This document shows, piece by piece, positions 1 through 64,000 of a DNA stretch of 64,000 bases. The notes under the pieces are model-generated. The model did not search any database. It was given only the letters and a program-made list of their open reading frames with translations, and was not told where the DNA came from. A program made the translations under genes and the position numbers. The stretch's first letter is position 1, and every line of letters begins with the position of its first letter. The stretch is from Sipunculus nudus (lineage: Eukaryota; Annelida; Sipuncula; Golfingiida; Sipunculidae): the NCBI GenBank assembly GCA_026874595.1, contig CM049319.1:57916917-57980916 (forward strand). The letters are read 5' to 3'.

Positions 1-812
1 CAGCCTCCTGATATCTAATGGCATAATCCATAACGGTCAGAATATACCTGTGAACTCTCTCAGACGCTTGATGGATCGGCCCAACCAGATCCATCGAAAT
101 TCTACGCCAGGGCTCATCAATTAATGGCATCTGGCCTAACGTAGCTCCAGGCACCTTGCCTTTCGGTATGGTTTTCTGGCAAATGGGACAGGCCTTGCAA
201 AACTCAGCAATGTCATTATACATCCCTTTCCAGAAAAACTGAGTTTTCACGTGGTTGTGCGTTTTGTCTATGCCCTGATGGCCCGCCATAACCGCTTCGT
301 GGCCAATCCTCATGACGTCGTACCGTAACGTCTGAGGTACCACCACTCGAGATCCATCTTGATCTCCCCGTTTATCACTCACAACCCGAACTAAATATCC
401 GTCAATTCTAAATGAACTATCATTTCTAGCCTCTCTAGCTAGCCTCCAATACGGCGCTAAAGACTGATCCTCCTCCTGCGCCTTCAAAAATTCGGCCGGA
501 CTCACATCGGCAACTGGGCTTGCAACATTCAAGCTACGCGTCGGTATCTGTTTCTCACGTGCAGCGCTCCGTGTCTCCACCGCGGACGACACCTCCTTTT
601 GTGACTCTACACCGTCACACACTATGCCTGAGGACCGCTCAGACTTCCACGTAGGGTCCGGATCATACGGATCACGCGCTTCCGCTACGTTACCTAGCGC
701 TAAATCACATACAGCATCCCCGACCACCATTGCCTCAATAGTACCGACAAAGTACGCACAGTCCACATTAATCCAAGCCATAGGTAATTGTCTTACAGAC
801 CCGTCGAACAAC
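1..812 (-). pseudogene. Protease C-terminal half plus integrase N-terminus (pol fragment, runs off window)
   Basis: One frame is open for about 270 codons from about 812 down to position 1. The first part completes the retropepsin fold, ending in a hydrophobic stretch with a DLALGN motif near 675. About 60 residues of linker follow, then the segment typical of the region upstream of integrase (SPAEFLKAQEED, near 505). The HHCC zinc-binding domain follows: His codons near 301 and 280, and the Cys pair in CKACPIC near 205-187. The catalytic core begins with an Asp in SMDLVGP near 85 and another in TVMDYA near 20. The remaining catalytic Glu would lie outside the window. Integrase inserts element cDNA into the host genome. 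The fragment is out of frame with the protease start, so it is classed as broken. Confidence 0.85.
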
Positions 813-1131
813 CTACAGACTCGACCTGGTGTCCGGTGAACTGATTCGGCTCGACGTACGACTCACGTATTCCTGCCATGGAACATCCCGAATCCCGCAG
901 CACCCTCGCTGACTTACCATTCACCAGCCCTTCACACACAGGTAACGAGTTTCTGCCTTCTGTCTGGGCAGCAAATCCTAACGACTGACTCGGACTCTCT
1001 ACTTCCGGTTTCACCGCACCGACTGTCTCCGTTTCCGCCTCAACTACTGTCATTGACAGTCTCAGGCTTCTGTTTTGGGTTATACGGGGGGCTAAAATTA
1101 GTCCTATGCCTCTGCTGATCGCCAGCAGCAC
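793..1131 (-). pseudogene. Retropepsin N-terminal half (frameshifted)
   Basis: A 112-codon ORF carries the aspartic protease active-site motif as LRDSGCS, residues 78-84 (DSG in place of the more common DTG). In active elements retropepsins dimerise and cut the Gag-Pol polyprotein. After residue ~103 this frame runs into a stop, while homologous-looking protease sequence continues in another frame from about 812, so a single-base indel near 805-815 has broken the gene. The ORF overlaps the end of gag by 92 bases and lies in the +1 frame relative to it, so the intact parent probably used programmed frameshifting or another recoding step. Start codon use is uncertain, because pol is normally a fusion to gag. 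Confidence 0.75.
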
Positions 1132-2104
1132 GCCCTACTTGAAGGGAAGACCTAGGCCTCGACCGGGCACTAGTCTTACATTCCCGCACCTTATGTCCCA
1201 GTTCATTACATAAGTAACATCTGATGCCTCCTGATGGCTTAAATGTCTGACCGCCTGGACTGCGCTCAACCTCTCGCTTCTCTCTAGGCTGAGATACCGG
1301 TTGCGCTGGACGCAGCACATTATTGCAGTAACGAGGACCTGCTGTAAGGCTGTGTACACCGTGAGCCTCCGTATAACTCTCGGCTAAGTCTACCATACTA
1401 TCAAAGTCACGACACCGTCTCTCTTTCAAAAACATAGAGAGATCCCTACTACAGCAGTTTACGTACTGCTCGCACATCAACAGGTTAACTACCCAGTCGT
1501 AGTCACCTCCGACCCCTGCCATCCCTATCCAATGGTCTAGGTATCCACTCAGTCTCACCGCAAACTGACTCGGCGTTTCGCCTCGCTCAGGCCTACAAGC
1601 TTGAAACTTGTGTCGATAACCCTCTTCGGTCATTTGGTATCGCTTTAACAAGGCTATCTTTAACTTATCGTAATCCATGGCCTCACTAACCGATAACTGT
1701 GTGTAAGTCCCTAGCGCCTTACCCCGCAGTAACGGACTCAGGTGTAACGCCCAATTCTCCCTATCATAGCCTTGACATACAGCTAAGCATTCAAATCGCT
1801 CAAGAAACGCATCTAGCTGATCGTGAGCCTCATCAAAAGGTGGAAGCTGGATTTTCGGGAATACATCTCTACTTCTCTCTTCTTTAACCCTAGAGTCAGA
1901 CTGTAACGTTAGAACCTCTAATTCGTGGGCTCTAGCCTCTCGCTCGCGCTCTAATTCCCGCTGTTCACTCTCTATTTCACGTTGCCTAGCTCTTTCCTCA
2001 CGTTCCTCATCCGCACGCCGTCTAGCCTCAACATAATCTTGTAAAGCCTGGTCCTTAAGTCCCAAGGCCTGTCCAAATCTAACAAGAGACTCTAACGACT
2101 CCAT
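1040..2104 (-). CDS. gag: Gag polyprotein of gypsy-type retrotransposon, zinc-knuckle type
   Basis: This is an intact 354-codon ORF. Residues ~18-75 are an extremely charged Arg/Glu-rich coiled coil. Residues ~90-260 resemble the SCAN/retrotransposon capsid fold: Trp-Ala-Leu-His-Leu followed by LRGKALGTY, then a Phe-X4-Arg-Pro-Glu and a Tyr-Leu-Asp-His-Trp segment. Residues 296-309 form a CCHC zinc knuckle (CX2CX4HX4C), followed by a basic Ser/Pro-rich tail. The protein would assemble the particle and bind element RNA. The start at 2104 is the first Met of a long open frame. No stop interrupts gag, in contrast to the broken protease downstream, so this copy may be fairly young. Confidence 0.85.
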   Translation of the reverse strand: MESLESLVRFGQALGLKDQALQDYVEARRRADEEREERARQREIESEQRELEREREARAHELEVLTLQSDSRVKEERSRDVFPKIQLPPFDEAHDQLDAFLERFECLAVCQGYDRENWALHLSPLLRGKALGTYTQLSVSEAMDYDKLKIALLKRYQMTEEGYRHKFQACRPERGETPSQFAVRLSGYLDHWIGMAGVGGDYDWVVNLLMCEQYVNCCSRDLSMFLKERRCRDFDSMVDLAESYTEAHGVHSLTAGPRYCNNVLRPAQPVSQPREKREVERSPGGQTFKPSGGIRCYLCNELGHKVRECKTSARSRPRSSLQVGRAAGDQQRHRTNFSPPYNPKQKPETVNDSS

Positions 2105-5100
2105 GGTAACGCTCTAACCTAGTAAGATTCCAGTATCTAGTAATATCCGCTCTTAAAAATCCGTAAATACGTACTGTTAAAGCCAACCTAACGAACCGGC
2201 GGTATCCGTACAATTACACTACGGTAGCTCTACGCATCAAAAACTACTTATATGGACGGACGGACGGAAGGTCGGACGAAGGGTCAGACGGATGGACGGA
2301 TGGATAACAAGATATCAGTAAACATCATGCACCTATGATTACCATGCCAATCGGGAGGGGTAAACTTACCTGTCAAGAGACCCTACCACGTGACCAATCA
2401 CAAACCAGTGTAGAAAAAATTATACCAGGGCGTATCTAACAACATCAAAAATTTTCACTCTAATCTGGGTTTAAATCAAACCAGTAATGATGTTCAGGTA
2501 TCACTGAACTAGCATTACTCACAAAACATGCATGTGTTCTAGCCAAATCTACAAGGTATATGCTAATCCTGAAACGATGTTGTGCTTCAGGTAATATTCA
2601 CACTGAATAAATATTAACTCCTAACAGTGGGGTAATTTCATTGTGCAAGTATACACTGTAACATCAGTTTGGTGTCATATCCAATTATTAATTCAGATCA
2701 ACTCTAGTTTGAGTATATGAATGTCTGGTTTCAGTACTGTTTTCTCAGTTCAAAATTCCTGAAACTTACTGTAATTAGCCAGTTTTTTTTAAAGACTAAT
2801 TATATCCTGGCACGCTCGCCATACAATGTCACCCCTGACTTAACGTGATAACTTTACAACGGATATATCCTATAAAACAATATGATGGGTTTACGCTCGC
2901 CACTGATTTCACTAATCAAGAAATTAGATCCCGGTCATTACAGGTGACATTTCCAGGTTCTTTTAAGGACGTGTATAAAAATACCAGACAATCATACACC
3001 CAGATCAAAAGAAACTATGAGACATCAGGTTAAATTCACAAATATAATTCAAGACAATACTTACAGAGACATAGATGTGAGTGTGTGTGCGTTTATGTGT
3101 CAATACGACAGTCCTTCACATTAAAAATACCGGATATTTACTGAGTCCATGGTTTGTATAAAAACAATAAAGTCCAGTTCCTTCGGAGATCTCTGGTTAC
3201 TGTTTTGTGTTGAATCTAGCGTATGGTTAGCACCATAGTCTTTCTGAGTTTAGCGATCTCCAACTGATCTTGCTTGACAGCGACCCGTGTAGGATTACGT
3301 TCACATGAATGGCAATAGCTCTCTTTGTTTACATATGAGCTTACAGTCCTTGACCTTGCTCGTGTAGCAATTGTTTCACGGCTTACAGCGATTATGTATC
3401 TAGGTCAAGCTGAACTAGGCCGGCAGGTGACGCGTACGCACTTACTTTACCACCAATACAATGCTCTGTCGGCAGCACGGCTGTGATCTCGTGAGCTGGG
3501 TCCTTGCCTCATGTAGAAGCTTGCTTCTATGCCGTTCCTGGCGTTTCGATGTTCCTTCTGCCGTGCGTGCGTGCTGCCTCTCCAAACTTCCAGACCCAAC
3601 TGAAGCAGCGTCCCACGTCTCTCCCTGAACTCTGACGTCAAAATCGTCGTCACAATACGGCGATCCGGTTCTCTGATTGGCTTATGGCTCCAGTGTCCCA
3701 TATAAGGTAATATGTGACCTAGAATGACTGCTAGCGTCACCATGGCGACCCACATACCAGATGTAATACACGCAATGCGTGACACGGATAAATCAGCTGA
3801 TAGGCGATGGGATTTCATACAAGAATACACCATATATATACAATCAAGACCTGTCAACGCTTTAGGATGACGCTTCACGTCAATATCAATAGAGAACAGA
3901 CTTCGTTAAACTATGATACAAAACACCGTACTTATTGTCACCGATTTTCTGGTGACAGTGACCTTGATGGATTTTCAAGGTCACAGAGGTGATAATGCTA
4001 AAATGATGTTAACCAAATAGCTCGCAAACAATTTGACTAACACTCACTGAACTTGCACCAGTAATGTTTGTTATGAAGGGCTAGGTCAAGTTCGAAGATG
4101 GATGACCTTGACAGAGGGGAGAATTCTCAAATGATGTTAATGCAATATATAAAGAATTTGATGAACAATCAAATTCGTTTCTGCATAATTACTCCCCTAA
4201 CATATGATGGATAGGATTCAAACATAAGATGTATCACCCATGGCCTAAGGGAGAAGCTTATTGATATTTTGGTCAGAATGAAAAAAAAATAATACACAGT
4301 TTGGTGTTCAGTTGCTGGTGTCTCCTTCAGCAGGCCAGAAATGGATGAATATTTTCGAGTGAATTGTGTACAGCAGCATTACATTTTCACAGCATATTTT
4401 GTACAGACAATTTGAAGATTCCCCAGAAAAGGATACACTGGCCCAACGCACCACAGTGGCTCTCTTTTAGACCATGTTTGGACAAATCTATCTCCACTTC
4501 CAACATCTCAAGGAATTCAGACCTATTATAGTGACCATCAACAAATTTACATTGATATATGTAGGCATTCTACACATCACAGTGCATCTGAAGACCCAAG
4601 AACAGCTGAATCTCAGTTCAAGAGAATGACCATTTTATCACTACTAACCAGCAGCTGACTCTCTCTAATACTACAAGGTTCATGTACAGACTGAAGCCTC
4701 GCATATAATAAGGCCAATTCAACATACAAATACTGGAAAAATATTTGACACAGCCCAGCCAAGACTTCAACCAAGAATAATTGGCACAGGTAATACACAA
4801 ATACAGAAACTAAAAATGCATGCAGTTCTTTTATATCATTATTTTGATAGCTTTGAACATTTTCACTTTACCATATCTTTTCTTCCAGTTAATACAAGTC
4901 AGCTGTTCTTTACAAGTTCTTTAATTTTCAAATATCACTTTATCAGCCCATGCTACCAAAGTACACCAAATTTCAATGTAATTCAATTTATAATGACTGC
5001 ATCTTTTGCGGGACCCTTACTGACCTGTCAGTTTTCTAGTTCAGCCACCTTTCAGATTCAGTTAAATGCCCAAGAGCTCATTTCTCGCATTCCAACCGGG

Positions 5101-5897
5101 CGAGAGAAAGAGTGATGATACTCGGGATAACATATTCTAATGTAAATGTGCTCGTAATGGAAATAAATATGAGTGTCCGCAGTGCTTCCCCCTTCAACTC
5201 TAAAAAAAATATAAATGGGGTTCATAAAAAAACATGGGCGTTACAGTTGTTCCAAATCTCCTCTGTTTTAATCGCCGTTTTATTTAGCAAATCCTAATAC
5301 TTGAGCTGACACAGTTCCAAGAATAATCTAACGAGAAATGGGTGTCGCGAATTTAAAACTTTAAAAGTGGATGCACAATGCGAAAATATTCTCTTCGGTC
5401 TCATTACAATTGTGCGACACCTGGTGGTGAGACCCGGAGAACCTTGCTGCACGAAGCAGCGGTTAAAACGAAGGATATATTGAACGAGTAGTGGTAATTG
5501 TCATAGGAATGAACACTTTTTAAAAAGAGGGAAACACAAAAATGTGTACAGTACACAAAAACCGATATTGTGATTTTGAAAATGAATTATAAAACTGATC
5601 ATTTGTACAATTTTCCAGTCCAGCTTGAAAAATTTGCACACTAAATAAAGGAAGATTGATAATAAACGCTTACAACATTAAAAGAAAGGAATATTCATTG
5701 GATATTTTGAAATTTATAAAATGACCCGAAAAATCAGATTTAGTTGTCGCCGGTAGGTATCGCTAGTGTAGCGGGAAAGGTCCATTGGTTGATCGTAATT
5801 CCCCAAGCAAGGCTACTTTTGTATACGTGTCGGGTTTATCCCTGCACGTTATTGCTCCAATATTTAGCACTAATTCGTCTCTGGGTGTCCAATATAA
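2105..5897. other. Unassigned non-coding DNA
   Basis: I see no convincing gene here. The part next to gag (2105 to about 3900) should include the leader and 5' LTR of the retroelement, but I found no second LTR copy to define its edges. A GGAC-rich tract lies at 2249-2312. Around 4080-4140 a phrase about a CAAGTTCGAAGATGG motif recurs near 24070, so part of a dispersed repeat family is present. The short ORFs in the stretch lack recognisable domains. Confidence 0.5.
2249..2312. repeat. GGAC-rich simple tract
   Basis: Imperfect GGACGGAC/GGATGGAC repeats of the kind that sit beside terminal palindromes of other elements in this window (14740, 32620, 54640). Here no palindrome was seen next to it. 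Confidence 0.7.
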
Positions 5898-7497
5898 AAA
5901 CAAGGGACCCATGGGTCACGGCGCTCAGCTGTTAAAAAAACATGATTTGGGAAAGAGGCACATGCTGGTTTTGTGTGGTAATAAATATAAGCTTTATTAT
6001 GAGTTGTTGGTGTTTAGCTTATGTATGATTTTGATGGTATCTTTGGAGACAGGGAAGAGGATTGATTTCATTTATTTTATTAACAAATGAAGTGCTATTG
6101 TCACACAGATTTTGACTTGGCCATATAACTTATAAGCAGCACATATAATAAAAGAGTTTAACTATTTATTAAAATTTAATAACAAATATTTTGCCAATAT
6201 AATTTTTAATTAAAAAAAATAATAAGAAAATCAAATGATTTTTTTAAATAAAATATAACTGAAATGATTATTGAAATAATATTATAGAATATATTCATGA
6301 ATGCATTCATGAATACATTTTGAAAGTATCTGCACTCGTATTCAAATACTTTCATTTTTACCTGAATTCCCATTCTTATGCAATAAAATTTTTTAATGCA
6401 GTACATATTCATATTCGTATTCAAATACATTTGCAAAGCATTCGCACCATATCTAGTATTTATTCAGTTTTAGCAAAACAATGATGTTGAGAATCCAGAA
6501 TATACAAAATTCACAAATTTAAATAATGATCATAAGTACCTGGTTTTATGCCTTTTATTTATATTAAAAAAATAAATGTAATATATTCACTTTGGACTAC
6601 TTTCACATCAATCTACACACTAGACACAGTAGGAATCTAGATTAAAATTATCAACTGCATCTAATTCTATCATTAATTTCCTTCATATGATCCCTAATGA
6701 TTAGTAATGAATAATATGATTTATTTTTTTTATCATTAAAATTTAACTGAAAAATACCATTGGTGACTGCATGGTGTTATTTGGAATAACATTGACATTG
6801 ACATTCTATCCATCCATACAAGATTCTTACATCATTAGTAACTGCAAGTTAATTTTCTGTTACTCATCAACTAACAAATTCCTTTTCTATTAATTTTTAT
6901 TTAATTGTTATAAAAAAACCAATACAAAATTATTAATTTATTGTTTATTGTTATGTTGTTTTTCAAAACAACTACCAGATGAGTTGGGTTGGACACCTGG
7001 ATCAACTGTGGCTGGGCATTAGCTGCCTGGCTGCCCCAGTGTATGCTTCGCTCAAGCATGCATAATCTGATGAAAGGTCAACAAGGTCAACATACAGGTG
7101 ACTGAAGAGGGACTGGATTGAGCCTGGGTCTGAAACGGTCTCATAAAAACATTAATAAAAGCTACAACATTTGGCCAATTTTTTTCAGCTTTCTAAAATA
7201 CAAAGATGAAATCCTAATATGTGCATGATATGAAAATTATATCAACAGTGCTCTCAGGAAACAAACGTGCCATGGTCAAAGTTGGGCAAAATTTAAGGTA
7301 CTAATTTTATATTTATACTAATAACTTATAAAATTTGAAAAATTCAGAACTAATTTTTGGTATTCAATTGGATCTTGATTAAATAATGTTACATCCCTGA
7401 CAAAAAATCTCTAGCTTCAGCAATCCTCTTGTTAAGGGAGTAAATATATTTCTTTATTTTTTAAAAAGTGCATTATGTTGGGCCCATAATTTAAAAC

Positions 7498-7625
7498 AAT
7501 TACGCAATACTGACATCATTTCTGGCATTTGCATAGCAAATGTATAGAAAAATATGTATATTATATATGATCAAAGTCAGATCAGTGGTTTTGATATTAG
7601 GCAGTCTTACAGTGTAACAATGGGT
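7498..7625 (+). repeat. Left copy of 128-bp direct repeat flanking the LINE
   Basis: Starting at AATTACGCAATACTGACATC and ending in CAATGGG just before the poly-T, it matches 13774-13901 with roughly eight mismatches by eye. It is a candidate unusually long target-site duplication. Confidence 0.65.
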
Positions 7626-7876
7626 TTTTTTTTTTTTTGTTTTTTTTTTATTAATTGAACATATAATACAGATACAGTAACAAACAGTACACATGATTTT
7701 ACATCATCATACAATGTACATAAAACAAAAACATGTATACATGTATACATTCACACTAAGGTTGATACACACTAACCGGATGTACATAAACAACAAATAC
7801 AGACAGGGTACATTATAAACATATTGAAATAATCATGGTGAATATTTTTTGTTTTTGCTTTAAGATAGGTATTATT

Positions 7877-8452
7877 TCAGCTATGGTTTTCTTTAAAATA
7901 TTTATTTTTAAATTCTTTCCATTTCTGGTCGTGTATTACTATTTTACCTTTTGCTCTAGCTATATTTTCTTCTATTTTATAGATCTGTAATACGTAGTTT
8001 GTATATATACAGAACGTAGGAATTTTTTCTTTACACTTACATGTGTATACGAAATGTTTAAAGAGTAGTATTAAAATATCTAGAAGGGTGTCGTTGGTAG
8101 TGTTCATAATTATAAAGGTTTTTCTGAAATTGCTCATGTGTATATCTAAGCCTATGTTTCTCAACCATTTTTTTAAATCAGATATTAAGCTGTATGTTAT
8201 TTCACAGTGATAAAATATATGAGAATATGTCTCTCTATCTTTTTTGCAAAATGTGCACAATTCTGTGTCACTTTTTTTCAATTTATAGAGGAAGGGATTC
8301 AAAGGTAGAATCCTATGTAGTAGTTTAAACTGAAAGGTTCTTAGCTTCTCAGAAATGGTAATACTAGTTATATTTTTGAAGGCTTTAAGTATGATTTCAT
8401 TGTTTTGTAATTCTAACTCTCTGGTCCACTTTTCCATTGATTTGACTGGCAA
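7877..8452 (-). pseudogene. LINE ORF2 C-terminal zinc-finger region (zf-RVT type)
   Basis: The 191-codon ORF contains FKLLHRILP followed by CTFCKKDRETYSHIFYHC, a CX2C...HX4C finger seen at the C-terminus of L1/Tx1-like reverse transcriptases. It lies in a different frame from the RT body at 8475-10073, which shows a further frameshift near 8455-8475. The ORF is followed by a short 3' UTR and the A-rich tail. Confidence 0.85.
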
Positions 8453-8474
8453 AATGTAGAGGTTATTTATTAAA

Positions 8475-10073
8475 TCACTGTAGATGAAACGAAGTATTTT
8501 TCATTCTTAAAATTTTTTCAACCCTATGTTCTTGCAGTTGGACCTTTGAGTTATTCTTTATATCTTTTTTCCAAGTTCCTGGGACTGCATGCAGCAATCC
8601 TGTGTAGTGCATAAAGTTAATAGTGACTTTGTATCTGCTTATTAATTCTTCAAAGGTCAGAAATGTTACATTGTTTCCCACATTTTTAGTAATGTCTGAA
8701 ACTGTTTTGACCCCTGCCTTATATAATTTATTATAAAATATTACTGTGTTATTTATTTTTATGTGAGAGTTAAACCACAAAGTTTGTGACTGAATTTCAT
8801 TTTTAGAAACCGTCTTAGTGTAATTGTAATTGCACCAGGATTGGAGTACTTCTTTCCAGAATGGATCACAAGAGACATTCAAATCTTTTAAGTCGTTCAC
8901 TCTTAAGTTACATTTAAATATATATGTACCTAGATTTTTTAATTGTACATTAATAATCTGTCTCCAACCATTTTCAGTAGAGCCACTAAGAAAACGTTTA
9001 ACCCATGAGATTTTTAAAGATTGTAACTTAGCTTGGAGATTAATCATATTTAACCCTCCTTTATCTCTCGGTGCTATTAAAGTGTTTCTCTTAACCTTAT
9101 CTGATTGGTTATTCCATATAAATTTAAATATTAATCTTTCCACTTCTTTAATATAAGTTTGTGATGGCTTAGGAAGTACAAGGAATAAATATATGAGTTG
9201 TGAAATAATACATGTTTTCACAATGGTTATCCTTCCAGACAAGGACATAATTCTGTGTCTCCAGATATTTATAATAGTTTTAATTTTACTAAGGATTTCT
9301 TTATAGTTAGTTTCTATCATTTTTTTCCATTCCGGATGAATTGAGATTCCTAAAATTTTAACTGGATTAGTACACCAACACAGACCTAAGTCTTTCAATT
9401 GTGCCTGATTATAAAAATAGTTTGTTATCGGCATTATTGCTGTTTTTTCTATGTTAACTTTAAGACCTGATATTTGTTGAAACCTTTTAAATACATCCAA
9501 GACTTCTTTGATTGACATTGGTCCTCCTGTAAGAGTTAAAACGGTGTCATCTGCATACTGAATAATTTTGTGTTCCTTCTGATCAACTATTACTCCTTTT
9601 ATTTTACAGTTATTCCTTATTTCATTTGCTAATATTTCTGCTGCCAATATGATTAAGTATGGTGATAGGGGACATCCCTGTCTAACACCTCTTGTTACTG
9701 AGAAGAAATCAGTGGCCCATCCTCTGTTCAGAACACAGCTAAAAATATTATGATATAATATCTTAATCCAATTTCGAAGGATTGGTCCAAAATTAAATGC
9801 TTGAAGAACATCTTGAATATAAGGCCATTCTAACTGATCAAATGCTTTTTCAAAATCAACTGATAACAGGTAACCTCCTATCTTTTTATTTTTTAAATGA
9901 GAGATAATGCTTATAATTTTTATTATATTTTCTCCGATATATCGATTTTTCATGAAACCAGTTTGATCTGAATGTATTATTGAAGGTAAGACTAATTTAA
10001 GTTTATTGGCTAAAGTTTTTGCTAATATTTTATAATCGGTATTAAGAAGAGAAAGGGGGCGCCAGTTTTTCAA
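8475..10073 (-). pseudogene. LINE reverse transcriptase, main domain
   Basis: This is a 532-codon open stretch. It starts with KNWRPLSLLNTDYKILAK, includes GVRQGCPLSPYL and has the catalytic YADD box (QYADDTVLTL, residues ~173-182). The thumb region follows (SGLKVNIEKT and VKILGISI). The reverse transcriptase copies element RNA at a nicked chromosomal target. The motif spelling matches L1/Tx1-type elements more than RTE, CR1 or Jockey; this placement is by eye. The stop at 8475 comes before the expected C-terminal finger domain, which is found in another frame downstream. Confidence 0.9.
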
Positions 10074-10095
10074 GAGAAGTTGGTCCTTACCTCTC

Positions 10096-10335
10096 TTAGG
10101 AAATGAGACATATCATCCCTTGACGCATAGTGAGTGGAAGGCAGCCTTTATTATATGAGTTACTTATATCATTTATAAAATATTCTTTTAAATCAGACCA
10201 AAATGTTTTATAAAATTCTACTGGGAACCCATCTGGGCCTGGAGTCTTATTAAGGGCCATTGAATCAATAGTGTTTTTAAATTCTTCAATTTTAAATTCT
10301 TCTTCACAAAAAGTCCTTTCCTCTTCATTGAGCAT
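10096..10335 (-). pseudogene. LINE reverse transcriptase, N-terminal segment
   Basis: The 79-codon ORF carries the RT block LNKTPGPDGFPVEFYK (about residues 29-44), the conserved start of LINE reverse transcriptase. The coding sense continues in another frame from 10073, so a frameshift lies between about 10075 and 10110. Confidence 0.85.
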
Positions 10336-10981
10336 TTTATTATTTTCTAGTAAAAAGAAATCCCTATTAACATTATCAGACTTGGCTTGTGCTGTATATA
10401 AATTTGTATAAAATTGTAGTTCCTCATTTGATATCTCTTTGGGTTCTATTATTATTCTACCTTGTTTATCTTTGAGTTTTATTATGGATTTTCGATTAAA
10501 GTTTCTTTTTTCTAAGTTAAGAAAAATATTTAGTTGGTTTGTCCCCCTCTGTATACCATGTGGTTCTACATCTTATAATTGCTCCTCTTGTTTTCTCTTC
10601 AACAAACTCTTTATGGTTATTAACTGCTACTTCCCAATTTTCTTTATCTTAAGTATCACCTGTTGTGTTATATATAGTCTGTAGTTGATGAATTAACCTT
10701 TCTGAATGTTTAATTTGTTGTGTTTGTACTTTTTTCTTGTAGGCTGCATATGCTATTGTTTCTCCTCTTATCTGACATTTTAAGTATCCCACATTAATGA
10801 TGGATTTGTTCCTTTATTATTGTTAATAGTGTCTTTTATACACTCTTTTATTTTGGAGATATAACTTTGATCCTTTAATAATGAACAATTCAATTTCCAG
10901 AAACCTGGTCCATTCTTATGTTCTGTTATTGCCATATTTATTTTAATCAAAGAGTGGTCACTTTTATACCCAGCTTCAATA
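10336..10981 (-). pseudogene. Decayed linker between LINE endonuclease and reverse transcriptase
   Basis: This stretch should encode the ORF2 segment between endonuclease and RT. It contains stops and frame changes and no long minus-strand ORF. The plus-strand ORF here is an antisense shadow. Confidence 0.6.
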
Positions 10982-11644
10982 TCAGATTGGTTTTATACAA
11001 CTTTTTAGGCTATCACTAATTAGAAAGAAGTCAAGTCTGCAAAATACTGGTTTAGGAAGATATCTATGCCATGTATATTCTAAATGGTTGGGGTGTTGTA
11101 ATCTCCAGATATCAGATAACTGTTCTAATTCTATCCAATGGCTTATCACTTGTCTAGATTTCATGTGACTTTTAGAATGCCCGCCCTTTTTATCGAAGTT
11201 TAGATTAAGAGTTAAATTAAAATCTCCACCTATTATTAAACTGCCTGTACAATTGGTGCTGATAACAATAAGTTCCTCAAAGAAGCAGGGTTCATCCTTA
11301 TTTGGTGCATATATGTTAACAAAGGAGATCTCATGTTGACCTATTATTGTATTAATAATTAAATATCTCCCATGATTATCCCGTCTTACAGCTTTTATCT
11401 CTAAGGCAGTTTTGTTTTTAATTAATGTACATACCCCTCTTGCTTGGTTAGTGCCATGGCTAAAATATATCTGATGTCCCCATTCTGATTTCCATTTATT
11501 TTCACATTTTGAAGTACTATGAGTCTCTTGTAAAAATATAATATGACATTCTTTCTTGTTTAACCAATGAAAAACTTCTCTTCTTTTAGAATAACTGGCC
11601 AGTCCTCTGGCATTCAATGATACTATCTGACAAGTATTAGACAT
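10982..11644 (-). pseudogene. LINE ORF2 apurinic-like endonuclease domain
   Basis: The 220-codon ORF is an exonuclease-endonuclease-phosphatase (EEP) domain at the N-terminus of a LINE ORF2. Visible motifs are the metal-binding Asn in SLNARGL (residues ~8-14), the catalytic Glu in FLQETH (~37-42), NIYAPN (~111-116) and the GGDFNL motif (~140-145). The domain nicks target DNA to prime reverse transcription. The frame stops before the final Ser-Asp-His motif, so the end of the domain is lost or out of frame. The Met at 11644 fits the usual start of L1/Tx1-type ORF2 proteins. Confidence 0.9.
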
Positions 11645-12059
11645 ATATGTACTATGTTAATTATTTTTTTGACAAAAGATTTAAAGATATATATTAATGC
11701 AATTTTGGTCATTAATGTACCCACATTACATATAATAGCTATGACAAACATACAGAAAATAACAAAAGTTACTAAGTCACTTAGATAACAGATATGTGAC
11801 GCGATAACATGCTTCCAAGTTATGATATGTAGTAAGTTCTGATGCATCTTGCAACAGAAAGGATACCTATCAAATGCTGACTACTTATCAGCGGAGCTCT
11901 TTATTATGTGTATAGTAGTTAAAAAAAACTTACTTTCTACAGTAAACAAGGTAATCTAACAAAATTTTAAGTTATAAACAAATATATTCTATCCTATATG
12001 GCAGATTATATGAACAAACCTAATCTATGCAGCAGTCCTATTAAGATGCATAATATGTC

Positions 12060-12760
12060 ATGTCTTGTGACCTCTAACCTAATTAATATATCGGTACATG
12101 CATTTTGTTGAGACTTTAGATCAAGTGAAATTTGTATTGATAAATATTTATGAGTTAAATAGAATAAATCTACCATATTTTGGCGTCATCATGGTGCCAT
12201 CAAATTCTGTTGACCTCTGACCTCATTAAATGAACATGGATTTAAGGGAAGGTGTTATATTGGTTCAATTAGAGTTTTCACTAAGGTCTACAGTATTCCA
12301 GGTAATTTATTGCAATTACACCTCTGGCCTCATTAATTGTGTATGAATTTTTTGCCTATAGTTGACTTGGGCATGATAATCTGTTGGTGAAAGGTTATGG
12401 AATTTGTGAAGTTCTATCAAATCAAGTAAATTATTACTGTGATATTACAAGATAAACAGGCCCTAGAAGTAGCCTAGTTTCCTCTGACCTAATTAAATAT
12501 ACAAACTTTCTGAGAATTTTATTCAGAAACTATATTGGTTAACGTTTATAACTTGCATGAAAATCAATCAGATATTTGGTGAGGCATCTCAGTGCCACCG
12601 AAGGCTAATGACTTCTGCTCTCATTATGTGCATGGATTTTCATTAATTTTTTTCACGTTCCGATTTAGTTATAATGATGGCCTCACAAAGTAGCTTGGTG
12701 TCCTCCGACCCCACTAGGAATTAGTTTACTACACCCATAATCATACCTGGGCAAGAAAAA
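12060..12760. repeat. Degenerate tandem monomers with TGACCTCTGACCT-like cores
   Basis: Blocks beginning with variants of GACCTCTGACCTCATTAA recur at about 12068, 12219, 12321, 12480, 12608 and 12700, spaced about 90-160 bp. A single similar block lies at about 39645. They occupy the region expected to be the LINE 5' UTR. The best copy (12219) is a perfect direct repeat of the nuclear-receptor half-site with 1-base spacing. Confidence 0.5.
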
Positions 12761-13243
12761 CTGTTGGTAAAAAGATATGATGATTTTTGTAAAAATCTGT
12801 CAGATCCCTATAAAATTATCACTGTAACACTAAAATTAACAGTAGAACTGACTATGGGTACACTATGGGTGTATATAAAGTAATTTATAAGTAAATATTT
12901 ATGTTTACACTCTTTTTAGGTGCTTTTATAAAATGTTTGCATCATTTGCCCAGTACGAATATTAATATTCCATAATTATCATGTTTGTATTGTAACTTAC
13001 AGCATGAGACTTATCTCCAGAAATAATTAAAAAAAAAGAAAAAAAAAAGCTTAGTCTTAGTTAAATTGTCTCAACCTGTTGAAACTGTAACTCCTCATCC
13101 TGAATGGTAATCTTATTGTAAAGCTTAGACTAAAATACATATATTAATAATTCTGATAAGCTGAATCACAAGTTGTAGATTTGTAATATGGAATATCAAT
13201 ATGGTAGTGATACAGGTTATCAATTTATTAAATATTATTTCTA

Positions 13244-13270
13244 ATTTTTTTTTTTTTGGGGGGGGGGGAA
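13244..13270. repeat. Poly-T/poly-G homopolymer junction
   Basis: A run of T directly followed by a run of G. No function is inferred; the length may be unreliable in assembly. Confidence 0.8.
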
Positions 13271-13773
13271 TTTTGTAAAGTTGAGTGTAAATTGAGCTAT
13301 GAATTATAATTTTAACTGTAATGCACTATAGTATATAACTGGGATACATTAAACTATATACGCAATATTTAAACATATATATACGTACATACATAAAGGT
13401 TCAAGGTTGACCAGAATCTCTAATACAATATTATATAGTATAATCGTGGAAATTACTGAAAGAGAAGCTAAGCATTCTCATCTAATTTTAACATATCATC
13501 TGATATTATATCGTCTCATCTAATATTAACAATAATTTTAACATACCATGCATAAAAAAGGCATACAAATTCAATATCCCTTACTTGATACCAAAGATGG
13601 TTGTGTATCTAAATTCATTTGTAAAAAAATCCATTTAAATCCATCTCAGATTTATCTCAAAATTAGCATAAATGTATATATAGCACAATCATCTCCATAA
13701 GGAAAAATACTTTTCAATTCTTAGGGATTGGATACATGTATCTATCTCTCTATTAATAAAATTTGGCTCAGCA

Positions 13774-13901
13774 AATTACACGATACTGACATCATTTCTG
13801 GCATATGCATAGCGAATGTATAGAAAAATTTGTATATTATATATTATCAAAGTCAGATCAGTGGTTTTGATATTAGGCAATCTTAAAGTGTAACAATGGG
13901 T
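13774..13901 (+). repeat. Right copy of 128-bp direct repeat flanking the LINE
   Basis: Matches 7498-7625 and then continues into the rest of the host element, as the uninterrupted copy does in reverse near 61280-61420. The sequence to its left (before 13774) is unrelated to the host element, which marks the LINE 5' boundary. Confidence 0.65.
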
Positions 13902-14824
13902 TTTTAATGGAAAATGAAGTTTTTCATTAATATTTCGAAGGAATTAAGTCCTAGTGATCAAATTCTTGACATGGTAGGGGATTTTGGAGACATCTAACTG
14001 TATGCCAAATTTAAGGAACTTAGAGCTGAAGCTGGGGAGCTGAGCTCTAGCAAACTGCATAACACTAGCTTGATGTAAACAATATGTGACATGGTGCTTG
14101 AAAACTTGAATAAAATCTACAGTTTTTGATCAACTGGTTTCAAATTTTTGGTGTAAACAGACATAATGCTAAAAAAACATGCTGTGAAAATTAACTCCAC
14201 AGTACTTACAGGGAAAAAACGTGCCATGGTCAAACTTGGGCAAAGTTTAAGGTACCAATTTTATATTTTTGCCAAAATTTAAAAAATTTTTACAGATTTT
14301 GATCTAATTTTTGGTATACATTTAAATTTTGATAAATTAAAGTTGTATTACTGAAAATAGTCCCTACCTTTAACACTTTTGGTCTTAAGTGACCAAATAT
14401 CTTTCCTGATTTTTTTACAAAGTCCATTATGTTTGGGCCCACAACTTTTTTTAAATTAAATTATACTGACTTAATTTCTGGCATGTACATAGGAACTATA
14501 TTTAGGAATATTTATTGTAAATATGAAGAAAACCAGATGAGTGGTTTTGATATTAGGCAGGCCTGAAGTGTGAAAATAGATTTCTAATAAAAAATTTAGG
14601 TTTTTCCTTAATATCTCGAAGGAACGAAGTCCTATTGACCCAATTTTCGGCATGGTAAGAGATTTTTGGGGACATCTAACTGTATGGCGAATCTCAGATT
14701 TGTAGGTCCAATGGTGTCGAAACGTGCCAGTCTTACGGACGGACATCCGGACGGACGGACGACGGACAATGGACCACGACTATAGCTCAGATTACTTATA
14801 AGTTATAGTCAGCTGAGCTAAAAA

Positions 14825-16607
14825 AAGACTTGTCAATAGACTTGTCAATTTTTGATTCATTCAAATACAAAATAGCCTTAAGCTTGTACCAAATAGAACG
14901 TAGTGAACGATTTGAACCAAACCCCACCTATATGTACATGTAAAGCATTTATTAACACCCTGACATTTGCTGAAGACTGGGCTTCAGTCTGGTCCAGCCA
15001 GTGAGCTTTCGGTGTCGGAACGCCTAGGAAAATTACCGCCACCTGGCGGTTAATTGTTACTCATTCAACGTTGTCGGATTTGCCCGTAGTCTCTTACACA
15101 GACACACGGTAGCGCTCCGCAAGCCCGGCTAATTTGCCCGTTGAAGCTAGCGCAATGGTTTCAAAGTTATAATTCATATTTTAAGCAAAGATCTGCCAAT
15201 TTTTAAAACCGTCGTTTAGTCTGCGCCGACATCGCATGGAAACTTGCTTGCAAGAACAATATCCAGTTGCCCTAACTGTAACTGTTATATTTTTGTACTT
15301 TATATTCCGGGAATCTTGTCATGGAAGTAGGCCCAACAGAGAGCAGAAAACGTCAGCACATGCTCTCTCACCAGGGTGGTATTTACACTCGCTGCCTATA
15401 AACGCTTCCCGTGCATTTGTTAGGTTTTCATTTGTGGCCCCCGTTTATACAACATTTGGTATTCCTAGGTCTGCATTTAGTATATGTATAATAAATAGAG
15501 GTTTTAGGTCCAACAAAGCATAATTAGGAAATACACGTACACTTCAGTATAAAGGTAAGGTGAACGTGCTCCACAATGTCCAATTATGTGTGGCCTCTGC
15601 AATTTTACCTGAACCAGTGAGCAGTGGCGTACCGCCATCGTCTGCGGCGCCCGGGGTGGTCATGGAATTTGCTGTCCCTGTTAACAACATTATAAGACTT
15701 TAAACACGCAAAAACATGTGGTCAATTTTCTTTGTTTTAGATGTTTTGAAGACGCGCAATTGTATCGTATTATTCACTGAAAGGACATATTTCGCCCCAC
15801 ACTGAAGAAAAAAATTACACAAATGTGTAAATCAAACAAAAACTGATTTGCCCTTTGCTCTTTGCTTATGAAAACCGAAATAGGCCTATATCTAACTTAC
15901 TTCAATCAAGGATGTTTATAATGTTACGCAGTTCAACGGAAATGATAGCCCATAACTGGAGAAAATACCATTATATTGCAGGTTTCACATATGAAGCCCC
16001 TATAAAAGAAACAAGTGTTTTAAACCCACTTCTTTTTTAATGAACATATATAGGCTTTAGAAATTTTGCACAAAATAGGGGTCAACTGGGACAAAGTAGG
16101 GCTGATGTGGGACTCTGCATGCTAATCTGCTGGTTATACCCTATTTTGAGGGTGCTGAATTCAAATCTGGATGATGCCACTCTGGCATCCTTGAGGGTTT
16201 TGAGATATTCAAGATGGCCGCCAAGATAGACGGCAAATATGAAATTTATATATATTTGCAAATATATTGTGTATATATGTACTTTTAAGGATTAATATGC
16301 AAGAAATTTTGTAAGGAGATCAATTATGTGCACTACTATGACATGTTAAAAGAAATAAACCAAAATGGCGCCCAAAATGGCTGCCGTAGCATGAAATTAG
16401 CATATTGAGAATTTTTTTCAAAACTACCGTTTTGTGGACCTTAAAAAAATGCTATAGATTCAAATTGTTTAGCTTAAAACTGTTTAATTTCAGCCTTAAA
16501 TATTGTTCAAAATTGTCGGAAAGATGGCCCCAACAATATGAAAAAAGCACATTTTTACATATAATATATAGAATTTTTTAAACACGAGACCAAAAATCGC
16601 AAATATT
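14825..16607. other. Unassigned non-coding DNA
   Basis: No gene is supported. A short inverted motif around 15040-15056 (ACCGCCA/TGGCGGT) and a CAGTGGCGTACCG phrase near 15620 look like transposon debris. The 95-codon ORF at 15236 has no recognisable domain. Confidence 0.4.
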
Positions 16608-18136
16608 TTTTTAGCTCAGCTGACTGTAAGTCATCTGAGCTTTAGCTATCAGTCTTTGTCCGTCGCCCGTCCGGGCGTCCGGTCGTCTGCCCGTTAACAG
16701 GGCTCAAATCGTAACCGCACATCTTTAAAGGTCTCAAAAACAGAGAAAAAAAATCACAAAAAACAGGTGGCGCCACCAGTCTGCAGAAACTGATGAAACG
16801 TTCCATGTTCAATATCCATGCAAAGAATCATGATGACCAATGTATTAGTTGTTGAGATACTTGAGCTTTTGTATTAAATTTTCAATTATTCTCGGGGATA
16901 CTTCAGAGCCCCATAGCTCTAAGGTTTTGGGTAACAGAGACCTAATTTTAGCTCTCCAAGGAGACTTTTCATTGGCCTCTCTGCATGTCATGAGAGAAGA
17001 TTCTAGGTCCAGTCGTTACGATTTGTGCCCTGTTATCAGATGACCGCATCTTTTAAGGTATCAAAAATAGAGAGAGAAAATGGTAAAATATCGAAAAAAT
17101 ACAGGTGGCGCCAACAGTCAGCAGAAACTGATGAAACACTCCATGATCAATATCCATGCAAAGAATCATGGTGATCAATGCATTAGTTGTTCAGATATTT
17201 GCGTTTTTGTATCAAATTTCTATTATTCTGAGGGGGGGGGGGATACTTCAGAGCCCCATAGCTTTGAGGTTTTGGGTAACAGAGACCAATTTTCGGTTTC
17301 CAAGGAGACTTAATTTTGGCCTCTCTGCATGTCAAGAAAAAAGAGTCTAGGTCCAGTCGTTACGATTTGTGCCCTGTTATCAGATGACCGCATCTTTTAA
17401 GGTATCAAAAAAAGAGAGAGAAAATTGTAAAATATCGAAAAAATACAGTTGGCGCCAACAGTCTGCAGAAACTGATGAAACACTCCATGATCAATATCCA
17501 TGCAAAGAATCATGGTGATCAATGCTTTAGTTGTTCAGATATTTGAGTTTTTGTATCAAATTTCCATTATTCTGGGGGGGGGGGGGGGTACTTCAGAGCC
17601 CAATAGCTTATAGAATCTGGGTAACAGAGACCTAATTCCAGGTTTCCAAGGAGACTTTTCATGGGCCTCCCCACATGTAAAGATAGAAGATTCTAGGTGC
17701 AGTCGTTATGATTTGTGCCCTGTTAACAGATGACCCCATCTTTTAAGGTCTCAAAAATAGAGAAAAAATCGTAAAAAATCGAAAAAATACAGGTGGCGCC
17801 ATCAGCCTGCAGAAATTGATGAAACACTCCATGATCAATATCTATGTAAAGAATCATTGTGATCAATGCATTAGTTGTTCAGATACTTGAGCTTTTGTGT
17901 CAAATTTTCCATTTTTCTGTGGGGTACTTTGGAGCCTCATAGCTCGAAGAATATTGGTAACAGAGACTTAATTCAGGGTGTTCAAGGAGATTTTTCATGG
18001 ACCTCTCTGGATGTAACATTAGAAGATTCCAGGTCCAGCGGTTACGATTTGTTCCCTGTTAACGTACGGACGGACAGACGACGGAAAAAGAGTGATCGCT
18101 ACAGCTCAGATGACTTTCAGTCAGCTGAGCTAAAAA
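16608..18136. mobile_element. Foldback element with terminal hairpins enclosing degenerate satellite monomers
   Basis: The left end is TTTTTTAGCTCAGCTGACT then AGTCATCTGAGCT followed by TTGTCCGTCG. The right end is the inverse complement (CGACGG, then AGCTCAGATGACT and AGTCAGCTGAGCT). The terminal inverted repeats are about 60 bp, and each arm holds its own hairpin. Inside are four diverged monomers, each with a GGTGGCGCCACC variant (16766, about 17105, 17450, 17798). They are the reverse complement of the 336-bp satellite at 54.9-59.3 kb. G-runs at 17228 and 17573 lie in the same monomer position. No protein is encoded. Confidence 0.8.
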
Positions 18137-20304
18137 TGTACAAAGAATCGCCTATTTTTAAAAAGTTCATGGTGTTGTTGTGGCAAGATGTATTTCAATG
18201 ATCATCAACCTCAGAATTTTTAAAAAGAATAGATTGATATTTTGATGATAACATTTTATTCAAATATTTGTTCAGTTAGTAACATTAGTTATGCATTTTG
18301 ATTCCATAAATACCTGTTGTGTCTTTACCCTTCCAAAGCAGTAAAACTACAGTTGTCGTAAACTCCTTCACTAGCAGGGTTTACCGAATATCACCACCAG
18401 GAAATTAGTCCAAGGCCAAGAACTTCCGATCAACGAGCAAAATCTGACGCATGGTCAAAACATACTGGACAGCCAACTCCCTAGGAGCAATACATGGCAA
18501 TCCCTACTAATTAACTATAAAAAAAAACAGAGGTTCAGTGATTGTTTGAAGAAATGTAGGATGACAGGTGTGTAAGGGGTGAGTTTATTCGCAGTGATCA
18601 CTGGCTGTTTTCTGTATATAAATTGTCACTGTGTCATACATGCAATATCTTGTACACATGGTAACAATTAATGGTGATCGGTTTTAACCAGTATCTTTCA
18701 ACCATGTCATACTTCACTATATCCCAGGCAATAAATAATTTCAAAGTGACTTTTTATATCACCATCATGTTTCCGTAATGGAAACTTTGAATTTCATAAC
18801 TGACAAGGAAGAAGAAATTTTTAAATATTTCAATTTTTCAAGAATTACCAACGATTTTCAGAACATCCAAGGATAAACTATAAAATTTCCTTGATTTTAT
18901 ATGGTATGCAATCCCTGATATTTATTAATTTTGAAAAAAAAACTTATCTTTACTGCTATAAAACAGTTAAATTAATTGATGGTTGAGATAAAGTCACTCC
19001 TTGAATCATATGTTAATTTATACTATTTTATAGTAACTAGAATCTCATTCTGTAGTGCAAATCTGTTGTCAGTGTAACAATGAAAATAAACAATTACATT
19101 CCAGAAAGTTGATATGGCCTTTGTTATAATTTGCATATAAACCAAATATTTGTATGTTTATTATTAAAATAAAAATAGATTATAAATGAGACTATAATGA
19201 GTAAATTAATAAACAGTAAAACAGTATCAGGCTTAAACTTGTCTTAAAGAAATTCGTCTGTAATAAAAAGTAAGTATGCGGGAGAGAAGGGACATCAATG
19301 GGGAGACCTGGGACATATGTCCCAATCCTGGAAATACAAAAGATGGCGCTTAAATTTAAGTCAAAAAACCATATTTTCCGTCTCCACTGGATGCTAAAAC
19401 CTGACTGACCGCTAGATGGGACTTCCGGCCTTATCCATTTGTGTGCACGAGAGGGCAAGGTTCACTAACCGCCTTGTTGGATCCATAGTCATAAGGTCTT
19501 CAGTCATAACTCAAGGGAAGACAAAGGCGGGTATTTATAAAGTCATATTAACACCAGATTTGATTGCAAATGGTACACAGACAGATGAAGCAGCAATTCA
19601 GGTGGCCCCCTGATGTACAGGATAGTGCAAAACTTTGTATTTTAATGAGACCATCAGAGCTGAAGGTCTCGAGGCCGGTCTTGGCCTCGAAGCTGGCCTC
19701 GGGGATTTCGCCGGCCTCAGCCTTGGCCTCGGAAGGCCATGACTCGGACTCGAGCCCTGCGGCCTAGGTGGCCGACTCGAGGACGCGCAAGCTTGACCTT
19801 TTTTGGATGTACTGTGCTTTCATTTGTCCACAGGGTTCAAAATTTTCGGGAGCCCGCTGGCCAATCACCCGTATTTTGTGGCTCACTCCCGTGAAATGTG
19901 AAGGTGCAAACTTGTTGGGCCCGTAAAAATCTGCCTTCAGGTGCTAGATTAAAGCCCCTCTATTTTCAGTCTCTCTCAGTCTCCATGGTGATATTCTTAA
20001 TTTCCATAATGAAAGGTATGACCCGACGAAGCCGATCATTTAATTTGTGCCTTTAGAATTAGTCTGATTATGTCTACATACGAGGAACGATCGGTACAAT
20101 CTTGGTGAGATGAGGAAAACTGCCAGTTAACCCCAAAGTTTCGTCACTTGAGTAAAAAAAAGAGCCATAAACTGATATATTAACATGCACAAACTTTGTG
20201 AAAAATAGGCGAATCGAGTAAAAATAAATTTGGCAGTAAGAAATCGTTCTCCTTGGATCACAAATAAAGCATAAGTTCAATGAAAGTTCTATTGACATTC
20301 ACAC
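18137..20304. other. Unassigned non-coding DNA with a GC-rich patch
   Basis: No gene is supported. The patch at 19660-19790 repeats GGCCTCG-type words and is far more GC-rich than its surroundings; its ORF is a by-product of the repeats. Confidence 0.45.
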
Positions 20305-21440
20305 TTTCAAGTGTCAACCGGCCATGTTAGCATACACCATGCTGACAAACTCCATGTCAAGTGTTGTTTACATCAAGCCAACCTAGTTGTGCAACCTTCA
20401 CCTGTTTTATGTAACCCGCTCCAGGCAGCTTGCCTTGGCTCAGCTTGGCCACTACTGGCAGGCTTCCCCTCTGCCCTGCATCCCCCCCCCCCCCCCGATG
20501 GTGCATAAACTAGATGTTTTATTTTATTTTTTGTATTTGATTCATTCTTATTCTAGGCTATGCTACATTTTTAGAATTTGTATTGTACAACCAGGGTTAC
20601 AATGATTTATGTGCACATTAAATTGTGTCCACAAAGTGGTGTATTGCTATGAAAGTGTGGATGTTCATCAGATAAGGAATTTCTTACTTCGGAAGGGAAA
20701 AAACTTCACCAGGGTTGAAACTGAATATTAATTCCAGTAATAAATTTATAGCTGTAATAAGCACAATGATATTGTTTGTCCCTCATTCAACCAACAGTGT
20801 GAATACTTTATTTGAAAAGATGTTTTTATTTGATTAAATTTACTGAAACTTTTATTTCGGTGAATAAAATTAAGCATGTACTGAACACTCCAATGTACAA
20901 AACTTTTTAATAGTGAGTAAAGGAATGATCTTGAAGATTCCATGTTGTGGCATTATTTTCTTTTGAATTCACATTTGTGATTTAAAAATAATAAAATATA
21001 TGTTTATGCATTACGTGACCCGATGTGAGGTGAACTCTAGATAAAATAATGATTGCAACTTAGAAATCTAATATTTTAACTTATATTTTCAGATTTTTTA
21101 TAAAAATTTTTAAAACTCGAAGTAAAATAAACGGATCTGATGAAAACTATAAATGGAAAAGTGGACATGCTGAAAAAAATAGGCTTTAAAATAAACTTAA
21201 ATGCATTACTCACTTGAAATTGAAATAAAGGAACTAGTCCCTTCTGTCCACTTGCCTGTCCATCTGTAATTTTTTTATATGCAACACAGTATATCAAAAC
21301 TTTTACTGTTTTTCTTCAAGACAGTCTTGTCAGAGTATTAGTTTTGGAGTCATATATTTAGAACTTTACTATAACCAAGTAGGAGGGCCCCTTTCGTCTT
21401 AGCTTCTCATAAGCAAATACATATACATATATATACGTAT
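20305..21440 (+). mobile_element. Partial copy of palindrome-family element body
   Basis: The sequence parallels 61780-62840 and, reversed, 28990-30070. It includes the block GCAGCTTGCCTTGGCTCAGC near 20428, a poly-C tract (20472-20487) and the AACCAAGTAGGAGGGCCC segment near 21375. Neither terminal palindrome was found, so both ends are truncated or diverged. Confidence 0.7.
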
Positions 21441-22821
21441 ATATGAAATTTGCTGAAATTTCAATGTTGAAATGTGGACCAGCCATTTCCTGTAGTTGAA
21501 AAAAATCGCAGTCGTCCGTTATTAACGCCATTCATCACATGTTCGAAAATATTGAGAACCGCTCGAAGACCAGGATACCTGTGCTGATAACATTACTTCT
21601 GAGTGTTTAGTTGTATGTCAGACTCCGAGATAAAGGATCATTCACAACTAAAGAAGGGCGACCAAGAGGGCCGCACACCAAGTCGTTTCAGGTTAGGTAA
21701 ACCTATTCCATGTGCGTTTCCTGTGTGATGGGCATGTGCGTTTGTTGTGTGATGGGAGGATTTCATCCAGATCCCAGACTTTGTCCTGGTTTGATTGGCT
21801 GGTACACGTGACATCATGGACTGAATTTTAACAACTCAGATCTACTTATGCATGTTGTATTTAATTTCTGCTGAAAATTTGGGACTGACAGAAGCAGAAA
21901 TACTATGCTTTACTGAGATCTAGATTTTTTAGTCACAGGGGATTTCCCAGTATGTGACGTCACTGCGAGTTGACAGTGCTCATAGATGTGCCAATAGTTT
22001 TTGAACAAATCACACAACCTCATGTTTTTGGTGGAAAAAATAGATAGAAAAAATGTTTTTCCTCAAGGATTTGGGCTTATTTTATGTAAAATCTATATTA
22101 ATATTTTTTTCATAGGCAATTATGTTATATGATAATAAAATGATATTTAGAATACGTTTGCTTGACCTTCAAAGATGGACTAGAGATCTGCACATGAGAG
22201 CTTTCGATTGAACCGGATGTGGTATTAAAGTAGCCAGGTGGCGTAGGTACGTCTTACAAGTAAAATCTCTTTAATCCTGTGCAATCACAGGGTTAAGACC
22301 ACACAGGCGCCCGGGTATGTGTAACGTGTTGAACCGACTTATTTCATTGATTTGTAAAGTCCAGTGGTTAAGAGACAGCGCCACACATCACCGCCTCTTA
22401 GATATAGACCATTTCCTTCGAGTTTAGTAGACCCCTAGCTTTATGGGTTAATTAACGTGTCAGAAGATCAGCTGCGTGCCTGAGTTCGGTTTTTGTATAA
22501 GCTCTCTTTACACCCTTCTTTTCCCACGATAACCAGAGAGAATCATCGGAAAATTGCCATATTTGTAGTGTTTACCGACCCAAATATATCTTTGCTGTGA
22601 TTTTATAAACTGACGATATTCATGTTTTTTTCTGAATATTTTCCAAGGATGTGGATTTTTCCTTGTGTGGCACTTGCTTTAGCATGATCAAATCTGAGAC
22701 TGATAAAACCCCCTGTAAATTACGGTCCGAGGACAAGGATCTTGAAGCGGACCAGTCAACACACTTTCTCCGCCAGGAGAGTACGCGTTTATCTCGGTTC
22801 GCGTGTTTGTTTACAGCATTA
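21441..22821. other. Unassigned non-coding DNA
   Basis: I see no gene, RNA gene or recognisable repeat here beyond short low-complexity AT runs. Confidence 0.4.
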
Positions 22822-23131
22822 GGCCAAAAAAATAAAAGGGTATGGTTCTCAGGCATTTTTTTTCAGAAATCAATGCGGGCGGGCGGTATTTTATTTTGGA
22901 CCTTTTTTTTGTATGTTTCGATAAAATTTCATATGATCAGGGAAAAGCATGTAATTGACAGGTTTCTTCTTGCTAAACAGGTAAAAGCACTACATAACAA
23001 AGAAAATCGTATAGAAAATTGTATTATTTTACCTTCTTGAATGATGAAAATCAAAATAAAAATGTTTGATGCGGGGGGTTAAAATTGATGCGGGCGGTGC
23101 CTGAGAACCATACCTTTTATTTTTTTTGGCC
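22822..23131. mobile_element. MITE-like element with ~34-bp terminal inverted repeats
   Basis: The arms 22822-22855 and 23098-23131 are near-perfect inverse complements containing TATGGTTCTCAGGCA and TGCCTGAGAACCATA. The 310-bp interior has no transposase. I could not define a target-site duplication, so the superfamily is unassigned. Confidence 0.7.
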
Positions 23132-23626
23132 TTGGCAATCATGAACAAATTCTCAATTCGCGTGTTTGCTGGTTTATAACATATCATTTTGGGCCATATC
23201 TCCGAAACTATAAACCTTAATTACATAAAATATAGCTTATTTCCTTAAACACTTAATATGTTATTTCCCTCATAACTTTGTCCATCCTGGTCCCATCTTC
23301 AAAAAAGTTGGCTCATTTTTTTTGCCTTCGTCTGATGTATAACATGGTCTCGTCAACTGGTTTGTCTGTCTCTTTGTCAGTGAATCTAGATTTTGCCTTC
23401 TTGTTGGTTTTTGTCTCTGTTATATAGCATTCTACAAGCCACAGTTTACCAGGAATCACTTTGTAACTTCCACCTATCGTATATCTGAACGATTTCTTGA
23501 AGCTGTGTGTGTATTTCAAATTGGTCAACGTTCAAGGTCATGAAAACACGTCAGATTATTATTTCCAGTGTAACTTTGTCAAAATTGGTCCAATCTTCAC
23601 AAGCTATGGGTCATTTTCTTCCTTTT

Positions 23627-24935
23627 TATGCCCCCGCCACAAAGTGGCCGGGGCATATAGTTTTACCCATGTCCGTCATTCCGTCATTCCGAAATCAAAC
23701 AGTTGTACGGACTTTTTTTTCGCAATGCCTGCAGATATTGGCCTGATTTTTGGTGTGTGAGCAGATAATGACCAGTTACAGATCGAGTTCGCGTTTCGTC
23801 CTGGTTGACCTACTTTTGACCGTTTCACGGCTCCTAAACTTAGAAAAATTCATGAAAAATAGAAATTTTCATGACAAATACACATGTACAGCCGTTTTTA
23901 GCCCTCAGCTCATAGGCTGATGGGCTATTGTCGTCACCCAAGCTGTCCGTCTGTCTGTCCGTCCTTCCCGCGTCTGTTAACTTTTACCTTGTGAGTGGGA
24001 TATCTCTAAAAGGATTCACCGTTGGAATTTTATTTCATCAGTGAAGATGTAGATCGATAAAATCTCGGTCAAGTTCGAAGATGGGTGACCTTGACCCATT
24101 TTTCTACATTTTAGAGCTGATTATAGAAAAACACTAAGAAGTTTATATCTCAGGAACCGTTGTGTGGATTTTCACAAAACTTACTATGATCATTGGGACT
24201 GATGGTCTGTATGTGCTGCACAATTTTGGTGGTGCCACCTGCAATTTTCTGATTTTTTAATGAAATTTTATCGAATTTTTTCAATTTTGGCCTTTTGTGC
24301 AGGATATCTCCAAAGGTATTCAACACAGGAACTTCATTTCTTCAGTGCTATTGCATTATATTTACAAAATCTTGGTCAAGTTCAAAGATGGGTGATCTTG
24401 ACCTACTTTTCAAGGTCACAGAGCTTAGTATAGAAAATACTTAGCTTATTTCTCAGGAAGCATTTGGTGAATTGTTATGAAACATGGTATATACCTCTCC
24501 TCTCTCTTAAATTTATAAATGATTATCAACTTTTGCTAATATTCTAGTTTCGCAATGCAATGCTTACAGATACTGGCCTAATGTTTGGTCTGTGGGCGCA
24601 TAATGACCACTTACAGATCGAGTTCGCGTTTTGTCCCAGTTAACCTATTTTTCACCATATGACAGATCCTGAACATAGAAAATTTCATGAAAGACAGAAA
24701 TATTCATGAAAAATGCACATATATGGACTTTTTTTCACAATGCCTGCTGATACTGGCCTGATTTTTGGTGTGTTGCTTGATAATGACCTTTTACAGATTG
24801 AGTTTGCATTTTGCCCTTGTTGACCTACTTTTGGCCATACAACACTTCCTGAACTTAAAAAATTTTACAAAATTTAACAAATGTTTCTAATTTGCCCCAG
24901 GCAGGGGCATTCGTGTCGTTCCGACACATCTAGTT
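23627..24935. mobile_element. Hairpin-bounded repeat element with a nested second repeat
   Basis: The left boundary is a hairpin (ATGCCCCCGCCACAAAGTGG then CCGGGGCAT) followed by CCGTCATTCCGTCATTCC. The right boundary has GGCAGGGGCATTCGTG near 24900. Inside, three variant units around CACAATGCCTGC and GATACTGGCCTGATTTTTGG recur (about 23720, 24553, 24740). A different unit starting at a hairpin CTCAGCTCATAGGCTGATGG (23905) with GTCCGTCTGTCTGTCCG interrupts it until about 24530 and contains a GGTGGTGCCACC at 24228. No protein is encoded. Confidence 0.6.
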
Positions 24936-24948
24936 GTCTTCTTTATTA

Positions 24949-25113
24949 CATGTTGGTGAAGTCCCCATGAGGTTTTAACAATTTTCATGTTGATGCTGTC
25001 CCTATGAGCTTTAAACATCATTTCATGTTGCTGAAGTCCCCAGGTGATTTTAACATTTTCATGCTGCTGAAGTCCCTACGAGGTTTTAACATCATTTTCA
25101 TGTTGCTGAAGTC
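24949..25113. repeat. Minisatellite, ~37-39 bp unit, about 4.4 copies
   Basis: Units begin CATGTTGCTGAAGTCCC and contain TTTTAACAT. They start near 24949, 24986, 25024, 25060 and 25099. The array directly follows the hairpin-bounded element. Confidence 0.8.
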
Positions 25114-26775
25114 AAAAGGCTCTCCTAAAGGATATACATTATGAACACAATTTCTATGACTTGTTGGTCCAAAGATGTTCAAAATATTCATAAAGTAGGT
25201 AATTTTTCTCGAAATTTATATTTTATTATGGCATCAATGGCCGTCTCATCTTTCCATGCTCTCATGTTGTCACAGAAAAAACAGTTGACAGACGGGTCTT
25301 GCTGGTTTGCTGCTGCCATTTTTATTCTCCCATTTTATTCAATTTTACTTTGTGCTACTCCCATTGATAGTTTGTGCAAGTAAAATACAATTGTTCATCA
25401 AATGAAGTGTGGTTTGAATTTCCAATTTTTGCTATGCCATTGACTCTAACAGCAGCAGCTTACATACTTCACTGCTCACAACTTGCATTTTTTGTTTCTG
25501 AGCCAAGGAATGCCAGAACCTTCCTTGTTCTCCTTTCCAGGATATCTATATTTTTTTTTAGTTTACACAGCTTGAACCCTGATTTCTTGGTGTAAAACTT
25601 TCAATAAAGGTCCATTACTAACATTTCCGTGAACCATATATACCCATTCTGCAACTGCATATTTTCATCTTGCAAAATGGTCATGGGGAGCGAGCTCTCA
25701 TTCTTCTCGGGTTCTAAAAAGATTCTATCCATTTCATTTGAACAAATCACTGTACTAGCCTGAGCAGCTTGTGCTCATGGAATGCCAAAATCGGGTGACA
25801 GGAAAATTGCTTTGAAAAAATTTATTCATACAATTAATTTTTGTGTATTGGCTCATAATTTAGCGTATAACAAGCCAGATGCTTGGATGAAATCTGACAA
25901 TCGTTTATCATCCTCTTTGACCAACCTATTCAGACCAGAAAACTATTCTCCAGTCACATTCATGATAACACCACACCAGTATAGTGATAACAATTCAGTA
26001 GAAAACAAGTTCTTTATTTCAATGTATAACATATATCTTTACAAAAGACAAGTCCTTACCATGTGGTACCAGAATACTTGCCTGTATAAATAGAATGGAC
26101 CTTTATTTATGAAATTTGACCATCTTCTCTGCTTTTCCTGTTATTCTTTCACTCTTAGATGGTAAACTGTTGGGTCAATGAAGAACTGAAGGCCCATAAT
26201 TATATCCCAGCTTTGTTGAATAAATCTTGTGAGGAAGATGTCCAAAATTCCAACATGACCACTTCCAGGTGTAACAGATTGGGAATGGTGAACTGCAAAA
26301 AACAAGCCAGCTTTGTGCAATGCTGGCTACAGAAAACTGTGAGTGTCCCAGAATTTAGTGGATCGTCAGTGTTCTATGTTCAAAATCAATGATGATACCA
26401 GCATATGCTAATTTTGTAGTTTTCTTGGCTTTAGTGCAAATGTCAGGAAACCAATAATTTTTTTGTCCTGTCTGGCTTGGTGCTATGCCAGATAATGCAC
26501 TATTTCTATGTTATATTCTACCTGGCAAAATTCCCAGAGAACTGTGGTTGGTTCACTGTGAAAATTGGATCAAAGCCAATGGTCAATATGCAAGGTTTGA
26601 TAATCATCATCAGTCATTTTGCAGTACTGAAAATAAGGAATTAAGCAATTCAAGTATAATAATTACTTATTATGTCCAGTTCTCTTGTGCTTAATTCTTA
26701 GCTCTGGATGCATTTTAAATGCTGACCATCAGCAATGGCAGTACTTAGTAATGTAGAAAATCATGTAATCCTCAT
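25114..26775. other. Downstream flank/3' UTR region of the U1A-like gene
   Basis: On the minus strand this follows the U1A-like stop codon, so it includes the 3' UTR. Candidate poly(A) signals on the minus strand (TTTATT on plus) occur near 26013 and 26103; none is clearly right. Plus-strand ORFs of up to 103 codons lack domains and are not called as genes. Confidence 0.4.
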
Positions 26776-26935
26776 CTATTTCTTAGCAAATGAGATTTTC
26801 ATGGGGTTTTCTGGAGTGATTTTGAACCCTTGTAAAGAATCCTTGGCTGTGCCTGCTTGGATCTCGCTTTCAAACTCAACAAAGGCAATGTCATGCCGCC
26901 CAGGAACCAACCGCACCTCCTTGAACCCAGGAAAT
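26776..26935 (-). CDS. SNRPA/SNRPB2 (snf): U1A-like gene, exon 5 (RRM2 end, stop)
   Basis: It encodes residues 191-243 ([21 protein letters not shown] and the terminal ISFAKK) and a TAG at 26778-26776. The acceptor has a long T run ending TTCAG|ATTTCC. Confidence 0.97.
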
Positions 26936-29900
26936 CTGAAAAAAAAAGAATAAGATAATTGAAGAAATGTGTACAAAACTGATTTATAGATGATAACATA
27001 GATACACATATTCAGCAGAAAAAGGTATTATCTCTGTACTGTAAATCTTACAAAGGATTTCAGTATGTGATTAACCAGACACTGCCCATATAACATATTT
27101 GCATATCAATTGTCAAACCAGGCCAAACATACATAAAATCTCATACTGAGCCTTTTCTACATCTTAAGCATCATATCACTTCAAAACATTAGATAAGAAG
27201 CTTGGAACATGAATGGACAAAAGATTAAACTATGAAAACAAGGGACCCATGGGTCACATCGCTAAGCTGAATTTTGGAAAATATTAGTAACTGCAAAATA
27301 TTTTTTTCTTTTTGTTTTTCATGTATATTATCATTAGAAAAGCTATGACTAGTATGAGAAAATGGCCCTGCTAAAATGAAACTCTGTAAATTATAGAATA
27401 ATGGACATGAGCTAAACCATTTAGTGATGCACCATGGGAACAAATAGGCCTACATTACTATATAAAAGAAACATTTCATAAATAATGTGTGAAGGTAATT
27501 AAGTTTTCAAAAGTTTAATATATGGCCATATGAGTTAAAAATTAAACCAACAAAGTTTGACCAATATTCCTAATTTTAATACTAAGTTAACAGTGTTATT
27601 CACATCTAGGCCCTGCCAACTTTAAAGATATGAATGAAATGCTACAAAGTATTTATACCTTCTTAAATCTTGTCAGTTAGCACTTACATTAGATCCTAAT
27701 ATTTTATCACATTTGAATATAAGGATTAAATTCCTGAAGTTTTTTTCTTTAAAACAATCAAAATTGTCCAAGTCTCATCAAAAAGAATTTATTTAACATT
27801 AAAATTATAAGCTTCATCTTGTTTATTAGTCCTGTGTATTGAAGGGGTGGGTGGGGGGAGGGGTCTCCGTTGTTACTCTTCGTTGTTGAAAAAAATGTTA
27901 ATTTTAAGATTCATCTAGTTCATAGTACAAGTCTGTCAACAGAATGGGGGGCGGGGGTTGCCAGAGAAAAAGGCTCCCTGTGGTATGGTATTAACTGCAG
28001 ACAGCCTGATCAAGCTCAACTCAGTGGAAAGAGCTGCACTGAATGACCTACAGTCACCAAAGTGGACTGCTTGACAATGTAAGGGAATACAACAAGAGCC
28101 TCCAAAATAAATTCAATAACTAGCCTAATTTTGCGGCTTTTATTTTCAAATTTCAGATTTTAACAGATTAAATCCTTATGTGCACATGCTGTGAAAATTA
28201 AATCCACAGTACTTACAGGAAAAAGACGTGCCGTGGCCAAAATTTAAGGTACCAATTTTATATTTTTGCCAATATTTAAAACAAGGGACCCATGGGTCAC
28301 GGCGCTCAGCTGTTATATATGATAAAAAATATGATTTGGGAAAGAAGCATAAGCTGGTTTTGTGTGGTAATAAATATAAGCTTTATTATGAGTTGTTGAT
28401 GTTTAGCTTATGTATGATTTTGATAGTATTTTTGGAGACAGGGAAGAGGATTGATTTCATTTATTTTATTAACAAATGGAGTGCTATTGTCACACAGATT
28501 TTGACCTGGCCATATAACTTATAAGCAGCACATAAAATAAAAGAGTTCAACTATTAATTAAAATTTAATAACAAATGTTGTGCTAATATAATATTTATTA
28601 AAAATAATAAGAGAATCATATGATTTTTTTAATAAAATATAACTGAACTAATTATTAAAATAATATTATAGAATATATGCATTCATGAATACATTTTGAA
28701 AGTATTTGCACTGGTATTCAAATACTTTCATTTTTACCTGAATTCCCATTTTTATGCCAGAAATTTTTTAATGGAGTACATTATTATATTCATATTCATA
28801 TACATTTGCAAAGTATTTGCACCATGTCTGGTATTTATTCAGTTTTAGCCAAACAATGATGTTGAGAATCCAGAATATAAACAAGGGACCCTTGGGTCAT
28901 GACAAAAGTTTGAAATTTTTGCAAATGCAAAATATGAAAAATATTCTATTGTAATGTTTTATATTTATATAAGCATGTGAGAAGCTAAGAGGAAAGGGCC
29001 CTCCTACTTGGTTATAGTAAAGTTCTCAATATATGATTGCAAACTAATACTCTGACAAGACTATCATGAAGAAAAACAGTAAAAGTTTTGAGATACTGTG
29101 ATGCATATGAAAAATTTACAGATGGACAGGCAAGTGGACAGAATGGACTAATACCTTCATTTCACTTTCAAAGGAATAATGCATTTAAGTTTATATATAA
29201 GCCTATTTTTTTAGCATATCCACTTTTTTCATTAATAGTTTTTATCTGATTCATTTTTTTTATTTACAAGTGTTATAAATTTGTAATATAAAAGTGAAAA
29301 TATAAGTTAAAATATTAGAATTCTAAGTTGCAATCATTATATATCCAGATTGTAGCTCACATTGGGTCATATTATGCATACACATATATTTTATTATTTT
29401 TAAATCAAATGTTTAAACTGAATGTAAAAGAAAATAATGCCACAACATGGCATCTACAAAATTATTCCTTGAATTCCTATTAAAAAGTTTTGCACATTGG
29501 AGTTTTCAGGACAAGCTTAATTTTATTCACTGAAATAAAATAAAAGATTCAGTAAATTTGATAAAATAAAAACATCTTTTCAAATAAAGTATACCCACTG
29601 TTGGTTGAATGAGGGACAAACAATATCATTATGCTAATTACAATCTAAGCTATAATTAATAACTGGAATTAATAGTCAATTTCACACCTGGTGAAGTTTT
29701 ACTCTTCTGAAGTAAAGCATTACATATATGATGAACATCCATACTTTCATAGCAATACATCACTTTGTGGACACAATTAAATGTACACTTTAATCATTGT
29801 AACCCTGGTGGTACAATCCAAAATCTAAAATGTAGCATGTCCAAGAATAAAATAAAATACAGAAAATTATAACATTCATGCACACGCTGGGGGGGGGGGG

Positions 29901-32900
29901 GGGGGGGGTTGCGTGCAGGGCAGAGGAGAAGCCTGCTAGTAGTGGCCAAGCTGGGTCAAGGCAAGCTGCCTGGGGTGGGTTACATAATGCAAGTGAAGGC
30001 TGTACTACTAGGTGGGCCAGATACAAACAACACTTGACATGGTGTATGAAAAGTTGAATAAAACTACTCTTTTCAAACAATTTCCTTTGAAATTTCAGTT
30101 TTTAAAAGATTAAATCCTTATGTATATATGCTGTGAAAATTAAATCAACAGTGCTTACAGGGAAAAAACGTGCCACTGCCAAAGTTGGACAAAATTTAAG
30201 GTATTAATTTTTTATTTATGCTAATAACTTGAAAAATTTGCAAAATTCAGATCTAATTTTTGGCAAACAATTGAATCTTGATTAAATAAAGTTATATTCC
30301 TGAAAAAAAGTCTTCAGCTTCAGCAATTCTCATGTTAAGTGAGCAAATATATTTCCTGATTTTTAAAAAATTGCATTATATTTGGGCCTATAACTTCAAA
30401 ATAATATCCAATACTGACCTTATTTTTGGTATGTGCACAGAAAATATATGGAAGAATATGAATACTAAATATGATCAAAAACAGATCAGTGGTTTTGATA
30501 TGAGCAGACTTGAAGTGTAACAATTGCTTTTTTATGGAAAACGGAGGTTTTTCCTTAATATCTCGAAGGAACGAAGTTTTAATGACCCAATTTTCGGTAT
30601 GGTAGGAGATTTTGGGGACATCTAATGGTATGCAGAATTTTGGATTCGTAGGTCCAACGGTTTTAAAAGGTGCCCTGTTAACGGACCGCGGGCCGGATGG
30701 CCGGACGGTCGGATGGCCGGACGGACAAAGGACCACGACTATAGCTCAGATGACTTACAGTCAGCTGAGCTAAAAATTAAACAGATTTTGATCTAATTTT
30801 TGGTATACAGTTAAATTTTGATTAATTGAAGTTATATTACTGAAAAAAGTCCCTACCTTTAACACTTTTGGTCCTAAGTGACCAAATATCTTTCCTGATA
30901 TTTTTACAAAGTCCATTATGTTTGGGCCAATAACTTTTTTAAATTGGATAATACTGACTTAATTTCTGGCATGTACATAGGAACTATATAGAGGAATATT
31001 TATGGTAAATATGAAGAAAACCAGGTGAGTGGTTTTGATATTAGGCAGTCCTGAAGTGTGAGAATAGATTTCTAATAAAAAATTGAGGTTTTCCCTCAAT
31101 ATCTTGAAGGAACAAAGTCCTCTTGACCCAATACAGTCAAGCCCGCTTATTGTCATGTCGGCAATGCATGCATAAATTATAATAACCGGGATGTGACATT
31201 ATGCGGGCTTCAACATCGATATCCTTTTGAGTCAAAGAAGAAGCGCTATGTCTCAAATGATATTTAATAAATCGTCAATAAAAAGGTAACAGAAATGTTT
31301 ATGAATATTTTTATTGCATGCACAATGGCATATCAAATTACGTTGATGCACATCTGACAACTTATACCTTAACTTATGCGGCATGCCACAATAACTGACA
31401 AAATCCGACTTGCCATCAGAAAGAGATGTAACGTCTGGGTCATGAGGTCAAATGTCTTGAAATAAGCGGCACAGTTACAACGTTATGCGTAGGCAAACTA
31501 TTTTACTAGATAATTCTTTCACCGGCTATTGCGCCGTACTTTCCGGATATCTTATTATGATAAGGCTGTTCAGGCAGCGGGCATCGTCATACCGTTGTCA
31601 ACTTTCTGAAGTTTTGCCCCGATCGAGGTTTTGGACCGGCATCTCTTCCATTGATTACAAACCATCCAGCTTTTTGTGGATCCTTAAAGGGGATTTCCAG
31701 TCGTAAGCAACGTTTAGCGCTCTTGCTTCTTATCATCTCGGCGAAGCGTCACTGAGATGGAAACCACAGCCTTTCAAGGGCCAGGAGTTCATTATGTATG
31801 ATAAGTGATCACATACATCGTCTTGTTAACGTACAAAGAAACGCAATGATCTGGATGACCGTGGTCTCTTAACACGTTAATTAGCTATGTGACGGGGAGT
31901 GACCCGCATGCATCACTGCACCCTGCCGCACACAGGTGAGAGATGCAATCGTTTGATATGCCTGACCGATAACAGGCTCTTGGCCTCATTGATCGCCGTG
32001 TCAGCGTTTGATGTGATATTAACTGCGAACTGGTATCACTGCCAAGGGTTCCAAGCATGACAATAAACGGGATTATGACAATATTCCATGATATTAAACA
32101 GTCAGATTAACCATTGTTTATATAGGAAATGGTTTGGGATTTCAGATTTATGTGACAATAAACAGGATTTTCTTTTAACCGATATGACACAAAGTTGGCT
32201 CGACTGTATTCTGCATGGTAGGAGATTTTGGGGACATCTAACTGTATGCCGAATTTCAGATTTCGTAGGTCCAATGGTGTCGAAACGTGCCAGTCTTACT
32301 GATGGACATCCAGACAAACAGACAGACAGATGGACGGACGACAGACAATAGACCATAGCTGACTTAATTTCTGGCATGTACATAGGAACTATATAGAGGA
32401 ATATTTATGGTAAATATGAAGAAAAAGAGATGAGTGGTTTTGATATTAGGCAGTCCTGAAGTGTGAAAATAGGATTTTAATAAAAAATTGAGGTTTTTCC
32501 TTAATTTCTCAAAGGAACGAAGTCGCAAAGACCCAGTTTTCTGCTTGGTAGGAGATCTTGGGGACATCTAACATTATGCTGAATTTTGGATTCCTAGGTC
32601 TTACGGTTTCAAAACGTGCCACATTTACGGACGGACGGACAGTTGGATGGACGGACGGACAGACGGACGGACGACGGACAATGGACCACGACTATAGCTC
32701 AGATGACTTATAGTCAGCTGAGCTAAAATTATTCCAGCAAAAACTAATTAAAATAGAAGGCCCGTCCCCATGTCATGACTTTCTTGACTAAAATATTTGT
32801 ACAATATGTTTTACTCACTGATTGAACAACATGGACAGCATCATTTCTGTGGTTTCCTGGGGAAGGTTGGTGAGGAACAAGATCTGGTTTGGGGGCTGCT

Positions 32901-35900
32901 CTGGCATCACTGTCGGACCTCCTGCGGGCTGGGCAGCTGGTGCAGGAGCTGGAGAATAAATAATTAACATGATATAAAACCATCTGATGAAGGTTTTTAT
33001 TACATGACATGCTTCCAACTTCTAACAAAACCAAAGTAAGTCAAAGTATCAGTTGTGCAGATACTTGTGCAGACTGCATTTTCCTAACCAATGTTACAAA
33101 ACACTCCCTTCCACAATCCCAATTCAGCTGTAATTATAAGCTACGGTTTTCTCAAAATTAGTTATAAACTATTAACAGGGATTTTGCATATGCAGTAGTA
33201 TGGTTTCCATCTTCTCCCACCCTTTAACTTGGTGGGGATTATTTAAAATCTGCTTTTGTAACTTCCTTGTTAGTCCTTTATCTACCTTGCACACAGCAGA
33301 CCTGCAGCTTGTGTCTAGCACGGGTGTCAGTAAACTTCAGTCTTTCTCAGCACTTGTACTTTTTAACTACAAGCAGTACTGAATGTGCCATTCACTTGTG
33401 TATTTAAGTTAATAAAGTACATTTAAGTACTTGCCCCGTAGTTTTTATTTTTTATGAAGTGCCTAAAATCCATAATAACTGTACACATCAACTGTTTATA
33501 TCTTATGACAGTAATTCTATAGCATCAGATATATGCCTAGGATATGCAATACTATATTTGAAAAAATAAAATTTTGTAATTTCCTTTCACAATGTTGTGC
33601 AATAAATACCTATGACTTGCATAGTAGTTTTATTCTTGTACATTATACAAATTTTGTGCAGAAGGGGGTTGAATCATTACATCAAATACTGATCAGCAAC
33701 ATGGCTGCTAATGAAAGTTTGTTCTATTAATCACAGAAAATTTTCTTTGTACGGAACAAACAGGAAATATAAAGAAGGGTATGACAAGAAAAAGGAATTT
33801 GCCACTTAAACCCATGTTATGAAATTTGGATACAATACATAAGGAAGCAAATTATTATACAAAAATTTGAACACGCTACAAAATGATACAATATGAAGCT
33901 AGCTGATCATAGGAATTTTTTGTATTACAACATACAATTTGTGATAGGAAGCCAAGAAGCCAGGATTTAATGGTGCAAACCTGTTTCATATTATCATGTA
34001 TCCAAATTTTGTATTTTGTATGTGATGCTTAAATGGACATTCTTTGTGTTCCAATGTATGAAGACATGTATGTAATAAAATGGTATAACTCATATTTTAA
34101 AATATTTTCCAAAAATATTCTGCTTTTTAATCTATTTTTGTTTATAATTAACTTTTACATAAAGAATATGAACTTAAACTATGGATCCTTTACTTGACCT
34201 ACTCCTGGCAAGTAGATGTACTGGCGAGTGACTTACCTTGCTGCTGTGGCGGTTGAACCATAGGCTGTGCCGGAGGTGCTGCATTCTGTGCTGCTGGTCT
34301 GTTCTGCCTCTTCCTTCTCTTCCCTTCGGGGACGTCCTCCGGGGTGGCTGCCGGTACCACCTTTTTCTTTTTAGGCCGTTCCACAAAGGTACCTTTCATT
34401 TTTGCGATCACATCGGAGTCCTTTTTTGAATACTGGATCCTCTGCAAGCAGTTTAATTCCAAATATAATATAATATTCTCTATGGAGTCCCTAAACCCTG
34501 TGCCTTAAGCAGTACACCAAATTGGTGGATTTATAATGGCATGATTCATCCAAAGGTTAGAGAGTTATAAAAACAAACATTACTTACACCATAAAAGAAC
34601 ATACATTTTGTGTAGAAAGTTGTTAACACCCCAGTGTTTGCCTTGCAGTTATATATATATATATATTAACAGTGAACTTGTTTAAGCTGACACAATTAAC
34701 AGCGAGAATTAAGACCAAACAGACTCTTACAAAAGACTGCTCATAACCAAAAGAACCAACCCAAATGGCTTATCAAATGGAGATGACAGTTAAACAGTAT
34801 TCATAATTGCAAACCACAATCAGGCCAGATGAATATATATGATATGGTCTAGTGTTATGTGGTGTCAAAATGACACTCAGAACAGAGACTGGTCCAGACA
34901 ACACCCACTTGTACAACTGAGACACCATGAGATGAATTTAGAAATTACTTAAATCTATCAATACATATTGTTTTTAACTTTTCCTGAAAATAAGTTGCTG
35001 AATACCTGAAAAACTAAGCTTTAATTGAGATACAGAATGTTTTGTTGTAAAAGGTTTTCCTTCATACATCTTATATTGCTCATTGAAGATCTGATAGTTT
35101 TAACAAAGCACACATTCTTGTTATATTTGGAAAAATCAACAGAATTTTTTTCAGACAGGCTACAGACCAAGTCAATTGAAAACCTGTGTTCTGTTTTCAT
35201 AGGCATATGCTATCTGATAATATAACAGGATCTGGTATATGAGTACAGTCAAGCTCCGTTCATCCGAATATCTCGGGGGACACGGGTTTTGTTCGGAGAA
35301 ACAAACGTTCAGATGAACGGTCATTTGTAAAGTAAAATCGTTTCATCGATATTGTCAACCAGGTATTACTACTTCAAGGTGGTACGGTGTCACTGACTTC
35401 GATTAGCTTTCATAGTTAAAAAACGGGACCAAAACGGAATAATTTGTGATAAATACCTTTTTACTTACACAGAATGAACAAATCAAACTTTCAATCAAGC
35501 TATTATAAAATCTTTAATTACTTTATTAAGATTATTTGTCAGTGAAGTACATGTACCAGTTTATCATACACTGAACGTGTGGATATCCCCTATGATAGAT
35601 TAACTGCCCTCAGTGCCGCCCCTATGTGCAGACAGTTAAAATAAATGTGCTTGTGAGACTCATTTGCTGCGATGAAGAAATTGACAAAATATAAAAAGTT
35701 TTAGATAAATGTACAGTTTATCTTCAAGATCTTTAAAAAAAAAAGCTTGTCTTCAAGTGACAGGACATGGCGTTTGCGCTTGCCAGACCCCGACTCCATC
35801 TTACATGAAACTTGAGTGCTGTGTTGTTGTGGTGAAGATTTGCTACATTGTAAATGAACTTGCGTTTCATGGTATAGCTTATATAGAAGATACATTTGCC

Positions 35901-38900
35901 TGCACTGTTAAACTGCTCAGATGAGTACAAATTCGAGCATATCAGAGTCCGACATTATCAGCTCAAAATCTACTCGCTCTCATGGCATGATGATTTTTAG
36001 GTGTGAACAACTCGACATTGCAGGACATAGGGATATTTAGGGGACTCCGCCGGTGGTAGTTGATACACACTACAACTGCTCAAATAGTACTAGACCCAGC
36101 GAAGGGTTTGCTACGTGTGTACAACTTGGGTAATTAGGCCTTGTCACACCTGCAAAAACGAACCAGTGATGCATTCATAATTAGTCGGGACCGGGATTAA
36201 ATACACGAGCCATTATCAGTTCTTCCTATTAAATAAATTTATTTTTATATTTCCAGATTTTCGAAATTATGAATAAACAGCCATAATTTCGGTTCTCCAG
36301 TTTTTATAACGGATAAACTGTTTACAGAAAAACGGATGAACGGTGCTCCACTGTACTTGGATTAAACCAACAAGTTGATCTGAGCTCACTTACCATTGGT
36401 TTATCATAGAACGGAAATCCTTGCATAGACCTCATGGCATTGGTGGCACTGGCAACATCTTTGAATATAACAAATGCCTGACCTCTCATCTTTAGCGTCT
36501 TGAGTGCAACAATATCTAGAATTTGGCCAAACTGTGAGAAGATTGCATACAAAGATTTCTTGAGTTCTGCAAAGAAGAAATAAAGTTGTAATTAAAGGCA
36601 ATTACACAATGCTTTTGAAATCTATAAAAGGTTTATCAGTTCTTACCAAAGTAAAAATATTTTAAAAGAGTTTTAGTGATGTTAGTCATCCATAAAATTA
36701 ACAATATGAGCAGCTGCCATCTGGTAAGAGACTGAGGAACAAAGCCTGTAACACATGATGTCATGCCCACATCAAGTGTTATAATTCTGTTGTGCAATAT
36801 AAATTTTGTGAATGTCAAAGTGTCACTGCAGAAGTAAACTAGACATTTCTTGGCACCGCAGGTGCCAGAGTATCCCCAGACATAGTAGGCCCCCCCCTTT
36901 AAGAATAGGCCCCTATTTTTAGCAGCATATACTGACACTTGGCAAGCAATTATTGTTTCTTCCATCTATCAATCCACAATCTTTTTGAAGATGTTGGTCC
37001 TGTGACCTTTATCTTTTTAAAGATGTGTCCTGTGACCTTGACCTTTGACCTCATGACCCCAAAATCAATCCGGGTCTTGCTTTTCCAATTGGACATACAC
37101 AAGTCAAGTTTGAAATCTATACATCAATAAAAGCAGGAATTATTATCCAGAAACTAATTTTTGGACAGATGGCTCCTGTGACCTTCACCTTTGACCTAAA
37201 AATTGATAGGGTTCTTCCTCTCTTGGCAGGTGAACTATATGTGCAAGATGAAAGATCTGAGATGAAATGTTTGGCTGAAAATGCATCCACATCTTTTTAA
37301 AGATGTGTCCTGTGACCTTGACCTTTGACCTCATCACCCCAAAATCAATGCGGGTCTTGCTTTTCCAATGGGTCATATACAAGTTTGAAATCCAAACATC
37401 AATAAAAGCAGGAATTATTCAGAAACTAATTTTTGGACAGATGGCTCCTGTGACCTTCACCTTTGACCTTGTGACCTCAAAATTGATAGGGTTTTTCCAC
37501 TCTTGGCAGGTGAAATAAATGTGCAAGATGAAAGATCTGAGATGAATTGTTTGGCTGAAAATTCATCCACAATCTTTTTAAAGATGTGTCCTGTGACCTT
37601 GACCTTTGACCTCATGACCCCAAAATCAATTCGGGTCTTGCTTTTCCAATGGGTCATATACAAGTCAAGTTTGAAATCCATACATCAATAAAAGCAGGAA
37701 TTATCATCCAGAAACTAATTTTTGGACAGATGGCTCCTGTGACCTTCACCTTTGACCTCAAAATTGATAGGGGTCTTCTTCTATTGGCAGATGACTATAT
37801 GTGCAAGATGAAAGGTCTGAGATGAAATGTTTGGCTGTAAATGCATCCAATACCTTTTTAAAGATGTGTCCTGTGACCTTGACCTTTGACCTCATGACCC
37901 CAAAATCAATTCGGGTCTTGCTTTTCCAATGGGACATATATAAGTCAAGTTTGAAATCAATACATCAGTAAAAGCAGGAATTATCATCCAGAAACTAATT
38001 TTTGGACAGATAGCTCCTGTGGCCTTGACCTTTGACCCCAAAATTGATATGGATCATCCACTATTGGCAAGTGAGCTATATATTCAAGATGGAAGACCTG
38101 GGATGAAAGTTTGGCTTAAAATGCATGGCTTTAAATGCATCCACAGTATCTTTTAAGATGCGAGTCCAGTGACCTTGACCTTTGACCTAATGACCCTAGA
38201 ACCTAAAGGTTCTTACTTTAGTGGTGGGCCATACATAAGTCATGTTTGAAATCCATATGGCTATCAACACTGGAGATATCATAAGAGGTGTGTGATTTTC
38301 ACCAAATATGGACACATTAAAGGTCAAGGACACTCTCATGGTAAAGGTCATGACCCAAATGTAAATAGACCTCATCCCATAACCCATCTCTCTACATATG
38401 CATAATATGACAGAAATCTGTCCTTTAGTTTTTGACTTATAATGCTTACAGTACTGTTAAGTGGCAATTATGGGGGTATTAAAAGGCGCAAAAACAAAAA
38501 AGGATAATAGGTGGTGCCACCAGTTTCCGGTATATCACAAGGCTATTCAAGATCTTCGGTCACCTTGATTTTTGGACCAGTCCATGCAAGCTTACTTGAG
38601 ATATTTAAGAATTTGTGTTATTTTCAGCAAAAAAATGGACCTATTCAAGGTCAAGGTCACTCTCCTAGCATAGGTCATGACCCCATTTTAAATAGGCTTC
38701 GTCCCCTTACCTATTTCTATACAAATGTAAAGTTTGAAAAAGATCAGTGAAATATTTTTTGAGTTATCCCGCTCACAAGGTTTTTCTGCGGCGGCGGCGT
38801 GACCGTCATGAAACCATAGTATCCCGACTTTGTCTGGGGAAACAATTATATATATAATCATTGTCTATTCATTGCTGAAAGTTCATATTTTTTTAAATCT

Positions 38901-40953
38901 TTATTCTGAGTGTATTGCATTCCGGTGATTTTACTGTTTAGATTATATTTAGCATGTATTTATTGTGTCAACAGCAAACTGAATTCCTGTATGTTTTAAT
39001 GGCTTATTAAGTTGGTCTGATCTTAAACGATGCCTCATTGGTGGCCAAAGCACAGATGAAGAAGTCCTTTCCAAAATATGCAAGAACTGGTACAATTTAT
39101 CAATATATCAAATTATACTGAAGGACTGACTGATATATATCATGTTCAGACAAAATAGATTGACCTCTACCGACCAACAATCAAAAATAATTGGTTGTTT
39201 AGAAGCATGAACTTTTGGACCATATATTGATTAGTACATCAACTCAACTTATATGATGGCCTATATTCAGGTTAAAAATGTCATCATTCTACATGCCTGC
39301 ATGTCTATATGGTAACTTAGAATTTTTTTAGTAAAAAAACTTTTCTATATTTTGCTTGCACAATGTATATAAAGGTACATATTTCCGTGGTAGAAAGCCT
39401 GAGTTGCACACAAAATTATGCAATTAATTATTTATGGCAATGCATGATCAATCATTGGATTGTTTGCATCAATCATCAATCAATCATATAAACGAAGAGC
39501 CTTTCACTAGTTATTATGAGCATTAATCTCTTTAACTTTTTAATAATGATGGTTATCAATTCAGTTGCTTGTGAGACATGTTCCTCTTAGCTGTTCCACA
39601 CTGGCCAGAATTCCTTTCCTCAAAATCTTCTTATCAGAGGTCTAGTGACCTCTGACCTCATTAAATTTGCATGAATTTTACTGAGAATCTGATTCAGATG
39701 AGATATTTGTTTTTAGTTTTTAAGTAAAATTCAATAGAATACCATTAATATGACATTTTTTAGACTCTCCTATAAATATGGTTTGTGTTCCAGTTTTAAC
39801 AGATGCCACAGTTTAAAAGTTTACAGAATGTATAACTGTAATTTATTCTATGAACATAATCATGTTTTACTGGATTGAAATTTTGCTTAAAACTAAAAAG
39901 AGCAGATGGGTAAAATTTAAAACTAGAATACAGGTAGTGGACAAGAGACTACGTGTGTCCACCAAAATCAGAGTAGGACGGGTGATAGGAGGCATGGATT
40001 GAGTGGCAAGGGGAAATAGAGTTACGTGTTACATATTAAAATGGATGTCTGCCACATAAAAATGAGTGTAGGTGGCGCCACCTGTATTTTGAATGAGAAA
40101 CTATCCAAGATGTGTACATATGCAAAATTTCAGGTGGACAACTCAAACCACTGCAGAGATATGAGTGATTTTATCCCACAGCAGACAAACAGATGGATGC
40201 TGTGCAAAAATGGCTGCAGGTAGCGCCACCATTTTTGTGTATGTTATAAGGCTATCCAAGGGCTACATTTGTGTAAATTTTTCTTCCTGATTGGTCAAAC
40301 GAGTCTGGAGATATAAGCATTAATGTCTGCAGCTTGAACATGAATGAAGGTGGCACCACCTGTCATAAAATCAAGAAAGCTATGCAGGATGTATACGCAT
40401 GCCGAATTTTAGGTAATTTGGTCAAACCACTGCAGAGATATGAGTGATTTTCACCCAAGGCAGACAAACAGATGGACGCTGTGCAAAAATGGCTGCAGGT
40501 GGCGCCACCATTTTTGTGTATGTTATAAAGCTATCCAAGGGCTACATTTGTACAATTTTTTTTTCCTGATCGGTCAAACGGTTCCCGAGACATGTGGGTT
40601 TATAAGTGGAAACAGACGCACAAACGGAAGCTGGGCAGAGAGGAAAAGTCAGAGGTCAAGGCCAATTGGTTAGGTACCAGTTCACATGTGACCCGATAAT
40701 AGGTGTAAGTTTTGGAAAAATCTATCCAGTAGTCTCAGAGGAGTTCTCTGTAAACGAACGCCGCGGCGGTGGAACATGGTTAAAAACATAGTATCCGCAA
40801 AACTTCGTTTTGGCGGATACAATAATAGCAATCAGCCTCACAAGACACATTCCACATGCTGATATTTAATTAAAAGTGCATTAACTCACCATCTTTTTTA
40901 ACCTTTTCATTCAGATTGTTGATATACACTGTATGGTTTGGTCTGATATCCAT
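26776..40953 (-). CDS. SNRPA/SNRPB2 (snf): U1A/U2B''-type spliceosomal snRNP protein (snf-like), complete, five coding exons
   Basis: Joined exons 40953-40890, 36566-36394, 34441-34237, 32948-32819 and 26935-26776 total 732 bases: 243 codons plus stop. All four introns have GT/AG ends in consistent phase. RRM1 (residues ~7-84) has RNP2 VYINNL (9-14) and RNP1 RGQAFVIF (49-56); the Tyr, Gln and Phe that stack on RNA in U1A are kept (Tyr10, Gln51, Phe53). The linker (~95-165) is basic, then Pro/Gln/Ala-rich, with a likely nuclear signal KRRKRQNR (120-127). RRM2 (~168-243) has ILFLTNL and HDIAFVEF and ends in FAKK. In this family RRM1 binds U1 and/or U2 snRNA stem-loops in the nucleus. The N-terminus MDIRPNHT resembles U2B'', while ALKTLKMRG resembles fly SNF, so it may be a single dual-purpose protein. 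Confidence 0.97.
27237..28277. other. Intron 4 of U1A-like gene: repeat debris
   Basis: At 27237 the palindromic left terminus AAACAAGGGACCCATGGGTC of the Helentron-like family appears, with no recognisable matching 3' end before 28278. A G-rich run lies at 27845-27870. The segment 28140-28277 is body sequence of the same family that resumes at about 30777. Confidence 0.5.
28278..30775 (+). mobile_element. Palindrome-ended element(s), copy 2, inside U1A-like intron 4
   Basis: Left termini starting AAACAAGGGACCC occur at 28278 and again at 28879. The only right hairpin (AGCTCAGATGACTTACAGTC then AGCTGAGCT, A-run) is at 30743-30775, after a GGAC-rich tract. 28278-28876 duplicates ~5898-6507. 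28879-30775 parallels the reverse of 62946-60960, including a poly-G run (29889-29907). The composite sits inside another family copy whose sequence breaks at ~28277 and resumes at ~30777, so it is an insertion. No ORF with a known domain. Confidence 0.7.
30776..32727 (+). mobile_element. Right parts of palindrome-family elements, carrying a pogo-like insertion
   Basis: Body sequence (GATTTTGATCTAATTTTTGG, then GGTTTTGATATTAGGCAGTC) continues from ~28277, is split by the MITE at 31134-32206 and resumes to a GGAC/GACAGACAG tract at ~32320. A second truncated unit (32358-32727) ends in a complete hairpin AGCTCAGATGACTTATAGTC then AGCTGAGCT. Confidence 0.65.
31134..32206. mobile_element. pogo/Tigger-like non-autonomous element (MITE), copy 1
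   Basis: The termini are inverse complements starting CAGTCAAGCCCGCTTATTGT and CAGTCGAGCCAACTTTGTG, flanked by TA on both sides. The 1073-bp interior has no transposase ORF. The host repeat reads straight across the site in the related copy at ~14640, which confirms a TA-duplicating insertion. Pogo/Tigger elements characteristically start CAG and use TA. Confidence 0.85.
32819..32948 (-). CDS. SNRPA/SNRPB2 (snf): U1A-like gene, exon 4 (linker end and RRM2 start)
   Basis: A 130-bp exon encoding residues 148-190 plus two bases, with RNP2 of RRM2 (ILFLTNL) and MMLSMLFN. The acceptor is TCTCCAG|CTC and the donor CA|GTGAGT. Confidence 0.96.
33049..34236. other. U1A-like intron 3, no recognised element
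   Basis: AT-rich non-coding DNA; I see no repeat family or gene. The plus-strand ORFs here have no domain signature. Confidence 0.4.
34237..34441 (-). CDS. SNRPA/SNRPB2 (snf): U1A-like gene, exon 3 (end of RRM1 and linker)
   Basis: A 205-bp exon encoding residues 80-147: [21 protein letters not shown], the basic cluster and a Pro/Gln tail. The acceptor is TTGCAG|AGG and the donor CAAG|GTAAGT. Confidence 0.96.
34442..35245. other. U1A-like intron 2, right-to-left proximal part
   Basis: Only a short (AT)n microsatellite near 34648-34665 is evident. Confidence 0.4.
35246..36353. mobile_element. pogo/Tigger-like non-autonomous element (MITE), copy 2
   Basis: The ends are CAGTCAAGCTCCGTTCATCC (left) and the inverse of CAGTGGAGCACCGTTCATCC (right), with TA on both flanks. 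It is 1108 bp with no transposase. It lies in U1A-like intron 2, with its right end only ~40 bp from the exon 2 donor. Its interior differs from copies 1 and 3; only the terminal design is shared. Confidence 0.8.
36394..36566 (-). CDS. SNRPA/SNRPB2 (snf): U1A-like gene, exon 2 (RRM1 body)
   Basis: A 173-bp exon encoding residues 22-79, including RNP1 and ending at FYDKPM. The acceptor is TTTGCAG|AACTC and the donor ATG|GTAAGT. Confidence 0.97.
36985..38400. repeat. 280-bp tandem array rich in nuclear-receptor half-sites
   Basis: The anchor AGATGTGTCCTGTGACC recurs at 37021, 37301, 37582 and 37862, and a diverged unit at ~38156: five units of ~280 bp in U1A-like intron 1. Each full unit has two blocks, one TGTGACCTTGACCTTTGACC and one TGTGACCTTCACCTTTGACC. 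On the complementary strand these contain GGTCAAAGGTCA, a one-base-spaced direct repeat, and TCAAGGTCA. The ORFs in the array are by-products. Confidence 0.85.
38401..39915. other. U1A-like intron 1, mixed repeat debris
   Basis: A GGTGGTGCCACC lies at 38510-38521, followed by more AGGTCA words to ~38690 and a GCGGCGGCGTGACCGTCATG segment at ~38790. The block at ~39645 (TGACCTCTGACCTCATTAA) matches the LINE-region monomers at 12219. No gene is seen. Confidence 0.45.
39916..40818 (-). mobile_element. Hairpin-ended element B, copy 1 (reverse orientation)
   Basis: The right boundary is a hairpin with arms GTATCCGCAAAAC and GGCGGATAC around CTTCGTTTT. The left boundary begins AAAACTAGAATACAGGTAG. 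Inside, GGTGGCGCCACC variants occur at 40071, ~40218, ~40350 and ~40499, alternating with CAGACAAACAGATGG. It matches, reversed, 59259-60425 and 49400-50575. It lies in U1A-like intron 1, ~70 bp from the first coding exon. Confidence 0.75.
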
Positions 40954-40956
40954 TGT
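40890..40956 (-). CDS. SNRPA/SNRPB2 (snf): U1A-like gene, exon with start codon (coding from 40953)
   Basis: It encodes residues 1-21 plus one base. A pyrimidine-rich acceptor ending CAG lies just upstream, leaving only ACA before the ATG, so at least one non-coding 5' exon exists further right. The donor is GATG|GTGAGT. Phase 1. Confidence 0.95.
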
Positions 40957-42369
40957 CTGAAAAAAAAAACAGGTCATGACTGTTAAATCAAACAGTTCTG
41001 TATAATGACTGTATTACAAGTTAATAATCAGTACAAAAGCAAATTCCCTTCAACAGTTTAAACAGTTAGAACATGAAAAGTTGGTTTGCTCCTATATTGA
41101 ACAGAAAGCTCCTGTTTATTCATGTTGTATCTCTATACAATGAACCAGTAGGGCTTATCATACATCTCTCAGTTTTAACAACTGTTTTTCAAATAATGGT
41201 GTTGCAGGTGTTCACAATAACTGTCAATCCATAAACTGACCTGATGCTTTTGTTATTAACACCTGTTCACTTTTCTATCTCACCATCTCCCATTGCAATG
41301 TAAATTCCATAAAAGCATTTGAGACACTTCTTTCATTTCCTACTTCAAGTTCAATACCCCTGAAAGTAGTATCTCCAAGAATCATTCCAGATTTTTTTCT
41401 AAATAACAGGAATGAGACTGAATTTGCAGATGTGTTTAGACTATGAACCTCTCATTTATAGCTACCATGTTGTTGAGTGGTCTGTCCATTATTCCTGGGA
41501 ACATATATGTGCATACTTACAATGAAACTAAAGCAAGATCAGAATGCTAAAAATAAAACCTGAAACCTATGTGGCATCAACAAAATGGTGAACACCTCCA
41601 TAAGACTCTACACCATGGATATTTTCTATAATATACTAGCTCTCTAAAGGAAAATTTAATTTCAACTCATCTAAGCCAGCTGAGATTCTAAAACGCACAA
41701 TGTTAATGACACTAAAGATTCCATCAACTACAGAGGAAAAATCTCATGATCATCTTTGACAATAATTTTTTAAATACCCATACTAAAATTTCAAGACTAA
41801 CATTTTGAATCTTCACCAACAAATATGACCCTCTCTAGTTGCCCTGCCAGACCTGGTTTCTATGAATGTTAGCAGTCTGAAATCACACCTCTTGATATGT
41901 ATATTGCCTTTACAAAGTCATTCAGCCTGAATAAATGGAGATTCTGGCTATGATACACACATGAATGTGAATGTCAACTACCACTTTAGTACTCTGCATC
42001 ATGCATGCAACTCTAATTTTGATCTCGCACCTTTGTTATCTATTGAATAATTTGCAAAACAATGTTGTTGTGGCCAAACTACAGTATCTGTTTTCACTAC
42101 CTATCCAACAGTGAACCTATGGCTATGCCCAGACTGATATTTCTAAATCTGATATTCATCATTTATATTATTATTCACTGTCTTCTCAAGCCCTAGCTTC
42201 TGTGCTCTCTGTACGCTTGTTTCCCTCTACTGTGACACAGCCCTGGTAAAAGGTGTTTGAAAACTGCAGAGATTCCAGCAGACAATAAAACAATATCCAA
42301 ACAAAAATGTGTCATAGGCGAGATTACAAACATATCTTTAACCTCAAAATACACAATATGTCTCATAAT

Positions 42370-42464
42370 GGGTACAGGTGAATTTGGCCCATTTCTCGGT
42401 CCAGGTACGGGCCGGGTTGGTAAGTACCGGCCAGGTTAGAAATGGGCCGATTTCACCTGTACCC
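42370..42464. mobile_element. 95-bp hairpin MITE with perfect 8-bp target duplication
   Basis: The terminal arms (GGGTACAGGTGAA and TTTCACCTGTACCC) are inverse complements that extend, with a few mismatches, to GGCCCATTTCT/AGAAATGGGCC. The flanks are perfect CTCATAAT repeats (42362-42369, 42465-42472). An 8-bp duplication fits hAT-type transposition. Confidence 0.85.
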
Positions 42465-43373
42465 CTCATAATATATATATGATCATTACATTAACATGTA
42501 TTTTGTAATTATATAAGGTTATTGCCTCTTGCTTACAAATGCTTTTGATTTAGCCCTGATGTATTTCTGTTATAAATGTCAATGTGTTGTATTCAACATT
42601 GTATTGGTGTCTGTGTAAGCTGTTGTATTCAATAATAAAAAAAAATCTTTAACATGTGAAAGCATATGAACCACTTTAACAAGGTATGCCTCTTAAACAA
42701 TTAAATCAGGCAAGTCTCCATCTTATGAGGTAAAAGCAAACATGTCTGGTGGGGATTTCCTCCTAATAAAATATCATACCCTCCATCAGCCTTCATTGCA
42801 GAGTCAAGATCTTTTGTGTTTGTATACCTGGCGGAGAATGATGCATAATACATGCCACCTGGTGACTGTCAAAATTTCGGAACAAGTTACAAGTCAAAAG
42901 AAGTACTTTTATAGCAAGTATTCCCATGAAATTGCTTGTTCATTCGAGTGCATTAACATTTTCTGCCCCCCCCCCTTTTTGCATAAGTGTTCCTGTCATG
43001 CACACAATATCTGATTTCATACCATTATTTGTCCGATTCAGGATTTACGTTCTCCAGTTTATCGAAGCTATTTAAAACGGCAGGTATCCGAGGAAATGGA
43101 TACCTACGCTGCAAAATTTGCACTAATGTCTTCTCTCACATTTTTATTAGTAATAGAAATCGTATTTTTAATGGTGGAATAAAGCACACTGTAGGTCTCT
43201 CTCATAATATTTCTTTGAACGATTTTCTAGTCCTTCTCAAATCACCTATTATCGCCCACCCGGCATCAGCATACTAAACTGTCGCAACAAGCAGCAAGTA
43301 TTAATGAGAAATGGCCAGTGCAGACTATACAGAAACGTTCAATGGAACCATAAGCCTGTGAAGTTTATTTATG

Positions 43374-43498
43374 TGAAGCATGTACTAAACGACAAACAAA
43401 GAGGTCTGTCCATTTGCTTTCTTGAACGTCTGTTCATGCTCTTTTGCCCAGGGCGTCCACTTAAACGTTTTTTGTTAACATAATTGTGTGGCATCTGA
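43374..43498 (-). other. Candidate short minus-strand exon/ORF beside the shared promoter
   Basis: On the minus strand a pyrimidine-rich TTTTTGTTTCAG precedes an ATG at ~43497 that opens about 40 basic codons (KKRLSGRPGQKSMNRRSRKQ), followed closely by AATAAA near 43366. A possible donor CCAAG|GTTTGT lies upstream at 43571. It could be part of the U1A-like gene 5' UTR, a small independent transcript, or chance. Confidence 0.25.
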
Positions 43499-43571
43499 AA
43501 CAAAAATATATTATTGAACAAACGCAAAATCATACATTCTTCATCAATCAGCAATACTGGATAAAACAAAC

Positions 43572-43650
43572 CTTGGATTGCAGTGATCGAGAACGATGAA
43601 ACTTTTTGAACTGAAGCCTTTATCTATTTTCGCCCCTTTTTGGACAAGTA
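43572..43650 (-). other. Possible non-coding first exon of the U1A-like gene
   Basis: The U1A-like start-codon exon follows an acceptor, so a 5' exon must lie to the right. A donor-like CCAAG|GTTTGT at 43571-43566 next to the VPS26 promoter is the best candidate I see. The left edge is set by that donor; the right edge is a guess. Confidence 0.3.
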
Positions 43651-43923
43651 ACGCGATATCTCGGCAAATCTCGTTACAGTTTATAAACATTTAATATATT
43701 CACTGACTTGCCATTTGGCGGTAACACGGCTTTAAAGATAAATACATGTCATAACTATGCAACATACATTTATAAAAAGGACAAAACAGACAATTTCATA
43801 CGTAAATTCTTGGTCCCTGAAAAATGTATAACAGGAAGAGGCCGGGATATCGTGTTGCGCATGCGCGCAAGTAATGTCCGCCATATTGACAGGAGGTGGA
43901 AATCTGTCAGCCAGGCCCTAATC
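43651..43923. promoter_or_regulatory. Probable bidirectional promoter and VPS26 5' UTR
   Basis: This is the only CpG-containing, non-repetitive segment between the divergent U1A-like gene and VPS26. It carries a perfect NRF1-type palindrome (TGCGCATGCGC, 43856-43866), a YY1-like CCGCCATATT (43878-43887) and an ETS-like AGGAAG (43833). Such motifs are typical of TATA-less housekeeping promoters. The exact start sites are unknown. Confidence 0.6.
43856..43866. promoter_or_regulatory. NRF1-type binding site
   Basis: A perfect 11-base TGCGCATGCGC, the NRF1 consensus, 58 bp upstream of the VPS26 ATG. Confidence 0.65.
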
Positions 43924-43926
43924 ATG
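43924..43926 (+). CDS. VPS26: VPS26 exon 1: start codon only, followed by donor
   Basis: ATC ATG is directly followed by GTGAGA, so exon 1 contributes just the initiator Met. Exon 2 starts AGTTTCTTTGGG, giving Met-Ser-Phe-Phe-Gly, the family N-terminus. The 5' UTR part of the exon starts somewhere after ~43830. Confidence 0.85.
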
Positions 43927-46900
43927 GTGAGATAAACACATTATTGAAAATATCTTTTACCTGTGAACACGTCTGGTGCAAATGATGGTTAAGAACACTG
44001 GCACAAGCATGATTCTTCCTAAATGTTGAAAGTGTACAGCAAAATCCCTGTTGTGTCAAATATTATTACTGCTTTTATGTCAGCCTGTTTTGGCCAAAAC
44101 AAACTTGTCACATGACGGTTTTATTGGTAGGTGGTGACATTAAACATTCATTGACATCCAGGGATTTCAGGACATGAGAATTGCAACTTTAAACATGATC
44201 AGTTAATAAAATACCTCCTTCTTGTCGTAAGAGTGGATTAAATTGTAGAAAAAGTGCATTATAAAATGCTCCTTATAATATTCCAACTTCCTGATGTCTG
44301 TGATCTTTAAGAATCACAGGGTGTCATGATATCAATTTATAATATTTGAATCTTACACCCCTGTGCACCTCTATAATGTGTGACTCTGTTGATGTTGATA
44401 GCAAATTAATTGGGGCTATTACTTTTTGTTACTTTGTCTTATCTTTACTGGCTTCCTGTCTTATCCCACAGGGCTTGACATTAACAGTTAACTGCTTGGC
44501 ACTTGGTAAACCCCAGAATATCGGCAGAATTTCCAAGATTCCTCAGAATAAAAGGAAGCGCAATTCCCTTGGCGGAGGACCCATGACAGTGAGAAAAAAG
44601 TACCTAAACCTATAGATGGAATAATAATCTTCCTATTACTTCAGGGTTCAGTTCTTAATTTCTACTTGTTTCTGTGTATTCTACGTTTTTCCTAGCCAGA
44701 GATAGGATATGGCCAAATGGCCAGTAAAGCTAGTGAGTTTAAGATTTATCAGATATACTCCTCTTACTGATAATAAATTATGAAATATTGTGGAAGGCCA
44801 CAACTAAAGAAAGGGGCGATACATGAAGGCTTCAACAGTATCTGTGTTTACATTTACCACTGACATTATTAAAATTCTATTTTGTTATTAGTTAATTGAA
44901 CAAAGATGACAAATTCCTCATAAAAATAATTTATTAACAACTAAACCATAATAATCAAATGAAATATTTACAAATTAAAATCAGTCTCATGAAAATTGAA
45001 CTACACTAGATACCAGTTATCAGTGTATGAAATACTTAAAAATGACAAGTAAAAAGATGAAATGCATAGTAATACCAGGTATCAATAGAAAGAGAAGAGA
45101 GGAATTAATATAGGGCTGTTTTCCATTCCGTGTTGATGTATTTGAGATTCAATAAACTATTGTTTACACAATGTATGAAATATTTTCAAATGAAAGGTAA
45201 TTTGAATAATGAAGTACATGTTACACCAGGTGTCAAGAAATGAAATATTTACATTACGAAAAGTGAAATGGTCATCATGTCAAAAATATGTTATACTAAG
45301 TGACAATTATTGAAATATTTACAAATGAATAGTGAAATGATCATGAAATACATGTTATACCTGGTGTCTTTGTATGAACAATTTACAAATGCAACATTCA
45401 GTAAAAGTAGATGAATATAAGTACATTTAAAATTTTGGTTCTAACAGAGAAATAGTAAAAATAGCACAAATACAGAAAATATGGATATAATATAACACAC
45501 ACATACCCTGACATATATCAACATACAATTACGTATGTAATCAATATATATGTATGTATATATATATGTATATATAATTACAATTTGACAAAGTTTTGAA
45601 TAATAGTACATGACTTTTAATATTCATATATATAATATTCGATTATATATACCTCATATACCTGTACATTTCTTACACCATTGTATACATTTTAATCTAT
45701 GGACCTCAAAAATGAAATAATAATGAAACTATGCGCTGTAAAAGAATTAAACAGTGTTATACAACAGGTACAAATTAATTTGTCAACAGAAATGGAGAAA
45801 CAGTTCTTTACTTATGTGGTTTTAAGTGGGCTGGCCAAGTTGCCCTGGGGCTGGATTCTCCGGGAATTCTACTGACGCTTCCAAAATATTAGTAAACATT
45901 GCGGTTGTCCACGGCCTTTTGAACAGATGTTCATAAAATCGTCCGCTGTACCTTAATAAGGTGGAAATTAGAACTGAACCAAAAAGAAATGGGAAGTTAA
46001 TTATTCATTCTTTAGGTATGGGTACTTTTTCAGACTTTCTTGTGTTGTCTGACGAGAGAAATCGCTCAAACTTATATTTCGAGATATCTCCAAATTTCCG
46101 CGGATATTAAGGGTTTTACTGAGTGCCTAACTGCTTGCCCAGGGCAAGGGAAAGTTCCAGTAAATAATGGTAGAGCATCTAAACGTCTCCTCGTACTTGC
46201 CCTGTCGCTGGTCCAACATAAATTTTACCAAAGACATAAAAGAGGATCTTTGTGTTCTTTAACCCTTTACTGTTTACAAGCCACTAAAGAGCACTCTAAA
46301 TGGGCAACTAGAATGCCATGATATGTATAGATTCTTTCAGGATAAAAATATTGCATGTTATTTCTAAGTTTCAATGATTTTCAATAATCTTCAGCAAACC
46401 CTCTTAGTGGGAACTGTTGAAAATTTGATAAAGATACAGAAAAGCTTGAAAAGATATGGCTGTTAGTGTAAATATAAATAGAGTCAGAATTTGTCAGAAA
46501 TCTAAAATAAATGTAAACAGTGAAGGGTTAATACAATCAGTTTTTGTAGAGCAAGTAAAAATTCATAGGGCAAGTAAAAGCTAGATGTTACCTGCCCCAC
46601 AAGGCAAGTACTTTCAAAAGTTAATGTCACAGGCCCTTGAAATCACTATTAAAACATGTCTAAATGACCTCTATATAGCCTTGAAGTCTACAGTTTGAAT
46701 TGAAGTCTAAAGTCTCAGAGGAATTGATATTAATTGGTAAACAATTGTGGTCATCAGCATCAAAGAAACAGCCTTCAGCCTTAAGTTGACTGCTATCTTG
46801 ACCAATCATGCTTGCCTGAAAATGCAGATCCACTCAGCTATTGGAGTAGTAAGTAGACTGAACTCCTCATACTAGCAAATCTTGCTTGTAAGTATCTTTC

Positions 46901-49900
46901 TATCCCTACCTCGTCAGCTCCGGTAGAAACCCTTTTTAGTGTTGCAGGAAAAGTGTCTCAGCCAGAACAAATTAATTTAAGTGATGGAGATTTGAGGAGT
47001 TGATGATGATCCGTTAACAAATCAAAAATGGACTGAAATGCCAGCTGTTCAATATGATTTTGAGATAATTTCCTTGATGTTCATATTTTATCTCAGGTTA
47101 AGTTTATTTCTTCACACTTGCCTCAGATATGTTCTACTCAATTTTGTCCATAAGTTCTCAACTTTGTTAATTGTGAATTAAATAAAATTGAATTGAATTG
47201 GAAATGATCTTTTAGCCTTAAACATTGAATTGGAATTGAAGTTTAACAACAAATATTGAATTTGTATTGAAAAATTTGAATTGACTCCAAGTCTGATACC
47301 CAGCTGTCATTGGCTGGAAAATTCTTTTACCTTTTCCAGCTCACTGCTGGTAAAACTATGCAAAGGTTAAAGGTGCCTTTGAAAATTTGACTACTGATAC
47401 CTGACATCCATTAACCAGGGTTGGGGCCAGGTACAAGTGAAAGTACCTAGGTACAGGTACAGGTACTTGTGAATTGGCGAGGTACAGGTACTTGAGTTTC
47501 ACAGAGTACACAGTTAAAGGCACAGGTACTTTAGAAAGTACCTGGGTACAGGTACAGGTAGATTTATTTTAGGATCACTTCAAAGATATTTTACGGATAA
47601 TAATAATGTCATAATTTCACATATATGCATATATATCACACTGATGGCTTGCTGGTTATTTTACACGACAGGTAACCAAATTTAATACTAAAAGAGAAAA
47701 AACTTTAAAAAAAGGAAAATATGAAAATGTACCTGGAGTACCTTGTACCAGGTAATTCCTACTCATGACTGGCCTGTACAGGTACTCTGAAATGTGTACC
47801 TAGGTACAGGTACAGGTACAAGTACCTGGCCCCAACCCTGCTATCAACTACTAATTATCCCTTGAACCTTTTTATGAAAGTAGACAAGAATATGCTGATC
47901 CCACCACACACGGTTTTTTATTTGTTTCCAAAATGGATTGTTTGTAACATGGAGGTGTCCATCAAAACAATCTAAAAACCCATTCATCAAGTAAATCTGA
48001 TGGCAAGTCGGACAAACCAGAGTATTGTAACTAGTGGCCTTACAATTCCACACATGGTCATATTCAGGCAAACACCTTCTGTAACTGCTTACAATCTTGC
48101 ATGTTTATCATTGGTAAACAGCTTGTAACTGAGCATCCATCACAGGTGATTTCTCAAAAGGAATTAGCTGCAGTAACACACTAATTTGTTTGTAAAGCAA
48201 GCCTGAAATTACATAAATTCCATATGAAAGGAAGGTGAATAGCCAGCTTTAAGTCAAGTGAAGAAGATTTCATAGTATGAATAATATTATAGTGTTACCA
48301 GTGTGTGAGGGTTGTGCACCAATCAGTGGAGGTTGCATGTTCATATATGAAGAATAAATTAAATACACAATTAAGTATATTAATCTTTACAAAGTGGCCT
48401 TGAAATAAATTTAACTTCTTTAGACAAAAATTAAACAACTTTGACTTGTCCTTGCTTTGTTACAAAAATAGTGACTTGAATTGACTTCCACATTTTGATT
48501 ATTAGCGAACCTGTGAGCTTATGCGATGGCGCAGCGTCGTCCGTCCGTCGTCAGCCGTCCGCTGTCCAGGGCTGGCTTTCCGCCGTCCATGGCTGTAAGT
48601 CAGAAACTTTTGGAGCTAGCAGCTCCAAATTACATGTAAGAATTCGTCACATGTGAAACTTGGTGCCCTGGAGCTTATTATTGGGTATCTGCATTAATTT
48701 AGATTTTATAGAGAAAAAGCTTAAAAACCTTTAAAAATCTTCTTCTCTGAAACTGTCCAGCCAAATTGTCCAATATTTCACAGAAATGATCCCTGGAACA
48801 ATCTTTCTCAAGTTTGTTCGAATGGTTTCAGTTCAGAGATTTTTGGCCAAGTTACAGGAGGTTGAACTTAGTCATCTGTCCAAAAAAGCACACTAAAATT
48901 AAAATCTCAGAAACGGCTAGAGCTATAATGACCAAATTTTATACTAATTTTTGTCACATATGTCATATCTGATTTTGAGGTATTGGTGGCGCCACCTACA
49001 TTGATGTGTTTTTTACAACGAAAACGTAATTTTAAACTCTTCTAGCTTATACACTGATTTATGACGAATCTGTTCAGCTGATTGGTTTAAACTTTACAAG
49101 AGATTTATTCTATGGTAGGGTTCTGCCAGTTTTATAAGAATAGATCGGGTAAATACAGTTTTAAAAAAGCATTGTAGCCAATTGAAAAAGGCTTTCTGTA
49201 TTTGAAAACAGATTTGACTTCATACTGAGTTTCAGCAGCCAAGTCAAGAGGTCACTCAGTACAAACAGGTGGGGTCCAGACATCACCATTGCAACTGACC
49301 TGGCTCTGGGGGGGTGTCTAGACACAATGTTCAGATGCAGAATTCCCAGATTATTGGAACTATATCTTTCAACTGTTTGAAAAAACTTGGTTTGCATTTT
49401 AAGCGAATCTGGTTTATCATCAGGTCACATGTGGACTGCTGCAACCTAATTTTTGGTTGACCTCCTTCCCTTGCTGCCCAGCGTCCCTATTTGTGTCTGT
49501 TTCCACACATAAACCCACATATCTCGGGAACCGTTTGACCGATCAGGCTAAAAATTTTGCACAAATGTAGCCCTTTGGTAGCTTTATAACATACACTAAA
49601 AATGGTGGCGCCACCTGCAACCATTTTAGCACAGTGCCATCTGTTATCTGCATTCAGATAATATTACTCGTATCTCAGCAGTGGTTTGACTTAGCCACCT
49701 GAAATTTTGCAGGTTCATACATCCTGGACAGCTTTCTCGATTTTATGACAGGTGGCGCCACCTACATTCACATTTACTCTGCAGATATCCAAGCTCATAT
49801 CTCAGGAACCATTTGACTGATTGGGCCAAAATTTTGCATGTGTATAGATCTTACATAGCTCTTCATTATAGGCAAAACTGGTTGCGCCACCTGCAACCAC

Positions 49901-52900
49901 TTATGCACAGCGTCCATCTGTTGATCTGCCTTTGGATAAAATCACTCATATCTCAGCAGTGGTTTGACTTATCCACCTGAAATTTTGCAGGTTTATACAT
50001 CCTGGACAGCTTTTTTGATTTATGACAGGTGGCGCCACCTACATTCACATTTACTCTGCAGACATTAGACATCCAAGCTCATATCTCGGGAACTGTTTAA
50101 CCGATTGGGCCAAAATTTTGCATGTGTATAGATCTCACATAGCTCTTCATCATAGGCAAAACTGGTGGCGCCACCTGCGACTATTTTTGCACAGCGTCCA
50201 TCTGTTCATCTGCCTTTGGATAAAATCACTCATATCTCAGCAGTGGTTTGACTTATCCACCTGAAATTTTGCAGGTGTATACATCATGGACAGCTTTCTC
50301 GATTTTATGACAGGTGGCGCAACCTACATTCACATTTACTCTGCAGACATCCAAGCTCATATCTCGGGAACCGTTTGACCGATTGGGCCAAAATTTTGCT
50401 ATGTATAGATCTCGCATAGCTCCTACATTCACGTTTAAGCTACAGACATCCATGCTAATATGCAACACATCACGCTCTATTTCTCTTGCCACTTAATCCA
50501 TGCCTCACTTCACCCGTCTCACTCTGATTTCTGCGGATACACAGTGGCTTGTTGACTACCCATATTCTGGTTTTAAAATGTCCTTGTCCGAAACTTGCAT
50601 GTCAGAAACGTCCGTTTTGCTGAAATCATAATGACTTAGGTAGATATGCAGGACCTAGGAGGATCGGTATTAAATTTAAAAAATAAACCTCCATTCATAC
50701 TCCTAAACTTTGCACAGGTTCGCATTAGGCCTGTAGGCCTTGTTTTCACAAGTGTATCCCTGTGATGTATGACTATGAGAGATGTATGTTCTGCTGAATT
50801 TGGACAAAACTGACCACACTGGCTCATAATACAATTGTGGAGACATGATTTGAATGTAGATCCCCTTTTAATCACTGCTGCCATAAAAAATCTAAAATTT
50901 GAAATCTTGACTTGCTCGCCATGTTGCCACAAATAGAGGGTTTATCTGAAATAAAGAAGACTACTCCCCTGGGCAAGTGTGCTCCTAATGGCCATGCCAC
51001 AGAGAAATTCTATTTGTAGTCACAGAATTATTGTATTATTGTACATTGAAAATTTTCATATACAATGTAATAATAATTTGCTTACAAATTGTCACTTTTT
51101 AAATGTCAACTTTGAACAATAACATCATTCAGGACAAGATAAAAATGAATAAGATTATTCAGAGTGAGACTGGTGGTGTCGTCTGTTGGACAGGCTTGAT
51201 GTAACCATTCAACAGTTCATAAACTAACTGATCCAGACAACCTCGGTTCCTGTGTATATTGTTTATTAAAAGTATTAAGAAAATCAGTATATGTAATTTA
51301 GAACACTGGAACAACCCTGTTAAAGTTTAAATTTTGTTGGTTATTTTTTTATATTTTTTTTATATTTCTGATACATGTACCTTCACAACAAACAGCCCAT
51401 CTTCTCGCCACCTTCATCCTTGAATGCATATAGCCTAGTTATTTACCTCTGGTAATAACCCCACTGAGAGCATTAAGTGATGGACAGGTTACAGACAGTG
51501 GTCCACATGGGATGATGTGTTCATCTGCTCTCTACATATTATTGCATTATCTCTGCATTGGGAGCTATGTATTTAAACCAAAAACAAAATGCATGGGTAT
51601 ACTAAAACAAAAATGTACAGAAATCTCAAAATTTCTGGGTTTTTTTTAGTGTTTAGATTAAAGATATTTTAATTGGACCCATACTTGAGCTCTTAATGAC
51701 TCTGACTCAAAGACATTGGACTGGAATCTGAAGGATGGTGTGGCTTGGATGGTGTGGACTTGACTTAAACTCTTGGAGTTGACATCAAGAGTGTATGTGT
51801 TAACCTGGGATATGTTTGAACAACCCTGAATCATTGACACATGTGCATTTTAACAAGAATGTCTCATTTGGTTCATTTGGTTGCTGTTACAGAGTTTCTT
51901 TGGGTTTGGCCAGAGTGCTGACATAGACATTGTTCTTGATGGCCAAGACTCAAGAAAAACTGCAGAGATCAAGACTGAGGATGGCAAGAAAGAGAGGCAT
52001 TACGTGTATTATGATGGAGAAACAGTTTCAGGAAAGGTCAGATCAGTAAATTGAAATATTTGTTCAGGTCATTTTCTTGTGTTTAATTGAACAAAAAATG
52101 GTAAATAAAAAGAATGGTTTCATGTACCATAAAACTGATTGATTAAGTTGACTATGAAAAGCGATGTTCTTCCTTGCATGTGATTCAGTAATCCTTCAAT
52201 CGATAACTTTGTAAATATCTTCATATGATTTGGCCAAAACCCCAGGTACAGTCAAGCCCGCTTATTGTCATGTCGGTGGTGCATGCATAAATAATGATAA
52301 TAACCGGGATGTGACATTATGTGGGCTTCAACATTGATGTCCTTTTGAGTAATAGAAGAAGCATTATGTCTCAAATAATGTTAAATAAATTGTCAATAAA
52401 AAGGAAACAGAAATGTTTATGAATATATTTTTGCACAACGGCATATCAGATTATGTTTATGCGCACCTGACAATGTAGTTCCTGTAAGTTTTGTGCCGCA
52501 TGCCGCAATAACTGACAAAAATGTGACTTGCCAACATAAAGAGACATAGCGTTTGGGTCATGAGGTCAAATGCCTGGAAATATGGGGCACAGTTATAACG
52601 TTATGAGTGGGTAAATTATTTAACTATATAATTATTTCCCCGACTATTGCGCCTTATTTTCCATATATCTTATTAATGACTCAAACTTCCATGATCATCT
52701 TTGTGACAGGACTGTTGGGGGAGTGGGCATCGTCATGCCATTGTCATCTTTCTGAAGTTTTGCCGTGATTGAAGTTTAAGACCGGGTATCTCCTCCAGTG
52801 CTCACAAAACCTCCCCAAGTCTTTGTGGAGCCTTGAAGGGGATTTTAGGTCGTTAGCATCGTTTAGAGCTCGTGCTTCGTATCATCTCAGCCAAACCTCG

Positions 52901-55900
52901 CCAAGGTGTACCAGGACCTTGCAAAATCCAGAAATTCATTATATATGACACGTGATCGCAAACATCGCCCTTGTTAACGTACGAAGAAACGCAATGATCT
53001 GGATCAACGTGGTATCTTAAGACGTTAATTAGCTAAGTGACAGGGAGCGACCTGCATGCATCACTGCACTTGCCTGCCGCGCACAGATAGGAGATGTGAT
53101 CGTTTGATACGCCTGACCGATTACAGGCTCTTGGCCTTGTTGATCACCGTGTTGGGGTCTGATATGATATTAACTGCGATCTGGTATAAATGCAAAGGGT
53201 TCCAAGCATGACAATAAACGGGATTATGACAATATTCCATGATATTAAACGGTCAGATTTACCATTGTTTATATAGGAAATGGTTTGGGATTTCAGATTT
53301 ATGTGACAATAATCGGGATTTTCTATTAACCGATATGACACAAAGTGGGCTTGACTGTACTTAAATTCCTCTGCAAGTTCCCCAACAGTAAACTTACTGG
53401 AATTATAAGGTGTTACTGATTATAATTCAACACAAGTATGTTCTCATATTAAGCTGTCATTCATTGATATCAGAGTTAATTATAGAGAAAACATTTCATA
53501 CAAAAAAAATTAAGATTTTGAGTATCCTGATTAAAGTATCACTGTTAATTTTAGTATATTTGTCTCCAAATGTTGTTATTTTATGGCCTTATCTAATTCC
53601 GGAAGATATTTAAGTTACCATTTGTACTAGATTATTACTAACTTTCAGTAATGTTTCTCAGGTGAATGTCACATTACGAAAACCAGGTGCTAAATTGGAA
53701 CATCAAGGCATAAAAATAGAATTCATCGGCCAAATAGGTAAGTCACGGTATTTGCAAGTTTAACTGTCTATATATGTAAACAGTTTGTTTTGATTCTAAA
53801 AATTAAGATGTATATGAGAATTCTGAGTATGAGATAATTTGTCATACAACAAGTTTAGAATTAATCTTGAACGAGATGCTGCACCAATGTTAACCTTCCT
53901 TTTTTATATGCCTGTCTATGATGCAACATATTATGGTATACCTACAAACTGTTTGTCCGTCTGTCCATCCCTTTAACATTTTTAATAAAAAGACAACCGC
54001 AGTACATCTTGACCTAAGTTAAAGCTCTGTTCTTGGTTATTCTTCTCTCACTAATAGCAGTTTAGGATATTTTTTTAAAAAGATAGGCATCTTGAGTTCA
54101 CAATTACTGAATTTGTATAACACGTGAGGTTTTGTAACAAACAAGTTAGTCACAATAAGTTCACATCTGTCAATATATGACACTGTTGTTTCAGAGTTAT
54201 ATTATGACCGAGGTAATCACCATGAATTCACATCCCTGGTAAAGGAGCTGGCAAGGCCTGGAGACATTACACAAAACACCAGCTATGAGTTTGAGTTTAT
54301 CCAGGTTGAAAAGCCTTATGAATCATATACTGGAGCCAATGTAAGGTTACGGTGAGTCTGGCATGAAATAATCAGTCATTCTGTGATGAGTAATTTGATG
54401 CTTTGCAGCCTGACAATCGAAGGATCAGTTCAAATGAAACATAATATTGATATTGGTGGCTCTGAAAAGAATCAGTGCTATTATCAGAGGCACTGAGAAA
54501 AGTCAATAAATTATTGATTTCTTACAATAGTCAAAATTTCTTGCAAATTTCATAAATGTTTAAAGCATATATGTGAAGTATTTTTTTAGCTCAGCTGACT
54601 ATAAGTCATCTGAGCTATAGTCATGGTCATTGTCCGTCATCTGTCTGTCCATCCGTCTGTTCATCCGTCCGTCCGTAGATGTGGCATGTTTTGAAACCGT
54701 ACGACCTAGGAATCCAAAATTCGGCATAATGTTAGATGTCCCCAAGATCTCCTATCAAGCCGAAAACTTGGTCTTTGCGACTTTGTTCCTTTAAGAAATT
54801 TAGAAAAAACCTCAATTTTTAGCTCAGCTGACTGAAAGTCATCTGAGCTATAGCGATCACTCTTTGTCCGTCGTCCGTCTGTCCGTCTGTCAGTCCGTCC
54901 GTCTGTCTGTCTGTCCGTCCGTTAACCAGGCACAAATCGTAACCGCTGGACCTAGAACCTTGTAACTTGGGATTCTGAGAGGTCCATAAAAAATCTCCTT
55001 GGAAACCAGAAATTAGGTCTCTGTTACCCATATCCTTTGAGCTATGGGGCCCCAAAGTACCCCCCAGAATAGTAAAAAATTTCATACAAAAATTTCAATA
55101 TCTCAATAACTACATCACTGATGGTCTTCATTTTTGGCATACATATTGATCATGAGATGTTCGATCAGTTCCTGCAGACTGGTGGCGCCACCTGTACTGT
55201 TTGATTTTTTACGATTTTTTCCTCTATTTTTGAGACCTTTGAGGATGCTGTCATCTGTTAGCGTGGCACAAATCCTAACGACTGGACCTAGAATCTTCAT
55301 TTTCCACACACTGAGAGACCTATGAAAAGTCTCCATGGAAACCAGAAATTAGGTCTCTGTTACCCATATCCTTCGAGCTATGGGGCCCAAAATTCCCCAC
55401 CAGAATAGTCAGAAATTTCATACAAAAACTTCAATATCTCATTAACTACATCACTGATGGTCATGATTTTCGACATACATATTGATCATGAGATGTTTCA
55501 TCAGTTTGTGCAGACTGGTGGCGCCACCTGTATTTTTCAATGTTCACGAATTGTTTTCTCCATTTTTAAGACCTTTAAGGATGTAGTTATCTGTCAACAG
55601 GGTACAAATCGTAACGACTGGACCTAGAATCTTTGTTCTTGACACACAGGGAGACCCATGATAAGTCTCCATGGAAACCAGAAATTAGGTCTCTGTTACC
55701 CATATCCTTTGAGCTATGGGGCCCCAAAATACCACCCAGAATAGTAAAAAATTTCATACAAAAACTTCAATATCTCAATAACTACATCACTGATGGTCTT
55801 CATTTTTGGCATACATATTGATCATGAGATGTTAGATCAGTTCCTGCAGACTGGTGGCGCCACCTGTACTGTTTGATTTTTTACGATTTTTTTCCTCCAT

Positions 55901-58900
55901 TTTTGAGACCTTTGAGGATGCTGTCATCTGTTAGCGTGGCACAAATCGTAACGACTGGACCTAGAATCTTCATTTTCGACACACTGAGAGACCTATGAAA
56001 AGTCTCCATGGAAACCAGAAATTAGGTCTCTGTTACCCATATCCTTCGAGCTATGGGGCCCAAAATTACCCCCCAAAAATAGTCAAAAATTTCATACAAA
56101 AACTTCAATATCTCATTAACTACATCACTGATGGTCATGATTTTCGACCTACATATTGATCATGAGATGTTTCATCAGTTTGTGCAGACTGGTGGTGCCA
56201 CCTGTATTTTTCAATGTTCACGAATTGTTTTCTCCATTTTTGAGACCTTTAAGGATGTAGTTATCTGTCAACAGGGTACAAATCGTAACGACTGGACCTA
56301 GAATCTTTGTTCTTGACACACAGGGAGACCCATGATAAGTCTCCATGGAAACCAGAAATTAGGTCTCTGTTACCCATATACTTTGAGCTATGGGGCCCCA
56401 AAATACCACCCAGAATAGTAAAAAATTTCATACAAAAACTTCAATATCTCAATAACTACATCACTGATGGTCTTCATTTTTGGCATACATATTGATCATG
56501 AGATGTTAGATCAGTTCCTGCAGACTGGTGGCGCCACCTGTACTGTTTGATTTTTTACGATTTTTTCCTCTATTTTTGAGACCTTTGAGGATGCTGTCAT
56601 CTGTTAGCGTGGCACAAATCCTAACGACTGGACCTAGAATCTTCATTTTCCACACACTGAGAGACCTATGAAAAGTCTCCATGGAAACCAGAAATTAGGT
56701 CTCTGTTACCCATATCCTTCGAGCTATGGGGCCCAAAATTCCCCACCAGAATAGTCAGAAATTTCATACAAAAACTTCAATATCTCATTAACTACATCAC
56801 TGATGGTCATGATTTTCGACATACATATTGATCATGAGATGTTTCATCAGTTTGTGCAGACTGGTGGCGCCACCTGTATTTTTCAATGTTCACGAATTGT
56901 TTTCTCCATTTTTAAGACCTTTAAGGATGTAGTTATCTGTCAACAGGGTACAAATCGTAACGACTGGACCTAGAATCTTTGTTCTTGACACACAGGGAGA
57001 CCCATGATAAGTCTCCATGGAAACCAGAAATTAGGTCTCTGTTACCCATATCCTTTGAGCTATGGGGCCCCAAAATACCACCCAGAATAGTAAAAAATTT
57101 CATACAAAAACTTCAATATCTCAATAACTACATCACTGATGGTCTTCATTTTTGGCATACATATTGATCATGAGATGTTAGATCAGTTCCTGCAGACTGG
57201 TGGCGCCACCTGTACTGTTTGATTTTTTACGATTTTTTTCCTCTATTTTTGAGACCTTTGAGGATGCTGTCATCTGTTAGCGTGGCACAAATCGTAACGA
57301 CTGGACCTAGAATCTTCATTTTCGACACACTGAGAGACCTATGAAAAGTCTCCATGGAAACCAGAAATTAGGTCTCTGTTACCCATATCCTTTGAGCTAT
57401 GGGGCCCCAAAATACCACCCAGAATAGTCAAAAATTTCATACAAAAACTTCAATATCTCATTAACTACATCACTGATGGTCATGATTTTCGACCTACATA
57501 TTGATCATGAGATGTTTCATCAGTTTGTGCAGACTGGTGGTGCCACCTGTATTTTTCAATGTTCACGAATTGTTTTCTCCATTTTTGAGACCTTTAAGGA
57601 TGTAGTTATCTGTCAACAGGGTACAAATCGTAACGACTGGACCTAGAATCTTTGTTCTTGACACACAGGGAGACCCATGATAAGTCTCCATGGAAACCAG
57701 AAATTAGGTCTCTGTTACCCATATACTTTGAGCTATGGGGCCCCAAAATACCACCCAGAATAGTAAAAAATTTCATACAAAAACTTCAATATCTCAATAA
57801 CTACATCACTGATGGTCTTCATTTTTGGCATACATATTGATCATGAGATGTTAGATCAGTTCCTGCAGACTGGTGGCGCCACCTGTACTGTTTGATTTTT
57901 TACGATTTTTTTCCTCTATTTTTGAGACCTTTGAGGATGCTGTCATCTGTTAGCGTGGCACAAATCCTAACGACTGGACCTAGAATCTTCATTTTCCACA
58001 CACTGAGAGACCTATGAAAAGTCTCCATGGAAACCAGAAATTAGGTCTCTGTTACCCATATCCTTCGAGCTATGGGGCCCAAAATTACCCCCCAGAATAG
58101 TCAAAAATTTCATACAAAAACTTCAATATCTCATTAACTACATCACTGATGGTCATGATTTTTGACATACATATTGATCATGAGATGTTTCATCAGTTTG
58201 TGCAGACTGGTGGCGCCACCTGTATTTTTCAATGTTCACGAATTGTTTTCTCCATTTTTGAGACCTTTAAGGATGTAGTTATCTGTCAACAGGGTACAAA
58301 TCGTAACGACTGGACCTAGAATCTTCGTTCTTGACACACAGGGAGACCCATGATAAGTCTCCATGGAAACCTGAAATTTGGTCTCTGTTACCCATATCCT
58401 TTGAGCTATGGCACTCCAAAGTACAGCTCAGAATAATGGAAAATTTGATACAAAAGCTAAAGTAACTGAACAACTAATGCAGAGATAACCATAATTGTTT
58501 GCATGGATATTGATCATGGAGTGTTTCATAAGTTTCTGCAGACTGGTGGCACCACCTGTATTTGTTCGTTTTTTTTTACGAAATTTTTCTGTATTTTTGA
58601 GACCTTTAAAGATATGTACATCTGTTAACAGGGCACAAATCATAAAAACTGGACCAAGAATCTTCATTCTTGACACACAGGGAGACCCATGAAAAGTCTC
58701 CATCGAAACTTGAAATTAGGTCTCTGTTACCCATATTCTTTAAGCTGTATGGGTCCAAAATACCCCCCCCCCCCCAGAATAATGGAAAATTTGATACAAA
58801 TCTGCAGTATTTCAATAACTACAACACTGATGGTCATGATTTTCAACATACATATTGATCATGAGCTGTTTCATCAGTTTCTGCAGACTGGGTGTGCCAC

Positions 58901-61900
58901 CTCTATTTTTTTTTCAAATTTTTCCGAATTTTTTTCTTTTTTTTGAGACCTTTAAAAATGTGGTTATCTTTCAACAGGGTACAAATCACAACAACTGGAC
59001 CTAGAATCTTCATTCTTGTCATGCAAGGAGGCCCATCAAAGGTGCCTGTGGAAACTTGAAATTAGGTCTCTGTTACCCATATCCTTCAAGCTATAGGACT
59101 CCGAAGTATCCCTCAGAATAATGGACAATTTAATACAAAAACTGAAGTATCTGAACAACTAATGCAGAGATCACCATGATTTTTTGCATGGATATTGACC
59201 ATTAAGTGTTTTTATTAGTTTCTTCAGACTGGTGGAGCCACCTGTATTTTTGTATCCACCAAAACGAAGTTTTGCGGATACTATATTTTTGACCAAGTTC
59301 CTCCGCCGCAGGGGCGTTCGTTTCCAGAGAGCTCCTCGGAGACTAATGGACCTATTTTTCCCAAACTTACACCTATTATCGGGTCACATGTGAACTGGTG
59401 CCTAACCAATTTGCATTGACCTCTGACCTTTCCTCCCTATCCAGTGTCCATTTGTGGGTCTGTTTCCACTCATAAACCCTCATATCTCGGGAACCGTTTG
59501 ACCGATCAGGAAATAAAATTGATACAAATGTAGCCCTTGGATTGCTTTATAACATACACAAAAAATGGTGGCGCCACCTGTAACCATGTTTGCACAGTGT
59601 CCATCTGTTCATCTGCCTTGGGTTAAAATCACTCATATCTCTGCAGTGAATTGACTAATTCACCTGAAATTCGTCATGTGAATACATCCAGGATAGCTTT
59701 CTTGATTTTATGACAGGTGGCGCCACCTACATTCACGTTCACGCTGATGACATCCAAGCTTATATCTCGGGAACCGTTTGACCGATCAGGAAATAAAATT
59801 TATACAAATGTAGCCCTTTGATAGCTCTGTAACATACACAAAAAATGGTGGTGCCACCTGTAACAATGTTTGCACAGTGTCTGTCTGTTAGTCTGCCGTG
59901 GCCTAAAATTACTCATTTCTCTGTAGTGGTTCGACATAACTGCCTAAAATTTTGCAGGTTTATACATCGTGGACAGCTTTCTTGATTTTATGACAGGTGG
60001 CGCCACCTACATTCTAGTTAACGCTGGACACATCCAAGCTCATATCTCAGGAACCATTTGACCGATTGGGCCAAAATTGTGCATGTGTTTAGATCACATA
60101 GGTCTTTATCATACACAAAACTGGAGGGGTTACCTGCAAAGATTTTTGCACAGTGTTTGTCTGTTTGTCTGCCATGGGCAAAAATCGCTCATATACATGT
60201 AGTGGTTTGACTTTTCTGCCTAAAATTTTGCAGGTGTATACAACTTGGACAGCTTTCTGGATTTGTGGTAGGTGGCACAACCTACATACACATTTAGGCT
60301 GCAGACATCCATGCTAATATGCAACATACCTCACTCTATTTCCCCTTGCCACTCAATCCATGCCTCACTATCCGATTTTGGCAGATACATGTAGTCACTT
60401 GTCGGTTACCCGTATTCTAGTTTAAAAAGTTTACACATTTTTCTCTATTTTTGAGATATATAAATACAGACAAAATCTTGGCCTGTTGGTTAATCTGTTT
60501 GATGCTTCAGTTGAATTGGTATATACTACCATTCTGATGATAAAATTTCCTTTTGCGAATCTCTTCCCAGTCAGCTGAGCGTCATGACCCATGGGTCACT
60601 TGTTTATTAAAAAACCTATTTTCACACTTCAGGACTGCCTAAAATCAAAACCACTCATCTGTTTCTCATCATAATTACCATAAATAATCCTCTATATAGT
60701 TCCTATGTACATTCCAGAAATTAGGTCTGTATTTTATAATTTAAAAAAGTTATGGGCCCAAACATAATGCATTTTGTAAATAATCAGGAAAGAAATTTGA
60801 TCACTTACCACAAAACTTGTTAAAGCTAAGCACTTTTTTCCAGTAATATTACTTTTATTAATCAAAATTAAATTGTATACCCAAAATTAGATCAAAATCT
60901 TTTAAATTTTTTAAAATATTAGCAAAAATAAAAAATTGGTACCTTAAATTTTGCCCAAATTTGACCATGGCACGTTTTTTCCTGTAACTGCTGTTTATTT
61001 AATTTCAAATCATGTTTTTGTTAGCATTTCAACTGTTAACACCAAAAATTTGAAACCAGTTGATCAAAAACTGTAGATTTTATTCAGGTTTTCAAGCATC
61101 ATGTCACATATTGTTTTCATCAAGCTAGTGTTATGCAGTTTGCTAGAGCTCAGCTCCCAAGCTTCATCTCTAAGTTCCTTAAATTTGGCATACAGTTAGA
61201 TGTCTCCAAAATCCCCTATCATGCCAAGAATTTGGTCACTAGGACTTAATTCCTTCGAGATATTAATGTAAAACTTCATTTTTCCATTAAAAACCCATTG
61301 TTACACTTCAAGACTGCGTAATATCAAAACCACTGGTCTGACTTTGATCATATATAATATACATATTTTTCTATACATTCGCTATGCACATGCCAGAAAT
61401 GATGTCAGTATTGCGTATTTTTTTTAAGTTATGGGCCTAAACATAATGCACTTTTAAAAAAATCAAGAAATGTATTTACTTACCTAAGATGAGAATTGCT
61501 GAAGCTGGAGACTTTTTTTCAGGAATATAACTTTATTTAATCAAGATTCAATTGTTTACCCAAAATTAGATCTGAATTTTGCAAATTTTTCAAGTTATTA
61601 GCATAAATAAAAAATCAGTACCTTAAATTTTGTCCAACTTTGGCAATGGCACTTTTTTTCCCTGTAAGCACTGTTGATTTAATTTTCACAGCATATATAC
61701 ATAAGGATTTAATCTTTTAAAATCTGAAATTGCAAAGGAAATGATTGAAAAGAGTAGCTTTAATTCAAGTTTTCATACACAATGTCAAGTGTTGTTTACA
61801 TCTAGCCCACCTAGTAGTACAGCCTTCACTTGCATAATGTAACCCACCCCAGGCAGCTTGCCTTGGCTCAGCTTGGCCACTACTAGCAGGCTTCCCCTCT

Positions 61901-63749
61901 GCCCCCCCCCCTAGGTGGTGCATTAACTAGATGAATGTTTTAATTTTCTGTATTTCATTTTATTCTTGGCTATGCAATGCTACATTTTAGATTTTGTATT
62001 TACCACCAGGGCTACAATGATTAAAGTGCACATTTAATTGTGTCCACGAAGTGGTGTATTGCTATGAAAGTGTGGATGTTCATCAGTTAAGTAATTCCTT
62101 ACTTGAGAAGAGTAAAAACTTCACCAGGTGTGAAATTGACTATTAAATCCAGTAATAAATTACAGCTTAGATTGTAATTAGCATAATGATATTGTTTGTC
62201 CCTCATTCAACCAACAGTGTGTATACTTTATTTTAAAAGATGTTTTTATTTTACCAAATTTACTGAATCTTTTATTTTATTTAGGTGAATAAGATTAAGC
62301 TTGTACTGAAAACTCCAATGTGCAAAACTTTTCAATAGTGATTCAAGGAATAATCTTGTAGATGCCATGTTGTGGCATTATTTTCTTTTATATTCAGTTT
62401 AAACATTTGTGATTTAAAAATAATAAAAATGTATGTGTATGCATAATATGACCCAATATGAGCTACACTCTGGATATATAATGATTGCAACTTAGAATTC
62501 TAACATTTTAACTTATATTTTCAGTGTTTTTTAATACAAATTTATAAAACTTGTAAATAAAAAAAAAAAATCAGATAAAAACTATTTTAATGGAAAAAGT
62601 GGATATGCATAAATAATAGGCTTATATATAAACTTAAATGCATTATTCACTTGAAAGTGAAATAAAGGTATTAGTCCATTCTGTCCACTGGCCTGTACAT
62701 CTGTATATTTTTTCATATGCATCACAGTCTCTCAAAACTTTTACTGTTTTTCTTCATGACAGTCTTATCAGAGTATTAGTTTGCAATCATATGTTTAGAA
62801 CTTTACTATAACCAAGTAGGAGGGCCTCTTTCCTCTTTGCTTCTCATATTCTTATATAAATATAAAAAAACATTAAAATAGAATATTTTGCATTTGCAAA
62901 AATTTCAAACTTAAGCTGAGTGCCATGACCCATGGGTCCCTTGTTTTACTTTTTGCTAAATTTCAAGCCAAACTAAAGTAACTCGCAACAGTAAAATGAG
63001 CCCAGTCTTTAATCCACTTTTATAAGGACTTGTACTCGGAATGGAGGGTCCCAGACTCATGACTTTTACTATGTGGACTTAAGAAATTAGACAGAGTCCA
63101 GTAGAAAAGAAAACTCTTGTTAAAGATTAATACAATATAAAGATTGTGTATATGGGTGAACCAATAAGAGAAATTTACCGGAAAAAAAACTGTACAGACC
63201 AAGTGTTAGCTCTGCACCGGGGACCAAAGGTAATAAAACATCCTAGTGAAGGCCACTTGTAAACTAACAAACTTCACATGTTTGTCTCAAATATCCTTTT
63301 TGAATTTCTAGCAATAAGGAGATTTGTATTGGATTTGGACTTGGACTCATTCCTAGTGACTTGGACTCTAAGAAGATGGACTTGGATTTGAACCTAAGGG
63401 ACTCATGCTCTGAGTCTGGCTCGAGTGGCCTGGAGTCGGACTCGCACTCGGACTAGGATGATGTGGACTTAACTACCTCACTGAAACATTTCCTGCGTAG
63501 ATTGGTATTGTAATTATGTTCGTGATGGATGTTGTGGCCTTTGACCACCTTCTTGTTGATACAATGTTTCTTTATTTGATGCAGGTATTTCTTGAGGGTG
63601 ACAGTCGTCAAGAGGATCAGTGATGTCGTAAAAGAACAGGACCTAATCGTGCACACTTTGTCCCACTATCCTGACTTGAACAACAGCATAAAAATGGAAG
63701 TCGGCATAGAAGACTGCCTACACATAGAGTTTGAATACAATAAATCCAA
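43924..63749 (+). CDS. VPS26: VPS26, retromer subunit, exons 1-5 (gene continues beyond window)
   Basis: Joined coding exons 43924-43926, 51893-52036, 53662-53737, 54195-54351 and 63585-63749 give 181 codons plus two bases, about 55% of a typical ~330-residue VPS26. The protein is near-identical to animal VPS26: SFFGFGQSADIDIVLDG (2-18), then HQGIKIEFIGQIELYYDRG (63-81), KPYESYTGANVRLRYFLRVT around 114-133, and NNSIKMEVGIEDCLHIEFEY at the window end. VPS26 has an arrestin-like two-lobe fold; with VPS35 and VPS29 it forms retromer, which retrieves cargo from endosomes to the Golgi and plasma membrane. The visible part covers the N-terminal lobe and the hinge; the main VPS35-binding lobe lies outside. 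All junctions are GT/AG and phase-consistent. Intron 1 (8 kb) and intron 4 (9.2 kb) are full of repeats. Confidence 0.97.
44472..44588 (+). other. Candidate in-frame cassette exon in VPS26 intron 1
   Basis: A strong pyrimidine-rich acceptor (CTTATCCCACAG) and a donor (ACA|GTGAGA) bracket 117 bases, exactly 39 codons open in phase 0, the phase of VPS26 intron 1. The translation is basic, with KNKRKR-like character (IPQNKRKRNS) and a Gly-rich end. Inclusion would add a 39-residue extension after the VPS26 Met. I do not recognise the peptide, and it could be a cryptic or non-functional exon. Confidence 0.35.
44957..45395. repeat. Degenerate minisatellite, ~63-72 bp unit
   Basis: Units start TGAAATATTTACAAATG (variants near 44957, 45028, 45170, 45240, 45311, 45374) and share TACATGTTATACCTGGTGTC. 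AT-rich, in VPS26 intron 1. Confidence 0.6.
45396..47415. other. VPS26 intron 1, no recognised element
   Basis: AT-rich non-coding DNA with a (TA/TGTA)n microsatellite near 45545-45580. The 93-codon plus-strand ORF at 46040 has no recognisable domain. Confidence 0.4.
47416..47840. mobile_element. hAT-like MITE with GTACAGGT-rich ends
   Basis: The termini CAGGGTTGGGGCCAGGTAC and GTACCTGGCCCCAACCCTG are perfect inverse complements. Subterminal GGTACAGGTACAGGTAC repeats occur at both ends. The flanks CCATTAAC (47408) and CTATCAAC (47841) match at 6 of 8 positions, fitting an old 8-bp hAT duplication. No transposase in 425 bp. Confidence 0.85.
47841..48500. other. VPS26 intron 1, unassigned
   Basis: A 75-codon minus-strand ORF (47844-48071) has a CPTC motif and a few aromatic residues but no recognisable family; it is not called as a gene. 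Confidence 0.35.
48501..49080 (+). mobile_element. Repeat element beginning with GCGAACCTGTGAGC end and GTCCGTCC tract
   Basis: From ATTAGCGAACCTGTGAGCTT the sequence runs into GCGCAGCGTCGTCCGTCCGTC, the same end design as other elements here. It includes a GGTGGCGCCACC at 48985-48996. The right end is not clear. No ORF. Confidence 0.5.
49400..50575 (+). mobile_element. Hairpin-ended element B, copy 2
   Basis: Alternating units of about 134 and 149 bp are each centred on GGTGGCGCCACC variants (49604, ~49752, ~49880, ~50029, ~50163, ~50312), with repeated phrases CATATCTCGGGAACCGTTTG and CACTCATATCTCAGCAGTGG. The right end CTGCGGATACACAGTGG...CCATATTCTGGTTTT matches the other copies. The left hairpin is missing or truncated. 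In VPS26 intron 1. Confidence 0.75.
50576..51892. other. End of VPS26 intron 1, unassigned
   Basis: No recognised element. GACTC/GGACT-type words around 51690-51790 resemble the tract at 63330-63460. The 98-codon minus ORF at 50636 is not recognised. Confidence 0.35.
51893..52036 (+). CDS. VPS26: VPS26 exon 2
   Basis: 144 bp, residues 2-49, from SFFGFG to ETVSGK. The acceptor is GTTACAG|AGT and the donor AAG|GTCAGA. Phase 0 at both ends. Confidence 0.97.
52249..53357. mobile_element. pogo/Tigger-like non-autonomous element (MITE), copy 3
   Basis: Its ends CAGTCAAGCCCGCTTATTGT and the inverse of CAGTCAAGCCCACTTTGTG are flanked by TA on both sides. It is 1109 bp and aligns along its whole length with 31134-32206. 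No transposase ORF. It fills most of VPS26 intron 2. Confidence 0.88.
53662..53737 (+). CDS. VPS26: VPS26 exon 3
   Basis: 76 bp, residues 50-74 plus one base (VNVTLRKPGAKLEHQGIKI and FIGQI). The acceptor is TTTCTCAG|GTG and the donor ATAG|GTAAGT. Confidence 0.97.
54195..54351 (+). CDS. VPS26: VPS26 exon 4
   Basis: 157 bp, residues 75-126 plus two bases (ELYYDRGNHHEF to TGANVRL). The acceptor is TTTCAG|AGT and the donor ACG|GTGAGT. Confidence 0.97.
54950..59258. repeat. 336-bp satellite array with dimer and tetramer higher-order structure
   Basis: Thirteen monomers are marked by GGTGGCGCCACC variants at 55181, 55517, 55853, 56191, 56527, 56863, 57199, 57536, 57872, 58209, 58545, 58890 and 59231. 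Two monomer types alternate (TCAGTTCCTGCAGACTGG and TCAGTTTGTGCAGACTGG), giving a ~673-bp dimer. Odd and even dimers differ at shared diagnostic sites (for example CAAATCCTAACG versus CAAATCGTAACG), giving a ~1346-bp period. The last three monomers are diverged, as at an array edge. Identical 62-codon ORFs at 55633, 56307, 56979 and 57652 are repeat by-products. Confidence 0.92.
59259..60425 (+). mobile_element. Hairpin-ended element B, copy 3, inserted in the satellite
   Basis: The left hairpin has GTATCCACCAAAACGAAG then TTTTGCGGATAC. The right end is TTTTGGCAGATACATG...CGTATTCTAGTTT. Internal GGTGGCGCCACC variants lie at 59567, ~59716, ~59849 and ~59998. Satellite sequence breaks at CACCTGTATTTTT and resumes with TTTTTCTCTATTTTTGAGA at ~60438, so B landed inside a monomer. 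Confidence 0.8.
62947..63584. other. End of VPS26 intron 4 with GGACTC-rich patch
   Basis: 63330-63460 repeats TTGGACTC/GGACTCG words in a degenerate manner. No gene is seen. Confidence 0.45.
63585..63749 (+). CDS. VPS26: VPS26 exon 5
   Basis: 165 bp, completing Arg127 and encoding residues 128-181 plus two bases (YFLRVTVVKRISD to EFEYNKS). The acceptor is GATGCAG|GTAT and the donor CAA|GTGAGT. The coding sequence continues beyond the window. Confidence 0.97.
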
Positions 63750-64000
63750 GTGAGTGTTTGTGTCATTGCTTCCCCCACAAGGGTATGCATTCATTCCAGT
63801 TCAGGTGTGTGTTTGTTTTGGTTTGTTCATAAAATAACTCGCACAGTCATAAATGGAATCCCGAGAAATTTTCAGGGCACCTCAGAAACCTGGTGTGGTC
63901 CAGCTCATAATCTGGTTCAAGGAAGAACTTACAGGAATATTCACAAATGTGCAGTCACAAATGCCTGATTGAACATGGGAATAAGGACCGAAAAGTGAAT

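Follow-up and report, generated by a model that had tools for sequence, protein, structure and literature searches.

The window, a 64,000-nucleotide stretch of Sipunculus nudus DNA (contig CM049319.1), holds several elements that interrupt one another and end alike, and we asked to which class these elements belong and which proteins might move them. A preliminary description had assigned them to the Helentron-type non-autonomous elements (HINEs), a class now backed by their structure, by empty sites, and by autonomous relatives with the same ends. Very probably, the window holds several nested HINEs that belong to a highly abundant family and are mobilized by autonomous Helentrons resident in the same genome.

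Ends, nesting, and insertion sites of the HINEs

The shared ends of the window elements are real. All six previously listed copies of AAACAAGGGACCCATGGGTC were recovered with 0 to 1 mismatches (5898, 27236, 28279, and 28879 on the forward strand; 60605 and 62946 on the reverse strand), the largest count in 100 shuffles being 0, and AGTCAGCTGAGCT, from the shared hairpin end, gave 14 matches at ≤1 mismatch against 0.01 expected. The coordinates first given were broadly right, with an offset of one base at two places, and the hairpin reported near 14824 is present in an imperfect form. The 5′ end reads TTTTT-AGCTCAGCTGACT..AGTCATCTGAGCT and comprises a subTIR (AGCTCAGCTGACT), a complementary inverted repeat (AGTCATCTGAGCT), and then a (GTCY)n microsatellite. 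The 3′ end reads CAGCTGAGC..GACCCATGGGTC-CYTTGTT, that is, a subTIR (CAGCTGAGC) followed by a palindrome (GACCCATGGGTC) and CYTTGTT, the subTIR being missing at the bypassed end at 28879. Published HINEs have a subTIR, an inverted repeat, and a microsatellite at the 5′ end and a subTIR with a palindrome at the 3′ end (PMC4067079, PMC7492417). The polarity used here follows from the sense of the Rep/PIF1-helicase/endonuclease gene of the autonomous relatives, which fixes the orientation. The two ends had originally been assigned the other way round; that polarity is ruled out by the Rep/helicase open reading frame (ORF), which is read in the direction leading from the AGCTCAGCTGACT end toward the GACCCATGGGTC end, and by the published order of end features, and what had been called a 3′ hairpin is actually the 5′ subTIR plus its complementary inverted repeat. 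Across the genome, exact matches numbered 24,024 for the 5′ end, 7,440 for the CCCTTG-type 3′ end, and 6,842 for the CACTTG-type 3′ end, with 0 for the reversed-pattern controls. A search of literature text with four end strings matched one of them in three papers, whose titles do not concern transposons.

Nesting of family members was seen within the window. On the reverse strand, a HINE with lineage B ends (5898 to 14819; 3′ end at 5898, 5′ end at 14819) is enlarged by a nested LINE-like insertion, and an outer HINE (27236 to 32724; 3′ end at 27236, 5′ end at 32724) is interrupted by an end-bypass composite HINE (28279 to 30771; 5′ end at 30771, outer 3′ end at 28279). On the forward strand, an outer HINE with lineage B ends (54588 to 62946) is interrupted by an inner HINE with lineage A ends (54821 to 60605), which carries satellites at 54929 to 59251 and 59482 to 60320. 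Joining 54588 to 54820 with 60606 to 62946 yields 2,574 bp, in agreement with the length of ~2.57 kb estimated earlier for a copy cleaned of insertions. Two further hairpin ends, at 16613 and 18131, were absent from the earlier list; these are two facing 5′ ends (16613 to 18131, no strand assigned) flanking a satellite array at 16758 to 18061, with no 3′ end between or beside them.

The joined host flanks of one copy identified 13 uninterrupted paralogous sites, matching at 95 to 100%, without target duplication, and two comparisons within the window showed T-rich insertion, again without target duplication. The insertion into T tracts without duplication that had been proposed held at the three sites compared, and neither target duplications nor ends inherited separately were encountered wherever examined. 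As judged from the empty-site comparison, insertion occurs into T runs and not between A and T.

The orientation of the ends along chromosomes was also evaluated. Contig C1 starts with long same-strand blocks of ends. For the count, 210 places were pooled from five match listings, leaving out two tandem C16 places, 32 second-part rows from a listing of 72 rows, and 2 rows from a listing of 41; the C1 end-match listings lay outside this pool. A general rule by which elements point toward the telomere was rejected, with 11 of the 21 places located <3 Mb from a contig end pointing outward. Of 193 pairs of neighboring places, 114 had both members on the same strand (shuffle P = 0.0056), and on C1 beyond 3.2 Mb the runs tests were not significant (P = 0.062 in one; P = 0.068 in the other, which rose to 0.39 with thinning to 50 kb). 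Segmental duplication was not supported as the cause of the C1 block, given that the seven loci read have different flanks on the upstream side of the first 5′ end; a strand-asymmetric satellite is a partial lead (one of four pieces).

Autonomous Helentrons with the same ends

The search for an autonomous Rep/helicase relative, which had been suggested at the outset, yielded long elements with the same ends that encode a Rep/PIF1-helicase/endonuclease protein. One such element, of 14.9 kb, lies on contig C17 and another, of 15.7 kb, on C10; a second Helentron lineage is represented on C3 by an element of ~29 kb, whose protein is 60% identical. The C17, C10, and C3 elements have both ends in common with the HINEs, and an element on C7 has the 3′ end. 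On C17, C10, and C3, a 5′ end precedes the Rep gene, and the homology between C17 and C10 begins at the 5′ T run. The 3′ end was found in sense, 1.0 to 1.4 kb beyond the long Rep ORF, at two of the five loci fetched, while the three other Rep loci first fetched lacked these ends within the 16 to 17 kb read. When terminal 300-bp stretches were used as queries, five of the seven best matches of the C17-type 3′ stretch lay just downstream of a same-sense Rep match (the other two had no Rep among the matches listed nearby), as did all three best matches of the other stretch. The window HINEs match both Helentron lineages through their end variants, and the inner HINE at 54821 to 60605 has satellite sequence and both end variants in common with the C17 Helentron.

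The Helentron protein is ordered as an N-terminal cysteine-protease-like domain (with matches to Herpes_teg_N and DUF6570), an HUH Rep, a PIF1-like helicase, and a C-terminal endonuclease. Its Rep motif 2, FYRVEFQQRGSPHIH, has an S between G and P, given as a Helentron signature in the Rep description of PMC4067079. The AP endonuclease, a C-terminal fusion, scores 20.5 in the whole C17 protein, below the curated cutoff of 24.5, and exceeds it, with 24.9, only when the C-terminal 300 amino acids are taken alone. A sister at C13:9109249, which is without these ends, reaches 35.2 for Exo_endo_phos_2 (cutoff, 27.4), and the C7 copy is frame-broken, the endonuclease in its lineage being present only as frame-broken remnants. 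The sole match to an RPA-like second gene was a 159-amino-acid frame on C7 (Ssb-like_OB, E = 0.0011), below the cutoff.

We infer from these shared ends that the Helentron proteins mobilize the HINEs, probably by a rolling-circle, single-strand mechanism. The predicted protein would recognize the 5′ subTIR and the 3′ subTIR/palindrome, and a single strand reaching from the 5′ end as far as the 3′ palindrome would be taken up and inserted into T tracts without target duplication. It is highly improbable that canonical Helitrons or endonuclease-free Helitron2-type elements mobilize the family instead: although all these groups have Helitron-like Rep and PIF1 domains, and Helitron2 is described in PMC4067079 as having asymmetric inverted repeats and palindromes at both ends, the C-terminal endonuclease, the Helentron-type Rep motif, the insertion into T runs instead of between A and T, and ends without the canonical 5′ TC and 3′ CTRR argue for Helentrons. 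That the elements are instead cut-and-paste DDE transposons or MITEs with atypical ends, as the short inverted repeats close to both ends might suggest, is hardly credible given the asymmetric ends, the absence of target duplication at the sites compared, and the Rep/helicase/endonuclease of coding relatives with the same ends.

The end-bypass composite

The composite at 28279 to 30771 is made up of its own 5′ end at 30771, an inner 3′ end (28879 to 28898, reverse strand), ~600 bp of a 5898-type HINE, and an outer 3′ end, which is the 3′ end of that second HINE. Position 28879 had been listed among the shared ends; it is not an outer end in use but the bypassed inner 3′ end, in which the GCTCAGCTG subterminal repeat is missing and the palindrome is altered to GACCCAAGGGTC. 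The genome contains 467 exact composite junctions, and in six of six copies read the boundaries were identical and the inner 3′ end lacked the subTIR. One copy has an intact inner palindrome with unchanged outer boundaries, which points to the subTIR. It appears that one subfamily passed a damaged end signal, took adjoining DNA along, and so spread, with loss of the subTIR as the presumed cause of the bypass. We tentatively suggest that the 3′ subTIR, and not the palindrome alone, acts in Helentron termination, and that its natural loss may have led to run-on as far as the following 3′ end in sense orientation, giving rise to a successful 2.5-kb subfamily.

It is rather unlikely that the composite formed without read-through, through deletion or recombination after nesting, and later spread as a unit. 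What is seen is the composite product and not the event, and the junction with the 5898-type body means that a nested insertion came first; nevertheless, the 600-bp extension leads from the inner 3′ end up to the following 3′ end in sense orientation, and none of the six copies read has a subTIR at the inner end, both as expected of read-through. Under either origin, the unit now moves with its inner 3′ end unused.

Relation to known Helentrons and Helitrons

This kind of element is already known from Cg_HINE and DINE-1. As described in parts of PMC7492417, Cg_HINE of the Pacific oyster is alike in structure, with a 5′ subTIR, an inverted repeat, a GTCY-type microsatellite, satellite-like central repeats, and a 3′ subTIR and palindrome; it also inserts into T-rich sites without duplication, and its central repeats are swapped between related flanks. 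That study reports that autonomous elements could not be related to Cg_HINEs, whereas autonomous Helentrons with the same ends, in two lineages, were found for the present family. Helentron-Mo/HINE-Mo of a predatory mite and Drosophila DINE-1 are similar by their description in PMC4067079, which covers autonomous/non-autonomous pairs with common ends, a single protein with Rep, PIF1 helicase, and endonuclease, and T-rich targets without target duplication. The present protein differs by its N-terminal Herpes_teg_N and DUF6570 matches, and an RPA gene was not clearly found. In Helraiser, a reconstructed bat Helitron, loss of the 3′ terminator is reported to raise bypass and capture of downstream DNA (PMC4778049). 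A damaged 3′ end is likewise paired with bypass here; however, Helraiser is a canonical Helitron tested in cells, whereas the composite is a natural Helentron-type case known from sequence, and what all six copies read have lost is the 3′ subTIR.

The autonomous partners matched to HINEs and the amplified end-bypass composite are new here. In some invertebrates, HINEs harbor a large amount of satellite-like DNA. The present family, with exact ends numbering in the thousands, matched Helentrons of two lineages, and empty sites that are clean, makes the question of HINE partners directly testable. The bypass composite, in turn, is a natural experiment that bears on how Helentron transposition is brought to a stop.

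End sequences, polarity and autonomous relatives

The window elements had been read in the preliminary description as resembling Helentrons or non-autonomous Helentrons (HINEs), and both end motifs were located within one base of the positions it gave, at a frequency in the window far above chance. By exact pattern search, both motifs were also far above chance genome-wide, with reversed-pattern controls returning 0 matches. The 1.43-Gb genome contains 24,024 exact matches to AGCTCAGCTGACTNNAAGTCATCTGAGCT, 7,440 to GACCCATGGGTCCCTTGTTT and 6,842 to the CACTTG variant together with its subterminal repeat, totals that count end sequences rather than complete elements and that diverged ends escape. 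The Rep ORFs run from the AGCTCAGCTGACT end toward the GACCCATGGGTC end, and published HINEs, according to the accessible parts of PMC7492417 and PMC4067079, carry a subterminal inverted repeat (subTIR), an inverted repeat (IR) and a microsatellite at the 5' end, and a subTIR and a palindrome at the 3' end. Therefore, the 5' and 3' ends as originally assigned were reversed and have to be swapped.

A search for an autonomous relative with the same ends had been proposed, and long Rep-encoding elements of this kind were found on contigs C17, C10 and C3 and, as regards the 3' end, on C7. Querying the genome with Pfam PF14214 yielded at least 143 Rep matches, from which five loci with long ORFs, drawn from different score groups, were fetched. 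At two of the five (C17:35630192 and C7:71189229), the GACCCATGGGTC end lies in sense orientation 1.0-1.4 kb 3' of the long ORF; it was absent from the 16-17 kb read at each of C8:80139053, C13:66180677 and C13:9109249. The C7 element shares its final 34 bases, without a mismatch, with window 5898-5931 and 28279-28312. Genome-wide queries were then made with the terminal 300 bp of the C17 and C7 elements. Among the best seven places for the C17 type (92-100% identity), five sit 4.7-4.8 kb past a same-sense Rep match (C17, C9, C1, C10 and C5), and C8:69024647 and C17:37211172 had no nearby Rep match among the matches listed. For the C7 type, the best three places (99-100%; two on C7, one on C3) all lie approximately 4 kb past a Rep match. 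The remaining places listed cover the terminal 300 bp partially or contain an insertion relative to it; these probably represent non-autonomous derivatives.

From 5' motif to 3' end, the elements measure 14.9 kb (C17), 15.7 kb (C10) and 28.9 kb (C3), lengths that may include nested insertions. Walking upstream, the homology between C17 and C10 begins at the T run immediately preceding AGCTCAGCTGACT; the C7 copy is longer than the 27.7 kb retrieved, which leaves its 5' end out of view. A second 5'-end sequence was also observed at each of the C17 and C10 loci, ~0.7-1.1 kb inside the first.

The C17 ORF encodes 2,342 aa with Herpes_teg_N (a putative cysteine protease), DUF6570, Helitron_like_N and PIF1 above the cut-off. 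Exo_endo_phos stayed under the cut-off in the whole ORF and came just over it when the C-terminal 300 aa were searched alone (24.9 vs 24.5), and the sister ORF at C13:9109249, without these ends, exceeds the cut-off for Exo_endo_phos_2. The C17 and C7 proteins share 60% identity across 1,500 aligned positions. The reading frame of the C7 copy is broken, and its remnants of the endonuclease are split over two frames. Rep motif 2 contains RGSPH in all five proteins compared, reads FYRVEFQQRGSPHIH in those of C17, C7 and C13:9109249, and agrees with the Helentron Rep signature in the accessible text of PMC4067079. The oyster study PMC7492417 states that no relation could be drawn between autonomous Helentrons and its HINEs, and the portion seen of a later oyster genome paper describes HINE-like features only. 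Among the Helentron/HINE papers that literature searches listed, mostly outside subscription journals, no title or abstract opening reports a matched bivalve Helentron partner.

Two lineages of paired ends

The ends fall into two lineages. In lineage A, GCGATCACTC follows the 5' IR and is paired with 3' GGGTCACTTG, as read at both ends of the C17 Helentron and of window 54821-60605, which also have satellite sequence in common. The C10 Helentron has an A-type 5' end and a 3' end assigned by its 98% identity to that of C17, not letter by letter. In lineage B, GTCRTGGTC is paired with GGGTCCCTTG, the members being window 5898-14819, 28279-30771 and 54588-62946, together with five copies, from elsewhere in the genome, of the composite at 28279-30771; the C3 Helentron has a B-type 5' end and a 3' end likewise assigned by identity (99% to C7). 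No mixed A/B pair occurred among the 12 elements scored, six of which are copies of one composite and therefore not independent; two fetched pieces, L017 and L018, were left out because each has extra ends. Thus, the ends appear co-inherited among the elements scored, the opposite having been named as what would speak against the family.

A composite element and probable 3'-end bypass

The window composite (28279-30771, minus strand) runs from its 5' end at 30771 to a 3' end at 28879 and then ~600 bp further to an outer 3' end at 28279, the extension matching the 3' part of element 5898-14819 at 90% identity. A 201-bp junction probe matched at 98-100% in all 40 places scored, window included, a minimum for such copies, and the genome contains 467 exact instances of the junction pattern. 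Of the 39 other places, five were read; they came from the top seven rows, each on a different contig. All six copies, window included, start at a common 5' T run and stop at a common outer 3' end within differing flanks, and in all six the inner 3' end is without a subTIR; its letters are GACCCAAGGGTC in five copies and GACCCATGGGTC is kept in one. The simplest reading of the composite is 3'-end bypass, and loss of the subTIR may have caused it. Bypass is suggested for HINEs in the accessible text of PMC4067079 and, in that of PMC4778049, shown for the Helitron Helraiser upon hairpin deletion. A natural Helentron bypass composite likewise appears in no title or abstract opening of the Helentron, HINE and read-through papers listed, mostly outside subscription journals.

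Insertion sites and neighboring structures

Several other structures were observed. At window 16613-18131, two HINE 5' ends point toward one another across a satellite array, forming an inverted 5'-5' structure without a 3' end. Element 5898-14819 contains a nested minus-strand insertion (7877-11656), presumably LINE-like, whose ORFs hold a YADD-type reverse transcriptase motif and an endonuclease-like frame, and the minus-strand 357-aa ORF at 1040-2113 has a CCHC-like zinc knuckle, from which we take it to resemble a retroelement Gag. On contig C1, HINE ends are dense from 0.06 to 3.2 Mb and nearly all on one strand: 53 of the first 57 3' ends and 59 of the first 60 5' ends are minus, followed by 10 of 10 plus 5' ends at 1.237-1.469 Mb. 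These blocks are not simple duplications, since flanks differ among seven loci. The satellite of one fetched piece (L051, C1:600001-606000) has 57 A-tracts of five or more vs 0 T-tracts on the plus strand, the balance being near even in the three other pieces compared.

T-rich insertion without duplication, as first described, holds at the empty places of a composite on contig C16 and at two nested window copies. When the flanks of the C16 composite are joined, they match 13 places that lack the insertion (95-100% over 149 of 150 bases), with weaker matches to the same host repeat at 73-85%, and its six-T target is neither duplicated nor lost. Set against element 5898-14819, whose body is uninterrupted at 14283 and 14590, nested copies 28279-30771 and 54821-60605 likewise show no duplication or loss, within the ambiguity of T-run length. 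At window 54588/54821 and in three fetched pieces (L044, L045 and L046), a second 5' end lies 232-258 bp downstream of the first, and the HINE body (..CCTCAATTTTT) is entered at the same T tract each time. This tract is a recurrent nested-insertion site among loci selected for close spacing. In its architecture, satellite cargo and T-tract insertion, the present family is of an already known kind, with the same features in Cg_HINE and HINE-Mo/DINE-1.
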